Positions 1-64,000 of a stretch of 64,000 nucleotides of DNA are shown here, piece after piece (position 1 is the stretch's first letter; the number at the start of each line of letters is the position of its first letter). The position numbers and the translations under genes are program-made. The notes beneath the pieces were generated by a model, which was given only the letters and a program-made list of their open reading frames with translations, was not told the origin of the DNA and made no database searches. The stretch is from Polytrichum commune (lineage: Eukaryota > Streptophyta > Polytrichopsida > Polytrichales > Polytrichaceae), in the NCBI GenBank assembly GCA_950295325.1, contig OX485804.1, positions 31,992,001 through 32,056,000 on the forward strand. The letters run 5' to 3'.

Positions 1-446
1 CATGTGCTCATGCGCCCAACTGAACGTTTTGACACATTTCATCAAACCAATTCCGAAATTTGTGTGTAAGAAGTACCTGAATGTGTAAAAAACAGTGACC
101 ACTTACAAAACTCTTTGGATGTGAAGCATGCCGAGTCATTGATCGAGAGGAATGTTGAGCGTTTCAGGCAGATCACAAAATATTGTCTCCTATCCGAAGT
201 ATGTGAATTGTGCACTCACAGACAAAGGGCAAGTTTTTTTTTAATTTTTTTTTTATAAGTTTGCAAGAGAGGAGCATTGTCTACAACCACTGCAACGAAA
301 TGAAATTGATTTTGAAGTCCGGGAAGTCAAAAAGGCGAATGTAAACCAGCTAATTCTCTAGAGTGGTGGTAGTGTGGTAGGCTTGGTTGGATAGAGACTG
401 ATGTCAACTTGATGGTCCAATTGAAAGAAAGATTCCAATTACATTC
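1..446. other. Intergenic, no gene seen
   Basis: AT-rich sequence with a poly-T run near 235-255. I see no coding frame with convincing content, no tRNA and no clear repeat ends. Confidence 0.5.
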
Positions 447-857
447 TTAATAGTGATAGAATCTTATCTTTGATGGGTTACACAGGGAACATTTCAACAC
501 ATTAGCAGCTGCATTGTAGGAGCAAAAGTGGCATGGTCTAGAATCTCTACATATTGGGACAGTTGACCATCGTCCAGTTTCAATGGCAAGTCTATGGTTG
601 TAGGTGCGGTAGGCAACAATGATCTTGTGTTGTGGTGGTGTCAATGGTTGTTTCATGTACAATTCACATTTGTATTTGAGACAACCCTTGAAGTGTAGGT
701 AATCTAGTTCCTTCCTAGAGGGATGGAAAGAGTTCCTTTTTTCAGCAAGAAAAGCCTCCTTGATATCATCGAATGTTGATTTTGATGTGGTTGGGTGATG
801 AAATAACATCTGAATGATTATACAAATTCTCATCCGAAGTTTAATGGTTTTGTCCAT
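447..857 (-). pseudogene. Retroelement C-terminal relic (136 codons)
   Basis: A 136-codon frame with a true ATG at 857. Its second half has a pattern typical of the tail of LINE reverse transcriptases: a NHRLAIETGRW stretch followed by a Cys-rich finger (CHFC, then CSLC). Upstream there is no reverse transcriptase core, so this is at most a 3' fragment. It is unlike the C-termini of the three large LINEs in this window, so it would belong to another family. The alternative is a chance frame, since no neighbour or promoter supports a gene. The assignment rests on motif resemblance only. Confidence 0.35.
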
Positions 858-1639
858 TTCTTAAATTGGTTTTGAAGAATATTCCACCTACTTCATCCGC
901 AAAAATGATGGAATAATTGAAGGATGTTTTGTTTCCTATATCGGAATCACAAATCACTGGCACAAGGATTGAAAGGTATCCATCATTCAAACGGTTCTTC
1001 ACTTACAAAAAGTGGCTCGCCATAGTTTAGTGTCTTGCTTCTTAGTTACTATCATTGAATTGATAACCAAAGGATATGCACACGTTTAGAACCTCCATAA
1101 TTGGGCTCTAGTTAATGTAACTACACTAAATATGATATTTAATGTTTGATTATATTTAATGTTGTTACCACCCTACCTTGGTCAACACTAATTTTCAATT
1201 CCTTGATAATTAGTGTTAGAAGATATGCTGGAATTCTCCTTTTGTCATTGTTTTTTTTTTTCATATTCTTACTAACACTAAATTCAAACATGTAACTTCC
1301 ACATATGACCATAGTTGATATTTAGTGTTTGAGTTTACATTTCATGTTACAATCTTTCATAGAGTTGCTAACATTTAGTGTATGCGTTCGTATTAGTGTA
1401 TCAAACACTAATATCATATTTATTCCCCTCCCCTCCCCTTTGACCCACCTTTTTCTTTTTGTCCTTTTCAAAGTCCGGGAAGATTTTTGGGTATAATCAG
1501 TCGAGATCCTAGTGTTTCCAATATCAACTAGTTACATGTTCACAATTTTTGGATTTTATTTATTTAGTTGAGGAATATTTTGTAAATTCCTCTAAATTGA
1601 TTAGTAATTTTTGTGAAGTCTTGAGCTTCTACCGTTTAT

Positions 1640-2040
1640 TTCTCAAACTCAAACAATCCATCTTTAACTACACTAATTATCCCAACTAGTGAGTGTGTTA
1701 CTAATTCCCGAAGCATGCACTATTTAGTCAAATCTCAAAATTACTAAGGGTTGATATTTTTACTAAGTGACACTAAGTTCTTCAATACATGCTCATTATC
1801 ATAGATTTCAAGAAATTAGTGCATGCACGAAGGTGTTTGTAGAGTGATGAATTTTTTTAATATGGAAACACATGCTTGCCAACGAATAGTGCCAAGTGCC
1901 AATACTTTTAGTGAATAATGTCAAGTGCCGATAGTTTCATCAAATAGTGCCAAGTGCCACGTGCCAAGTGCCAGTGCTTTTGGTGAATAGCGTTGCTATG
2001 AACAATATTTTAGTGAGTAGTTGTGTGAAGAACAAATGCT
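1640..2040. repeat. Dispersed repeat, inverse partner at about 28.6-28.9 kb
   Basis: Read against the reverse complement of about 28,570-28,935, blocks line up in order: ACTAATTmCCC, TGCACTATTTwGTCAAATCTCAAA (with small changes), then AATAGTGC blocks and GAACAAATGCTT-like ends. Divergence is high, so this is an old element. I cannot assign the class because no termini or coding capacity are visible. Confidence 0.5.
1890..1975. repeat. Short degenerate tandem words GCCAAGTGCC
   Basis: GCCAAGTGCC or close variants recur five times in about 85 bp, partly as direct neighbours (GCCAAGTGCCACGTGCCAAG). A local slippage array lying inside the dispersed repeat. Confidence 0.6.
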
Positions 2041-2559
2041 TAGATCTTTTGGTGGCGCTAACTCCATAGCTTAAAGAAATTTAGTATCACCTTGACTCAT
2101 TTCCCACACTCACTATTAGCCCTCTCACTAATTGGGATAATGAATATAGCTATTGGTTTTCCCCATTCATTGGTCGCCCTTCTATGTTTATGGGGTTATT
2201 CTACGTATACTTCTCCTTTTTTCTTCTTTGAAATAGAAATATATCTATTGCACTCCAAATTCTACTCCACTCATCTAAACTTCACAATAAAGTTCACTTC
2301 ACTCTTAGAATATTATAATGTTCACTTTACATCCCTAAAGTGATTCTTTTTACTTTTTTTTCTTCATATATAGATATTGTTGACCATGAGATCATGAAAT
2401 AGAAAACATAATAACATACGTCTCAGGTACACATTCTATTTAAACTATATTATATATTATATATATAGTTGGATTTATATCCAACTATATGATATTGCAC
2501 ATAAATTTATTTTCAGTTTAGTTGATATATTTATTCTAAATTTATGGTGATTGTATGTG

Positions 2560-2568
2560 TATATAAAT
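2560..2568 (+). promoter_or_regulatory. TATA box of the Gly/Pro-rich protein gene
   Basis: TATATAAAT lies 59 bp before the ATG at 2,627, which would give a transcription start near 2,590-2,600 and a short leader. It is the best TATA match upstream of this gene. Confidence 0.55.
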
Positions 2569-2626
2569 GTGTATTTGTGTTGGAAAAGATCATTTCATTC
2601 AGATCGTGTAATCGCGGTGTGTAAAG

Positions 2627-3034
2627 ATGAAGGTCCTCATTTGTTTTACCTTCTTGATTCTCATTGGTTCGTTGTTTGGTCAAGGTCATGGCCGAATCTT
2701 GAAGAGTCGTCATCTTCTTCAACTTCCTCCCGGGTTCCCACCTCTTCCCCCTGGGTTTCCACCTCTTCCACCGATGCCACCAGGAGGTTTTGGACCATTT
2801 CCACCTTCTCCTCCTGGGGTTCCACCGTTCCCGTTCCCATTTCCCGGAGGAGGCGGAGGAGGTGGTGCAGGAGGATTTCCACCGTTTCCAGGAGGCGGCG
2901 CAGGAGGATTTCCACCATTCCCTGGAGGCGGAGCAGGCGGCGCATTTCCATTCCCAAATCCTGGAGGAGGTGTTGGGGGATTTCCACCATTTCCACCAGC
3001 CCCAACTGCTAAAGCAGTAGATATTCATGCATGA
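2627..3034 (+). CDS. Secreted Gly/Pro-rich small protein
   Basis: Single-exon protein of 135 aa. Residues 1-22 form a signal peptide (MKVLICFTFLILIGSLFGQ, hydrophobic core, cut near GHG). The mature part starts with a short basic stretch (RILKSRH), then proline-rich PPGFPPLP repeats at about 34-70, then glycine-rich GGGAGGFPPFPGG repeats at about 75-125. This matches plant cell-wall or apoplastic glycine/proline-rich proteins by composition, not by a named family. A TATA box is placed correctly upstream. Other frames across this GC-rich repeat are also open and are shadows: only this frame has a signal peptide and simple periodic repeats. Substrate and role cannot be told. Confidence 0.75.
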   Translation: MKVLICFTFLILIGSLFGQGHGRILKSRHLLQLPPGFPPLPPGFPPLPPMPPGGFGPFPPSPPGVPPFPFPFPGGGGGGGAGGFPPFPGGGAGGFPPFPGGGAGGAFPFPNPGGGVGGFPPFPPAPTAKAVDIHA

Positions 3035-4809
3035 TATGAAAAAGCTCAATATAACATTATTTGTAGTTGGGATTTTTTTGGAGAAAAACACAAATTCGGT
3101 TATATGAAATCAAAAAATATATACTTTATTGCCCTTTAGTACAAAAGGATTTTTTTGATCAAGAATGTTGGCGGTATAGTAACACATTCAATTTTTTGCA
3201 CCATATATAAGTGTAACATTTTGCTGGAAACATGTGGACACATGTTCCGGTGCATCAAAAGTACTTAGTAAATGACCTTTTTTTGGGGTGCAGAGTTTTG
3301 TTTCCATGTTTTCAAAAATAGCACCTGAAGGCAAAATTGTATGTGCCTGACTGTTATGGCAAAGCAAAATAGATTTTGTTATTTTCATGAAGCTTTGGTC
3401 ACTATTCTTAATAATCTTGTCTAATGAGCACCTCCCATGTTGAGTAAGGGAGGACAGCGTATGATAGTTGATTTGAAATTTTTGGGAAGCATGCAAGTTG
3501 GAACGTAACCATCATGTCATTTACTCATTCGCATAAGCAGGGTTTGAACTTTGTCTATAGAGATGCAAGATAAATTAATACAAAATTGTGGAGCTATTGG
3601 TAGGCAAGGTTTGAATTAACCTAACAAAATATGGTGTGAAATATAACAATCTTGATTCTGCACCAACAGATCAATAAATGAAAATTGCACGTTTGAAAGT
3701 CTCTTTCCAGCCAAGGAATGGTGAGGTGGTCAGGTTATCCATAATTTTATTACCACATTCAGAGAATTAGGAAGCACAATGACCACAATGACAAAAGACA
3801 GCATTAGGAATTTTACTATTGTAGAACTCATCAGTCAGAGATTTGAGAAGTCTTCGTTCAGAGTTGAGGCAAAGATAGTAACGCACTTGTAATTGTCATA
3901 CCTCCATTCAAGCCACTCTACATATTTGTTGAGTACTTGGCTTCAGAATCAAACAAGGTCCCAATTTCAACTCGGTGTGATCTTATTTCAGTAACCTCGT
4001 GCATGCATATTCTCTTCAAAGTCAGAGCAGGTCAGACAATAGAAGACCAACCTGCACTTATCTTTTCTGTTCAAGTTGACCATGCAAATCGCATTTCATT
4101 AATAATAAACTCATCTGCAAGCTGATCTTAGACTTCTTGGTTCGACCAAGTGCTTCCAATCTACACACATTTGCAAGTCAGAGACATGCTTAAACTCAAC
4201 AGTTACTTACATTACAGAAGGATCACAGCTCCAATCCTTACATTCGGCATAAATCTTCTACATACTGGATCTAGAAGATGACGTCAAGATAAGGTTATGC
4301 ATCAGCCAAAGACCAGAGTTGACCCAGTGAGGAATCTTTTGGAGATTGAGGACGACATAAAAAGGTCTCTGAAACAGAAAATAACAATCTCAATGAAAAG
4401 AGTGATAGATGCACTATGAAATAAGGCTGTGTGACACACACAACCTCAGTACACCGGCGTTTGGAGATTAAGAGACACTGCATGAGGAGCATATTTCACT
4501 CCTTAGAGATTAGCGAAGTATTAACACAAAGAATGATCCCAAAATTGACTGAACTTGAGATTCCTACACAAGTTGCGGTTTGATCATATTCATGCCAGAA
4601 GCCCTGCACAATGAAGACTAGGCAACTCTGATCAAACGGGGTTCAGTGAGTCAAGGGTGGTTTAGATGGTGATCAGGCATTGTCCCTTTCGCGTAATATC
4701 TGGTGTATATATGCAGGCAGGCTGGAATAGGAGATGTCTTAGGCACATCAAAAAAAACTCTACATTGAGCAACAATGAGACTAAAAGTAATTTCCAAGGA
4801 CATTGAATC
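3035..4809. other. Intergenic; includes 3' UTR of the bL19 gene
   Basis: No coding region supported. The part next to 4,809 must hold the 3' untranslated region of the bL19 gene on the minus strand. The rest shows no repeat with visible ends. Confidence 0.5.
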
Positions 4810-7147
4810 TCAGCAGGATGAAAGCCTGGCAATCTTGTCCCTCAAGTAGTAAAGCTTTGCCCTCCTGACCTTCCTCTTGTCTACAACCTTGATCTCCTTA
4901 ATATTTGGTGAGTATCTGCAAACACAAATCAGCAGTACCAGTTAAGTTCAATGATACTGAGAGGCTTCCCCATTGATAACAGTGAGCAATCCGATTTGTC
5001 ACAAAAATTCAGCCCCAGAGACAGGACTAGATGTGTAGCAGGACTGCGCTGAGGGAGAAATCTAATAAGGCTGCTGATGAGCACATTAAAATGCACCACC
5101 TAGTTTCAGCAATTTGAGATTATATTCATGATGCCCACGTGTCCCATTGACTTGCAGGTGCAGTCTCTTATGTACAAACAGAGGCCATGAAAAAAACCAG
5201 ATCAGGTCTAAACAAGCTAAGTGAGAAAGATAACTTACAGAGGGAAAACCATTTCAACTCCAACACCAGCAATGACCCTCCTGATTCTGAAAGTAGTGGC
5301 AATGCCTGCATTCCGGCGTGCAATCACAATACCTCTCAACAAGGACACCCTACGCTTGTTCTCAGGTACTTCCTGCAGAATTGCAGCAAATATATAAGAG
5401 ACACAGTCGCGACAAATAACCTGCAATGCCACTGTTAAGGAGACAAACACTCTAAATTGTGTTATGAAAGCAAGAACATCTCATAAGCAATGTGAAAGCA
5501 ATAATGGATTTCATGCACACCCTTGATTAAAAAAAGTTTCCAAAACTCACAACTCTCAGCTGAATCACATCCCCAGGCCTGATATCAGGAATGTTCTTCT
5601 CCTTGTTTGCAGCTTCCACTGCCTCCTTATCCAGTATCTGCAAGGTCGTAGGTATTCAACATAATTCAGCACCAACAATATGGGGAATTAAGGTTTAGGT
5701 CACAGAAGTTTCATAATTGTTTTTAGAATCTGACTTGAGTGTGACTACTAGGACCCCTGACATGAAGACAAATTGTGGGTAAAATGAGAATTGAGCAGAT
5801 TAAACACCAAACCCCGGAAATTCTCTGAAGTATGTTATGGTGAATTTGACAGGAACAAAATCTAGGATTCTTGAGTCATCTCCTCAGTTGTAATCTTGCC
5901 ACACACATTTTATCCATTGCTCTTCCAGGAACAGGACACATGTTTCCAAAATTGCACCCACCTCCATGATGTGCTTGACCCGCTTCGTGAGCTTCTTAGT
6001 CTTAAGTGTGCCTGGGGGAGCATCCTCAGTTGGTACGAGGGTGCCAACAGAGGCCTCAGTAGTGCTTGCTTCAGCTTCTGCTTCTGTCTCCGGGGTAGTG
6101 GTTACAGCTTGGGACAAGACATTGAACTTCCCTCTGCCTGCTGCAATCAGAGGCTTTGGCACAGAGGCAACCTGCACACACGAATAATCTCCAATTAAGT
6201 CCAACCTTACAGCCCGTGAATTTTCCTAACCTTCACAATGTCAACAACCCTCACTTTTTGAGTGTAATTCTGAGATTCCAGGAATGTTTCCAGATATTGC
6301 TACCTCGAGGACATCATGCGAACTACATCTGGGACTAATCACACAAACAAAGACTCCTCAGGTCATTTATGTGTGTGAAACCCCGACACAATTAAACCTG
6401 GAATCTAAATACTCCGACATCCAAGGAACCCTCAGTTTTGAAGTGTAATCTTGGAATTCCACGATTATTTCCAGATAATGCTACCTCGGGGACAGCAGGG
6501 TAGCTACATCTAGGACTAAATCACACAAAGAGAGGCTCCTCATATCACATATGTGCATTTAACCCCGACACATCCTAATCTAAAATCTACATACTCCATC
6601 CATACCCCTCTCTTCAACATCATGTGCCCCAGCTCCAAGTCACAGCACATTGCTTGTAAATTCCTCGAATCGGCATTTCCAAGACCGCCAGTCCAGTTCA
6701 CAGTAGGAGAAATGTCCACATAGTATGATAGTGCCTGCCTCGTTATACACCCCATCCTCCATATGCCAGATTACAACTGCACTAAAATCATCAAGATTCA
6801 TGTGTAGAGCGTACCTGGAAGCTTGTCCACAGAGGTGCGCATGTCTGCCGCAACCAAGGCTTTGCCAAAGGTGTAAGAGCAGGTGAAGAAAGGCCAACAA
6901 CTTTCAGCCTGGCTGGCACAGCCAGCACTCTACTACTTTTAATGGAGGCTGTGACCATCTGCTCACAACGCAATCAAGGTTCGTCAATTCAATGCCACAG
7001 AACTTGCATAACCTGAAACCCTTGCGCAACCCTCACGAGAGACTCTTTTAACCTTTTTTGCTGCCCTGGAGATTTGAGAACACTACAAGTGCAAAAAAAA
7101 AACACGTGAGGCCGTAACCATACCTGGCGTAAACAAGTGGACGCCAT
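4810..7147 (-). CDS. RPL19: Chloroplast 50S ribosomal protein bL19, nuclear gene, six exons
   Basis: Nuclear gene for plastid ribosomal protein bL19. Exons on the minus strand: 7147-7124, 6958-6815, 6171-5962, 5637-5551, 5372-5239 and 4915-4810, all with GT..AG borders. The lengths sum to 705 nt, giving 234 aa. Exons 1-2 encode a Ser/Thr/Ala-rich transit peptide starting MASTCLRQ. Exon 3 holds an acidic linker. Exons 4-6 hold the bL19 core: [33 protein letters not shown], then [20 protein letters not shown] and a basic tail ending ARLSSC. The protein sits in the large subunit near the interface. An upstream open frame has no ATG, so the start at 7147 is chosen. The first exon has only eight codons. 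Confidence 0.9.
6246..6606. repeat. 181-bp tandem duplication in intron 2 of the bL19 gene
   Basis: Two diverged copies, starting AACCCTCA at about 6,246 and 6,427, share blocks such as TTTCCAGATA(T/A)TGCTACCTCG and CACACAAA. The second copy ends near 6,606. Both lie within the intron and do not touch coding exons. Confidence 0.8.
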
Positions 7148-7964
7148 GCCTAGTTTTTGATGAGAGAGAGAGACAGCTTGTTTGCTTCGAGGATGCGGTT
7201 CGAAGAAGAAGAGAGAAAGAGAAAGACTCGATCGGTGTTTCGCCAACCTTCTCAAGCTCGCCGAATGGAGAATGGCAGCCTCCTCTCGCACAAGGAAGGC
7301 TATGAAAGCCCTTTTCAATTCGCAGCCGTCGGATGGCTGATCCAACGGACGAAAGTGCTGCCACGGCACACCCTCCTATCTCCTACTCGGTGAAAGGCCT
7401 CACGGCGCCGTCCGATGGGGGACACGATCGACGGCCTTTGGAGAGGACGATTCTCGCCGTTGGATCTGCCGGATTTGGACGGTGAAGATGAGAGTTGGGG
7501 CACTATTGATAAGCATTGTGTGGCTCCTCCCTTCTACTGCAGGGGTTTAAGGGAGGGTTTGGGAACCCGGCTCTTTTGTTCCCAAGGGCTCTTTTGGGCT
7601 ATAATCTTGGACATTGTGGATATTGAATCTCCGTTCCCCACCACACTCATCCCCCTCGGATCTACACGGAATCAATCATCTCCACTTGCCACTCCACACT
7701 CTCCATAGCCTGTCAAATATAATAATAATGGCCCTCTTTTACACTCCCTTTTCCGTCCCCATGGAGTGCCCGAGGGCGGGTGACGTGGACACCGCCCTCC
7801 CCAATGCATGTGTGTGTGTGTTAAATAAAAAGAGAAATCCACTTCCTCCCCCCCCCCCCCCCCCCCCCTCGAGCTCCACCCATTGCACTTAAGGTATGTG
7901 GGTGTTGTGTGGAAAGAAAGAAAGTAATAAATGCTAATGAGAGCCAAAGAATTGTTACAACCCA
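7148..7964. other. Upstream region of the bL19 gene, no further gene
   Basis: Holds the bL19 leader and promoter on the minus strand, with a CT/GA-rich patch at 7,160-7,230 that is common in plant leaders. A run of about 21 C occurs near 7,849-7,869. No TATA box stands out. Frames here lack ATG starts or are GC-composition artefacts. Confidence 0.5.
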
Positions 7965-8114
7965 CGGCAGGGGCTAATGGTCATATGTTCCTACCCAGTA
8001 AACTCACATAGCATACGCCAAGTCAGTGACATCACAATATAATGCCGTAAGAGGCCATCAAGAATTGAATCCGGACCACTAAACCGGTGCTCCCACATTT
8101 AAAGAACCACTGAG
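7965..8114 (-). mobile_element. SINE-like tRNA-derived fragment
   Basis: On the minus strand, TGTGGGAG, then CCGGATTCAATTC (a B-box-like word), then about 45 bp later ATGTCACTGACTTGGCG line up with the SINE-like copies at 12,703-12,866 and 36,295-36,455, which carry a clean B box. The upstream end is cut by the MITE at 8,115. Degenerate; no tail or flanking repeat found. Confidence 0.45.
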
Positions 8115-8446
8115 TACCGTAACACCATAGCAGGTTCATCACCTGGCGAACGAATATTTATTTTTTTTGAAAAAATAAGGTTCGTTTGCTAAAAATAGAT
8201 TTTTTTGAAATTCGTTCTTCTATTTTGAGGAAAAAAAATAATTCGTCCTGGAACAGAGTAGATGTACCGGGATGACAACTTAAATTGATTTTTTCAATAG
8301 ATCTGCTTCACCCAATTTTCTGGATTTTCGTTCTTTTCATAATATAATTTTCCATAATTTCGTTCTTCATGGCCTGGAATTTCTGATTTTTTTCGTTTTT
8401 TTTTTTTTGAATTATTTAAGAACGAACCTGCTATGGTGTTACGGTA
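8115..8446. mobile_element. MITE, 332 bp, 23-bp perfect terminal inverted repeats
   Basis: The ends are perfect inverted repeats of 23 bp, beginning TACCGTAACACCATAGC and ending with its complement. The interior is A/T-rich with internal GAACGAA and TTCGTTC words and no coding frame. A TA duplication (Tc1/mariner-like) is possible if the outer TA is counted as target, but this is uncertain. It sits at the edge of a SINE-like fragment. Confidence 0.75.
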
Positions 8447-10065
8447 GCCTACTCGGTGATCACCACACAAAGAAACACAAAACACATACTCTTACAAACA
8501 TCACGACCACACTAACATCACCAATACAAAAGTCATCCAATCGCTAAGCTTCTAGGGTCACCTTGCTTACCTTGGTTACTATAGTGCCCACCTCGAGAGG
8601 GGTTAGTAGTCATGCACCATTGTTATTGTGGTCAGTGGGCATAATACCAAGGGTGGGTCCAATGGGCATTTTAATCACGTTGATCCCATAAGGACCAACG
8701 TTTCTTCTCTGGGTGTTATTTGGTTCGTGTTTCGTGGTCTCCAACTCCTACCAATTAGATTCGCAAAACCAAACTTATGTTGCATTAGCAAATCTACGAA
8801 GAAACGTCTGTAAAAACAAACCGGAATGAACCAATTTGACCTTCCCAGATGTAGTTACAGTGACGTTTGTTGATTTCTTGATTGGATGTATGGATCTTCC
8901 TAATCGTGTTCACAATTGAGTGTGGAGTAGTTAACGATGTTTGAAAATGTAGTCCGGTCTCTTGGAAACACGTGTCTTTATGATGTTCGCTCTTTGATCC
9001 TCACGGAACCACATACCAAGCAAATCTAGGGGTCCGATTAAGAAAACGAATCACTCGAGACCCATCTTTCATGGTTGTTGTTTGTTTTTTAACTAACCCA
9101 CTTCTCCTAGGATAGGAAACACATGATGTGTACAAGATGGTCAGTAAATCCAAATCAAGGCCATAGCTACTTCCCTCATGACTTTTGGAGCTCATACGAG
9201 TATGTTATTCATTGCCAAAATGAATATTCTTGTGCTCATCAAATGGCCATATATAGGTCCCCCAACCCCACCCCAATTATGTTGATTATTGAGCTTAGAA
9301 AGGATAACATGTTTTGAGCTTGCAATCCGATCCACTTTGGGGGAAAAGTAGGTGTCGGAATTGGAGTTAGACCAAAATGGGCGCTTCTGCGTTAATAAGC
9401 TTGGGTCCATTAAGGGTGTGTTTACACAATGGTCCAAAGACCATAAAAACTCCAAAACCGAGCATTACCACTGGTCAAGAGCGAAATTTTGGACCCAAGG
9501 AATTTACACTAAGGTATGAAAAACAATGAAGTGGTGCTAAATTCACGTTTTTTGCGAACACCCACAGGTAGAAGAAGGCCCTTGGAGTGGCAATTGGCAA
9601 CATCTAGGAAACTCTCAAAGCTCCAAGACGAAATGAAACCCCAACTCTCAAAGGCAACGAGGACCCCCTACCAAGCAACGCGGACGGGAACCATCCTAAA
9701 GCGAATGGAATGGCTCAAACTCCATGTAAAATGAGGGACATGGCCCTAAACAAGTTTTCCAACCCTCCTAAGGTCATCAAACTAGTTTAGTTTGGCCCAT
9801 AATATAAGTGGGGTCCGACAACTCCCTTTGCCCCATGTCCACCCGTGTCCTCTCTAAATGGCCCATTCCATACCTTGTTCGAGATAATTAACAAATAACT
9901 CTATTTTGGTTGTTCGTTTGGAATTACTCTATAGATGATATCCAATTTTTAAAACCTCCTAGTATGGTAAATATACATGGGCTCAACAAACTTTGGGAAA
10001 TGAGCCATGGTGATCAATGTTTATGAACTGTGTACCCTCTAAGGGCCACCACGGGATATTCCTAC
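8447..10065. other. Intergenic, decayed repeats
   Basis: No gene supported. About 8,915-9,050 is related to about 58,435-58,580 (shared ACACrTGTCTTTATGrTGT and AGGGGTCCG words), so it is part of an old dispersed repeat. The longest frames lack any recognisable content. Confidence 0.5.
8915..9050. repeat. Dispersed repeat shared with about 58.4-58.6 kb
   Basis: Direct-orientation match to 58,435-58,580. Both hold a GGTCTCTT or CAATCTCTT block, ACAC(G/A)TGTCTTTATG(A/G)TGT, then after about 60 bp TAGGGGTCCG. Diverged copies of an unidentified element. Confidence 0.5.
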
Positions 10066-10375
10066 TTCAACCAAAGTTTTGGTCGGAAGGTGGTTGTTTT
10101 GCATACAAATTTTTTTCCATGTTCAGTAGGTTTTTGTTTGGAGTCAATGTAGAGGTTTGCGCAAAGAACATTTTGTGTTGGTTCACAAGGGGCCAAACTC
10201 ACTGTAAGCCTGGCACCTCTTGGCATACCAAATGAGTTTGATCCTTAATGAACCAACACAAAATGTTCTTTGCGCAAACCTCTACATTGACTCCAAACAA
10301 ACACCAAAAACCTACTGAACATGGAAAAATTTGTATGCAAAACCACCAACTCCCAACCAAAACTCCACTTGAACT
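10066..10375. repeat. Large inverted repeat (fold-back), arms about 135 bp
   Basis: Arm 1 at about 10,066-10,203 and arm 2 at about 10,232-10,375 are reverse complements, with near-perfect agreement in the inner 110 bp (AGGTTTGCGCAAAGAACATT and its complement) and about 75-80 percent in the outer part. The loop is only about 28 bp. It would form a long hairpin if transcribed. It may be a fold-back transposon, or an inverted duplication able to feed small-RNA production. No coding content. Confidence 0.8.
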
Positions 10376-12452
10376 TACGGACAACTCTATTAGGGAGAAC
10401 TATTTGAACACCATCTCCTCTAACTTAGACCCTTTGATCATAAAAGCATTATGCTTGAATTGGGGGTGGAAGAGGGAGATGATTATGCTTTACGAAACCA
10501 TCCTCATTCCCAATCCCCCAACATTGTCTCAAACGCCAAATGGTTGTGGATCCCCTAACATGTTATACATTTGTAAACACTTTTGGACCTTTGGTCTATA
10601 TTCCTATTTGCCACATACATCCTAAGCACTTACAAAATATGCACACCTACATTAATATGTGCAATTATGGTACCTTCTTGAGTAGATTATCCGTGTAAGT
10701 AACCTCGACTCTAAACCAAATCACAAAAGTTGTAACTTTGTTTACACATACACAAAGCAACCACAATATAATACTATTATGTTTATCACTCACAATGTTA
10801 TAGACTATTGTGCTAGTGTGTGTAGGTATATAAAAGTGTGGTAGAAAACACTCAAAAGAATGTTGTGGAATGTCAACAAGAAAACGGTAGAACCGTGAGG
10901 CTCTGTTCTTTATTATGAAAGACTACAATTGTAGTTGTCCACTTTGCTCATGCCAATTCATGGCTATTCACTATACCAAACCTTTCTTGGGTTTTGTGCA
11001 CCTTCTTCTCAAATACGGGTCAAGGATTAAAGCTACTCATTTATCACCCGAAATTTTTAAAATAGATAATCAAGAACTACCGAAATAATTATAGTTAACT
11101 AGATTTCTTTCAATGTATTTTAGGGAGCACTTATATATAAACTATAGTGAACATCCACATTAAATAAAGTGGACCAAAAACAACAAGAACAAGCAACGTC
11201 CAAGTGTGAACACAAAGTGGTTAGGAAATTTGCTCTTGAAACGAAGAAGTTGATGCATAGTCTCTGTCCTACAAACATAGCCAATAAATTAGTGTGAGGC
11301 AAACTAATTGCAAGTACTAGTGTAGAAGTTTGCTTATGGATTCCTTAATCAAAACCTGTGTTCGGATGTCATTGCTTAGATTTTAAAGAGTTGTTGCATG
11401 GTGTGTAACTTGGAATTTATTTTGGGGATACTCATGTGTGTTTTGACTCTTCTATGTATAGGAATCCTTTTATTCAAATCCATCCACTTGTGCCAATGAC
11501 ATAATAGATGCTTGGCCTTGCCCATGATCGAGAGCACATTTGTTGACTCGACAGTCGACACGATCCAAACAAAGCCCCTCATGTTTTGTACAATGCCTTT
11601 TTGTGCCCAATTCATGAGGTTGCTTTTCACATACGCTTTAAGGGCCATTTGGATTGCGGTGAAGAAGTGCACATGTCAATAGGGGAATGCAACAATATGA
11701 TTGGTTACAAAATGGGTTTATCACCGGTTAGGGTTTGCGCATTATGGTTGGGAGTTATCTAGTGGAGAACTTTAAGTATGGTTGAAAAATGACTCGGTTT
11801 CCAACATGGCAACATGGCAATGCTAGGGGAGTTCTTTGGAGGTCAAGTTTCTTGGGCAACCTCAAATTCCAACTTAAAGAAAAAGAAAAAGGCCTCTTCT
11901 TTTTCTATCTTGTCCATCATACCAACCGTTGTCTCAAAATACCTTGTCTTCGGCTGAGATTCTTGACCAACCAGTGCACTTCTTCACCGTAGTCCAAAAC
12001 CGGCCTTAAGTTAGCTTCAAAACCTTTTAGAACATTGGATATACTCATTATCATTTACTCATATAAGTAATGTACATGGAGGGTGCTTAGACCAACCTTT
12101 GGTTGATTTGACCTATTTTTGGAGCCCATTTGGATTTGTGGTATGCATCATTGGCTTAGCAAATTGGCTTGGACATGGTAGAAACAAAAATAAAATCAAT
12201 TGCACGTCATTTGGTGTATTGGAATTTATGAGTTCACTTGCATGTAGCTTCCCAGATCCCTCCCTATATACCCAAACTTTTTCCATTGCAAACGGCTTCC
12301 AAAAATGTCCCGACAATTACCAAAAACTACCCCCATCATTTTGGGCCCAAAACCAACCCACTTCCTCTCAAAAGCATCCTACTTTTCGCGTAAACTGCCT
12401 TCACACTAAAACCAATGTTCCACCCATAAAAATGCGAGCCCTCACATAAAAG
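10376..12452. other. Intergenic, no gene seen
   Basis: AT-rich, many short frames, none with recognisable domains or codon-like constraint. It ends at the target site of element A. Confidence 0.5.
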
Positions 12453-12465
12453 TGAGCCCCCCATA
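12453..12465. repeat. Target-site duplication of element A, 3' side
   Basis: TGAGCCCCCCATA, 13 bp, repeated exactly at 25,893-25,905. It borders the TATC-rich tail of the minus-strand LINE and fixes its 3' end. Confidence 0.95.
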
Positions 12466-12479
12466 GATAGATAGAAACT

Positions 12480-12500
12480 CCGGTCCCTTTTAGGGGCCGG
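12480..12500 (-). other. 3'-terminal hairpin of element A
   Basis: On the minus strand CCGG, CCC, a TAAAA loop, GGG and CCGG can pair with one internal C/A mismatch. GAGTTTC and the TATC tail follow directly. LINEs often use such a 3' hairpin for template recognition by reverse transcriptase. Elements C and B have hairpins in the same place. Confidence 0.65.
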
Positions 12501-12702
12501 CATGAATAGAGTGTCCGTTCGTAATGCCAACAACCCGATGCCCACAGGACATGGGGAAGCTGGGACAAAACTACTCTCCTCTTTCGAGGATGGACACTAT
12601 AGTAACCGAGAAACAGTAACCAAGAAACAAATAACATGGGCCGATTATGGCCCACGAAGGTGCATGCCTTTTAAGGATAATTAGTGTTTTTGTAATGAGA
12701 GT

Positions 12703-12866
12703 GAACGCCAAGTCATGATTCCTCGGTTGGTTGTGGGAGGATGTTTGAGTTAAGACGTTCCGGGTTCGATTCCAGTTGAGTCCGTATGATCATCTAAAAT
12801 GTAACACATGACTTGGTGCGCAAGTGAATAAAAGGCAGGAAATTTGTACCAACCAACCGGCACCAG
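12703..12866 (+). mobile_element. tRNA-derived SINE inside the 3' UTR of element A, antisense
   Basis: On the plus strand an A-box-like CTCGGTTGGTTGTGGGAGG is followed by a perfect B box GGTTCGATTCC at 12,763-12,773, the layout of an RNA polymerase III promoter from a tRNA. The body continues with ATGTAACACATGACTTGG, shared with the fragment at 7,965-8,114. It runs opposite to the LINE. Element C carries the same SINE at the same place, so it was acquired before A and C were copied. Confidence 0.6.
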
Positions 12867-15800
12867 TCCCTCATTCTGAGCTGTAAGTAGATACTAGGTA
12901 TTATATAAGATATTATACAAGTTTTTGGGTTTTATGGAGGGTCTAAGTTTTGGGGGAGCGGTTGGTGGTTTTCAAGTCTCCTCTTATGTAGGAGGATGGA
13001 CATGGCATATTGTATTGCAATAGTATTAATGTTTTTAAAGGTGTTTTTGATGGTAACCATGGGTATTTTGAGATTTTCTTCTAGTATTTTCATAGATGGG
13101 ATGTGGGCCGTAGCTCGGGCCCCAGCTGTGAGGACAATAAGTGGTTCGATTTTCCATCCTCTGGAAGCGATACTGTCAATCAGTGGTTTGTATTTGTTGT
13201 TTTTTGCTTCAATAGTTTCTGGGGAAAATCTGTCGTTACAATATGTGAATTCAATAAATTGTATGGTGAGGTTAGGGTCAACGTCGATGGGAGGGTCCTT
13301 TTGATATGGTAATCCTTTGACGCATAGTATGTCAGGGCGAAACCTTGCATTGCAATGACATCTTTGTGTGTTACATGTGCAGGGGAGTAGCCAATTGGGG
13401 ACAGTATTTTATTGGGGGTTATTATTGAAGGTACCGGCATTCATGAGGGTAAAACATCGGGATTTTTCGGACGAGATTAAGAGCTTCCTAATTTCTCCAA
13501 CTGCTTTGTTATGTCTTTTAATTCGTAGTGAGTGTATATGTTGTTGGTTACATTTCAGTAGAACATGTAGCCAAGTGTCTGGATCGTTTGAATTGCATAT
13601 GGGACACGTGATAGAGGGGTACCTCTAGTGACCGAAAAACATTTGTTTTCTAGCATTACCCATGTATGTTCCTGTACGGAATTTAATAAGGCATGATTTT
13701 TGTTTGTCTGTGATTAAGGGATTTGTCCAGAATTCGTTGGACAGTTCTTTGTCAATGTCTATATTTTTTGTCCATTTACACGTGTTGGGGGTTTGTGTGG
13801 CCATGACTGCTATATTGGTTTCCCTGTCATATTTCTTAATTTGTTTTCCTAAGAATCTTACTGGACCTTTGTCTGGGACTTCTTCCATTGAGGCCCAGAC
13901 GTTCTTTTGATAATAGTATGGGGTGGCGTGGGCATGTTCGTATGGGTGTATGGCGATTCTGTGTTCTAATTCTAACCCGTCTTTTGCTAGTTTATCCGCT
14001 TTTTCATTACCGTCAATGTTGACATGTGCTCGGACTTTGTATAGTGTGATAGGCTGTGTACGGTCTTGGAGGATTTTTACCATGGAGTTGAGTGTGGTTT
14101 GGTCTGGGTGACTATTATGGAGAGTGGGGTGTTTAATTTGTGTGTTGAGTAGATATAGTACGTTTAGACTGTCTGTGAATATAAATGCGGGTTCATTAGG
14201 GAATTGTGTATTGATGATTCTTAGTGTTTTGTGTATAGCCATCATTTCTGCACGTAGTATGTTTTGATGCCCATGGAGTCTTTTGGCGATATTGAAGCCT
14301 TTGGGGCTATAGATACCGTATCCAGCTCTTTCTCTTCTCCATACTTCAGGGGCAATTTCTTTGGGTTTTATAAAGGATCCATCTGTGTAGTAGCTAAATT
14401 GGGGGTGGAATTTTAGTGGTAAGTTGGTTTGGTAGTTTGGGAGTTGTGGGGTGGGGTTATTATTGTATAGGGGTGTGTTTGGGTAGTTTGATTTAGCCCA
14501 TTTTTTACTAGGGTTAACGGTGGTGTTCGGAGGGGTGGGTGGTGCAATTTGAGTGTGGTTTTGTAATATTTGGAGGTTATTTGCTGTGTCGTGTATTAGC
14601 TTCATCTGTTCGTAGGTACCTATGTTATTATTTTGGTGATGGATACAGAATATTTGCATGGTAGATGGTTCTTTCCTTGTAGTATTGAGTTCGGGGGGTA
14701 TTGTTGGTTCTTCGTATGTGATTGTGTCAGCAGCAAAATGGGCAATGACATGTGTGTCTGGGAATGGGCCTGTGTGTGGGTTCGAGTTTTGGTACCAGTC
14801 AGTGTCTGGGGATATAATTATAGTGATTGTGTAAGGGTCATTTTGGGCCGCCATGCGTGCCCAGTGTATGGCTTGTTGTAGGTCTGTTGAGTTGTGCGGA
14901 TGTGCGTATCCAATTCCTTGCCATTTATAGTCAAACACTTTTCCTAAGGATCCAAATATTATGTCTCGTGAAAATGGTGAGTAGAATTGGGTGAATTGTG
15001 TAGGACATGTAACTGGGGATGAAAAGTATGAGTGGGTAATATTGAATGTTGTAATTAGTAGATCCAGTATTTGAGTTGATATTGTATATTGGGCTCTTTT
15101 GAGTGGGTCGTTCTTTGGGATACGGTATTTGTATCTTTGGTATAGCCAGACAATTTTAGTTTCGAATGATTGGGTAGGTGGTTCTAGACCATGTGTGGTA
15201 TTTTTTTGCCAATTGGTATTGTTTCCATAGCCATGTTAGTCTAGCTTTCGGGATGGTGATGAGATGCCTTCCATTGTCTTCGTATATGTGGGCGACATCG
15301 AATTGTGTTTGGATAGTATCAGAATTTGTTTCAATGTCGTTTTCTGGGTTGCATTCACTAATAGAGATATGTGCTAGCGGAATTATTGTGAATGGTGTGA
15401 CGTATGTTGTGTCTCGGTGTTGTTCCGTGGTGAAGTAAGCGTTAATGATGTTTGAAAAATGATTGTGTTGTCTTTCTGTGTAATATTGGTTAAGCAGGTT
15501 TGTGTTGTGGTTGCATATGTTGGCTTCACAGTAGGGGTATAGGTCCCTTTGGGTTCGCCATTTATTATATGTGTTGTTATTTGTTGTGGTCCATTGACAC
15601 ATATATGACGTAACTGTTTTTTTTATTCCATTGTGGTCGTTAGATTGTTTTTGTTTGTGATCGAGTATTTTGTGTATGGGAAATTATCGGGGGTCTTTAA
15701 GCATGTTGTTGGGGGGAGGAGGTAGATGGGGGATGAGGGGGTTAGGGGGGTGTACGGGGCCGGTCGGTGTGTGAGGTAGGATGTTGTGATTTCTTATTAT

Positions 15801-18800
15801 ATATTTGTTTTTGAGGGATCTTGGGCAGGGTAGGGGGCATTGATTGCAGGGGGGGTGGCAGAATAGTTCATTAGCTATGTTAAGTGCGCTTTGGATAAGT
15901 TTAGAAGGAGTGGAGTGGTAGATTTTGAATTCGTCCTTGTTCATTAGAGTGGTACCATTAGGCAAGGTAATTTGGTCTAGTGTGGTTATGTTATGTATAA
16001 GTAATTTGTGTAGTAGTTTAAGTGAGGTGTTGGGATTTAGGCCATGTAGCATTTGTGCTTCTTGCATCCATGCTGTTTCAAGTGAGGATGGGGTTAGTAG
16101 AAAGTTATTTATTGTGCTTTTTAGATGGACTCCGGCTTTATGTTTTAGCAGGAACAGTGTTCTAGTGATGGGTGATCTAACACAGTGGTGGTATTTAATG
16201 CGAGTGATTTTTTGAAAGCCCCCATGTGTGGCGAGTATGAATTGTACTAGACCGGTATATATTCTCCCAATTCTGCCTTTGTCATTGAGGGCATTTTGTA
16301 ATTGTTCTCCAATGCATCTTAGATAGGCATTTTGTAATGAAAATGCTTCAATTCCAAATAGGTTGTGGAGGAGTTGCGTGGCAATATTAGATGTGCATTT
16401 AGGTATTCCACATATTGTTTTATGGAGTGCGATGATTTTTTTGTCTAGTTTTTTTATGGCTGGTATGGAGTATGGTACTGCATAAAAACTATATGTTATT
16501 CCAGCACGTATGACTGTGTCTGCCATGTTGATTTTTTGTTTCATAGTAGCTGGGCAAGCTACGAGGGCTTGACATTGTTTGATTATTTTAGCTGTGGTGG
16601 TATTTATTTGTGTTTTCCATTTGAGTGATGGTGCAAGATTTATTCCTAGGTATGTATAGGGTTCATGTTGGTTTAGGACTGGTATAGGTTGGTTTCTATA
16701 ATTTATGTTAGTGGATTGGATTAGGGCCTTGAAGGTTGTGGGGTTAAGTTTAGATTTGTTTAGACATCTAGTCACTGCACATTTTGGTATACCTAGGTCC
16801 ATTCCTGCCCATTCACAAAATTTGTCTAGTTTGTTTAATTGTGTTTGTAATGCTTCTAGTTTGTTGGCGATTGCTGCAAGATCGTCAACATATGCTGCTG
16901 ATGAGATTTTCACTCTGGACGTACCGAAGGTATATCCATTATTTCCTTGTTGCAGCCATCTAAGTAGGAGTTCCAAAAATATGATAAATAGATATGGGCT
17001 AAGGGTATCGCCTTGTATTGTACATCTTTGGATGTAGATTGGTAGAGTTTTTCCGAAGTGTTCGCCGGTAAATATGGTTGATGATTGTGAGTATATGTTT
17101 CCTATGAGGTTTATGGAGTCATTGGGATAATCCATGTCTTTCATTATGGCTAATAGTCTGGCGTGGTCAATGGAGCCAAAGGCGTTTTTGAAGTCAATGT
17201 AAAGAATGTATATATCTTGGTTTGTGAGTCTGGCGTCTTTAAGCGCTGCAATTAGTATTTGGATTTGTCTGGAGGTGCTTCTTTCTGCTCTGAACCCTTC
17301 TTGGCTATCGTGTAGTATTTGGTATCTTTCTCCGTATGCTGATAGGATAGAGGTTAATGTGCTTGTGTATAATTTATATATAGTGTTAGCTAGTGCAATA
17401 GGTCTATGATTTGTTAGTTGTGATGGGTTACCTTTTTTATATAGTAAAACTGTTAGACTAGTTTTCCATGATGCTGGGATTTGTTTTTGTTTATAGCAGT
17501 GTTTAAAGAATAGAAACAATATTTTGTGAAAGCGTGGAGGCATATTTTTTAGAATTGAGTTGGGGATTTTGTCTGGACCTGGGAATTTATTATTACTTAG
17601 GTTTTTAAGACAGAAGTCGTAGGTTTCTTGATCAAAGTATGTGTGCAAGGGGATTTGGGGTTCTCCTCGTTTGTCGATTGTGTATCCATCTAAGTCGTGC
17701 CAAGGGTATTGCCTTACTCCACATGTACAGTGACTTAGATGTGTATTTTGATGGTGACATGTGGGGACTGTTGGGCGGTTACTGATGGATTGTTGTGCGT
17801 AAATATCTGAAGCAATGTCTTCAGGGTTAGTTAATATGTTGTTTTGTCTATCAATGATGGAGTCAAGAGGTGAGGTTTCAGTGTTCTTGAAGACTTTCCG
17901 ATTTATTTTCTTGGGGTTTTTTTCATACATTTGACGGTATTTTTATACGGCTTTTAGGATGCAGTCTCTGGTGTATTTTGTGGTAATTTTTCTGGCTTCT
18001 TTATTTGCCATTTTTGCGATAGTTGCTATGGTGTCAATCCATTCGACATGAGATGTTGTTGTAGTAGGTGGGTGCGGAATGTTGACGTGTTGGTGGTTTC
18101 GGATATCGTTTAGGATGGGGTGTACTTGCCAGCTTTGGTCATTTTGTACAATGTAAATGGTTTCCCTGATGAGGTGATATGTGTTGAGGTGTCTTTTCCA
18201 TTCTCTAGCTAGTTTGCGTGGTAAAAAACCACCTTGTTGTGTTGTTGTGTTTGTGAGGTTGGGTAGAGGGTCTGCTTTGCAGGTTTTTTCAATTGTTTCT
18301 GAGATTTTGTTTATAATATATTCCAATGATGTGCAGGCATTTTGCCATTGATCAGGTGTTAAGTGTTGGTGGTCTTCTAATAGTGTGGTAAGTTCTTTAA
18401 GTTGGGTGGAGTTTTCTTCGAAGAATGTTATGTTAAATTTTTCTAGGTTTTCCGGTGGTATCGGGTTCAGTATCCTAGTTGGTGTGGTGTGTGTAGAGGG
18501 CGGAGGTCTAGCTATAAGTGTGTTGTGTGGGATGTGCAATGTGACTGGGTAGTGATCTGAATTTAGATTCATGTTTGTGTTTGTAGTGGAGGTAAATTTG
18601 TTGTTGTCAAGGGAATGAATGTAGAAACCATCTATTAGGCTTGTGGATGTGTAGTTGTAGCCACCTTGTCTGGAGATACTAGTGTTGGTAGTGATATATT
18701 CTAAGTCGAGAGATGTGGTAAAATTTTTCCATTGGAAGTCCTCTTCTTGTGGGGGGGGGGTAGTAGTGTTGTTATTTTGTCTACCTCTAAGTGCAATATC

Positions 18801-19943
18801 TCTGTTAAAGTTACCGCAGAGTGTGTATATGTGATTGGGGTGTGTAGTGATTTGTTTAGTGATTTCGTTCTTAAGGTGTGGGATAATACATGTGTCTTCT
18901 AGGTGCGTAGGCATATACATGTGTATAATTAGCCAAGGTGTTAGTGGATGGTTGTTTATTTTTATTACTTGTAGGTACGGGGAGATGTTTGCTGGTGTGG
19001 GAATTTTGGTGACATTTCCCGGGAATGCATATTTGTGATGGATAAGTGTGAGTAGGCCGCCTCTTCCGGGGGTATAGGGCATTCTTTGTTGGATGCACCT
19101 CGTGAGTGCGTGTGTGTTGTTGAAAGTGAGTTTGAATTCCGGGAATAAGTTTTGTATATATTTAGTAGATTTGTTTGCAGTGAGTTTGGTTTCTTGGATA
19201 TGAATGATTGCTGTGTTATTTAGAGAGTTGTTGATTAAGTCTTGTAAGTTTGGTAGTGACGTGTTGAGCGATGACGCATTCCAAGTTATTATGTTTGTTT
19301 CGTGCTCGGTGTTAGAGTTTATTCTTGTGATTGGTGTGGGAGCGGCCAGGAGTGGGGGTGGGTGTGAGTATTCGCTTATATTTTCTAAACATCTAAGTGT
19401 TTCGGTTATTAACTGGTTTGGAAGGAAGGGGAATTCTTTCTTGAGGATGATTGGTGTGGGTGTGGTGGCTTGGTTGTGGATGAAATCGTATATTTTGGTG
19501 TGTATTGAGTTTTGGGGGAGTATTATATGTTGATTGTTTTCTATGAATATTGTGTAGGGGTGCGGTGTCAGTATGTGTCTTTCGGGGGGGTTGGTGAGGT
19601 TAGCTAGTCTAATAATTAGTGTGTTGGTCCATATGTCGTTAAAGTGGTAGTTTTGGGGTTGGGTTAGTATGCTATTGCATGTGTCTATTGAGGGGTGGAT
19701 GGTGATGACTATAGCATATAGCAAATGGGTTGGTGGTGATTGCCTTTGTGTTTGGATGTATTGGTGTAGATGTGGGTGGGTAATTATTGCTTGATGGTGT
19801 AGAGGGTGTGTATTCCTTAGTATGGGAGCAAATGTATTTGCTATGTGTTGGTATTCAGGTTGTAGTTTGATAGTGTTTGGAATGAAGTATATCTTGGCTC
19901 TCTTTTTGTGTGTAGCAGGATGCGTATGTAGGATGTTAGGCAT

Positions 19944-19985
19944 TGGTCCGGGGTTGGATTCTATGTCTCCGCATTTTAGTAATTC
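19944..19985 (-). other. 2A ribosome-skipping motif, element A
   Basis: Encodes LLKCGDIESNPGP. The D-I/V-E-x-N-P-G/P core is the full consensus of 2A peptides, where the ribosome fails to join Gly to Pro and releases the upstream protein. It sits between the basic repeat region and the APE-RT part of ORF2, so the enzyme would be released as a separate protein starting with Pro. Confidence 0.9.
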
Positions 19986-20219
19986 TAGTTTGTTAGTGAA
20001 GTAGTATCCGTGGAAGTGAATTATGTTGGGGTTTTTCATGTTTGTTTTTAGATATATTGTGATTGTACATTTGGTTGTGGAAAATAGGTTAGGTATAGCG
20101 GGTATGGTTTTTTCTATTTGTATGGGTGAGAAGTGTGGTTTCGTATTATTTGTAGATTTTTGGCTTGTTATTGAGTTAGGTTTCCAATTATTTATGAAGT
20201 GGTATTTGTTATTCTTTGT

Positions 20220-20246
20220 GTGGCGAGGCCGGTAGGCCGAGGCCAT
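20220..20246 (-). repeat. MASAYRPRH module start, element A copy 2
   Basis: GC-rich 27-bp word starting ATGGCCTCGGCC and ending CCTCGCCAC, identical to the copy at 21,660-21,686. Context AC(A)ATGG fits a plant start codon. The module continues about 60 residues (W.PNSIT, IP.IP, TK) and leads directly to 2A. Confidence 0.8.
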
Positions 20247-21659
20247 TGTGTTTTTTGGGTGGGGTTGGTATTTTATATGAGGGCTTAATAGGTGTTTGAT
20301 TTTGTTATGGTGTTCGAAGCTAAGGTAGGGTTTATTTTTGGAGCATTTGTTTTGTAGGTGTGCTTTGGCATTTGTTGAGAGGTGAGGTTGGTATGTTGAG
20401 GTTGCTTTGTTTTTCGGGTTGGCTTTTTGTTTAATATGTATGTTTAGTTTTGGGTAGGGGTGGTTTTTGGGGAATGGTTTGTGGTTTTGGTGGGTGTTGT
20501 ATTTAGTTGTTAGGTGTGTATGGGAGTTGTCTTGGAGTACGTGTTTTGTAGTTGTGCTTGGTTTCCATTTGGTTGTGATAGGGTTTGGTTTGTGGTGAAG
20601 ATGGTAGGTCACGGTCATTTCGTAGTTTTGACATAATTTGTTTTTCAAGTGGAGGTTGGGTTTGGAGCTAGGGTATGGTGTGCTTTTTGAGCTTAGGTTG
20701 GGATGTATTTTAGATAGTGGATGGGGCTCTAGGTTAGGTTGGTTTTCTTGCTTTGGGTGGGTATTATGTTTTGGGCATTGTTGTGGATGCACTTTGTTTT
20801 TTAGGTGGAGTTTAACTTTTGAGTGTATTCTATATTTCGGATGAAGTTTATTATTTGGATGAGAGATGTGTCTTAGATGGAGTCTATGTTTTGGATGAGG
20901 TATGTATTGTGAGCGAAGTTGGGGGTGTTTGTGGTTTGGGGATAGTTTGGTTTTTGGATGAAGTTTGTGTTTTAGGTGGACTTTGTAATTTGGGTGTAGC
21001 TTGTTTCTTGGATGGAGATTGTGCTTTAAGTGGGGACTATATCTTATGTGAGGGTAGTATATTGGGTGGGACCGTGGTGGTTTTTGTTTTGGGTGGGTAT
21101 GTTGTTGTGGGGGGGATGTTATATTTCTTAGTTGATTGGGTGGAGGGTAATTGATTAGGTTAGGGTAGGTTCCTAGTACATAATGTGGGTTATGTTTTGG
21201 ATGAGATATGTATTTTGGGTAGTTTATGTATTTTGGATGGGATCCGTGTCTTGGATGAAGGAGGTGCCTTGGATGTGGTATGAATTTTGAGTATTTAACG
21301 GAGTCCGGGTTGTGTATTATGTTATTTGATTGTTTAGGTGTGAGGGAGGGTTTTAGTTTTGCGTACGTCCTTTGTTTAGGATGCAACTTATATTTTAGAT
21401 GTGGTTTGGATGTAAGATGAAGTTTGTTTGTTGGTATGGTGAAGGTATCTTTGATTTGGATGCATGATGAAGGTATCTTTGGTTTGTTCTTGTTTGATTT
21501 GTGGTATTTGTTTGGTGTGTATTTTGTTATTGGGGGGGTGATGGGTGGGGTGGGTATAATGTTTTTTAGTTGTTTAGGTATGGATTGTAATTTTGTATGT
21601 TTGCTTGTAGTTAGGTTAGTTCCCCAATATTGTGTAAAATTATTTTTGTATTTAGTTTT

Positions 21660-21686
21660 ATGGCGAGGCCGGTAGGCCGAGGCCAT
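21660..21686 (-). repeat. MASAYRPRH module start, element A copy 1
   Basis: Same word as at 20,220-20,246, within otherwise drifting A/C-rich repeats. The following residues share W, T, IIP and TK positions with the other modules. Context AAAATGG is a strong plant start context. Confidence 0.8.
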
Positions 21687-21837
21687 TTTGTTTTTTGGGT
21701 ATTTTTTGTAATTTGAGTGGAGATTGGTTTTTGGGTGTGGTTGGTGGTATACAAGGGGTTTAGTTTTGGCGGATGTTATGCTTCGCCTTTGTTTGAATAA
21801 AATATATGTGTAATTAATTTTGTGTATTGTATGGGAT

Positions 21838-22330
21838 TTGTATTTTGTTTGAGTATAGTGCTTTGTTTGAGTGTAGTGTTTTGTTTGGGTGTAGTGTTGT
21901 GTTTGAGTATAGTGCTTTGTTTGAGTGTAGTGTTTTGTTTGGGTGTAGTGTTTTGTTTGAGTGTAGTGTTTTGTTTGAATAAAGTATTTTGATTGAATAG
22001 AATTTTTTGCTTGAGTGTAGTATTTTGTATGGGTATAGTGTTTTGTTTGGGTATAGTGTTTTGTTTGAGTATGGTGTTTAGTTTGGGTATAGTGTTTTGT
22101 TTGAGTATAGTGTTTTGTTTGAGTATAGTATTTTGTTTGGGTAAAGAGTTTTGTTTGAGTAGAGTGTTTTGCTTGACTATAGTATTTTTCTTGAGTATAG
22201 TATTTTGTTTGGGTATAATATTTTGATTGAGTATAGTATTTTGTTTCGGTATAGTATTTTGTTTGGGCATGGAATTTTGTTTGAGTAGTGTATTTTTCTT
22301 GAGTATAGTGTTTTGATAGAGTAGAGTATT
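21838..22330 (-). repeat. 18-bp coding minisatellite (YTQTKH repeats)
   Basis: About 27 imperfect copies of an 18-bp unit, on the minus strand AAACACTACACTCAAACA and variants, encoding a six-residue repeat such as K-H-Y-T-Q-T. The phase is kept, so the protein repeat is kept too. It lies at the N-terminal part of ORF2 in element A; elements B and C lack this exact array. Confidence 0.9.
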
Positions 22331-22543
22331 TTTGCACGTATAAAGTAGATAACTTGTATTTCATATGGTATTTTGGACATTGTGGAATACTATGAGAAAT
22401 GCGATGGTATCTAGTATTTATTCTATGTGTAAGATTATATAAAATACTCTGTGTAATACTATGTTTAATACTATGTCTAAATACTTGTATGTATCTGAGA
22501 TAGTATTGTTGTAAATACTCTTGTTTTACCCGGCGATTTGTGG

Positions 22544-24301
22544 TCAATCCACATTTGGCAAGTCTTTTATCATAAGATTTGGGTTTACCAACCCAGTAAT
22601 TTGTTGCATCCCGGTAAGTGCCATAGTCAATGTGCTTTGGATGTCCAACATTTGCTTCTTCAATTTCTCATTGATATCATCTACATAGTTGTGGGCCTCT
22701 TTGACTATGTCCTCCTTCAAGACCTTCATCTCTTCGTGTAGTTCAAGCTTGAGTTTCTTGTTACCTTCTTCAATGGCCTCCTTCATGATGGTGAAGACTT
22801 CGCTTTTGGTAGCATTCTTCTCACCTTGGTTTTGGTTTTGGATTGCTTCAATGGTGTTCACCAAGCAAGTGTTAGTATCTTCAAATCCAAACTTGACCAA
22901 CAAATCTTTGGAGGGTTTGTCAATACCATCAAGACTTCTACGGTGTGGAGTGATTTCCACATGATAAACACTAATTTTTTCCTCTTTTCCTACAAACTTT
23001 TTGTATACAAAGGGGTTGAGGCATTCAACATTTGCACTACCATTGTGTCTAATTCCATCTTGCTTATGGAACCAAATAGAGACAACATTCTTGGTTCCAA
23101 GTATCTTGCAAATTTTAAGAGATGTGTCATCTATGCTCATCAATGTGGGAAGGTTGTAGAAGGTGAGGGTTAGAGCTTCTTTCCTTTGTTTTTGCTCCAA
23201 TGTGAGAGAAGGCCCTTTGTTCACTTGTCCTTCCAAAATTTCATGGTGGGTTGCAACTTGAAGTGTTTGGATTTTCTTGGCTTATGAGGGGGTTGGTGCA
23301 ACAATGTAAGCATGATTGTTGGGAGTGCTCTTTTGCACCTCTACAATCTCAAATTCATGACCTCTCCTAAAACTATTCTCTAAAACATCTTTGAAAAGCA
23401 TGTGTGAGGAGACATCAATCAAAGTTTCGCTAGTGATTTTGATTGAAAGGTTGTTGTTCCTAGCTATGGAGTGGTAAGTCTTGCATACCTTCCCAAGAGT
23501 ACCTTGGGTTGATTTGGGGTCCAATTGAAGAATGAATGGTCTAAGTCCTTTCAACAAGGCCACACCATCAATTTCGGGGTGGAGAAGGTGAAGTTTGGCA
23601 ATTCCCGCCCAAACTCCTTTCTCCCCACCTCTCTTGACATTCATGCACATGATAGATATGGGCTCAATAAGGTTAGTACCAAGTGGTATTTGCATAATCT
23701 CAAGTCTTTTCCTTACTAGTTCTTTCACATGGTTGTGTAGGAGAGGGGTGTTCGGTAATTGGAATTCAATTGCAACATGGAAGTCCAAAGCTAGGCATGT
23801 ATTGGGATCAATTGGGATATCATATGGAATTTGTGTTAGGTTGAGGTGTTGTCCAAGGACACCATCCTCTCTCTTACCTGGGTAATAGATTTGGGGTATC
23901 CTTGGGAAGGATATTGCGACCCCCTCCATTTCTTCCGTTTCCTTCCTTGGTACTCCCCTAAGTACCCTATCTTCAATGGATTCACCATCAAAGAGCTCTT
24001 CCAACCCCTCTTCCATAGCCAATTTCTCCATGTTAATGAAACCATACCAAAATTTTTGACGGAACCTTCGTTCCGGGACAATAGAATTTACTTGTGTGGC
24101 TTGTGGGCGTCGTTGTGGGGTTTGGTGTAGGGATTTGTTCGGTGTTGCCTTCTCCCGGGTCCTCTTGGTGCCAATTTCCTTCGCAGTTTGGTTCTCCTTT
24201 GCCTTCTCCGCTAAGAGCCGCATGAGGTTTTGTGAGGGTGTGTCTACCTCCATGTTGTCATCATCTCCTAAGATGGGCCGGTATGTGGACGGTGATGCCA
24301 T
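22544..24301 (-). pseudogene. Element A ORF1, RRM-like nucleic-acid-binding protein, one stop
   Basis: Homologous along its length to the intact ORF1 of element B. The start at 24,301 (MASPSTYRP) is chosen because homology to B begins there; upstream codons are leader. It has an acidic N-terminus (DDDNMEVDTPS), a middle domain with WYGF and LNLTQIP, and a C-terminal RRM-like fold (LTFYNLP as RNP2-like, GSANVECL as RNP1-like). A coiled-coil stretch (EEGNKKLKLELHEEMK onward) follows. It lacks the zinc knuckles of many plant LINE ORF1 proteins. A single in-frame TAA at 23,282-23,284 replaces a Gln codon of B. It would coat LINE RNA. The stop codon overlaps the beginning of ORF2. Confidence 0.85.
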
Positions 24302-25892
24302 GTTTTTTGGTTGGGTCGCGGTGGCAGCAACTCCCCTCTTTGATGTTGGGTGGGATCCTCCGCAGCTCCGGAGCAGCTCCCAGCAGTGCCTCGGCAACAA
24401 CTTCAGCGGCTTCGGATTTGTGTGGCTTCTGTTCTTCACTTTACCTTTGGCAGCTCCAGCAGCTTCCCAATTGCTATAGCAATTTGTCTTGGTTGTGATT
24501 ACAGTAACTTCACCTTCGGTGCTGCACCAACAAATTCGCTTCCGGGTGCAGCCTCCTTTACAGTAGCAGCAGTAACTCGCTTTCGGATGCAGCGACACTT
24601 CGTTGCCTGGCTGCAGCAACGGTCAAAAAAATTTCGACTCAATCTACTGTGCCTCTTATTTCGAACTAGTTTTGCTGGGTCGCTCTTCTCTCCTTCTGGA
24701 TCTTCCCTCAATCTTCTCTCCTTCGGGCGCTTCGACTAACTACACCGCCTCTATTTCGGTCTAGTTTTTGCTGGATCTCTCTTCTCTATCCGAACTCTGT
24801 CTTTGTGGGTCGTAGTCTTTTGTATCTAGTGAGGATTTCTATGCCAACACTGGGACTTTGAAGATCTATGTGTTTCACTGGGGTTTCGATGATCTAGCTA
24901 TTTCAACTCTGGGATTTCCAGGGAAACGGGCGCTTCGGTGATCAATCTGTGTGATCTCTGGGACTTCTGAGATGCACGTTCTTCGGAGTAGACTTCGCTG
25001 GGATTTCGGTGGTCTATCTGGTCCGGATCGGGATGGTGTCGGTGCGGTGAAGGTGGAGCCTCTGTCGAGGCAGGGCTCCCAATTAGTATATGTTGTCTCC
25101 GTTGGTGCAGCAATTTGTCCGTCTCAGTTGAGTCATGGAATCACAGGGAGGGAGAGAGAGCCGACTGTAAGCAAAAGAGAAGGTGAGGGTGGTTATCTGT
25201 AGAGATAGTGTCGGTTGCTGCTGCACCGCAGATGCGCTTCTTCTGTATGCAGTCGCTTGAAAATGGTGAGTTGGGGTGCTTGTGCTTATGGTGCAGTGTG
25301 GGTGAGGATTTGCACCTGTGGGTTGCCTAGGTTGACGCTCAGGGTGAGGTGGCTGCGGGCTGAGTAGTGATGCCGATCCAAGATAGTTGCCTCCCCCCGC
25401 AGATACCAGATTTGTCCTCTTGTGGATCCGTAATAGTTGGTGTGCTCGAATGAACTCAGAAACTCGAGGTTACAGATCTGCAGTCACAAGAGTGTACATA
25501 TCTTAGGTGCACTGCGACACTACCCAACGTACTTGCTTCCCTCGCTCGCCCAGATCAGGGAAATTCACCGTGGGGTTTTGACGCGATCTCGCATTCTCTC
25601 GCGAGACTCTCTAGAAAATCCCCGTGAATTGCAAGTGTAGTGATAGCAGCCACCTCAAATCTGCAGAACAAACTCAGCTTTCAGTCGCAACCACCATCTG
25701 AGTTCAATCTAGTCCACTAGCATGCCCGCAGGTGATATTCCTCACACCGATCTATGAGGAACCCAGCTTTCTCTCATCGATCTCCTGCATCAGCTGTCGC
25801 ACCCCTCCTCACTGATCTGCTCTCAGCTACTCATCCCGCTCCTGAATAGTAGGTACTCTTGTTTTGTTCCCCAGCCCACACACTTGAAACAA
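24302..25892 (-). promoter_or_regulatory. Element A 5' UTR with degenerate repeats
   Basis: A 1.6-kb GC-richer leader between the 5' target duplication and ORF1. It contains two related blocks (CTAC...TTTCG...CTAGTTTT...CTCTTCTCT) about 97 bp apart at 24,640-24,790, and looser TGGGATTTC/GATCTA words to about 25,020. LINE promoters are internal to the leader, so the promoter should lie here. Open frames reaching in from ORF1 lack support from the sister copies. Confidence 0.6.
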
Positions 25893-25905
25893 TGAGCCCC
25901 CCATA
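25893..25905. repeat. Target-site duplication of element A, 5' side
   Basis: TGAGCCCCCCATA, identical to 12,453-12,465. Marks the 5' end of element A. Confidence 0.95.
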
Positions 25906-26571
25906 CAAGTAACCCACTCCTAAAATCCAATCCCACTTTTGCCCAAAACCGACTAGAGTAGGAGGTGTGCAAAGGGGGGTGCTTTTAGAAAGAGGTTGAA
26001 ATAAACACCCCTCTCTAAGTTACATGTCTTGCATAACATTACTTGGCACTAGAGTGTTACACCTTATCGTCAGTGTTTTGGGAGCATCATGTCCCATTTA
26101 TGTTGGGCCACCTTCACAAAATGAACAACACTCAACATGAATATTGCTCACTTTTGTGGACACAAACTGACGATTGGGCCTACCTATGGTTTCTCTTACC
26201 GAAACTAGTCCAAAATTTAAATATGAACAAATTGTCACCCTTTTGCTAGCGGTATGGCATGCATGCCGTGTGGAGCCCAACATTGGTGTTGTATGTCATT
26301 ATTGAACCCAACCATGATTCAAGGATTACACACACCTTCCCCTTTTTAAAAAGGGACGGAACATGGAGGTTGTGCAATGCTATGTGAAACATTCATTATA
26401 GAATATAAGAAAAGTTAGAATGTGAATGTCATAAGTCGATAGATTAAAGAAAGAAAAATTCTCCACCATAAAGAATAGTGATACAAATAGTTAAACACTC
26501 TACTAATCGGAAAAGGGATGGAAAGTTTTTTTTTTTCATTTTTTGTCACTTTCATTGCCATATCCTCAGCG
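25906..26571. other. Intergenic, no gene seen
   Basis: AT-rich host DNA that continues the pre-insertion sequence left of element A. No recognisable gene or repeat. Confidence 0.5.
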
Positions 26572-26724
26572 ATAACATTATTCATATCCCTAACAATGTT
26601 CGGAGGGACTGCAATGTTGCATGAAATATTTCCGGATATTTTCCCACATTCAATCTTCCCATAATATTATGTGGAATACTGGCAGTCCCACCGAACATTG
26701 TTATGGATCTGCATAATGTTATGA
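26572..26724. mobile_element. Fold-back MITE-like element, 153 bp
   Basis: Terminal inverted repeats of 41 bp with about five mismatches: left ATAACATTATTCATATCC..., right the complement of ATAACATTATGCAGATCC..., both running to TTCGG(A/T)GGGACTGC. The interior is about 70 bp. No target duplication is obvious. Confidence 0.7.
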
Positions 26725-29700
26725 CCTTGCATGTCCAATCCCAATGGTTGGGATTGGGCAAGAGTTGGTGAGGAAGGTGGGGGTTGGGCCACTTTCAACA
26801 CTTGGTTTTCAATTTGTTCATATTCTTGTGTGCTTGCGTTGTCCAAGTGGCAAAATGCATGTAAAGTTTATAATCCAAGATACACAACCTAAATTTTGCT
26901 TTGCCTACACAATGAGATCTTTATTGTCTTCAACAAACTTCACCTTCCAAGATTTGAAAATTGTAAATGAATCAATGAATTGATGAAATGCGGACGTAGT
27001 TTAGACCCTAAACCATACATTCTCGTAAGGATATTCAAAGCACCTTTTGGAAGTACTTTGCTATGGAGTAGCTTCATGTGATAATTATATTCAAATTTAT
27101 GTAAGAATGGGACGATGCAAATCTAACATTGGGGAGCAAGCACGGTCAAGCATACGGAAATCATACATTTTTTAGTCAAATTGCTAAAAGTAGTAGCAAA
27201 CTGTTGTTTATATTGGATTTTTTTTTCACGGTGCCCTTTATTGTTGTACAAGGTACTCAAATATAAAATATCAAGATGAGATTTTCAAAACTTATCATTA
27301 AAAGTATTACTCAAAAGGTAATGGCTAAATCTAGTTTTGAACATAGATTTCATGACCTTGAATATTTTGAAGTTGGATTCTCTTTTCGTATTCATTGAAT
27401 TCATTACAAACTTGAGGGCACCATTACAAAAATTTATAGAAAAAACATTGATTTCATGTAATTCTACCACGTTTTAAACAATTCTTAAACAATTATGTGT
27501 TCAATATATCTACCATCACAGTACTAGCACCGTCTTCTAAAATATATAGACTTTTGTTGAAACAAATTGGTAGACCTAAACTGCTTGGCTTTGTAGATCA
27601 ACGTGTGTTTCAAATGTTTATGGTTTTCCCCTTCACACAATCCAAATTTAGTATACATTTTTTAATCACTTTCACTTAAACCTATGCAGGGTTAAGGAGT
27701 CGTGTACTTGACTATGCTTGCGCCCATTGATGAAATTCTCAACTGTCAAAGTCTCCATGTGAAACAATGCCAAGGAAGGCATGTGTTAATGATGCAATGT
27801 TCATTGCAACTACTTATGAACTCCAATCCACCAATTGCAATGTTGATATGATAAACAAGAAATAGAAGTTCCGATTACTAAAACAAAGTGACATGTGGCA
27901 TGTTGAATTGACTTGTGTCAAACATGCTTATCATGTACAATAACATTGTTTGTTAAATGCATGTCATTGGTGATACCATTCATGACAACTAAGGGAACAT
28001 TTGGGAATGCATGGATTGGGTAGCCAATAACCTATAACGATATTCATGCACTTATCTCTAGCTTTTAATTCCTTGACGAGTGAATGATCTTTTGTACGTG
28101 AGAAGAAATAGAAGGTTGGAGTTGATATGAGGTTGTCATTTGTGGCTATAGAAACCACGTGTCTTTCTCCGTTGGAGGAGGTTGTGGGTCTTATTTAGGA
28201 TCTCATAAAGGTGGAGAGAATGCTAACTTACACACGTGAACTTTAAATTTGTATGTCCATTTTGCCACTTTGGTAGTGTGAACATCCCGAAAACTATCAA
28301 ACCAAGAACATGAAAGCTCAAAGTCCCGTTGAGACAAAGAATTGAACCTCAAAGGGTCGGTAGTCTTGTCTTCTAAAAAATATCATGGGCAAATGAATAG
28401 GTATTTACACCGACTATCCCAATTAGTGTGGAAGGGCTAGTAGTGACTGTGGGAAATTAGTGTGAAGAGTTAGGTTAAATGGTTGGGTTGGCCTCATTTT
28501 GATCGAACAACTCTTGAATGGTGGTCATTGTTTTAATAGAAACAAAATTTGAATTGTCATGCTAAAAGGTGATAGTAAATTTCTTTACGTTATGAAATTA
28601 GTGCCAACAAAAGATCCAGGAAGCATTGTTCTTCTTAGTACTATGTATTACAAATACTATTCATAACAACACTATACATTGAAAGTACATGCACTATTCA
28701 TCATGGCATTGACGAGCATGTGTTTGCATGTAATTTTTTGTATCACTCTACAAGCACCTTAGAACACACACACACACACTAGTTTTTTCTTGAAATGTAT
28801 GGTAAACAAGCATGTGTTCATAAATTTAGTGTCAATCGGGGCAGATTTCCAACCCTCACCAAATTTTGAGACTTGACAAAATAGTGCATGTGTTACCACA
28901 CGCACTAACTGGGGGAATTAGTGTGGTGAGATATTCGTATGATCAACATAAGATATTGATATTGATTTGGTTGTGTTGGTGCAATGGAGGTCCAAGTGCC
29001 AAGAAGCGAACGTTGCTTTAAAACTTATATGGCTCCATCCTTCCTCGCATAACACTAGGCATTAAACCATCTTGCAAGATCGTGAAGTTAGAAAGTAAGA
29101 ACTTTGTGAAAGTATTTCATTTGTTGCATCCACATGGTCGGGATTTGCAAGAGACTCGGTGAACTCCGTGTGAGCATGTTTCAACTTTCAAACTCAATAC
29201 ATTCTTGTTGATAATGGACAATACATCAATTCGATAGGAATCCTATAAGAAATGTGACGATCCACTTTGATATGGTTTTTTTAATTTTTACTCAACCTTA
29301 TATTTAAAGAACGTCATATCAACATTCTATGGGACCAAATTGTGCTAGAATGTGAAAGTGAAAGGGGTGTTCATTGGATGTTCATGGGGTTTTGCACCAT
29401 GGGGTTTTGCAACATTGTTCATTGGTGTAAGGCATGGCAATTGCTTTGTCTTCACCAAACCATTTGTTTCTACTATGCACCGCTAATAACCTTTCAATGA
29501 GAATATTGAATCTTGAAGTTGGACATGACTCAATGTGTTATTGATAGAAGTTTTAAGATTGCTTTGGCGACACGCAACTTGGTTTGAGAGTGCAGTTGCA
29601 CAAAATAATAAACAATTGGACTACTTCGAGGACCATCTTTGTTCGAGTGTTACAAGAACACAATGTTGATGATATTGAGGGGAATTTGGGCATGTGGACT

Positions 29701-30672
29701 ACAAGGTGCCATATGTCTTACTTCTACCTTCAAAGTAGTGGGTTTTGAACATTTTCTTCCTATATTGAGTTATTTCTTGGAGAATATACCATTGGTTCTC
29801 ATATGTTATAATGGTATGCACTAAGGTGATTATGGCTCCATATGATTGCTTGTAGTCTTCTAACAAGTGGTCCCTTATGTTATTAGCCCTTGACTCCTTG
29901 AGAGGCTTGTTTTTGGCTTATGAATGACTTTTGAAGGCAACTTCATCTAAAAGGAAGGTGCATGAAGGTGACATTAGGTATCATTGTGTACCTCATGAAA
30001 TTTTGTTGCCGATGGCGATGATCCCATTTCAATACGAATATGCAGTTGTTCACAATAAAAGAATGAATAAAACAATGATATTGTTATAAAGTCAAGAATG
30101 AATTGGCATTTTTTCTTTGTTAATACAATTCTATGTATAGTGTTTTCTTCATAACGTTTTGATTGAAAATTGTCAATTTTCCTTGGACTCTCTTTCTTAC
30201 CTCAAAGTGTACATTTATTCTTCATATAATATCAAAAATTGAACCTATAATTTTATTGCATATATTTATCAAAGTTTCTTAAACTTTAATGATTCTAAAT
30301 CGATTGTTAAACAAATCACGAAATCTACGAAATATTTCATGAGACTTACCCTATTGATGTGATTTGAAAATCAATAGCGAAAACTTTTCTTTTAGGTACA
30401 ACAAAAATTGAGCTCTATAAAGCTGACTTTTTAGATGATTCAACGAAACCACAATTGATACACTCCAAGAAGTTAAGGGTTGATCTTCTACCAAACAATC
30501 CGTTTTGTTAGTAATCTCCTTTTGGTAGTACCATCATACTGGGTTGTCTCTTAAGTAATTTTCATGGCTTCAACGACGTGAATATGATGTTTGTTAATGT
30601 CTCACAACTTCACTTCCCTCATGATCAAAGAACGTCCATGGTAACCAATACTAACAACCGATATTGGAGAGT
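26725..30672. other. Intergenic, decayed repeats
   Basis: No gene supported. Contains the inverse partner of the 1.6-2.0 kb repeat (about 28,570-28,935) and otherwise low-information AT-rich sequence with many stops. It ends at the target site of element B. Confidence 0.5.
28570..28935. repeat. Dispersed repeat, inverse partner of 1.6-2.0 kb
   Basis: Contains ACTATTCAT, AGTGCATG and CACTAACTGGGGGAATTAGTG blocks that appear in reverse order and complement at 1,640-2,040. Old, without visible ends. Confidence 0.5.
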
Positions 30673-30684
30673 GTTTGTAGATCA
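30673..30684. repeat. Target-site duplication of element B, 5' side
   Basis: GTTTGTAGATCA, exactly repeated at 56,540-56,551 right after the TTA tail. A thirteenth matching T precedes it but could belong to the tail. Confidence 0.93.
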
Positions 30685-31836
30685 GGACCGTGTATGGGGT
30701 GCAAACGCTGCTGAGAGCTCCGTAATTCCTGGTGAGGTGAGCGACGAAAGAGGTAGCCGCTGGAGACTTATGTGTGTGCTGCTGAGGAGCTGGCTTTGCA
30801 GTGACCCCGCGCCCACTAGAAACCAGACGGTTAGAGCGTTTGGAGAGGTGCTTGGCAGTGTTGAGGGGTACCGTGTAAGTTCAGTTTTAGATCTGGTGAT
30901 GTAGGTATGAGGAAATGCCAGTTAAATCTTAACGGGAAAGCACTCTGATGAGCTGGGGCTTTGTTTGGTTGTGATTAGGAGAACTGCATTTCGCTACTGA
31001 TATTGCTTAGATCTGAAACTGTACGCATCACATTGAAGGGAGGAAACAAGCACCAAGGACTCAAACATTCTGATACTCTAGAATTGCCACACTGAGCCAG
31101 GATTACACTTTACAGAATAGACAGAGAATTGCACAGGAGGAGCCGAAGGCTCCTTCTTTCCTTCATACACATTGTCATTACATTATCCTTGCTTCTTACA
31201 CATAGCATAGATGCATGTCAACTAGGTCTAGAATCACATTTTTGGCACAAAGGAGATCTGCAGGTGGAGGGTTCAGCCACTGGTGGAGGTGATTCATACA
31301 GCACATGGAGCAGTGAAGGGGTTGTAGCAGAAAATCGAGGTGGTGGTGAAAAAGGAGGAGATCTAGCAAAACAACAATGCCCAGATCTACATCAAAGACC
31401 GACATCAAAGAGCACAAAGCTACATCAGAACCACCAAGACTTTAACCCTGCAGGTCTAAAGAGAAGACATCTCCGAACTCCAACGCCGAAAACCCTGCAT
31501 CGAACCCACACTAACTCTATACACGCAGATCTGAAGAGCAGGCGCCCCCGAGCTACAACATCGAAAACCCTGCATCGAACCCACACTAACTCTATACACG
31601 CAGGTCTGAAGAGTAGGCGCCCCCGAGCTACAACACCGAAAAGCCTGCATTGAATTCACAGTGTCTCTACAACGCCGAAAACCCTACATCGAACCCACAC
31701 TAACTCTATACGCGCAGGTCTGAAGAGCAGGCGCCCCCGAGCTACAACACCGAAAACCCTGCATCGAATTCACAGTGTCTCTAACCCTACAGGTCTTACT
31801 AACTGCTACCGCCCCCGCAACACAGCGCAGATCAAG
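30685..31836 (+). promoter_or_regulatory. Element B 5' UTR
   Basis: A 1.15-kb GC-richer leader before the ORF1 ATG at 31,837. It should hold the internal promoter. The last 400 bp carry tandem repeats (separate entry). A possible splice donor GTGTAAGT occurs near 30,870, without a clear partner. Confidence 0.6.
31441..31796 (+). repeat. Tandem repeats in element B leader
   Basis: A unit of about 75 bp (CGAACCCACACTAACTC ... GGCGCCCCCGAGCTACAAC ... CGAAAACCCTGCAT) begins at 31,501, 31,576 and 31,690. A shorter 39-bp variant with GAATTCACAGTGTCTCTA is inserted between and repeated at the end. Such arrays in LINE leaders often act as promoter units. Confidence 0.85.
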
Positions 31837-33642
31837 ATGACCACAACAAGGGCCCCCCACCGAGACAACAACATAGGAGCTGGAAGAGAGCTGACCCCTA
31901 AGGCCCTAGCTAAGGTCTTTGGGGAGGAGGAAGACACTATGGAGATAGACTCCCCATCACTGAGCCTAAAAAAGCTACTGGCCGAGAAAGCTAAGGTGAA
32001 TTCAAAAGCTGCAGCCAGCGGGAAGAGATCCAGGGACCGGGCCAGAGCGTCCCCTCCTTCGAACACCCAGCAAGTGACCTCCCCCCGCACTGGGACCCAT
32101 GCCACAGAGCTATCACCGAACCAAAAACTCAAGCTTTGGCTAGGCTTTGAATCTATGGAAAAACTTGCCATAGAGCAAGGGATTGAAGAGCTGTTCTCAG
32201 ATGAAACCACTGCTGATAGAATCACAAGGGGCATCCCTCGTATGGAAGCCGAGGAACTTGAAAGTGTAAGCATTTCCTACCCAAGAGTGCCACAAATATT
32301 GTATCCAAGTGTGAGAAGTGATGGACTCCCGGGGCAGCACCTTAACCTCACCCAGCTCCCATCCAAAATTGAAATTGACCCCATCTCTTGCATGTCTCTA
32401 GATTTTCAAATTGCCATTCATTTTCAGCTCCCTAACAACCCCTTATTCCACAATCACATTAAAGAGCTTGTTAAAGAAAGGCTAAATGTCATGCACATTC
32501 CACTTGGTACTAACCTCATTGAACCTATCTCAGTTTTATGCATGAGTATCAAGAGAGGAGGGGTCAAGGGAGTGTGGGTTGGGATAGTTAAACTTCACCT
32601 CCTCAACCCCCAAACCGATGGAGTAGCCCTACTCACGGGTCTTAGACCCTTCATCCTTCATTTTGAACCTCACTCCAATGGTGGAAGCCTTGGCAAGGTA
32701 TGCAAGTCATACCACTCCATTGCTAGGAACAATAATCTTTCTATCAAAATCTCAAATGATACATTGATTGGATTGTCACCTCATGCTCTCTTTCTTGATG
32801 TCCTAGAAAATAGCTTTAGAAGAGGTCACAATTTTGAGATTGTTGAAGTTCAAAAAAGCACCACTAACAACCATGCCTATCTTGTTGCCCCTACCCCCCT
32901 TCAAGCCAAAAAAATCCAAACTCTTCAAGTTGCTACCCACCACCAAATCCTTGAAGGCCAAGTGAAGAAAGGCCCCTCTCTCACATTGGAGCAAAAGGCA
33001 AGGAAAGAGGCCCTTATCCTAACCTTTTACAACCTCCCAATATTGATGAACATTGATGACACCTCATTAGAAATTTGCAAAATACTAGGAACCAAGAATG
33101 TTGTTTCTATATGGTTCCACAAGCAAGACGGTTTGAGGCATAATGGCAGTGCCAACGTGGAATGCCTTAACCCCTTTGTATATAGGAAATTTGTAGGGAA
33201 AGAGGTAAAAATCGGAACTTACCATGTGGAAATTACTCCTCACCGCCGGAGTATTGAAGGCATTGACAAACCCTCCAAGGAATTACTAATCAAATTTGGA
33301 TTTGAAGACACCAATACGTGTTTGGTAAACACTATTGAAGCCATTCAAAACCAAACTCAAGGGGAGGAAAGTGCTACAAAAGGGGATGTTTTTACCGTCA
33401 TGAAAGAAGCTATTGAGGAAGGCAACAAGAAACTCAAACTTGAGCTTCATAAAGACATGAGAGAATTAAAAAATGATATTGTGAGAGAAGCGCACATATA
33501 TGCGGATGAAATAAATGACAAATTGAAAAAACAAATGCTAGACATCCAAAGTACTCTAACCCTAGCACTTACCGGGATGCAACAAATTACCGGCTTGGTA
33601 AATCCTAACCTCATGCTTAAAGACCAACCAAATGTGGAGTGA
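31837..33642 (+). CDS. Element B ORF1, RRM-like protein, intact
   Basis: Intact 601-aa ORF1 starting with a true ATG (MTTTRAPHRD). It has an acidic DTMEIDSPS segment near residue 32. A central domain of about residues 90-360 carries LWLGF, LNLTQLP and a conserved NSFRRGHNFEIVEVQKS. An RRM-like domain follows at about 385-490 (LTFYNLP, GSANVECL). A coiled coil with many K/E/L heptads spans about 525-570. No CCHC knuckles or known enzymatic motif. The role is expected to be RNA binding and RNP assembly, as for ORF1 proteins of LINEs, and is inferred. The TGA stop overlaps the ORF2 frame (GTGACC), one base back. Confidence 0.88.
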   Translation: MTTTRAPHRDNNIGAGRELTPKALAKVFGEEEDTMEIDSPSLSLKKLLAEKAKVNSKAAASGKRSRDRARASPPSNTQQVTSPRTGTHATELSPNQKLKLWLGFESMEKLAIEQGIEELFSDETTADRITRGIPRMEAEELESVSISYPRVPQILYPSVRSDGLPGQHLNLTQLPSKIEIDPISCMSLDFQIAIHFQLPNNPLFHNHIKELVKERLNVMHIPLGTNLIEPISVLCMSIKRGGVKGVWVGIVKLHLLNPQTDGVALLTGLRPFILHFEPHSNGGSLGKVCKSYHSIARNNNLSIKISNDTLIGLSPHALFLDVLENSFRRGHNFEIVEVQKSTTNNHAYLVAPTPLQAKKIQTLQVATHHQILEGQVKKGPSLTLEQKARKEALILTFYNLPILMNIDDTSLEICKILGTKNVVSIWFHKQDGLRHNGSANVECLNPFVYRKFVGKEVKIGTYHVEITPHRRSIEGIDKPSKELLIKFGFEDTNTCLVNTIEAIQNQTQGEESATKGDVFTVMKEAIEEGNKKLKLELHKDMRELKNDIVREAHIYADEINDKLKKQMLDIQSTLTLALTGMQQITGLVNPNLMLKDQPNVE

Positions 33643-36067
33643 CCACAAACCGCCAAGCAAAAAAAAAGTATTTACTACAATACTACCCCAAATACATAGA
33701 AATATATAGCAAAATACAAATACATACTAGAATAAACATACTATACCCTAGTTACATAAAAAGTACCCTACGGTGTCAAAAGACTTATACGAAATACAAG
33801 CATACTTCACCTATACCCCAATACGGTAGGCCCCAACAAACCACCCACCCAATACATATACCAGAATACATATACCTCCCGTACTACAACTTCCATACAA
33901 AATACAGAATACATACAAGTTACAAAGTACCCCAGCTTCGTTCAAAATACAAATACCACCTAAGGCACTATCCACACCCAACAAGCAACCTTCATACCGA
34001 GTACGGAAAGTATCCAAAACAATCACACTACCTTTATTCAAGACATAAAGTCCATCCGATACACATACTATACTCAAAATACATACCTCTCCCAAAACAT
34101 AACCCACACCATAAACAAGAAACCCATCCTAACCTAACAACACACCAACAAAATAAATTACATCCTAAACATCATTCACACCCAAAGTACAAACAATACT
34201 CAACAAACAAAATGGCCTCGGCCTACCGGCCTCGCCACAAAACTAACCGCAAAATCCACCTCACTAATTGGAAACCTACCCCAATAACAAACCAAATATC
34301 TAAACACTATGCAAACGCATACCCCTTAACCAAACAACAAGAAAACATAATACCCGCCCTACATCAAATTTCTTCTACAACAAAACTCACACTAATTAAA
34401 AATCAAAAACCAAAAACAATTAACCTACCTAGATACTACCCCTCTACCTCAAGTACATCAAATATAAATAATTTTTTTATAAATAAACCAAATTACACTA
34501 ATCACCCACACAACAACAACCACCCAAAACATACTCCCCGAACAAAATACACCATACACCCAAATTATACCTCTCATCCAAAATACAAAATACACCGGCT
34601 TCACTCACAATATAGGTGCCTCCCAAGAAACGAACTTCATCCTACATCCAAACCACACCTAAAACATAGTCTACATCCAAGACAAAGACCACACCCAAGA
34701 CTAAATCCCCCCCTCACAACTAAACAATCAAGTAACATTACACACACTCCAAAGTATGGAAAGTACCCAAAATACATACCACATCCAACAAACTACTTTC
34801 ATCCAAGACACGGATCCCATCCAAAGCACACAATTTACTCAAAACACATATCTCATCCAAAACATAACCCACACCATGAACAAGGAACCTATCCTAACCT
34901 AAAGACATACCAACAGAATAAATTACAACCTAAACACAAACCCCGTCCAAAACCCATACTTTACCCCCACTCACAACCCAACCCCCACTCAAAATACAAA
35001 CAATACCCAACAAACAAAATGGCCTCGGCCTACTGGCCATGCCACAAAACTAACCGCAAAATCCACCTCACTAATTGGAAACCTACCTTAATGGCAAATC
35101 AAATACCTAAATACTATGCGAAATCATACCCCCTACCCAAACAACAAGAAAACATAATACCCACCCTACACCACATTTCTTCTACAACAAAACTAGCACT
35201 CATTAAAAATCAAAAACTAAATACGACAAAGCCAAAAACAATTAACCTATATAGATACTCTCCCACTACCTCAAATACATCAAGTATAAAACTTATAAAT
35301 GAACCAAACTACACCAACAACTACCCAAAATACAATCCCCGAACAAAATACACTACACATCCAAATTTTACCGCTCAATCAAAACTCAAAATACATCGGC
35401 CTCTCTCACAATATAGGTACCTCCCAAGAAATGGACTTCATCCTAAACCCAAACCGCATCCAAAACATAGTCTACACCCAAAACAAAAAACACAACCAAA
35501 ACTCAACTCTCCCCTCACACCTAAACAACCATGCAACAATGCACACATCCTACCCAACTCGACTACCACAACTGCAGCCGTACGCATGAAAAACCAAAAA
35601 GCAAACAAAACACGCCCTTTACCCAACCAATCAGGAAATATAACACCCACCCTACAACAAGATACCCACCCAAAACAAAAAAATACCTGGTCCCACCCAC
35701 AATACTATTCTCATTCAAGATATAGCCCCCACCTAAAGCACAATCCTCATCCAAGGGATAAGCTTCATCCAAATCATAGAGCCCACCTAAAACATAAATT
35801 TCATCCAAAAATCAAAATATACCCAAAACACAAATACCAACAAGCGTATAGGTACCAACCAAAACAAGAAACCCAATCTAACTCAAAATCTCACAAGCCT
35901 CACCCTATATACAAATTGTACCTAAACCCCACACCATACCCCCACTCCAAATACCACCTCTATCCTAAATACAAACCCTACCAAAAACATAAACACCCAT
36001 ATTCAAAATACAACCCCTACCCAAATAACAAAATGGCCTCGGCCTTCCGGCCTCGCCACATAAATAA
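33639..36067 (+). CDS. Element B ORF2, N-terminal part (repeat and module region)
   Basis: 810 open codons in the -1 frame relative to ORF1, cut by element C. It is rich in Lys, His, Tyr, Pro, Asn and Thr, nearly without Asp or Glu. Hexapeptide-like repeats of HPK type dominate (HPKHNPHHKQ, HPRHGSHPKH). Modules beginning MASAYRPRH occur at 34,212, 35,029 (as MASAYWPCH) and 36,033 (MASAFRPRH). The first in-frame Met is the one at 34,212, with context AAAATGG, so translation might begin there, or continue from ORF1 by reinitiation or -1 frameshift. The strand is A/C-rich and G-poor, so openness is partly due to composition. The reading frame resumes at 49,029. Confidence 0.7.
36056..36067. repeat. 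Target-site duplication of element C, 3' side
   Basis: CCACATAAATAA, 12 bp, repeated at 49,017-49,028. The target is the coding sequence just behind the third MASA(F)RPRH of element B. Confidence 0.95.
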
Positions 36068-36083
36068 ATAGATAGATAGAAAC

Positions 36084-36104
36084 TCGGGTCCCTTTTAGGG
36101 GCCG
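36084..36104 (-). other. 3'-terminal hairpin of element C
   Basis: On the minus strand CCGGCCCC, a TAAAA loop and GGGACCCG pair with two mismatches. The GAGTTTCTATC tail follows. Same position as in element A. Confidence 0.55.
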
Positions 36105-36294
36105 GCGTGAATAGAGTGTCCGTTCGTAATGCCAACAACCCGATGCCCACAGGACATGGGGAAGCTGGGACAAAACTACTCTCCTCTTTCGAGGATGGAC
36201 ACTATAGTAACCAAGAAACAAATAACGTGGGCCAATCATGGCCCACGGCGGTGCATGCCTTTTAGGTATAATTAGTGTTTTTGTTATGAGAGTG

Positions 36295-36455
36295 AACGCC
36301 AAGTCATGATTCCTCGGTTGGTTGTGGGAGGATGTTTGAGTTAAGACGTTCCGGGTTCGATTTCAGTCGAGTCCGTATGATCGTCTAAAATGTAACGCGT
36401 GACTTGGTGCTGCAAGTGAGTAAAAGGCAGGAAATTTGTACCAACCAACCGGCAC
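36295..36455 (+). mobile_element. tRNA-derived SINE inside the 3' UTR of element C, antisense
   Basis: Nearly identical to the SINE in element A: CTCGGTTGGTTGTGGGAGG A-box region and GGTTCGATTTC B box, then ATGTAACGCGTGACTTGG. Same position and orientation in the LINE as in A. Confidence 0.6.
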
Positions 36456-39400
36456 CAATCCCTCGTTCTGAGCTGTAAATAGATACTAAATATTATATAA
36501 GTTTTTTGGGTTTTATGGAGGGTCTAAGTTTTGGGGGAGCGGTTGGTGGTTTTCAATTCTCCTCTTATGGAGGAGGATGGACATGGCATATTGTATTGCA
36601 ATGGTATTAATGTTTTTAAAGGTGTTTTTGATGGTAACCAAGGGTATTTTGAGATTTTCTTCTAGTATTTTCATAGATGGGATGTGGGCCGTAGCTGGGG
36701 CCCCAGCTGTGATGACAATAAGTGGTTCGATTTTCCATCCTCTGGAAGCAATACTATCAATCAAAGGTTTGTATTTGTTGTTTTTTGCTTCTATTGTTTC
36801 TGGGGAAAATCTGTCGTTACAATATGTGAATTCAATAAATTGTATGGTGAGGTTAGGGTCAATGTCAATGGGAGGGTCATTTTGATATGGTAATCCTTTA
36901 ACGCAGAGTATATCAGGTCGAAATCTTGCGTTGCAATGACATCTTTGTGTGTTACATGTGCATGGGAGTAGCCAATCGGGGACTGTATTTTCTTGGGGGT
37001 TATTATTGAAGGTACCGGCATTCATGAGAGTAAAACATCGGGATTTTTCGGACGAGATTAGAAGCTTCTTAATTTCTCCGACTTCTTTGTTATGTCTTTT
37101 AATTCGTAGTGAGTGTATATGTTGTTGGTTGCATTTCAGTAGAACATGTAGCCAAGTGTCTAGATCGTTTGAATTGCATATGGGACACGTGATAGAGGGG
37201 TACCTCTAGTGACCGAAAAACATTTGTTTTCTAGCATTACCCATGTATGTTCCTGTACGGAATTTAATAAGGCATGATTTTTGTTTGTCTGTGATTAAGG
37301 GATTTGTCCAGAATTCGTTGGACAGTTCTTTGTCAATGTCTATATTTTCTGTCCATTTACACGTGTTGGGGGTTTGTGTGGCCATGATTGCTATATTGGT
37401 TTCCCTATCATATTTTTTAATTTGTTTTTCTAAGAATCTTACTGGGCCTTTGTCTGGGACGTCTGCCATCGAGGCCCAAACGTCCTTTTGGTAATAGTAC
37501 GGGATGGCGTGGGCATGTTCGTATGGGTGGATGGCAATTCTGTGTTCTAATTCTAACCCGTCTTTTGCTAGTTTATCCGCTTTTTCATTACCGTCAATGT
37601 TGACGTGTGCTCTGACTTTGTATAGTGTGATTGGTTGTGTTCGGTCTTGGAGGATTTTTACCATGGAGTTGAGTGTGGTTTGGTCGGGGTGACTATTATG
37701 GAGAGTGGGGTGTTTAATTTGTGTGTTGAGTAGGTATAATACGTTTAGACTGTCTGTGAATATGAATGCGGGTTCATTAGGGAATTTTGTATTGATGATT
37801 CTTAGTGTTTTGTGTATAGCCATCATTTCTGCACGTAGTATGTTTTGATGTCCATGGAGTCTTTTGGCGATATTGAAGCCTTTGGGGCTAGAGATACCGT
37901 ATCCAGCTCTTTCTCTTCTCCATACTTCAGGGGCAATTTCTTTGGGTTTTATAAAGGAACCATCCGTGTAGTAGCTGAACTGGGGGTGAAAGTTTAGCGG
38001 TAGATTAGTGTGGTAGTTTGGAAGTTGTGGGATAGGGGTATTATTGTGTGGGATTGTATTTGGGTAGTTTGATTTGGCCCATTTTTTACTAGGGTTAACG
38101 GTGATGTTTGGAGGGGTGGGTGGTGCAGTTTGTGTGTGACTTTGTAGTATCTGGAGGTTATTTGCTGTGTCGTTTATTAATTTCATTTGTTCGTAGGTAC
38201 CTATGTTATTGTTTTGGTGATGGATACAAAATATTTGCATGGTAGATGGTTATTTTCTTGTGATATTGAGCTCGGGGGGTATTGTAGGTTCCTCATACGT
38301 GATCGTATCAGCGGCGAAATGGGCAATGACGTGTGTGTCTGGGAATGGGCCTGTGTGTGGGTTGGAGTTTTGGTACCAATTAGTATCCGGAGATATAAGT
38401 ATAGTGATTGTATATGGATCATTTTGGGCCGCTATGCGCGCCCAGTGAATAGCTTGTTGTAGGTCTGTTGTATTATGAGGGTGTGCGTAACCGATTCCTT
38501 GCCATTTATGGTCAAACGCTTTACCTAGGGATCCAAATATTATGTCTCGCGAGAATGGTGAGTAGAATTGGGTGAATTGTGTGGGGCATGTAACTGGGGA
38601 TGAAAAATATGAGTGGTTAATATTGAATGTTGTAATCAGGAGATCTAATATTTGGGTTGGTATTGTATATTGGGCTCATTTGAGTGGGTCATTTTTTGGG
38701 ATACGGTATTTGTACCTTTGGTATAACCAAACAATTTCAGTTTCGAACGATTGGGTAGATGGTTCTAGACCGTGTGTGTTGTTTTTTGCCAATTGGTATT
38801 GTTTCCATAGCCATGTTAGTCTAGCTTTCGGGATGGTAATGAGGTGTCGGCCATTGTCTTCGTATATGTGAGCGATATCGAATTGTGTTTGGATGGTATC
38901 AGAGTTTGTTTCGATGTCGTTTTCTGGGTTGCATTCATTAATAGAGATATGTGCTAGTGAAATTATTGTGGTTGGTGTGACGTATCTTGTGTCTCTATGT
39001 TGTTCTGTGGAGAAGTAGGCATTAATTATGTTTGAAAAATGTTTGTGTTGTCTTTCTTTGTAGTAATAGATAAGTAGGTCTGTGTTGTGATTACATATGT
39101 TGGTTTCACAGTAAGGGTATAGGTCCCTTTGAGTTCGCCATTAGTTATATGTGTTGTTATTTGTTTTAGTCCATTGACATAAGTACGACGTGACTGTTCT
39201 TTTTATTCCGTTATGGTCATTGAATTGTTTTTGTTTATGATCGATTATTTTGTGTACGGGGAATTGTCGGGGGTCTTTAAGCATGTTGTTTGGAGGAGGG
39301 GGTAGACGGGGGATGGGGATGTTAGGGGGGTGTACGGGGGTGGTTGGTGGGTGTGGTAGGATATTGTGGTGTCTTATTATATATTTATTTTTTAGGGATC

Positions 39401-42400
39401 TTGGTGGATGGTGTTGTTGGTATGGTAGGGGGCATTGATTACAAGGGGGGGTGGCAAAATAATTGATTAGCTATGTTAAGTGCGCTTTTGATAAGTTTAG
39501 AAGGAGTGGAGTGGTAGATTTTGAATTCGTCCGGGTTCATTAGAGTGGTACCATTAGGCATGGTAATTTGGTCTAGTGTGATTATATTATGTACAAGTAG
39601 TTTATGGAGTAATTTAAGTGAGGTGTTGGGATTTAGTCCATGAAGCATTTGTGCTTCCTGCATCCATGCAGTTTCAAGTGGGGATGAGGTTAGTAGGAAA
39701 TTGTTTATTGTATTTTTTAGGTGGACTCCGGCTTTATGTTTAAGCAAGAATAATGTTCTAGTGATGGGTGATCTAACGCAGTGGTGATATTTAATGCGGG
39801 TGATTTCCTTAGAGCCCCCATATTTGGCGAGTATGAATTGTAGTAGACCAACATATATTTTCCCAATTCTACCTTTATCATTGAGGGCGTTTTGTAGTTG
39901 TTCTCCAATCCATCTTAAATAGGCATTTTGTAGTGAGAATGCTTCGATTCCGAATATGTTGTGTGGGAGTTGTGTAGCGATGTTAGATGTGCATTTGGGT
40001 ATTCCGCATATCGTTTTGTAAAGTGCTATGATTTTTTTATCGAGTTTTTTGATAGCTGGTATGGAGTATGGCACTGCGTAGAAGCTGTATGCTATTCCAG
40101 CACGTATGACTGTATCTGCCATGTTTATTTTTTGTTTCATAGTAGCTGGGCATATTACAAGGGCTTGACACTGTTTTATTACTTTAGCTGTAGTGGTATT
40201 TATTTGCGTTTTCCATTTGAGTGATGGTGCAAGATTTATTCCTAGATACGTGTATGGTTCATGTTGGTTTAAGACTGGTATAGGTTGGTTTCTGTAGTTG
40301 ATATTGGTAGATTGGATTAAGGCTTTGAAGGTTGTGGGGTGAAGTTTGGATTTGTTTGGGCATCCAGTTATTGCGCACTTGGGTATTCCAAGATCCATTC
40401 CTGCCCATTCGCAAAATTTGTCTAGTTTGTTGAGTTGTGTTTGTAGTGTCTCTAGTTTATTGGCGATTGCTGCTAGGTCATCTGCATATGCTGCTGATGA
40501 GATTTTAATTTTAGATGTACCAAAAGTGTATCCATTATTCCCTTGTTGTAGCCATCTGAGGAGGGGTTCTAGGAATATGATAAATAGATATGGGTTAAGG
40601 GTATCACCTTGTATTGTGCCTCTTTGAATGGGGATTGGTAAGGTTTTACCGAAGTGTTCACCAGTGAATATTGTTGAGGATTGTGAATATATGTTTCCTA
40701 TGAGATTTATGGAGTCAGTGGGATATCCCAGATCTTTCATTATGGCTAAAAGTCTGGCGTGATCAATGGAGCCGAAGGCGGTTTTTAAGTCAATGTAAAG
40801 GATATATATATCTTTGTTCGTGAGTCTTGCATCTTCAAGTGCTGCGATTAATAATTGGATTTCTCTAGAAGTGTTTCTTTCTGCTCTAAACCCTTCTTGA
40901 CTATCGTGTAATATTTGGTATTTTACTCCATACGCTGATAGGATAGAAGTTAATGTACTCGTGTAGAATTTATATATGGTATTAGCTAGTGCAATAGGTC
41001 TATGATTTGTTAGTTGTGATGAGTTACCTTTTTTGTATAGTAAAATTGTTAGACTGGTTTTCGATGAAGCAGGGATTTGTTTTTGTTTATAACAATGTTT
41101 AAAAAATAGGAAAAGTAATTTATGGAAGCCTGGAGGCATGTTTTTTAGAATTGAATTAGGTATTTTGTCTGGGACTGGGGCTTGTTATTACTTAGGTTTT
41201 TAAGACAAAAGTTGTATATTTCTTGGTCAAAATACGTGTGTAGGGCGGTTTGGGGTTCTCCTCGTTTGTCAATGATGTATCCGTCTAAGGCATGCCATGG
41301 ATATTGCCGGACTCCACATGTGCAGTGTAGTGGGTGTGTATTTTGATATTGGCATGTGGGAACTGTAGGGCGATTGCTGATGGATTGTTGCGTGTATATT
41401 TCTGCTACGATGTCTTCTGGGTTAGTTAATATATTGTTTTGTCTATCAATGATGGAGTCCAGGGGTGAGGTTTCAGTGTTCTTGAAGATTTTTCGATTTA
41501 TCTTTTTGGGGTTTTTTTCATACATTTGACGGTATTTTGATACGGCCTTTAGAATGCAGTCTTTGGTGTATTTTGTGGTAATTTTCCTGGCTTCCTTATT
41601 TTCATTTTTTGCGATGGTTGCTATGGCATCAATCCATTCAGTAGGAGATGTCGTTATAACATGTGGGTGTGGGATGTTTGTGTGTTGGTGGTTTCGTATA
41701 TCGGTGAGGATGGGGTGTGCTTGCCAGAGTGGATCGTGTTGTGCATGCCAGAGTGGATCGTGTATGTGTTGAGGTGTTTTTTCCATTTTCTCGCAAGTTT
41801 GCGTGACAAAAACCTACCTTGTTGTGATGTTCTGTTCGTAAGGTTGGGTAGTGGGTCTGCTTTACAAGTTTCTTCAATTGTTTTTGAAATTTTATATACA
41901 ATGTGGTCGAATGTTGTACAGGCTTCCGCCCATTGATCCGGGCTTAAGTGTTGGTATTTTTCGAGTATGGTGGTAAGGGCTTTTATTTGTGCAGAGTTTT
42001 CTTCGAAGAATGTTATGTTGAATTTTTCGATGTTTTCTGGTAGTATTGGGTTTAGTATTCTAGTTGGTGACGTGTTTGTGGGGGGTGGGGATCTGGCTAT
42101 AAGGGTGTTGTGGGGGATATGTAGTACAACTGGATAATGGTCTGAGTTTAGATTCATGTTTATGTTTGTGGTAGAAATGAATTTGTTGTTGTCCGGTAAA
42201 TGAATGTAGAATCCATCTATTAGACTTGTTGATGTGTAATTATAGCCTCCTTGTCTGGAGATGCTAGTGTTAGTTGGGATATATTATAGGTTGAGTGATG
42301 CGGTGAAATTTTTCCATTGGTAATCTTCTTCTTGTGGGGGGGTGTTAATGTTGTTATTTTGTCTGCCTCTAAGTGCGATATCTCGGTTAAAGTCCCCACA

Positions 42401-43525
42401 TAATGTATACATGTGATTGGGGTGTATAGTGATTTCGTTAGTGATTTCGTTCTTAAGGTGTGGAATGAGGCATGTGTCTTCTAAGTGTGTAGGCATGTAC
42501 ATATATATGATTAGCCAAGGCATTAGTGGATGGTTGTTTATTTTAATTATTTGTAGGTATGGGGATATATTTACTGGCGTGGGAATTTTGGTGATATTCC
42601 CATGAAATGCATATTTCTTGTGGATAAGTGTGAGTAAGCCTCCTCTTCCGGGAGTATAAGGCATTCTTTGTTGTATGCATCTTGTGAGTGCATGTGTGTT
42701 GTTGAAAATGAGTTTAAATTCCGGAAATAGGTTTTGTATGTATTTTGTAGATTTATTTGCAGTTAGTTTGGTTTCTTGGATATGTATGATTGATGTGTTG
42801 TTTAGCGAGTTGTTTATTAGGCTTTGTAGGTTTGGTAATGATGTGTTGAGTGATGACTCATTCCATGTTATTATGTTTGTTTCGTGCTCGGTGTCGGTGT
42901 TAATTCTTGGGGTTGGTGTGGGAGTAGCTGGGGGTGGGGGTGGGTGTGAATATTCGTTGATGCTTTCTAGGCATCGGAGTGCTTCGGTGATCAATTGATT
43001 TGGGAGGAAGGGAAATTTATTTTGAAGGGTGATTGGTGTTGGTGTAGTATCTTGGTTGTGGATAAATTCATATATCTTTGTGTGTATTGAATTTTTTGGG
43101 TATATTATATCTTGATTGTTTTCTACAAAAGTTGTGTAGGGGTGAGGTGTTGATATGTGCCTTTCGGGGGGGTTGGTGAGGTTGGCCAGTCTAATAATCA
43201 ATGTGTTCGTCCATATGTTATTAAAGTGGTAATTTTGGGGTTGGGCTAGTATGTTATTGCATGTGTCTATTGAGGGGTGGATGGTGATGATTAAAGCGTA
43301 TAGCATATGGGTTAGTGGTGATTGCCTTTGTGTTTGGATATATTGATGTAGATGCGGGTAGGTGGTTATTGCTTGAGGATGTAGTGGGTGTGTGTTTTTT
43401 AGTATGGGGGCAAATGTGTTTGCTATGTGTTGGTATTCAGGTTGTAGTTTTATAGTGTTTGAAATGAAGTAGATGTTGGCTCTTTTTTTGTGTGTACCAG
43501 GGTGTGTATGTAGGATGTTAGGCAT

Positions 43526-43567
43526 TGGTCCAGGGTTGGGTTCTATGTCCCCGCATTTTAGTAATTC
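43526..43567 (-). other. 2A ribosome-skipping motif, element C
   Basis: Encodes LLKCGDIEPNPGP, the same place as in element A. Only the residue between E and N differs (Pro for Ser), a position that is free in the 2A consensus. Confidence 0.9.
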
Positions 43568-43801
43568 TAGTTTGTTAATAAAGTAGTATCCGTGGGAATG
43601 GAGTGCTTTTGGATTTTTCATGTTTGTTTTTAGATATATTATGATTGTGAACTTGGTTGTAGTAAAGAGGTTAGGTATAGCGGGTATGATGTTTTCTATT
43701 TGGTTGGGTGAGAAGTGTGAGTTTGTATTTTTTATAGATTTTTGGCTTGTTATTGAGTTAGGTCTCCAGTTATTTATAAAGTGGTATGTGTTATTATTTA
43801 T

Positions 43802-43828
43802 GTGGCGAGGCCGGTAGGCCGAGGCCAT
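43802..43828 (-). repeat. MASAYRPRH module start, element C
   Basis: Same 27-bp word as in A and B. Context ACAATGGCC equals the preferred plant start context. This is the module that runs into 2A. Confidence 0.8.
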
Positions 43829-44101
43829 TGTATCTTTTGGGTGAGGTTGGTATTTTGAATGAGGGTTTAATAGGTGTTTGAAATAGGGTTTGTGATGGTG
43901 TTTGATGTTGAGGTGAGGTTTATTTAAGATGAGTAGTTTATATTTACTTTTTGTGAATAGATTAGGTAAGGCAATTATTGTTTTTTGTGTAGTTTTTGGG
44001 AGGTAGTGTATAGGTTTAGTATGTTGGTGGGTAGGCTTTGTGATTGTGTTAATGATGGGGTTGAGGGAGTAGTAGTGTATATATCTTGTTAGTTTTATTT
44101 T

Positions 44102-44128
44102 GTGGCGATGCCGGTAGGCCGAGGCCGT
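44102..44128 (-). repeat. MASAYRPRH-type word, element C upstream copy, ATG lost
   Basis: The GC-rich word is kept but starts ACGGCC rather than ATGGCC and has CATCGCC for CCTCGCC. A second, decayed module start before the active one. Confidence 0.7.
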
Positions 44129-44364
44129 ATTGTGTACTTTGTTGTGTTGGATAGGATATTGTTGTATTGTGAGTAAATAGATTTGTTTTTGTGAGGTGTT
44201 GGGGGGGTTTTTTTTGTGAATTTTTTATGTTATAGTATTCATGAATACTATAGGTAGGGTTTTATTTTTATTATATATTAATAATTTAATTATGTTTTTG
44301 TTTTTAGTATATAAATATACTATAAGTAATTTATAATTGTACGCCGCCGGGATGTTTGTCGAAA

Positions 44365-46563
44365 TTAGTTTGTCAAGTCCATATTGTTTTCAATTTCCGA
44401 TATGTCCGGATGAGCCGCTTCGATAGCATCCAAGGTAATCTTCATTTGCCTTTGAAGGAGTTGTATTTGGAGCTTGGAATTCTTGTTTGACTCCGCTTGC
44501 ACATGGTCGGCATAAACTTTTGCCTCTTGCACAATCTCACCTTTAAGGTTCACAATTTCCTTTCGTATTTCATCCGTCCTTTTTTTTACCGCTGCTTCTA
44601 CCATCTTGTTGAGATATTTGTTGGTAATGTTTTGGTGCGGTCCATTCTCCAGAGCTTGGATGGTGTTTGCAAGTGCGGTGTTCACGTCTGAAAATCCAAG
44701 TCTAACTAGCTCTTCTTTACTAGGTGCATTTATCCCGTCTAGACTTTTTGGATGGGGGGTAAATTCAACATATTTACCAAATATTTTTTCATTTTTCTTA
44801 ACAAATTTCTTGTAGACAAACGAGTTGAGGCATTGGACATTGCATGAGCCCGTATGCTTCCCATTCTCAAGTCTAAAGTAAAAACCGAGAACATTTAGTT
44901 CTCCCATGCATTTTCGGATTCCTTCTTCGATTTGCATGGTTGTTTTTACCTTATTGAGGTTACGGGCAATTAGAATGAGTGCATTCTTTCGGGCTTTATC
45001 ATCGTCTGAGAGTTTTTCGTTACTTGCAAAGTTTACATCTATTATTTCATTGAAAAACGAAAGTTTGAGTGCTTTAATTCTTTTGGCTTCCTCTAGAGAG
45101 GGTGCTTTGATCCAAGCAAACTTTGCATCCGCCGATTTTTGCACATTCGTTATTTCAAAGTCAAGGCCTCGTCGAAATCCATCCCCAACTATTTCTACAA
45201 ACAAATCATACCATTCTTTACCCTTGATTGACGGGGTTGTGACTTTGACGGAGAGCATGGATGCAATTGCAATGGTATCAAAGGATTTGCACACTTTGCC
45301 TATAGCATGTGTAAATTGGCCAAGCTTGAGGATGAAAGGTCTCAATCCACAGAGAAGGCCATATCCATCCATTTCAGAGTTTTTAAGGTGGAGTTTAATA
45401 ATTCCACTCCATCTTTTGGTCCCATGAAAACAAAGGACAACTATGGGCTCCCCTAGGACTTCCCCGACCTCTATCTTCATTTTTTTTAGTCTATCCTTTG
45501 TTAAGTTGAGTATCACATCTCTATCCAATTCTATTCTTTCAATTTCAAAATGGATAGATATGTGATAGTCCAAAGCAAATCCATGGTCACCCACTTCCAC
45601 ATCTAAAGGAATCTGGGTGAGATTGTAGTGCATTCCCTCCTTACCATCCGTTCGTATAGAAAGCCACTCTTCTTGGGCAACGAACAGAAAGGAGGGAGAT
45701 GACTCCATCATTTCATGTGCTTCAGACTCACACATATCTTTTTTTACTAACTCAGTGAAAGAAGGTGTTTGAATGAGAGGCATGTTGGCAAATTTTGCAA
45801 TTGTGTTCATAGCTTGAAAACCAAGCCAATAGGGAGGCCATGTTCTCTCAGTGGGTACTATTCCTTTAACCTTTTTTTGACTTGACAATACCACATCAAG
45901 CACTGGACGTTTTCCACTTGTAGAATCTATATTTTCATTTTCAAACAACTTACGGGATGATGAGGTTGGAGTGATGGTTGCCATTCTGATATAAGCAAAG
46001 CAAACAAACGTTTTGTACTTTAGTTTTGAATGAGGTATACTTCTTATTTTCTTTCCTCTAATTCCTTTCCACAAATTAAGTTGTGGGCCTCCTAGGAATT
46101 GAGAGTGAAAGAAGAAGTGATTTGCATGTTCTAACATCATATGAGTACTAGTATGAGTACAACTTGCATTCATCCTATAACACCTTTTCCTATTCATATG
46201 AATCTTCATATTAGTATTTACAAATTGGTTGTAAGTGCTCTTATGTAGATTATGATTTGTCACAACTCTAACATTCCATACATTTCCTAAGCATTTGAGG
46301 CAAGTATAACTAAAAGCACAAGCATCTACCGTTACTACCACGGATCCATTATTTCTAATGGAACATTCATTTATGATATGAACATTAAGGTTGTTATACC
46401 ATACCTTTGGATTTATGACGTTCTTATATGTGTTTTTAAAGCAAGAGTTTGTAAGGCATTCCCATGTGGTGTGAGAGTTGACACTATGAGAGTATATCCA
46501 GTATGGTGTGGCTAGTACTAGCCACATAATGATAACAAGGTAGGTTGCATATGCAACCTTCAT
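44365..46563 (-). CDS. Element C ORF1, distant RRM-like type, with secretory N-terminal extension
   Basis: 732 open codons. From residue 194 (MATITPTSS, ATG at 45,984) it is distantly homologous to ORF1 of A and B: YNLTQIPLDV, DGFRRGLDFEITNVQKS, an RRM-like part (LIARNLN, GSCNVQCL) and a C-terminal coiled coil with VQEAKVYADH. The first ~193 residues have no counterpart in A or B: MKVAYATYLVIIMWLVLA looks like a signal peptide, followed by eight cysteines and NGS/NAS glycosylation sites. A strong splice donor at 46,666 (G|GTAAGT) and acceptor at 45,986 (ATATCAG|AATGG) would remove this part and place the ATG at 45,984 right behind the junction. Which form is made is unknown. Confidence 0.75.
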   Translation of the reverse strand: MKVAYATYLVIIMWLVLATPYWIYSHSVNSHTTWECLTNSCFKNTYKNVINPKVWYNNLNVHIINECSIRNNGSVVVTVDACAFSYTCLKCLGNVWNVRVVTNHNLHKSTYNQFVNTNMKIHMNRKRCYRMNASCTHTSTHMMLEHANHFFFHSQFLGGPQLNLWKGIRGKKIRSIPHSKLKYKTFVCFAYIRMATITPTSSSRKLFENENIDSTSGKRPVLDVVLSSQKKVKGIVPTERTWPPYWLGFQAMNTIAKFANMPLIQTPSFTELVKKDMCESEAHEMMESSPSFLFVAQEEWLSIRTDGKEGMHYNLTQIPLDVEVGDHGFALDYHISIHFEIERIELDRDVILNLTKDRLKKMKIEVGEVLGEPIVVLCFHGTKRWSGIIKLHLKNSEMDGYGLLCGLRPFILKLGQFTHAIGKVCKSFDTIAIASMLSVKVTTPSIKGKEWYDLFVEIVGDGFRRGLDFEITNVQKSADAKFAWIKAPSLEEAKRIKALKLSFFNEIIDVNFASNEKLSDDDKARKNALILIARNLNKVKTTMQIEEGIRKCMGELNVLGFYFRLENGKHTGSCNVQCLNSFVYKKFVKKNEKIFGKYVEFTPHPKSLDGINAPSKEELVRLGFSDVNTALANTIQALENGPHQNITNKYLNKMVEAAVKKRTDEIRKEIVNLKGEIVQEAKVYADHVQAESNKNSKLQIQLLQRQMKITLDAIEAAHPDISEIENNMDLTN

Positions 46564-46666
46564 TTTGCTTACTATCCTAACAAACCTATCAATGCTATGA
46601 TGTGTCTAAGACTATGTGTGTGCCTATGTGCAAATAATGAGAAAACAAATTAACGTGTAAACTTAC
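45986..46666 (-). other. Possible 5' intron of element C overlapping the ORF1 extension
   Basis: Donor CTTG|GTAAGTTT at 46,666 and acceptor TTTGCTTTGCTTATATCAG at 45,986 match plant consensus. Removal leaves the ORF1 start MATITP two bases into the next exon. The region is open in the ORF1 frame from 46,563. Inference from splice signals only. Confidence 0.5.
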
Positions 46667-49016
46667 CAAGCGGATGAAGGGCAGCAAAACTACTTCTACT
46701 TTTAGGGAGCAAAAAAGAAGCTAAGTGCCTAGTTAACTAATGTGTGTGTGTGTGTTTCTAATTGATTAAGTGTGTATCTACTGTGATTTTAGTTTGTTCC
46801 TTTGTGTGTGTGTTCTCTGTATGTCTAAGTGCCTATCTAAGTGGGGGTTTTGAGTGATACCTGGTTTAGCACGGGCAGTATTTTGTTGGAGTTGCTCCTC
46901 TCCTTCGCAGCACCTCGAACTCCCTCCTACCTGGGATGGGGTTTTGTCGCACAGTGATCCTTCAGCAGCTCGACTTCTGTTGCGCCTCCAGTAGCTCCAA
47001 AGTTGATCACACCTCCGCAACGGCTATTGTTTAGTCGGCGGCAGTCGACGGCAATCAGCGTCAGTAGGCGGCAGTTCGCGGCAGTTTTACTGCAGACTGC
47101 GGGCAACAGTAGACTGCAACTCTCTTACCAACACTGTTTGCTGCTAGCTGATTGAACACTGTGTCCGGGGCAGTAGATGTTTTGGTTAATCTCTTGTTGT
47201 AACAACTATCTTCTCTGCCCAATGGATACTTCTTTGGTTTCTGTAGGACTCTCTAAGTGTTACTCAATCAGTTTCTTCGAGAGAAGGCCGGTATTTGGCT
47301 CTTGAGTCTAAATATCATAAAACCTTAATCTCAATAATGACTTTCTATGATTCCCTTGCTACTATTCCGGGAGTGTAGTTTGTGTGTACGTTCTAAGATT
47401 AATTGAAAGATATGAGATCTAAAGAAGATGATGGGTGCTACTTCTCTCAAATGGATCTAAGTTACACAAGAACTTGATTTCTCCACAAGAATGGGTTACT
47501 ACGATTCTTTTGTAACTATTCCAGAAGTATAGTGTGTGTGTAGGATCTAAGATAATTTGAAAAGAGATGAGATTTAAAGAAGATGATGGGTGGTGCTCCT
47601 CTCAAATCGATCTAAGTTTTACAAAAACTTGATTTCTCCTCAAGAATGGGTTACTACGATTCCCTTGAAACTATTCCAAAAGTGTAGTGTGTGTGTAGGA
47701 TCTAAGATAGATTGAAAGAGATGAGATCTAAAGAAGATGGTGGGTGGTGCTTCTCTCCGATGGATCTAAGTTTTACAAAAACTTGATTTCTCCTCAAGAA
47801 TGGGTTACTACGATTCCCTTTCAACTATTCCAGAAGTAAAGTGTGTGTGTATGATCTAAGATAAATCAAAAGAGATGAGATCTAAAGAAGATGGTGGGTG
47901 GTGCTTCTCTCCGATGGATCTAAGTTTTACAAAAACTTGATTTCTCCTCAAGAATGGGTTACTACGATTCCCTTTCAACTATTCCAGAAGTAAAGTGTGT
48001 GTGTATGATCTAAGATAAATCAAAAGAGATGAGATCTAAAGAAGATGGTGGGTGGTGCTTCTCTCCGATGGATCTAAGTTTTACAAAAACTTGATTTCTC
48101 CTCAAGAATGGGTTACTACGATTCCCTTTCAACTATTCCAGAAGTAAAATGTGTGTGTATGATCTAAGATAAATCAAAAGAGATGAGATCTACTACTACT
48201 ATTCAGTTATGAGATCGAGAAAGCTTCTGTAACTCTTTCAGTAACATAACACACATCTCCTGATCTATGTTGTCTTACAAAACTCTCACTGTTGCGGTCT
48301 CTCACTTCGTATCAAGGGGTTGAAAAGAGTTTCGGTGCAGCGTGAAGAGTTTCGAACTTTCGGTGCAGGCAAGGTTTTTGGTGCCGATTCGAGTGTCTCT
48401 GGTCCGTTGCTGCCGTAGTCTGTAGCAGCTCCGGGTGGTGAGGCAGTGGGTATCGCGACTTCGGCTCGGTAGTCCCCCGGTGAAAATCGGTGCTCGTCCG
48501 CTTCAGTGGCTCTTCTCCGGCGGCGATCTGCTTCGGTGCTTCTGGTAGTCAGTCGGTTCTTCTTTCCTTTTCGCAGCAGCTCTCCTCAGTGTTGCATCGG
48601 CAGTGGGTCTCTTCGTCAACACGGGCAGTTTCTACTATGGCAACTATGCAGGAGAGTGGATCTTGTAACACTATGAATCTGTGAGATCTATAGTGAGCAG
48701 TTTTGGGTGATCTAAGGTGGAGCTGAGATGAGCATCTGCAAGAAAACACACAAGAAGCAATAGAGAGTGTTGATAGGAAAACACGGTGAATGAGCTGGTT
48801 TGTGGGGCTTCTGGGGGAAGAGAGGGCGCAGAGGTTTTATATTGTTGCGTGGTGTCTCTTTGGTGTTTGGAAGAGGTGGGTGGCCGGGGAAGAGTCAAAG
48901 GAGCAACAGTTTGCCGCTCTTACCTTGACTCTTCCCCTACCTCCTACAGCCTCCCCGTCACACCTCCCAAGCTCCACTAGCCGCTCATTCTCCCATTGAT
49001 ACGCATAATGAATCAT
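46564..49016 (-). promoter_or_regulatory. Element C 5' UTR
   Basis: A 2.45-kb leader, the longest of the three. Contains a GT microsatellite near 46,741-46,755, CGGCAGT words at 47,035-47,110 and the 154-bp tandem array. The internal promoter is expected here. It shares no obvious sequence with the leaders of A or B. Confidence 0.6.
47246..48193 (-). repeat. 154-bp tandem array in element C leader
   Basis: About six units. The word GAGATCTAAAGAAG (or close) starts at 47,414, 47,569, 47,723, 47,877, 48,031 and 48,185, giving a period of 154-155 bp. Units 3-5 are nearly identical; the outer ones are diverged, as expected for arrays that grow from the middle. Likely promoter repeats of the LINE. 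Confidence 0.93.
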
Positions 49017-49028
49017 CCACATAAATAA
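49017..49028. repeat. Target-site duplication of element C, 5' side
   Basis: CCACATAAATAA, same as 36,056-36,067. The sequence after it continues element B ORF2 without loss. Confidence 0.95.
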
Positions 49029-52000
49029 CACATACCACTTCATAAAAAACTGGAAACCTAACTCAATAACAAAACCACTATCTACAAGCAACGCAATGTC
49101 ACACTTCTCACCCGAACTAGTAGAAAAAACCACACCCGCCATGCCTAACCTCTTTACCACAACCAAATTCACATTTTTGAAATATCTTAAAATAAATATG
49201 AGAAAACCAAAAATACTTCAATTCTACGGACATTACTTCATTGACATACTAGATCTACTAAAATGCGGGGACATCGAACCTAACCCGGGACCAATGCCTG
49301 ATATTCTACGAACACACCCTATTACACACAAAAAAAGAGCCAACACGTATTTTATCCCAAATACTATAAAACTACAACTTGAATACCAACACCTAGCAAA
49401 TACATTCGCCCCTATCCTAAAACACACACACCCACTACACCTCCAAGCAATCACCACATACCCACATCTACACCATTATACCCAAACACAAAACCAGTCG
49501 CCACCAACCCATATGCTATACGCCCTAATTATTACCATCCACCCCGCAATAGACATATGCAATAACATGCTAGCCCAACCCCAAAACTACCACTTTAATA
49601 ACATATGGACCAACACATTAATCATTAGACTAGCTAACCTCACCAACCCCCCCGAGCGACACATACTGACACCGCACCCCTACACAACGTTCATAGAAAA
49701 TAATCAACATATAATACTCCCTCAAAACTCAATACACGCAAAAATATACGAATTCATCCACAACCAAGTAACCACACCCACATCAACCACCCTCAAGAAA
49801 GAATTCTCTTTCCTCCCAAACCAGTTGATAACCGAAACACTTAGATGCTTAGAAAACATCAGCGAATACTCACACCCACCCCCACTCCCAGTCGCTCCCA
49901 CACCAATCACAAAAATAAACACCAACACCGAACATGAAACGACCATAATAACTTGGAATGCGTCATCACTCAACACATCATTACCAAACCTACAAAGCTT
50001 AATAAATAACTCTCTAAACAACACAACAATCATACATATCCAAGAAACCAAACTTACTACAAACAAATCTACGAAATATATACAAAACCTATTCCCGGAA
50101 TTCAAACTCATTTTCAACAACACACACGCACTTACAAGGTGCATCCAACAAAGGATGCCTTATACCCCCGGAAGAGGTGGCTTACTTACATTTATCCATC
50201 ACAAATATGCATTCCCGGGAAATGTCACCAAAATCCCCACACCAGCAAATATCTCCCCATATCTCCAAATAATAAAAATAAATAACCACCCACTAATACC
50301 TTGGCTAATCGTACACATGTATATGCCCACGCACTTAGAAGACACATGTCTTATCCCACACCTTAAGAACGAAATCACTAACGAAATCATTATACACCCC
50401 AATCACATATACACACTCTGCGGTGACTTTAACAGAGATATTGCACTCAGGGGCAGACAAAATAACAACACTAACACCCCCCCACAAGAAGAAGACTTCC
50501 AATAGAAAAACTTCACCACATCTCTCAACTTAGAATATATTCAAACCAACACTAGTATCTCAAGACAAGGTGGCTACAACTACACATCAACAAGCCTAAT
50601 AGATGGTTTCTACATTCACTCCCCAGACAACAGCAAATTTACCTCCACTACAAACACAAACATGAATCTAAATTCAGACCACTATCCGGTCACATTCTAC
50701 ATCCCACACAACACACTTATAGCCAGACCCCCACCCCCTATAAACACCCCACCAACTAGAATACTGAACCCGATACCACCTGAAAACCTAGAAAAATTTA
50801 ACATAACATTCTTTGAAGAAAACTCCACCCAACTTAAAGTACTTATCACACTATTACAAAACCACCAACACTTAACACCTGATCAATGGCAAGATGCATG
50901 TACATCACTGGACTACATTATAAACAAAATCTCAAAAACAATTGAAAAAACCTGCAAAGCAGACCCACTATCCAACCTTACAACCAGAACATCGCAACAA
51001 GGCGGTTTTCTACCACGCAAATAAGCTAGAGAATGGAAAAGACACCTCAACACATATCACCTCATCAGAAAAACCATTTACATAGCACAACATGACCCAA
51101 GCTGGCAAGTGCACCCCATTCTAACCGATATCCAAAACCACCAACACGTCAACATCCCGCACCCACCTGCTACAGCAGCATCCTCTGATGAATGGATTAA
51201 CACAATAGCGGCCATCGCAAAAACTGCAAATAAAGAAGCCAGAAAAATCACCACAAAATATACTAGAGACTGCATTCTAAAAGGCGTATCGAAATACCGC
51301 CAAATGTATGAAAAAAGCCCCAAGAAAATAAACCGGAAAGTCTTCAAAAACCCTGAAACCTCACCTCTTGACTCCATCATTGATAGACAAAACAACATAT
51401 TAACCAGTCCTGAAGACATTGCATCAGAGATTTATGCACAACAATCCATCAGTAACCGCCCAATAGTCCCCACGTGCCACCATCAAAATACACACCCACT
51501 ACACTGTACATGTGGAGTCAGACAATACCCATGGCACAACCTAGAAGGGTACACAATTGACAAACAAGGAGAACCCCAAATCCCCTTACACACATATTTT
51601 GATCAAGAAACCTACAACTTCTGTCTTAAAAACCTAAGTAATAACAAAGCCCCATGCCCAGACAAAATTTCCAACTCAATTTTAAAAAATATGCATCCGC
51701 GCTTTCACAAATTATTTTTCCTATTCTTTAAGCACTGCTATAAACAAAAACAAATTCCCGCATCATGAAAAACTAGCCTAACAGTTTTATTATATAAAAA
51801 AGGCAACCCATCACAACTAACAAATCACAGTCCTATTGCACTAGCTAACACCATATATAAACTTTACACAAGTACACTAACCTCTATCCTATCAGCATAT
51901 GGAGAAAGATACCAAATACTACACGATAGCCAAGAAGGGTTCAGAGCAGAAAGAAGCATCTCCAGACAAATCCAAATACTAATTGCAGCGCTTGAAGACG

Positions 52001-55000
52001 CAAGACTCACAAACCAAGATATATACATTCTTTACATTGACTTCAAAAACGCCTTTGACTCCATTGACCACGCCAGACTCTTAGCCATAATGAAAGACTT
52101 GGGTTACCCCAATGACTCAATAAATCTCATAGGAAACATATACTCACAATCTTCAACCATATTTACTGGCGAACACTTCGGAAAAACCCTACCAATCCAC
52201 ATCCAAAGAGGTACAATACAATGCGACACCCTTAGCCCATATTTATTCATCATATTTCTAGAGCCCTTACTCAGATGGCTACAACAAGGAAATAATGGAT
52301 ATACTTTCGGTACGTCTAGAATCAAAATCTCATCAGCAGCATATGCAGACGATCTTGCAGCAATAGCCAACAAACTAAAGACACTACAAACACAATTACA
52401 TAAACTAGACAAATTCTGCAAATGGGCAGGAATGGATCTAGGAATACCAAAATGCGCAGTAACTGGATGCCCAAACAAATCTAAACTTAACCCCACAACC
52501 TTCAAGGCCCTAATCCAACCCACCAACATAAACTATAGAAACCAACCTATACCAGTCCTAAACCAACACGAACCCTATACATACCTAGGAATAAATCTTG
52601 CACCATCACTCAAGTGGAAAACACAAATAAATACCACCACAGCTAAAGTAACCAAACAATGTCAAGCCCTCGTAGCATGCCCAGCCACTATGAAACAAAA
52701 AATCAATATGGCTGATACAGTCATACGCGCTGGAATAGCATATAGCTTTTATGCAGTACCATACTCCATACCAGCCATAAAAAAACTTGACAAAAAGATC
52801 ATCGCACTCCATAAAACAATATGCGGAATACCCAAATGCACATCTAATATTGCTACACAACTCCCCCACAACCTATTTGGAATTGAAGCATTTTCATTAC
52901 AAAATGCCTATCTACGGTGTATTGGAAAGCAACTACAAAATGCCCTTAACGACAAAGGCCGTATTGGGAAAATTTATACCGGCTTAACGCAATTTATACT
53001 TGCCAAATACGGAGGTTCCAAAGAAATTACCCGTATTAAATACCAACACTGTGTTAGATCACCTATCACTAGAACACTATTTCTGCTCAAACATAAAGCC
53101 GGAGTCCACCTTAAAAGTACAATAAACAACTTCCTCCTACACCCATCCCCACTCGAAAACGCATGGATGCAAGAAGCACAAATGCTACAGGGGCTAAATC
53201 CCAACACCTCACTTAAACTATTACACAAATTGCTCATACATAATATAACAACACTAGATCAAATTACCATGCCTAATGGCTCCACACTAATGAACCTAGA
53301 TGAATTCAAAATCTACCACTCCACCCCCTCCAAAGTGCACTAAACATTGCTAATCAACTATTTTGCCAACCTCCATGTAACCACGAATGCCTCCTACCAT
53401 GCCAACGACACCATCCACCCATATCCCTCAAAGACAAATATATACTAAGACACTATAACATTCTACCTCATCTACCGACTCCTCCCATACACCCCCCAAA
53501 CCCTCCCATCCCCCTTCTATCCCCTCCCCCCAACAACATACTTAAGGACCCTCGACAATATCCCATATACAAAATGCTGGATCACAAACAAAAACAATCT
53601 ACCGACCATAACGGAATAAAAAGAACAGTCACGTCATACCTATGTCAATGGACTACAACAAATAACCACACATACAACAAATGGCAAACCCCAAGGGACC
53701 TATACCCCTATTGCGATGCCAACACATGCAACCACAACACCGTCCTACTTATCCATTACTACACGGAAAGACAACACAAACACTTCTCAAACATTATTAA
53801 TGCCTACTTCTCCATAGAACAACAAAGAGACACGAGATATGTCATACCTACCACAATAATCCCACTAGCACATATCTCTATTAATGAATGTAACCCAGAA
53901 AATGACATCGAAACCAACTCCGATACAATCCAAATACAATTTGACGTCGCTCACATATACGAAGATAATGGTAGGCACCTCATCACCATCCCGAAAACTA
54001 GACTAATGTGGTTATGAAAACAATACCAATTGGCAAAAAACACCACACATGGGCTAGAACCGCCCACCCAATCTTTCGAAACCGAAATTGTCTGGTTATA
54101 TCAAAGATACAAATACCGAATCCCGAAAAATGACCCACTCAAACGTGCCCATTACACAATACCAACCCCAATATTGGATCTCCTAATAACCACATTCAAT
54201 ATCAACCAGTCATACTTCTCATCCGTAGTGACATGCCCCACGCAACTCACCCAATTCTACTCGCCATTCTCGCGTGACATAATATTTGGATCCTTAGGGA
54301 AAGTATTTGACCACAAATGGCAAGGAATAGGATACGCTCACCCCCACAACGAAACAAACCTACAACAAGCCATTCATTGGGCTCGCATGGCGGCCCAAAA
54401 TGATCCATATACAATCACTATACTTATATCTCCGGATACCGACTGGTACAAAAACCCAAACCCGCACGTAGGTCCATTCCTGGACACACACATCATTGCC
54501 CACTTTGCAGCCGATACGATTGCATATGAAGAACCCACAATACCTCCCGAACTCAATATTACAAGAAAAGAACCGTCTACCCTACAAATATTTTGTATCC
54601 ACCACCAAAACAATAACATAGGCACCTATGAACAAATGAAATTACTAAAGGACATAGCAGACAATCTCCAAATATTACAAAGTCACACCCAAATTGCACC
54701 ACCCACCCCTTCAAACATCACAGTGAACTCTAGTAAAAAATGGTCTAAATCAAACTACCCAAATATACCCCCAAACAATAACACCCCCACCCCACAACTC
54801 CCAAACTACCAAACAAACCTACCACTAAAATTCCACCCCCAATTCAGCTACTACACTGATGGCTCCTTTATGAAACCCAAAGAAATAGCCCCCGGGGAAT
54901 GGAGAAGAGAAAGAGTTGGATACGGTATCTACAACCCCAAAGGGCTAAACATCGCCAATAGATTACATGGACATCAAAACATATTACGAGCATAAATGAT

Positions 55001-56311
55001 TGCTATACACGAAGCACTAAGCATTATCAACACACAGTTTCCCAACGAACCCGCATTCATATTCACAGACAGTCTAAATGTATTATACCTACTTAACACT
55101 CAAATTAAACACCCCACACTTCATAATAGTCACCTAGACCAAACCACACTAGCCTCCATGGTAAAAATTCTTCAAAAAATGACACAACCAATTACACTAT
55201 ACAAAGTTAGAGCACACGTCAACATTGACGGCAATGAAAAAGCAGACAAACTAGCAAAAAAAAGATTAGAATTAGAGCATAGAACTGCCGCCCACCCATA
55301 CGAACATGCCCACGCCACCCCTTACTATTACCAAAAAGACGTATGGACCTCGATGGAAGACGTTCCGGACAAAGGCCCAGTTAGATTTCTAGAAAAACAA
55401 ATTAAAAAATATGATAGGGAAATGAACCTAGCAATCATGGCTACACAAACCCCCAACACCCGTAAATGGACAGAAAACATAGATATAGACAACGAGCTGT
55501 CGAACGAATTCTGGACAAATCCCGCTATCACCGACAAACAAAAATCATGCCTCATCAAATTCCGCACAGGAACCTACATGGGTAATGCGAGAAAACAAAT
55601 GTTTTTTGGCCACCAAAGATTTCCCACTATCACGTGCCCCATATGTAACTCAAATGAACCAGATACATGGATACATGTATTATTTACATGTAAACACCAA
55701 CATATACACTCACTTAGAGTTAAAAGACATAACAAAGCAGTCGGAGAAATTAGGAAGCTCCTAATCTCATCAGAAAAATCCCGATGCTTTACTCTCATGA
55801 ATGCTGGCACATTCAATAACAATCCCCAAGAAAACACAGTTCCCAATTGGCTACTCCCCTGCACATGTAGTACACAAAGATGTCACTGCAACGCAGGATT
55901 TAGACCTGATATCCTATGTGTTAAAGGACTACCATATCAAACCCCCCCCCCCCCAACGATGTCGACCCTAACCTTACCATACAATTCATTGAATTCACAT
56001 ATTGCAATGACAGATTCTCCCCAGAGCAATTGAAGCAAAAAATAACAAATACAGCCCACTAATTGCTAGAAATTGCTTCCAAAGGATGGAAAATCGAACC
56101 ACTTATTGTCATCACTGTTGGTGCCAGAGCGACTGCCCACACCCCATCTATGAAAGCACTAGAGACCAACTTCAAAATACCTATGGCCACCATCAAAAAT
56201 ACCTTCAAAAACATTAACACCATTGCAATACAATATGCTATGTCTATTCTCCTCCATAAAAGGAGAATTGAAAACCACCAACCACTCCCCCAAAATCCAG
56301 ATCCCCCATAA
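49029..56311 (+). pseudogene. Element B ORF2, C-terminal part, with stops and frameshifts
   Basis: Contains 2A (49,255-49,293), APE (WNASSL, QETK, CGDFNRD, SDHYPV; about 49,930-50,700), RT with YADD at about 52,341, RNase H from about 54,845 (YYTDGS, FTDS, HVNIDGNEKAD), CCHC (CPIC...H...C from 55,635) and RPDILCV near 55,900. Breaks: TAG at 50,503 (from TGG), TAA at 51,022, TGA at 51,766 (from TGG), a short deletion near 53,333, TGA at 54,015 (from TGG), TAA at 54,993 (in place of the RNase H catalytic Glu), and a frameshift in the C-run at 55,941-55,956. The frame closes with NPDPP. Unlike A and C it has no stop between RNase H and the CCHC region. Confidence 0.88.
49255..49293 (+). other. 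2A ribosome-skipping motif, element B
   Basis: Encodes LLKCGDIEPNPGP, then MP. Third independent copy of the motif in the window, kept although the rest of the ORF is decaying. Confidence 0.9.
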
Positions 56312-56539
56312 CTCAAAACTTAAAAGTTAGGGTAAGGGGCAAGGGGTAGTATATTAGGCGTAGTTACATTACTGGTTTCTTGTGTCTAAAGTGTATACTC
56401 TCGAAAGGGGGGAGTAGATCTTCTCCTTCATACCTCTGTCCTGTGGGCTTGGGATTGAAGGTAGATCGAACAGACACTTAATTCACGTCGGTCTCCTTCG
56501 GAGACCGAAGTTGTTATTATTATTATTATTATTATTATT
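56312..56539 (+). other. Element B 3' UTR, hairpin and TTA tail
   Basis: About 175 bp of UTR, then a perfect 8-bp stem with a 3-base loop (CGGTCTCCTTCGGAGACCG, 56,489-56,507), AAGTTG, and a TTA-repeat tail (56,511-56,539). The word GAGACCGAAGTT parallels GGGACCGGAGTT in element A. Confidence 0.8.
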
Positions 56540-56551
56540 GTTTGTAGATCA
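56540..56551. repeat. Target-site duplication of element B, 3' side
   Basis: GTTTGTAGATCA, equal to 30,673-30,684. Confidence 0.93.
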
Positions 56552-56889
56552 TAGTGCTACGAAGGTGAATGCAATGACGTCCTTTGAATCATTTGCAAGT
56601 TCAAAGGCATATGCAAAGCACTAGTTTTAATGCATGTGTTGTTTTTCATACCAAGCAAATGTTGCCAAGCAATATGTGTTAATGACCTATTTGCAATCCA
56701 TGCGGTCCAAAAATGACCCTTATTTATCATATTGTTGTAATTAAACCACCAAAATTCCTAAGAGTTTTGGACCACATGTGGCGTGTTTTGGGCATGGGCA
56801 ACAATAAGGGGTTTGAGGATTAAGCCTCTGATAGTGGAGCTGTTTGAGGGTCGTTTTTGGGTTGTTTATTCATTGACAAACCCAATAAA
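56552..56889. other. Intergenic, no gene seen
   Basis: Host DNA that continues the pre-insertion sequence of element B. No gene or repeat recognised up to the MITE. Confidence 0.5.
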
Positions 56890-56892
56890 TAA

Positions 56893-57382
56893 GGGCCACT
56901 TCACACATGAGACTGAGAGCCCGTGACCATTACACTTCATGCACTCTCATTGGTGGAAAAGGCGGAGCCGGTCCAAGTTCGCTACTTCACACTACGCTTG
57001 AGGGACCAACGGAGTATACATGTGAATGCTTACATGGCTTCTTACACGGCGTCGAATGGATCATGTTTCATGGTCACTTGGACTAGTTTCAAAAACCACC
57101 TCTTGGAGGTAGGCCTAACGCAAAACCGGGAGACCATAGCATTCCAACCGCTAACAACTGCTGGTTTATTTTGTTTTACCATGTGTGAGGACCCGCATGA
57201 ATAGAAATTCATTGAAATAGCATTTGGTTGTTGGGCCGGCCACATATGACTTCATACTACACTGGAGGGTCCGTGACCACACTACATGATTTTGGAGGTG
57301 TCTTGGGACGGCCTTTGGACACTTTCTTTTGGGCTCTCACGATTTCATGGTCACGGCACTCGGCTCGTGTGTGAAGTGGCCC
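56893..57382. mobile_element. Tourist-like MITE, 490 bp, TAA target duplication
   Basis: Ends are inverted repeats starting GGGCCACTTCACACA, extending with small gaps through GAG and GTGACCAT words for about 40 bp. Flanked by TAA at 56,890-56,892 and 57,383-57,385. A 3-bp TAA/TTA target and GG-starting termini are typical for PIF/Harbinger-derived MITEs. Internal copies of GTGACCA and CACTTCA in both directions suggest nested inverted repeats. No transposase frame. Confidence 0.75.
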
Positions 57383-57385
57383 TAA

Positions 57386-60300
57386 ATTTGAGGCGATGAT
57401 GGACAAGAATGTCATCTAAGATAGAGATTGGTCTTGGAAACTTGGTTTTAAAAGAGATCTTATAACACCTTTAACAATTACAAGTGATTGGCCTACACAT
57501 CAATAAATTTTGACTATTGGTCAATGGTCAACACAAGTGGGGGGGGGGTGGACTTGCATGGTCATAATATACATAAACCTTGATAATTAAACTTAAAAAT
57601 TATGAAGAAAATAACTATTCTTTAGTTATTTAGGATTTGCTAAACATCTTGTATTTAGGAACTGCATATTGAACTCATGTGGGCATGGGGATGGAAGTTC
57701 ACCAATGAAGAAGAAGGGCATAGGCTTTTAAACGGGTCTACTATTTGGGTAGATATGCTACCATTGAGCGACAATTATTACAGGTATGGTAGAATAGGGG
57801 GACGAGTTTGTATCATATTTATTTTAAAATGAAGAGCGGTGCAAGGATGATGGAATGGTCTTGGTGGTAATTTTGTTGTTCATACGTATTGGTTGAAGAA
57901 GAGAGAGAGAGAGAGAGAGACTAACTATAGGATGGTGTGAATGAAAGATGCTTCACACAAAAATATAGAGTGATAGAAATGAGGGAGTTAGATTATGTTA
58001 AGAAATTTTTTTGGTCACCTCTATCCACATGAGTTGACATCGTAGGAAAAATGATTCACTCCAACAATTATCCAACATAGGCCATTCACCATGGTGTGAG
58101 CAAACCTCATTCGATAATTTTTTACAGCTAGATCAACCTTTGAGTGGTGTGTGGATCTAAGAACAAACAAACAAATAGGACATATGTACATCTTAAAGAG
58201 GTTGGACTACATGCTCAAATATTGTTAATCTTTTCAAAAGCTCAATAGCCAACACAATGGGACGTATCTATGTGACCATTCGAAGAGGAACATAACATTC
58301 ACTTTCGTCATGAATTGGACTTGCGAATCATGTCGTACAACCCCATGTTCAATATGCTAGGAGAAGTGAAAGATTGGCTGCTTTAAGGCCACTCACCTCA
58401 TCTAATGATTTCCTATGAGGATATTGTTATGAGCTTGAAATGGTTAAACAACGTTTAAGAATTTGGTCCAATCTCTTTTGAACACATGTCTTTATGGTGT
58501 CCGTTTCTAGATCTACACCTAACCACACTCCACTCAAATATAATATAGGGGTCCGTGTAAGGTGAGTAACCGAATTAGGCCCGCTTACCTTGCTCACTTT
58601 TAAGTTAAATAGAACCTGGGAAGTTTTGGACAAGCAAGCCAGCCAGCCCCGCTAATGAACGAATGAAGAGAAGGTGAATGACCATCCTGATGTTTCATTC
58701 ATCTAGGAACGCCCGATGGAAGAGAGAGAGGAAAGAGAGAGAGAGAGAGGGGAGAGAGAGGGGGAGAGAGAGGAGCCTGCTTCATCATCGCCATAGCCAG
58801 CAGACCATCTCTCTTGCCGCGCTCTGGCTCCCACTCTCGGGCCTGGCTCCCTCGCTCCGTACATAATCACAACGTTGTCCATCTCGAGCTCCATCTGTCG
58901 AGCCAAGCATAGTCGTGTTTGGACGTTTCTGTGGTGAGAATTCCCTCTTTCATCCTCACCGATGCATTCTCTTCTTTGCGGTGCATGTGATTGGAGCATC
59001 GAGTGTCCATTTTTGGCTTGCGCAGTAGCTCTTCACTTCTCATATGTGTCGATGATGTCTATAACTTGGCTGCCCCTCCTGTAGTAAAGAAATGCTTTCG
59101 TTGCAGAGTGTTTCAGCATCTAAGTAAGGCTATGTGTTCAGGTAGTAGTGTAACCGTGGGCACCGGTGCTGGAAACTCCGGGGAATCCTTTAGAATTTCC
59201 TTGTGTTCCTCTCCCTGAAGCTTGCATCTGATCCCCATGCCTACCTACCGCCATTTGGTGTTGAAAAAGATTTAGATGTGGAGTGTTCACCCTGATGGAG
59301 ATTGCGGTCGGTTGAAGCTTGGAGAGGCAATTGTAGGCACACTTTTCATCGATGGATGTGGCAGTTGATGTGCAATTGGGGTCCAATGCTCGTTAATTCG
59401 TTAATTACGTGTGTTCTTCTTTCATCTTTTCACTCTTGGAGGTTACTGCTTTGGGAGGATCTGTGGCGGTGGTTGTAGTAATTGGTAGCTTTGTCCCTTA
59501 TTTCATCAATCTAATTGAATTGGTTTGCACCGATGCGACCTTGTGAACTTGCTCGCTATCTATCAGTTGGCATGGCATTTGTGTGTCCTCTTTTAGTCCA
59601 GGTAAATTGCGTGTCTTTTCTTTTTGTGAGGAACGTTGGTACATGTGGAGATCTATTCTACCTTCTATAAGTGATGTATTCTTGTGGTAGGTTAGTTGGC
59701 ATTTCGGTGACGTAGTGCTTTCCTGCGAGAAACACGCAGACTCTGTGTTGCTTATGTCATGTTGTAGTCACACGTTTGTTGCAAGGTGTCAGTGTTTGGA
59801 AGGGATCGCATAGTGTCAAATGATTCCTGTATAGTCGAATTGCAGGTTTTCATTCTAGGCTTTTGTTGTTGCAGAATTGGCTCCTTTAGATGTACTTTGT
59901 CTTCACCTAAGTCATTGTAGAGCTCTTACACACGTCTTTGGTCTGCGAGCATTTCCGATGCTTTGCATTAAATTCAAGGAATAGTTGTGCTTTTAGGGTT
60001 GTGAAATGTATCCTCTAGAATTTGAAGACTCTGAGCTTTTTGCATTCACGTTTTACTCTGAAATTCGACTGACTGCGTTTGCATGTGTTATAAGCAGTTT
60101 ATGGTGTGAGTGTCTATTTAGGGTTTAGGCCTGCATGTCTGTTCTGGGACGATTGACACCTAATTTTAGCAGAGAGACTTATGGACGAGGAGATATACAA
60201 TTTACAGAATTAGGGTTGCAAAGGTTACAGGTGATAACCTCTACAGTGATTATGATGTGTAGCATTTGGTAGCCGGTGGAGATGTTGGCATTTTACAGAG

Positions 60301-60640
60301 TGACGTGGTATCTGATGCGTGTTGTTGTTGCGGCGTGACAGTTATGGTGAGCCAGGGCCTGGAGCAGGCCTTTGCACTTGAAGAACTCTTTGTTGCAAGC
60401 AGGTTCACAGTGGTTGGTTTGACTGAGTGGTATATGAGGTTGATATTTTCATACGATATCAGGCTTGAAACCACATGTATCCCTGGGTGAAGAATTATTG
60501 GAGGTGTGGCTCTTGTGAGGAAGCCCCTGGAGCATTGGTATGAGAAGAAGAGCAGTGCAAAGGGTTTAATTGAAGGCATCTCCCAAGCCTCCAATAATTG
60601 AGGCTGCATTTGTCATATTTTCTGCATTACACAACTCGGT
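57386..60640. other. Intergenic and upstream region of the RIN13-like gene
   Basis: No further coding region supported. Contains GA microsatellites (57,901-57,921 and about 58,720-58,770), the partner of the 8.9-9.05 kb repeat at 58,435-58,580, and from about 58.6 kb a less AT-rich stretch that likely includes promoter and leader (possibly with leader introns) of the gene starting at 60,641. Confidence 0.45.
58435..58580. repeat. Dispersed repeat shared with 8.9-9.05 kb
   Basis: Direct match to 8,915-9,050 (ACACATGTCTTTATGGTGT, TAGGGGTCCG). Class unknown. Confidence 0.5.
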
Positions 60641-63600
60641 ATGATGGTAACTGAACATATTTGTCTAAGTAGCTCAGATGATGAGGATGACAGCCATGAG
60701 CCAAGGAAGAATATGGGTCTACAGGCACTCTTGACTGTTTCAAAGGTAATGGCTATAATACCCTTCCGAGTAATTCTTTAAATTTGCACTTTGAGTATCA
60801 GATTCTGAGGATGTCTAGCAAACAACTTGTACTAGGAAAAGGTTCCTATTGAGTCCATTAGAGTAGCAAGAGTTTTTCTCTTCTCAGACGCACCTTGATT
60901 GCAAAATAGAGAATGCCATTCATTCTTTTGGATATGATAGTTGGCTAACTATCTGCTCTGTGTCCTCTGTTGAGGTCCCAAATATGTTCAATTCTACCTT
61001 AAGAGTTCAGACTTTAGAGCAAAGTTCTGGAGGTGAGAAATGCCATTTGTCCACTTCTACCACCATTTGATATTGGTTCATGTATCTCTTAACAGAACTT
61101 TGCATCTGACCTTCTAGAGGTGAGATGTCTTAATAACAACAACACTGGTTTTACCTCGGTTGTAAATCAAGGCCGAGCTCTGGTCAATTAGTGCCATCTA
61201 CTTTGTATCCCATATATTGTCAATACATACTGCTGACAGTAACTTTGTGTACTCAGGTGTTTGGTATTGTGGATGTGGATGACGACGATGATGATGTCAG
61301 GATTATAGAGAAACCTATGAATATAGTAGTGGGCAAGAGAGACAGGGGGAGAACTATAAAAAATACAACTGATGATGATGAGTGCTGCATTTTGGATGCG
61401 GATCCTGCTGCAACTGCCACAACCGATATTGATGCACCAATTGACTCAGAGGAGTTGGTGATGACTGGTGAAAAAGGACCTGTAAGATCAGATTCATACC
61501 GCTGGAAACATTTGCTGTTTGACATGTTTGACATGTGTTTGCCTTTCAAGTAAAACTCAAGAATCAAATGTGCTTGCTCTTTTGCAGGTGGCGTGTCGGG
61601 ACTTCCCACATGCAAGATACTTGTGTGTCCATCTTCCATTCAGGAACGGCAATCATGCCAAGTTTTGTGCTCAGGTGAGCTCTTTTTTTTTAAGATTCTA
61701 TAAATCAGAAACATGTGCCTGGCATAGTATGGAAAACTCCCCCTATATTTTAACATCAAGTCAGCCTTTTAGAGAGACTGGAGGGATTTGAAATTGAGCT
61801 CGTACCATCTAGATCTTATATCCATATTCTGAAGTTTTTGTTGAGGTGTTTGTTTCTTGTTCTATCCTTCATGTACGGAGCCATTGAAAACTTTGAACTC
61901 ATGCTTAATATTTTAGGTCTGTGTCTGATGAATAGTTAGTGGATATGGTCATCTGTTGAATGCCTGCAATGCTCATTTCCTGGACTGTAAAGTCTGAATC
62001 CGCAGGTCAGTCACTTGGATACCTTGGGAATTGAATGAGTTGGTTTGAATAATTTGCAGTGTCACTGTTATGTATGTGACGCTCTAGCTCCATGTTCTCA
62101 ATGGGGCGATGGAAGTTTGTCAACCGATCATTGTCATGCATCTGACAAGGAGGCTCGTTGGAAATCTCTCAGAAAGATTTCAAAGTGTAGTGTAGTTTCT
62201 CAACCTGTGATCCCTACGACAGCAACAAATCTAATGGGAGGTGATAGGATTTTCCGTCAAACTGTAGCAACGGTGGCCCAAGTTGCTTCCACACTCTCAA
62301 GTGAGAACACGCACTCTCAAGTTTGTGTTCTTTTGGTTGTTAATAATGGCATAATTTGGAAGGTGGTTTGATTGTCAACCCTACACTTCCTGAGGGGCCC
62401 CCACACCTTATTGAGTTTTTTACTGACCTATTTGAGTCAGTACTGCCCACTAAGACACTCAATTTAAATTAGGCATTCTACATATTGCACTATTTTAATC
62501 AGTTTAATACATATCTCTGAGTGAAATTTGGATTGCATTTATATGAATATGCTAGTGTTGGATTTCTTTCTATGTGTAGTATATTTGGTCTTGTTTGATC
62601 AAAATTACATACTTTTTGTGACATACTGTACTAATTACAGGCTAAGCTCAGCTACAAAGTTAATATTTCAATGTATTTTTTCACCTCAATCCAAATAACA
62701 AGGTTATCTCACCTCACAAGTATATCGAAACAATATAATCTTAGCTCTATAAGGTTTCATATCATTTATGCATATATATTTTGTGAGTTCATTAAGCCTT
62801 TCATCTTAGACCATCTCAATTGTCCAAAGACACCTCAGTCCTTTCAGAATCAACAGTTTTTAAGTACACTATCACTTCTTCATGTGGCATATGCCCAGGA
62901 AGAAGAGCAATTCGATTATTACGAATGACATTCTCTGCAAACCCAATTATATTTCCTTCTCTGAGGCTTTGGAGTGTATCATAGAGTCAGCTAGATGGCA
63001 GAACACGGCACAGTTAATTACTTTGAGTACCACATTGGTCAGAACAATTTGGCAATTAACCTTTCCTCTTAGCTATATCTTGATTGTGGTGAATTAGAGA
63101 TGGTATGGAATTGTGCTAGATCTTGTCTGAGATACTGAGAGGAACTATTTTCTTTTTCTTTTTATTAGATAATGGCGGGAGCGTGAATGAGGAGAGAGTA
63201 AACTCGGGTGTATGTACAGGCTTCTTCGAGTCACCCATCATTCAACCACATGTGGGCACGCCTGTTGGTCCAGGGGTTTTCCGAAGGGTGCAGGAGGCGG
63301 TGGCAGCAACAACGACGACGACACCGTCGCCACCAATGAAACGAGACCCCCTGGTCATCAAGCTGAAGGGAAAAGGGCGAGGTGGGAAACCCTTCCAGCA
63401 GCCTCCTTACCTGGGTGTCAGAACACGTCCTCAGCGAGGGGTTTCACAGTCTTCTTTTCCAGCTCACAGGCCTTTGCCAACTCAGAGACCGACATATGGG
63501 CATACTGGGAGAGCACCTCCGGGTGGAGGGCTTCATCACCAGGAAGGTTCATACCCGTTTCAATGCACTGTCAATACCAACTTGGCTTCTCAGGGTTTAG

Positions 63601-64000
63601 GGTTTAACATCCATCCTCCTTATGTCCCTCCTCCACCACCACCCAGTGAACCGCCGCCTCCGACCCCTCCGCCACCGCCTCCTCCGCCTGTTGATGAATA
63701 TGAACAGATGATGATGCGGCTTGATGATGGTGGCGCAGAATCAAATGGTGGTGCCAATGAGCCTATGCCACCTGTGGGTTCGCATCATGTGGTTTCCGAG
63801 AGTAGGTACGTTTCTGCCGGTGCCTTCAGTGTGCAACAACAACAGGCTTGCCACGTAAATTTGCAACCATGTTATTCAGATTGTGGTGTCCCGCCGATGT
63901 GCTCTGAACCATCGTTTCAGCACCTTGATATGAAAAGTATAGGGCAGGAGTATGGTAGTAACCCAATAGCTCAGGAGTATTGTCAACCGATAATTCACCC
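60641..64000 (+). CDS. RIN13-like (RPM1-interacting protein 13-like) protein, 3' end outside window
   Basis: Five exons seen: 60641-60745, 61257-61481, 61588-61674, 62060-62300 and 63169 to beyond 64000, all with GT..AG borders and matching phases. ATG at 60,641 (a second ATG follows directly). Early part: acidic SSSDDEDDSHEPRKNMGLQALL, then VFGIVDVDDDDDD and ECCILDADP. Core in exons 3-4: ACRDFPHARYLCVHLPF, CHCYVCDALAPCSQWG, HCHASDKEARWKSLR, the Cys/His-rich signature of plant RIN13-like proteins. Exon 5 is low-complexity, with a proline-rich stretch (PPPPPPSEPPPPTPPPPPPP near 63,630-63,690) and a Gln/Ser-rich tail still open at the edge. In Arabidopsis RIN13 acts with the RPM1 immune receptor; for this protein that role is only by analogy. 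Confidence 0.75.

Follow-up and report, generated by a model that had tools for sequence, protein, structure and literature searches.

Non-LTR retrotransposons that carry 2A (StopGo) peptides are already known: one is L1Tc from Trypanosoma cruzi (Heras 2006), and others are APE-type elements found in multicellular organisms, sea urchin among them (Odon 2013), both as described in passages of papers that cite them (PMC4981915, PMC5972666, PMC11512398). According to the relevant sections of PMC12846837, StopGo is common in RNA viruses and rare in cellular genes, with no use by plant viruses found; its L-rich upstream motifs end in (A/S/C)G before p12 (section 10), and the rare variant with His at p14 has a measured activity above 95% (section 14). 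2A peptides are functional in plant cells, as stated in a passage of PMC4981915. The LINEs of plants are L1 and RTE in the relevant part of a review (PMC9033089); excerpts of that review and of PMC4640811 allow for RNase H in plant L1, and nearly all flowering-plant L1 end in poly(A) (PMC3747384 Table 3). LINEs that combine APE with a restriction-like endonuclease (RLE) form the Dualen/RandI type (Kojima and Fujiwara 2005, cited in passages of PMC4640811, PMC3747384 and PMC8226300), for which the latter two name green algae as hosts and Table 3 of PMC3747384 gives an (ATT)n or (CTATTT)n tail for RandI.

The window, by which we mean the whole 64-kb stretch of DNA analysed, contains three related element copies, A, B and C (85–88% nucleotide identity), with the following features.

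12463..24622, minus strand: element A; aligned with C, its 3′ end falls near 12463, and the 5′ coordinate is that of the ORF1 frame 23282-24622
17943..22667, minus strand: ORF2 of A; the open frame covers a repeat-rich N-terminal part, the 2A, the post-2A domain and the APE region
19944..19982, minus strand: 2A peptide of A, LLKCGDIESNPGP; core DIESNPGP at 19944-19967
15684-17942, minus strand: RT frame of A, in the same frame as ORF2 after one stop (17943-17945); RT by Pfam
13625..15235, minus strand: continuation of A ORF2 in another frame; PCIF1_WW-like segment (PF12237) and RNase H (PF00075)
31654..36067, plus strand: 5′ part of element B, interrupted by C; ORF1 frame 31654-33642, ORF2 N-terminal frame from 33621
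49017..56539, plus strand: 3′ part of B; 2A and APE region in frame 49012-50505
49255..49293, plus strand: 2A peptide of B, LLKCGDIEPNPGP; core at 49270-49293
51769-53343, 54018-54995 and 54996-56033, plus strand: RT region, PCIF1-like segment and RNase H of B
to about 56311, plus strand: RLE-like part of B, with the (ATT)n tail at 56514-56539
36068..49016, minus strand: element C, inside B; ORF1 frame 44365-46605
42284-44224, 39439-41184 and 37206-38249, minus strand: 2A and APE region, RT region and RNase H of C
43526..43564, minus strand: 2A peptide of C, LLKCGDIEPNPGP; core at 43526-43549
47330..48192, minus strand: 5.6 tandem copies of a 154-bp unit, 5′ region of C

Element C is nested in B, and a 12-bp repeat, CCACATAAATAA, flanks it at 36056-36067 and 49017-49028. 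The tails are (ATT)n in B and (TCTA)n in the C type. Rfam and tRNA scans gave no match.

The earlier note had reported LLKCGDIE(S/P)NPGP in all three elements, and this is borne out: the peptide is in frame in each of them and occupies one fixed place in ORF2, after the long repeat-rich region and before a post-2A domain of about 200 aa. It is the minus strand that encodes it in A and C, plus-strand translation at those coordinates giving other residues and stops; B reads as the note had it. The stop-to-stop frames that hold the peptide are all long (A 17943-22667, C 42284-44224, B 49012-50505), and LLKCG precedes the D of the core in every copy. Scanned in six frames for [DGCN][VI]E.NPGP, the window returned exactly these three matches. 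Chance was rejected as the origin of the core, there being no match in six frames of 60 second-order Markov sequences of window length, in which plain NPGP occurred 29 times. Given the relatedness of the three copies, their motifs are not independent, and independent weight comes from the homologs and from the other genomic members. Among the three copies, dN/dS is 0.16–0.26 over the 2A stretch and 0.40–0.97 over the preceding 56 codons.

The further claim that the core is complete, with x alone free to vary, holds in the window and, to judge from codon counts, across the family. In 90 distinct sequences from 107 copies, differences being scored relative to the commonest codon, the core GDIE-NPGP without x showed 113 synonymous and 17 nonsynonymous differences, and the free position x showed 3 and 39. 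Constraint is far weaker in the flanks, where the corresponding counts are 179 and 271 for codons −21 to −8, 124 and 76 for codons −7 to −1, and 356 and 308 for codons +9 to +32. The synonymous excess in the core, together with the free x, means that selection acts on the peptide, as StopGo/2A predicts, and these counts indicate that selection maintains the peptide sequence within the element family. Diverged homologs agree: of 100 aligned stretches that span the site, 80 end in NPGP, the site being broken in the other 20, several of which read NLGP. In the alignment of 81 homologs with A, B and C, the nine core columns have a mean relative entropy of 3.96, compared with 2.87 in APE and 2.41 in the post-2A domain, and the x column ranks 363 of 482. 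GDIHPNPGP occurs in 4 of 63 rows of the homolog alignment, and three homologs carry a tandem pair of 2A sites.

The motif is probably a StopGo/2A site, carried in ORF2 by a large family of non-LTR retrotransposons. On this reading, the nascent ...LLKCGDIExNPG in the exit tunnel would block formation of the Gly-Pro bond, the upstream chain would be released and translation would resume from the proline. A 2,625-aa frame would then yield two products: upstream, a protein of about 235 aa that runs from the first Met (codon 50) as far as the Gly, and downstream, a 2,341-aa enzyme that begins with Pro-Met and comprises the post-2A domain, APE, RT, the PCIF1-like segment, RNase H and the RLE-like nuclease. 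The likely benefit would be that the enzyme is freed from a fast-evolving, low-complexity N-terminal part, which would itself be supplied as a separate protein in a fixed ratio. Skipping in the host, its efficiency, the translation start of ORF2 and any function of the released N-terminal protein are, in this scheme, predictions from sequence.

One might suppose instead that the downstream enzyme initiates at the ATG directly after NPGP, the 2A-like peptide being merely the inactive end of the upstream frame. Met does follow NPGP in 89 of the 90 distinct sequences from this genome, and among the homologs some predicted proteins begin at MPN/DIL. The constraint, however, falls on the peptide that precedes the Met, in which synonymous changes are tolerated and x varies freely, and the diverged homologs P0086, P0089, P0096 and P0099 keep the core but continue as NPGPR... 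or NPGPK..., with no Met there; we therefore regard internal initiation as quite improbable. Still less credible, and indeed extremely improbable, is that a structural or protease-recognition motif of a polyprotein resembles 2A by chance, given that the fixed and free positions match the StopGo pattern, that the L-rich upstream context agrees with it and that four homologs carry the known functional His14 variant.

A rather unlikely explanation, albeit one to be taken seriously, is that a once-active 2A is being lost and is now relict or optional, so that recent lineages (DIK and the NLGP copy) would make a fused ORF2 protein. The earlier note had named absence of the motif from most intact members as a refutation. 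Canonical D(I/V)ExNPGP is found in 80 of the 96 genomic members read at the 2A site, but of the seven members with an open frame of at least 2000 aa, three are canonical, three read DIKPNPGP and one, with an open frame of 2,327 aa, reads NLGP, a variant also present among homologs. 2A is thus not universal in the family. The DIK (E14K) members belong to a young subfamily of six members, which has the sequence LLKGGDIKPNPGP, 97–100% identity over 201 bp and open frames that reach 2,924 aa; the sequence is off pattern at two places and has LLKGG in place of LLKCG, and in the one copy read the 480 aa preceding the DIK site hold no further 2A. Against a general loss, the three other long-frame members, each with a single 2,625-aa open frame, keep the canonical 2A and are mutually identical over 201 bp there, as recent activity would predict; of 17 members with 1400–1999 aa open, 16 are canonical, and the core is under strong constraint. 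If E14K were inactive, skipping would be dispensable for the spread of the element, and the DIK subfamily offers a way to test whether retrotransposition needs skipping.

With regard to element class, APE, RT, the PCIF1-like segment, RNase H (Pfam PF00075) and an apparent RLE lie in one frame, the RLE-like part being in frame with the other domains in 3 of 10 copies. APE (PF03372) scores over the cut-off in homologs P0012, P0038, P0096 and P0099; in the window B gives a weak match that stays below the cut-off (E 0.0089), and the frames of A and C give no match but align to the PF03372-positive homologs, the APE region of A being assigned in this way. The C-terminal columns conserved in 33 aligned homologs comprise C..C..H..C, RHN and PD...E...K..Y, a pattern that may correspond to the RLE signature. 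Comparison of the RNase H-to-RLE alignment with solved structures retrieved only RNase H and unrelated chains (E above 0.2) and no solved RLE; as query stretches, this region and the PCIF1-like segment matched no solved structure. The RT of A scored 97.7 bits against its best R2 entry and 56 bits against 8c8j, presumably human L1 ORF2p, among references from which Dualen was absent. Viral and prokaryote contig collections held no relatives of the element, and plasmid tblastn with the RT frame gave one weak bacterial plasmid match (24% identity). An ordinary plant L1 or RTE was ruled out by the RT scores, the microsatellite tails and the RLE-like C-terminus. A plant host, as the earlier note assumed, is supported by LEAFY (SAM_LFY) matches at four places over cut-off (best 120.9 bits), with none in 14 control genomes of unstated kind, and by a genome size of 408 Mb in an assembly with 7 large contigs.

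The element looks like the dual-endonuclease Dualen/RandI type rather than the usual plant LINE. Like Dualen/RandI, it has APE, RT and RNase H in a single ORF, together with a putative RLE-like nuclease, and a non-poly(A) tail, (ATT)n in B; the RT of A scores nearer to R2 than to 8c8j. It differs in its host, a land plant or close relative as opposed to the green algae of the cited descriptions, and in the PCIF1-like segment and 2A, which go unmentioned in the Dualen passages of PMC4640811, PMC3747384 and PMC8226300. With plant L1 and RTE it has in common APE and RT, and RNase H is also possible in plant L1, but the RLE-like C-terminus, the 2A and the microsatellite tail set it apart. A Dualen-like element here would extend the range of LINE types known from plants. 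We tentatively propose, at slightly less than an even chance, that a land-plant Dualen-like dual-endonuclease LINE family expresses its enzymes via StopGo, some relatives using tandem sites, and that the site has been switched on or off between co-existing young subfamilies (canonical E14 versus natural E14K); if so, this switching would amount to a natural experiment on the function of skipping in a retrotransposon.

The literature searched, which excluded Rao 2025, Odon 2013 and Luke 2014, contained no earlier 2A LINE from a land plant, and 80 canonical, constrained sites among 96 would point to long natural use of StopGo in plants. LLKCG fits the L-rich StopGo motif ending in (A/S/C)G, as given in the relevant section of PMC12846837. 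As in L1Tc and the sea urchin elements, the same core lies in an APE-type element in frame with its proteins. Unlike the known 2A LINEs, as far as these are described in the papers citing them, the present family has a plant host, RNase H and an RLE-like nuclease, a site between a long repeat-rich ORF2 region and the post-2A domain, and three homologs with tandem sites. Whereas 2A in LINEs is already known, the plant host and the architecture of this 2A LINE look new.

A six-frame scan of the window for the core [DGCN][VI]E.NPGP of the ribosome-skipping StopGo (2A) peptide returned exactly three matches, one in each of the related non-LTR (LINE) elements A, B and C:

19944–19967, minus strand, 2A core of A
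43526–43549, minus strand, 2A core of C
49270–49293, plus strand, 2A core of B

The earlier note, which had placed a 2A peptide in all three elements, gave the motif coordinates correctly; the strand of A and C is minus. All three copies read LLKCGDIE(S/P)NPGP-MP(N/D)IL, each inside a long open frame, and 60 second-order Markov sequences used as a control contained 29 plain NPGP and no match to the core. Judging from sequence, it is most likely that StopGo splits ORF2 into an upstream product and the enzyme, in which case the 2,625-aa open frame would give some 235 aa to the former and 2,341 aa to the latter. The gain from skipping, in the reason that we prefer, would be an enzyme freed of its fast-changing upstream part. 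This part is low in Asp and Glu (0.7% and 1.4% in A), a composition that may follow from the base skew of the elements. Over these, G and T are scarce and A and C abundant on the coding strand, a marked asymmetry with absolute GC skew of 0.30–0.46 and AT skew of 0.22–0.34 in 4-kb windows (12001–24000, 32001–44000 and 48001–56000).

Copies were sought in the genome, whose 64 contigs add up to 407.8 Mb and include seven of 42–78 Mb. The core was intact in 38 of the 40 best matches of a 101-bp DNA query, a sample that is biased because the query itself contains the motif. A 438-aa protein query, comprising the post-2A domain (the part of ORF2 between 2A and APE) and APE, with the motif at residues 17–25, gave 1384 candidates. 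The best 96, taken by score and not by random draw, comprised 80 members with the canonical D(I/V)ExNPGP, eight with DIKxNPGP, in which Lys replaces the Glu at position 14 (p14), two with another NPGP, four broken and two unreadable. Members with at least 2000 aa open were three canonical, three DIK and one NLGP; 16 canonical and one DIK had 1400–1999 aa open, and 13 canonical, three DIK and one broken had 900–1399 aa, while 48 of the 55 with less than 900 aa were canonical.

A set of 107 copies, which includes the 40 of the query-biased sample, yielded 90 distinct sequences, and in these the differences from the commonest codon were counted. In these counts, which tally sequences and not independent events, the core GDIE-NPGP without its free position x had 113 synonymous and 17 nonsynonymous differences, and x had 3 and 39, respectively. 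The corresponding figures were 179 and 271 for codons −21 to −8, 124 and 76 for −7 to −1, and 356 and 308 for +9 to +32. Pairwise dN/dS among A, B and C was 0.40–0.97 at −70 to −14, 0.16–0.26 at −14 to +8, 0.14–0.19 in the post-2A domain, 0.08–0.11 in APE and 0.06–0.11 in RT. Together, the codon counts and dN/dS imply a loosely constrained stretch followed by a peptide constrained at the amino-acid level. The free position in this peptide lies where StopGo has its own.

Outside the genome, NPGP was found in 52 of 81 homologs of the C frame; among the 63 rows covering the site when these were aligned with A, B and C, 49 had D[IV]ExNPGP and 55 NPGP. Mean relative entropy was 3.96 over the nine core columns, 2.87 over APE and 2.41 over the post-2A domain, as compared with 2.42 in the eight columns just before the core; beyond these, towards the N-terminus, it was about 1.5. 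Among all 482 columns, x ranks 363rd. A wider search, from which 120 of 312 matches were listed, brought the set to 148 proteins with 155 aligned stretches. Among these, 70 stretches were canonical, seven had His or Gln at p14, three had another NPGP, 20 were broken (at least one spuriously, since P0090 has a canonical stretch besides its broken one) and 55 did not reach the site. His at p14, present as GDIHPNPGP in P0038, P0043, P0070 and P0080, has a measured activity of over 95% (PMC12846837). Two 2A sites stand in tandem in one frame in P0038, P0043 and P0080, and P0069 carries an earlier, degenerate copy, EPNPSP, upstream of its canonical site; such arrangements suggest that the 2A and post-2A module was duplicated. 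In a diverged, mostly JGI-sourced group, NPGPR or NPGPK occurs with no Met next, and NLGP replaces NPGP in P0074, P0092, P0093, P0094, P0100, P0104 and P0119.

Contrary evidence comes from the subfamily LLKGGDIKPNPGP, whose six members are 97–100% identical over 201 bp, about 87% identical to the canonical long-frame type, and have open frames of 2924, 2663, 2107, 1881, 1249 and 1076 aa. The p14 variants flagged in PMC12846837 do not include Lys, and Glu to Gln leaves 56% or 26% activity. No second 2A site was found in the 480 aa upstream in the one copy of this subfamily that was read. Possibly the subfamily has no need of skipping; alternatively, its sequence context may tolerate Lys.

A, B and C are 85–88% identical over 7–8 kb. 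B is split by C, and both its parts meet the 12-bp repeat CCACATAAATAA (36056–36067 and 49017–49028), which, read as the target-site duplication of C, places C at 36068–49016. ORF1 is separate from ORF2, which lies in the −1 frame relative to it and whose frame opens 19 nt ahead of the ORF1 stop codon in B (33621–33642, plus strand) and 22 nt ahead in three open C-type copies (loci L051, L055 and L057). ORF2 of these three has no Met before codon 50, and its NPGP runs from codon 282; frameshift, reinitiation or a non-AUG start are possible. ORF1 of C (44365–46605, minus strand) is 40% identical to that of B (31654–33642, plus strand), as against 91–92% for the APE and RT parts, which suggests that ORF1 was swapped between subfamilies. 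The 5′ region of C holds a 154-bp tandem array (47330–48192), possibly of promoter monomers. The tail of B is (ATT)n; an apparent hairpin and (TCTA)n form the end of the C type. Exons at 61137–62368 (plus strand) encode pieces of a protein family without a Pfam match, which we take to be plant RPM1-interacting-protein-13-like (RIN13-like). Elsewhere, the SAM_LFY (LEAFY) profile exceeded the cut-off at four places in the genome (best 120.9 bits) and in none of 14 control genomes. These findings fit a land plant as host; LEAFY by itself would also be compatible with a charophyte alga, and a genome of this size with seven chromosomes might be that of a moss.

Pfam matched RT in A, RNase H in all three elements and PCIF1_WW in A and B. 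The PCIF1_WW segment precedes RNase H (A, 13625–15235, minus strand, E 3.3e-11; B, 54018–54995, plus strand, E 2.7e-08), and the catalytic NPPF motif of PCIF1 is not apparent there by eye. For APE, Pfam gave no match in the frames of A and C; the match in B was weak and below cut-off (E 0.0089), and the domain exceeded the cut-off in the homologs P0012, P0038, P0096 and P0099. The motifs C..C..H..C, RHN and PD...E...K..Y, 3′ of RNase H, are kept across 33 aligned homologs. We read this block as a putative R2-type restriction-like endonuclease (RLE); the profile of the aligned stretch had no match among solved RLE structures. The apparent RLE lies at 55600–56311 (plus strand) in the window, and also in P0150, P0168 and others. 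A single frame runs from 2A through the RLE-like part in three of ten copies taken at length (L050, L054 and L056). Against the RT of A, the highest-scoring R2 entry reaches 97.7 bits and 8c8j, presumably human L1 ORF2p, 56 bits.

Non-LTR elements of trypanosomes, of sea urchin and of further species are known to carry 2A (PMC4981915, PMC5972666, PMC11512398), and StopGo is described as rare in cellular genes, with no evidence of natural use in plant viruses (PMC12846837). Our literature search found no plant LINE with 2A, and an earlier report may still exist. Plant LINEs are given as L1 and RTE (PMC9033089); if the RLE reading is true, the present family would be a dual-endonuclease LINE in a plant. 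APE, RLE and RNase H are described together for Dualen/RandI (PMC4640811), whose hosts are given as green algae (PMC3747384, PMC8226300) and whose RandI tails are (ATT)n (PMC3747384). We treat the element as Dualen-like, Dualen proper not being proven: it has APE and RNase H in common with Dualen/RandI, the 3′ end of B is likewise (ATT)n, and the C-terminal part of ORF2 may be an RLE.
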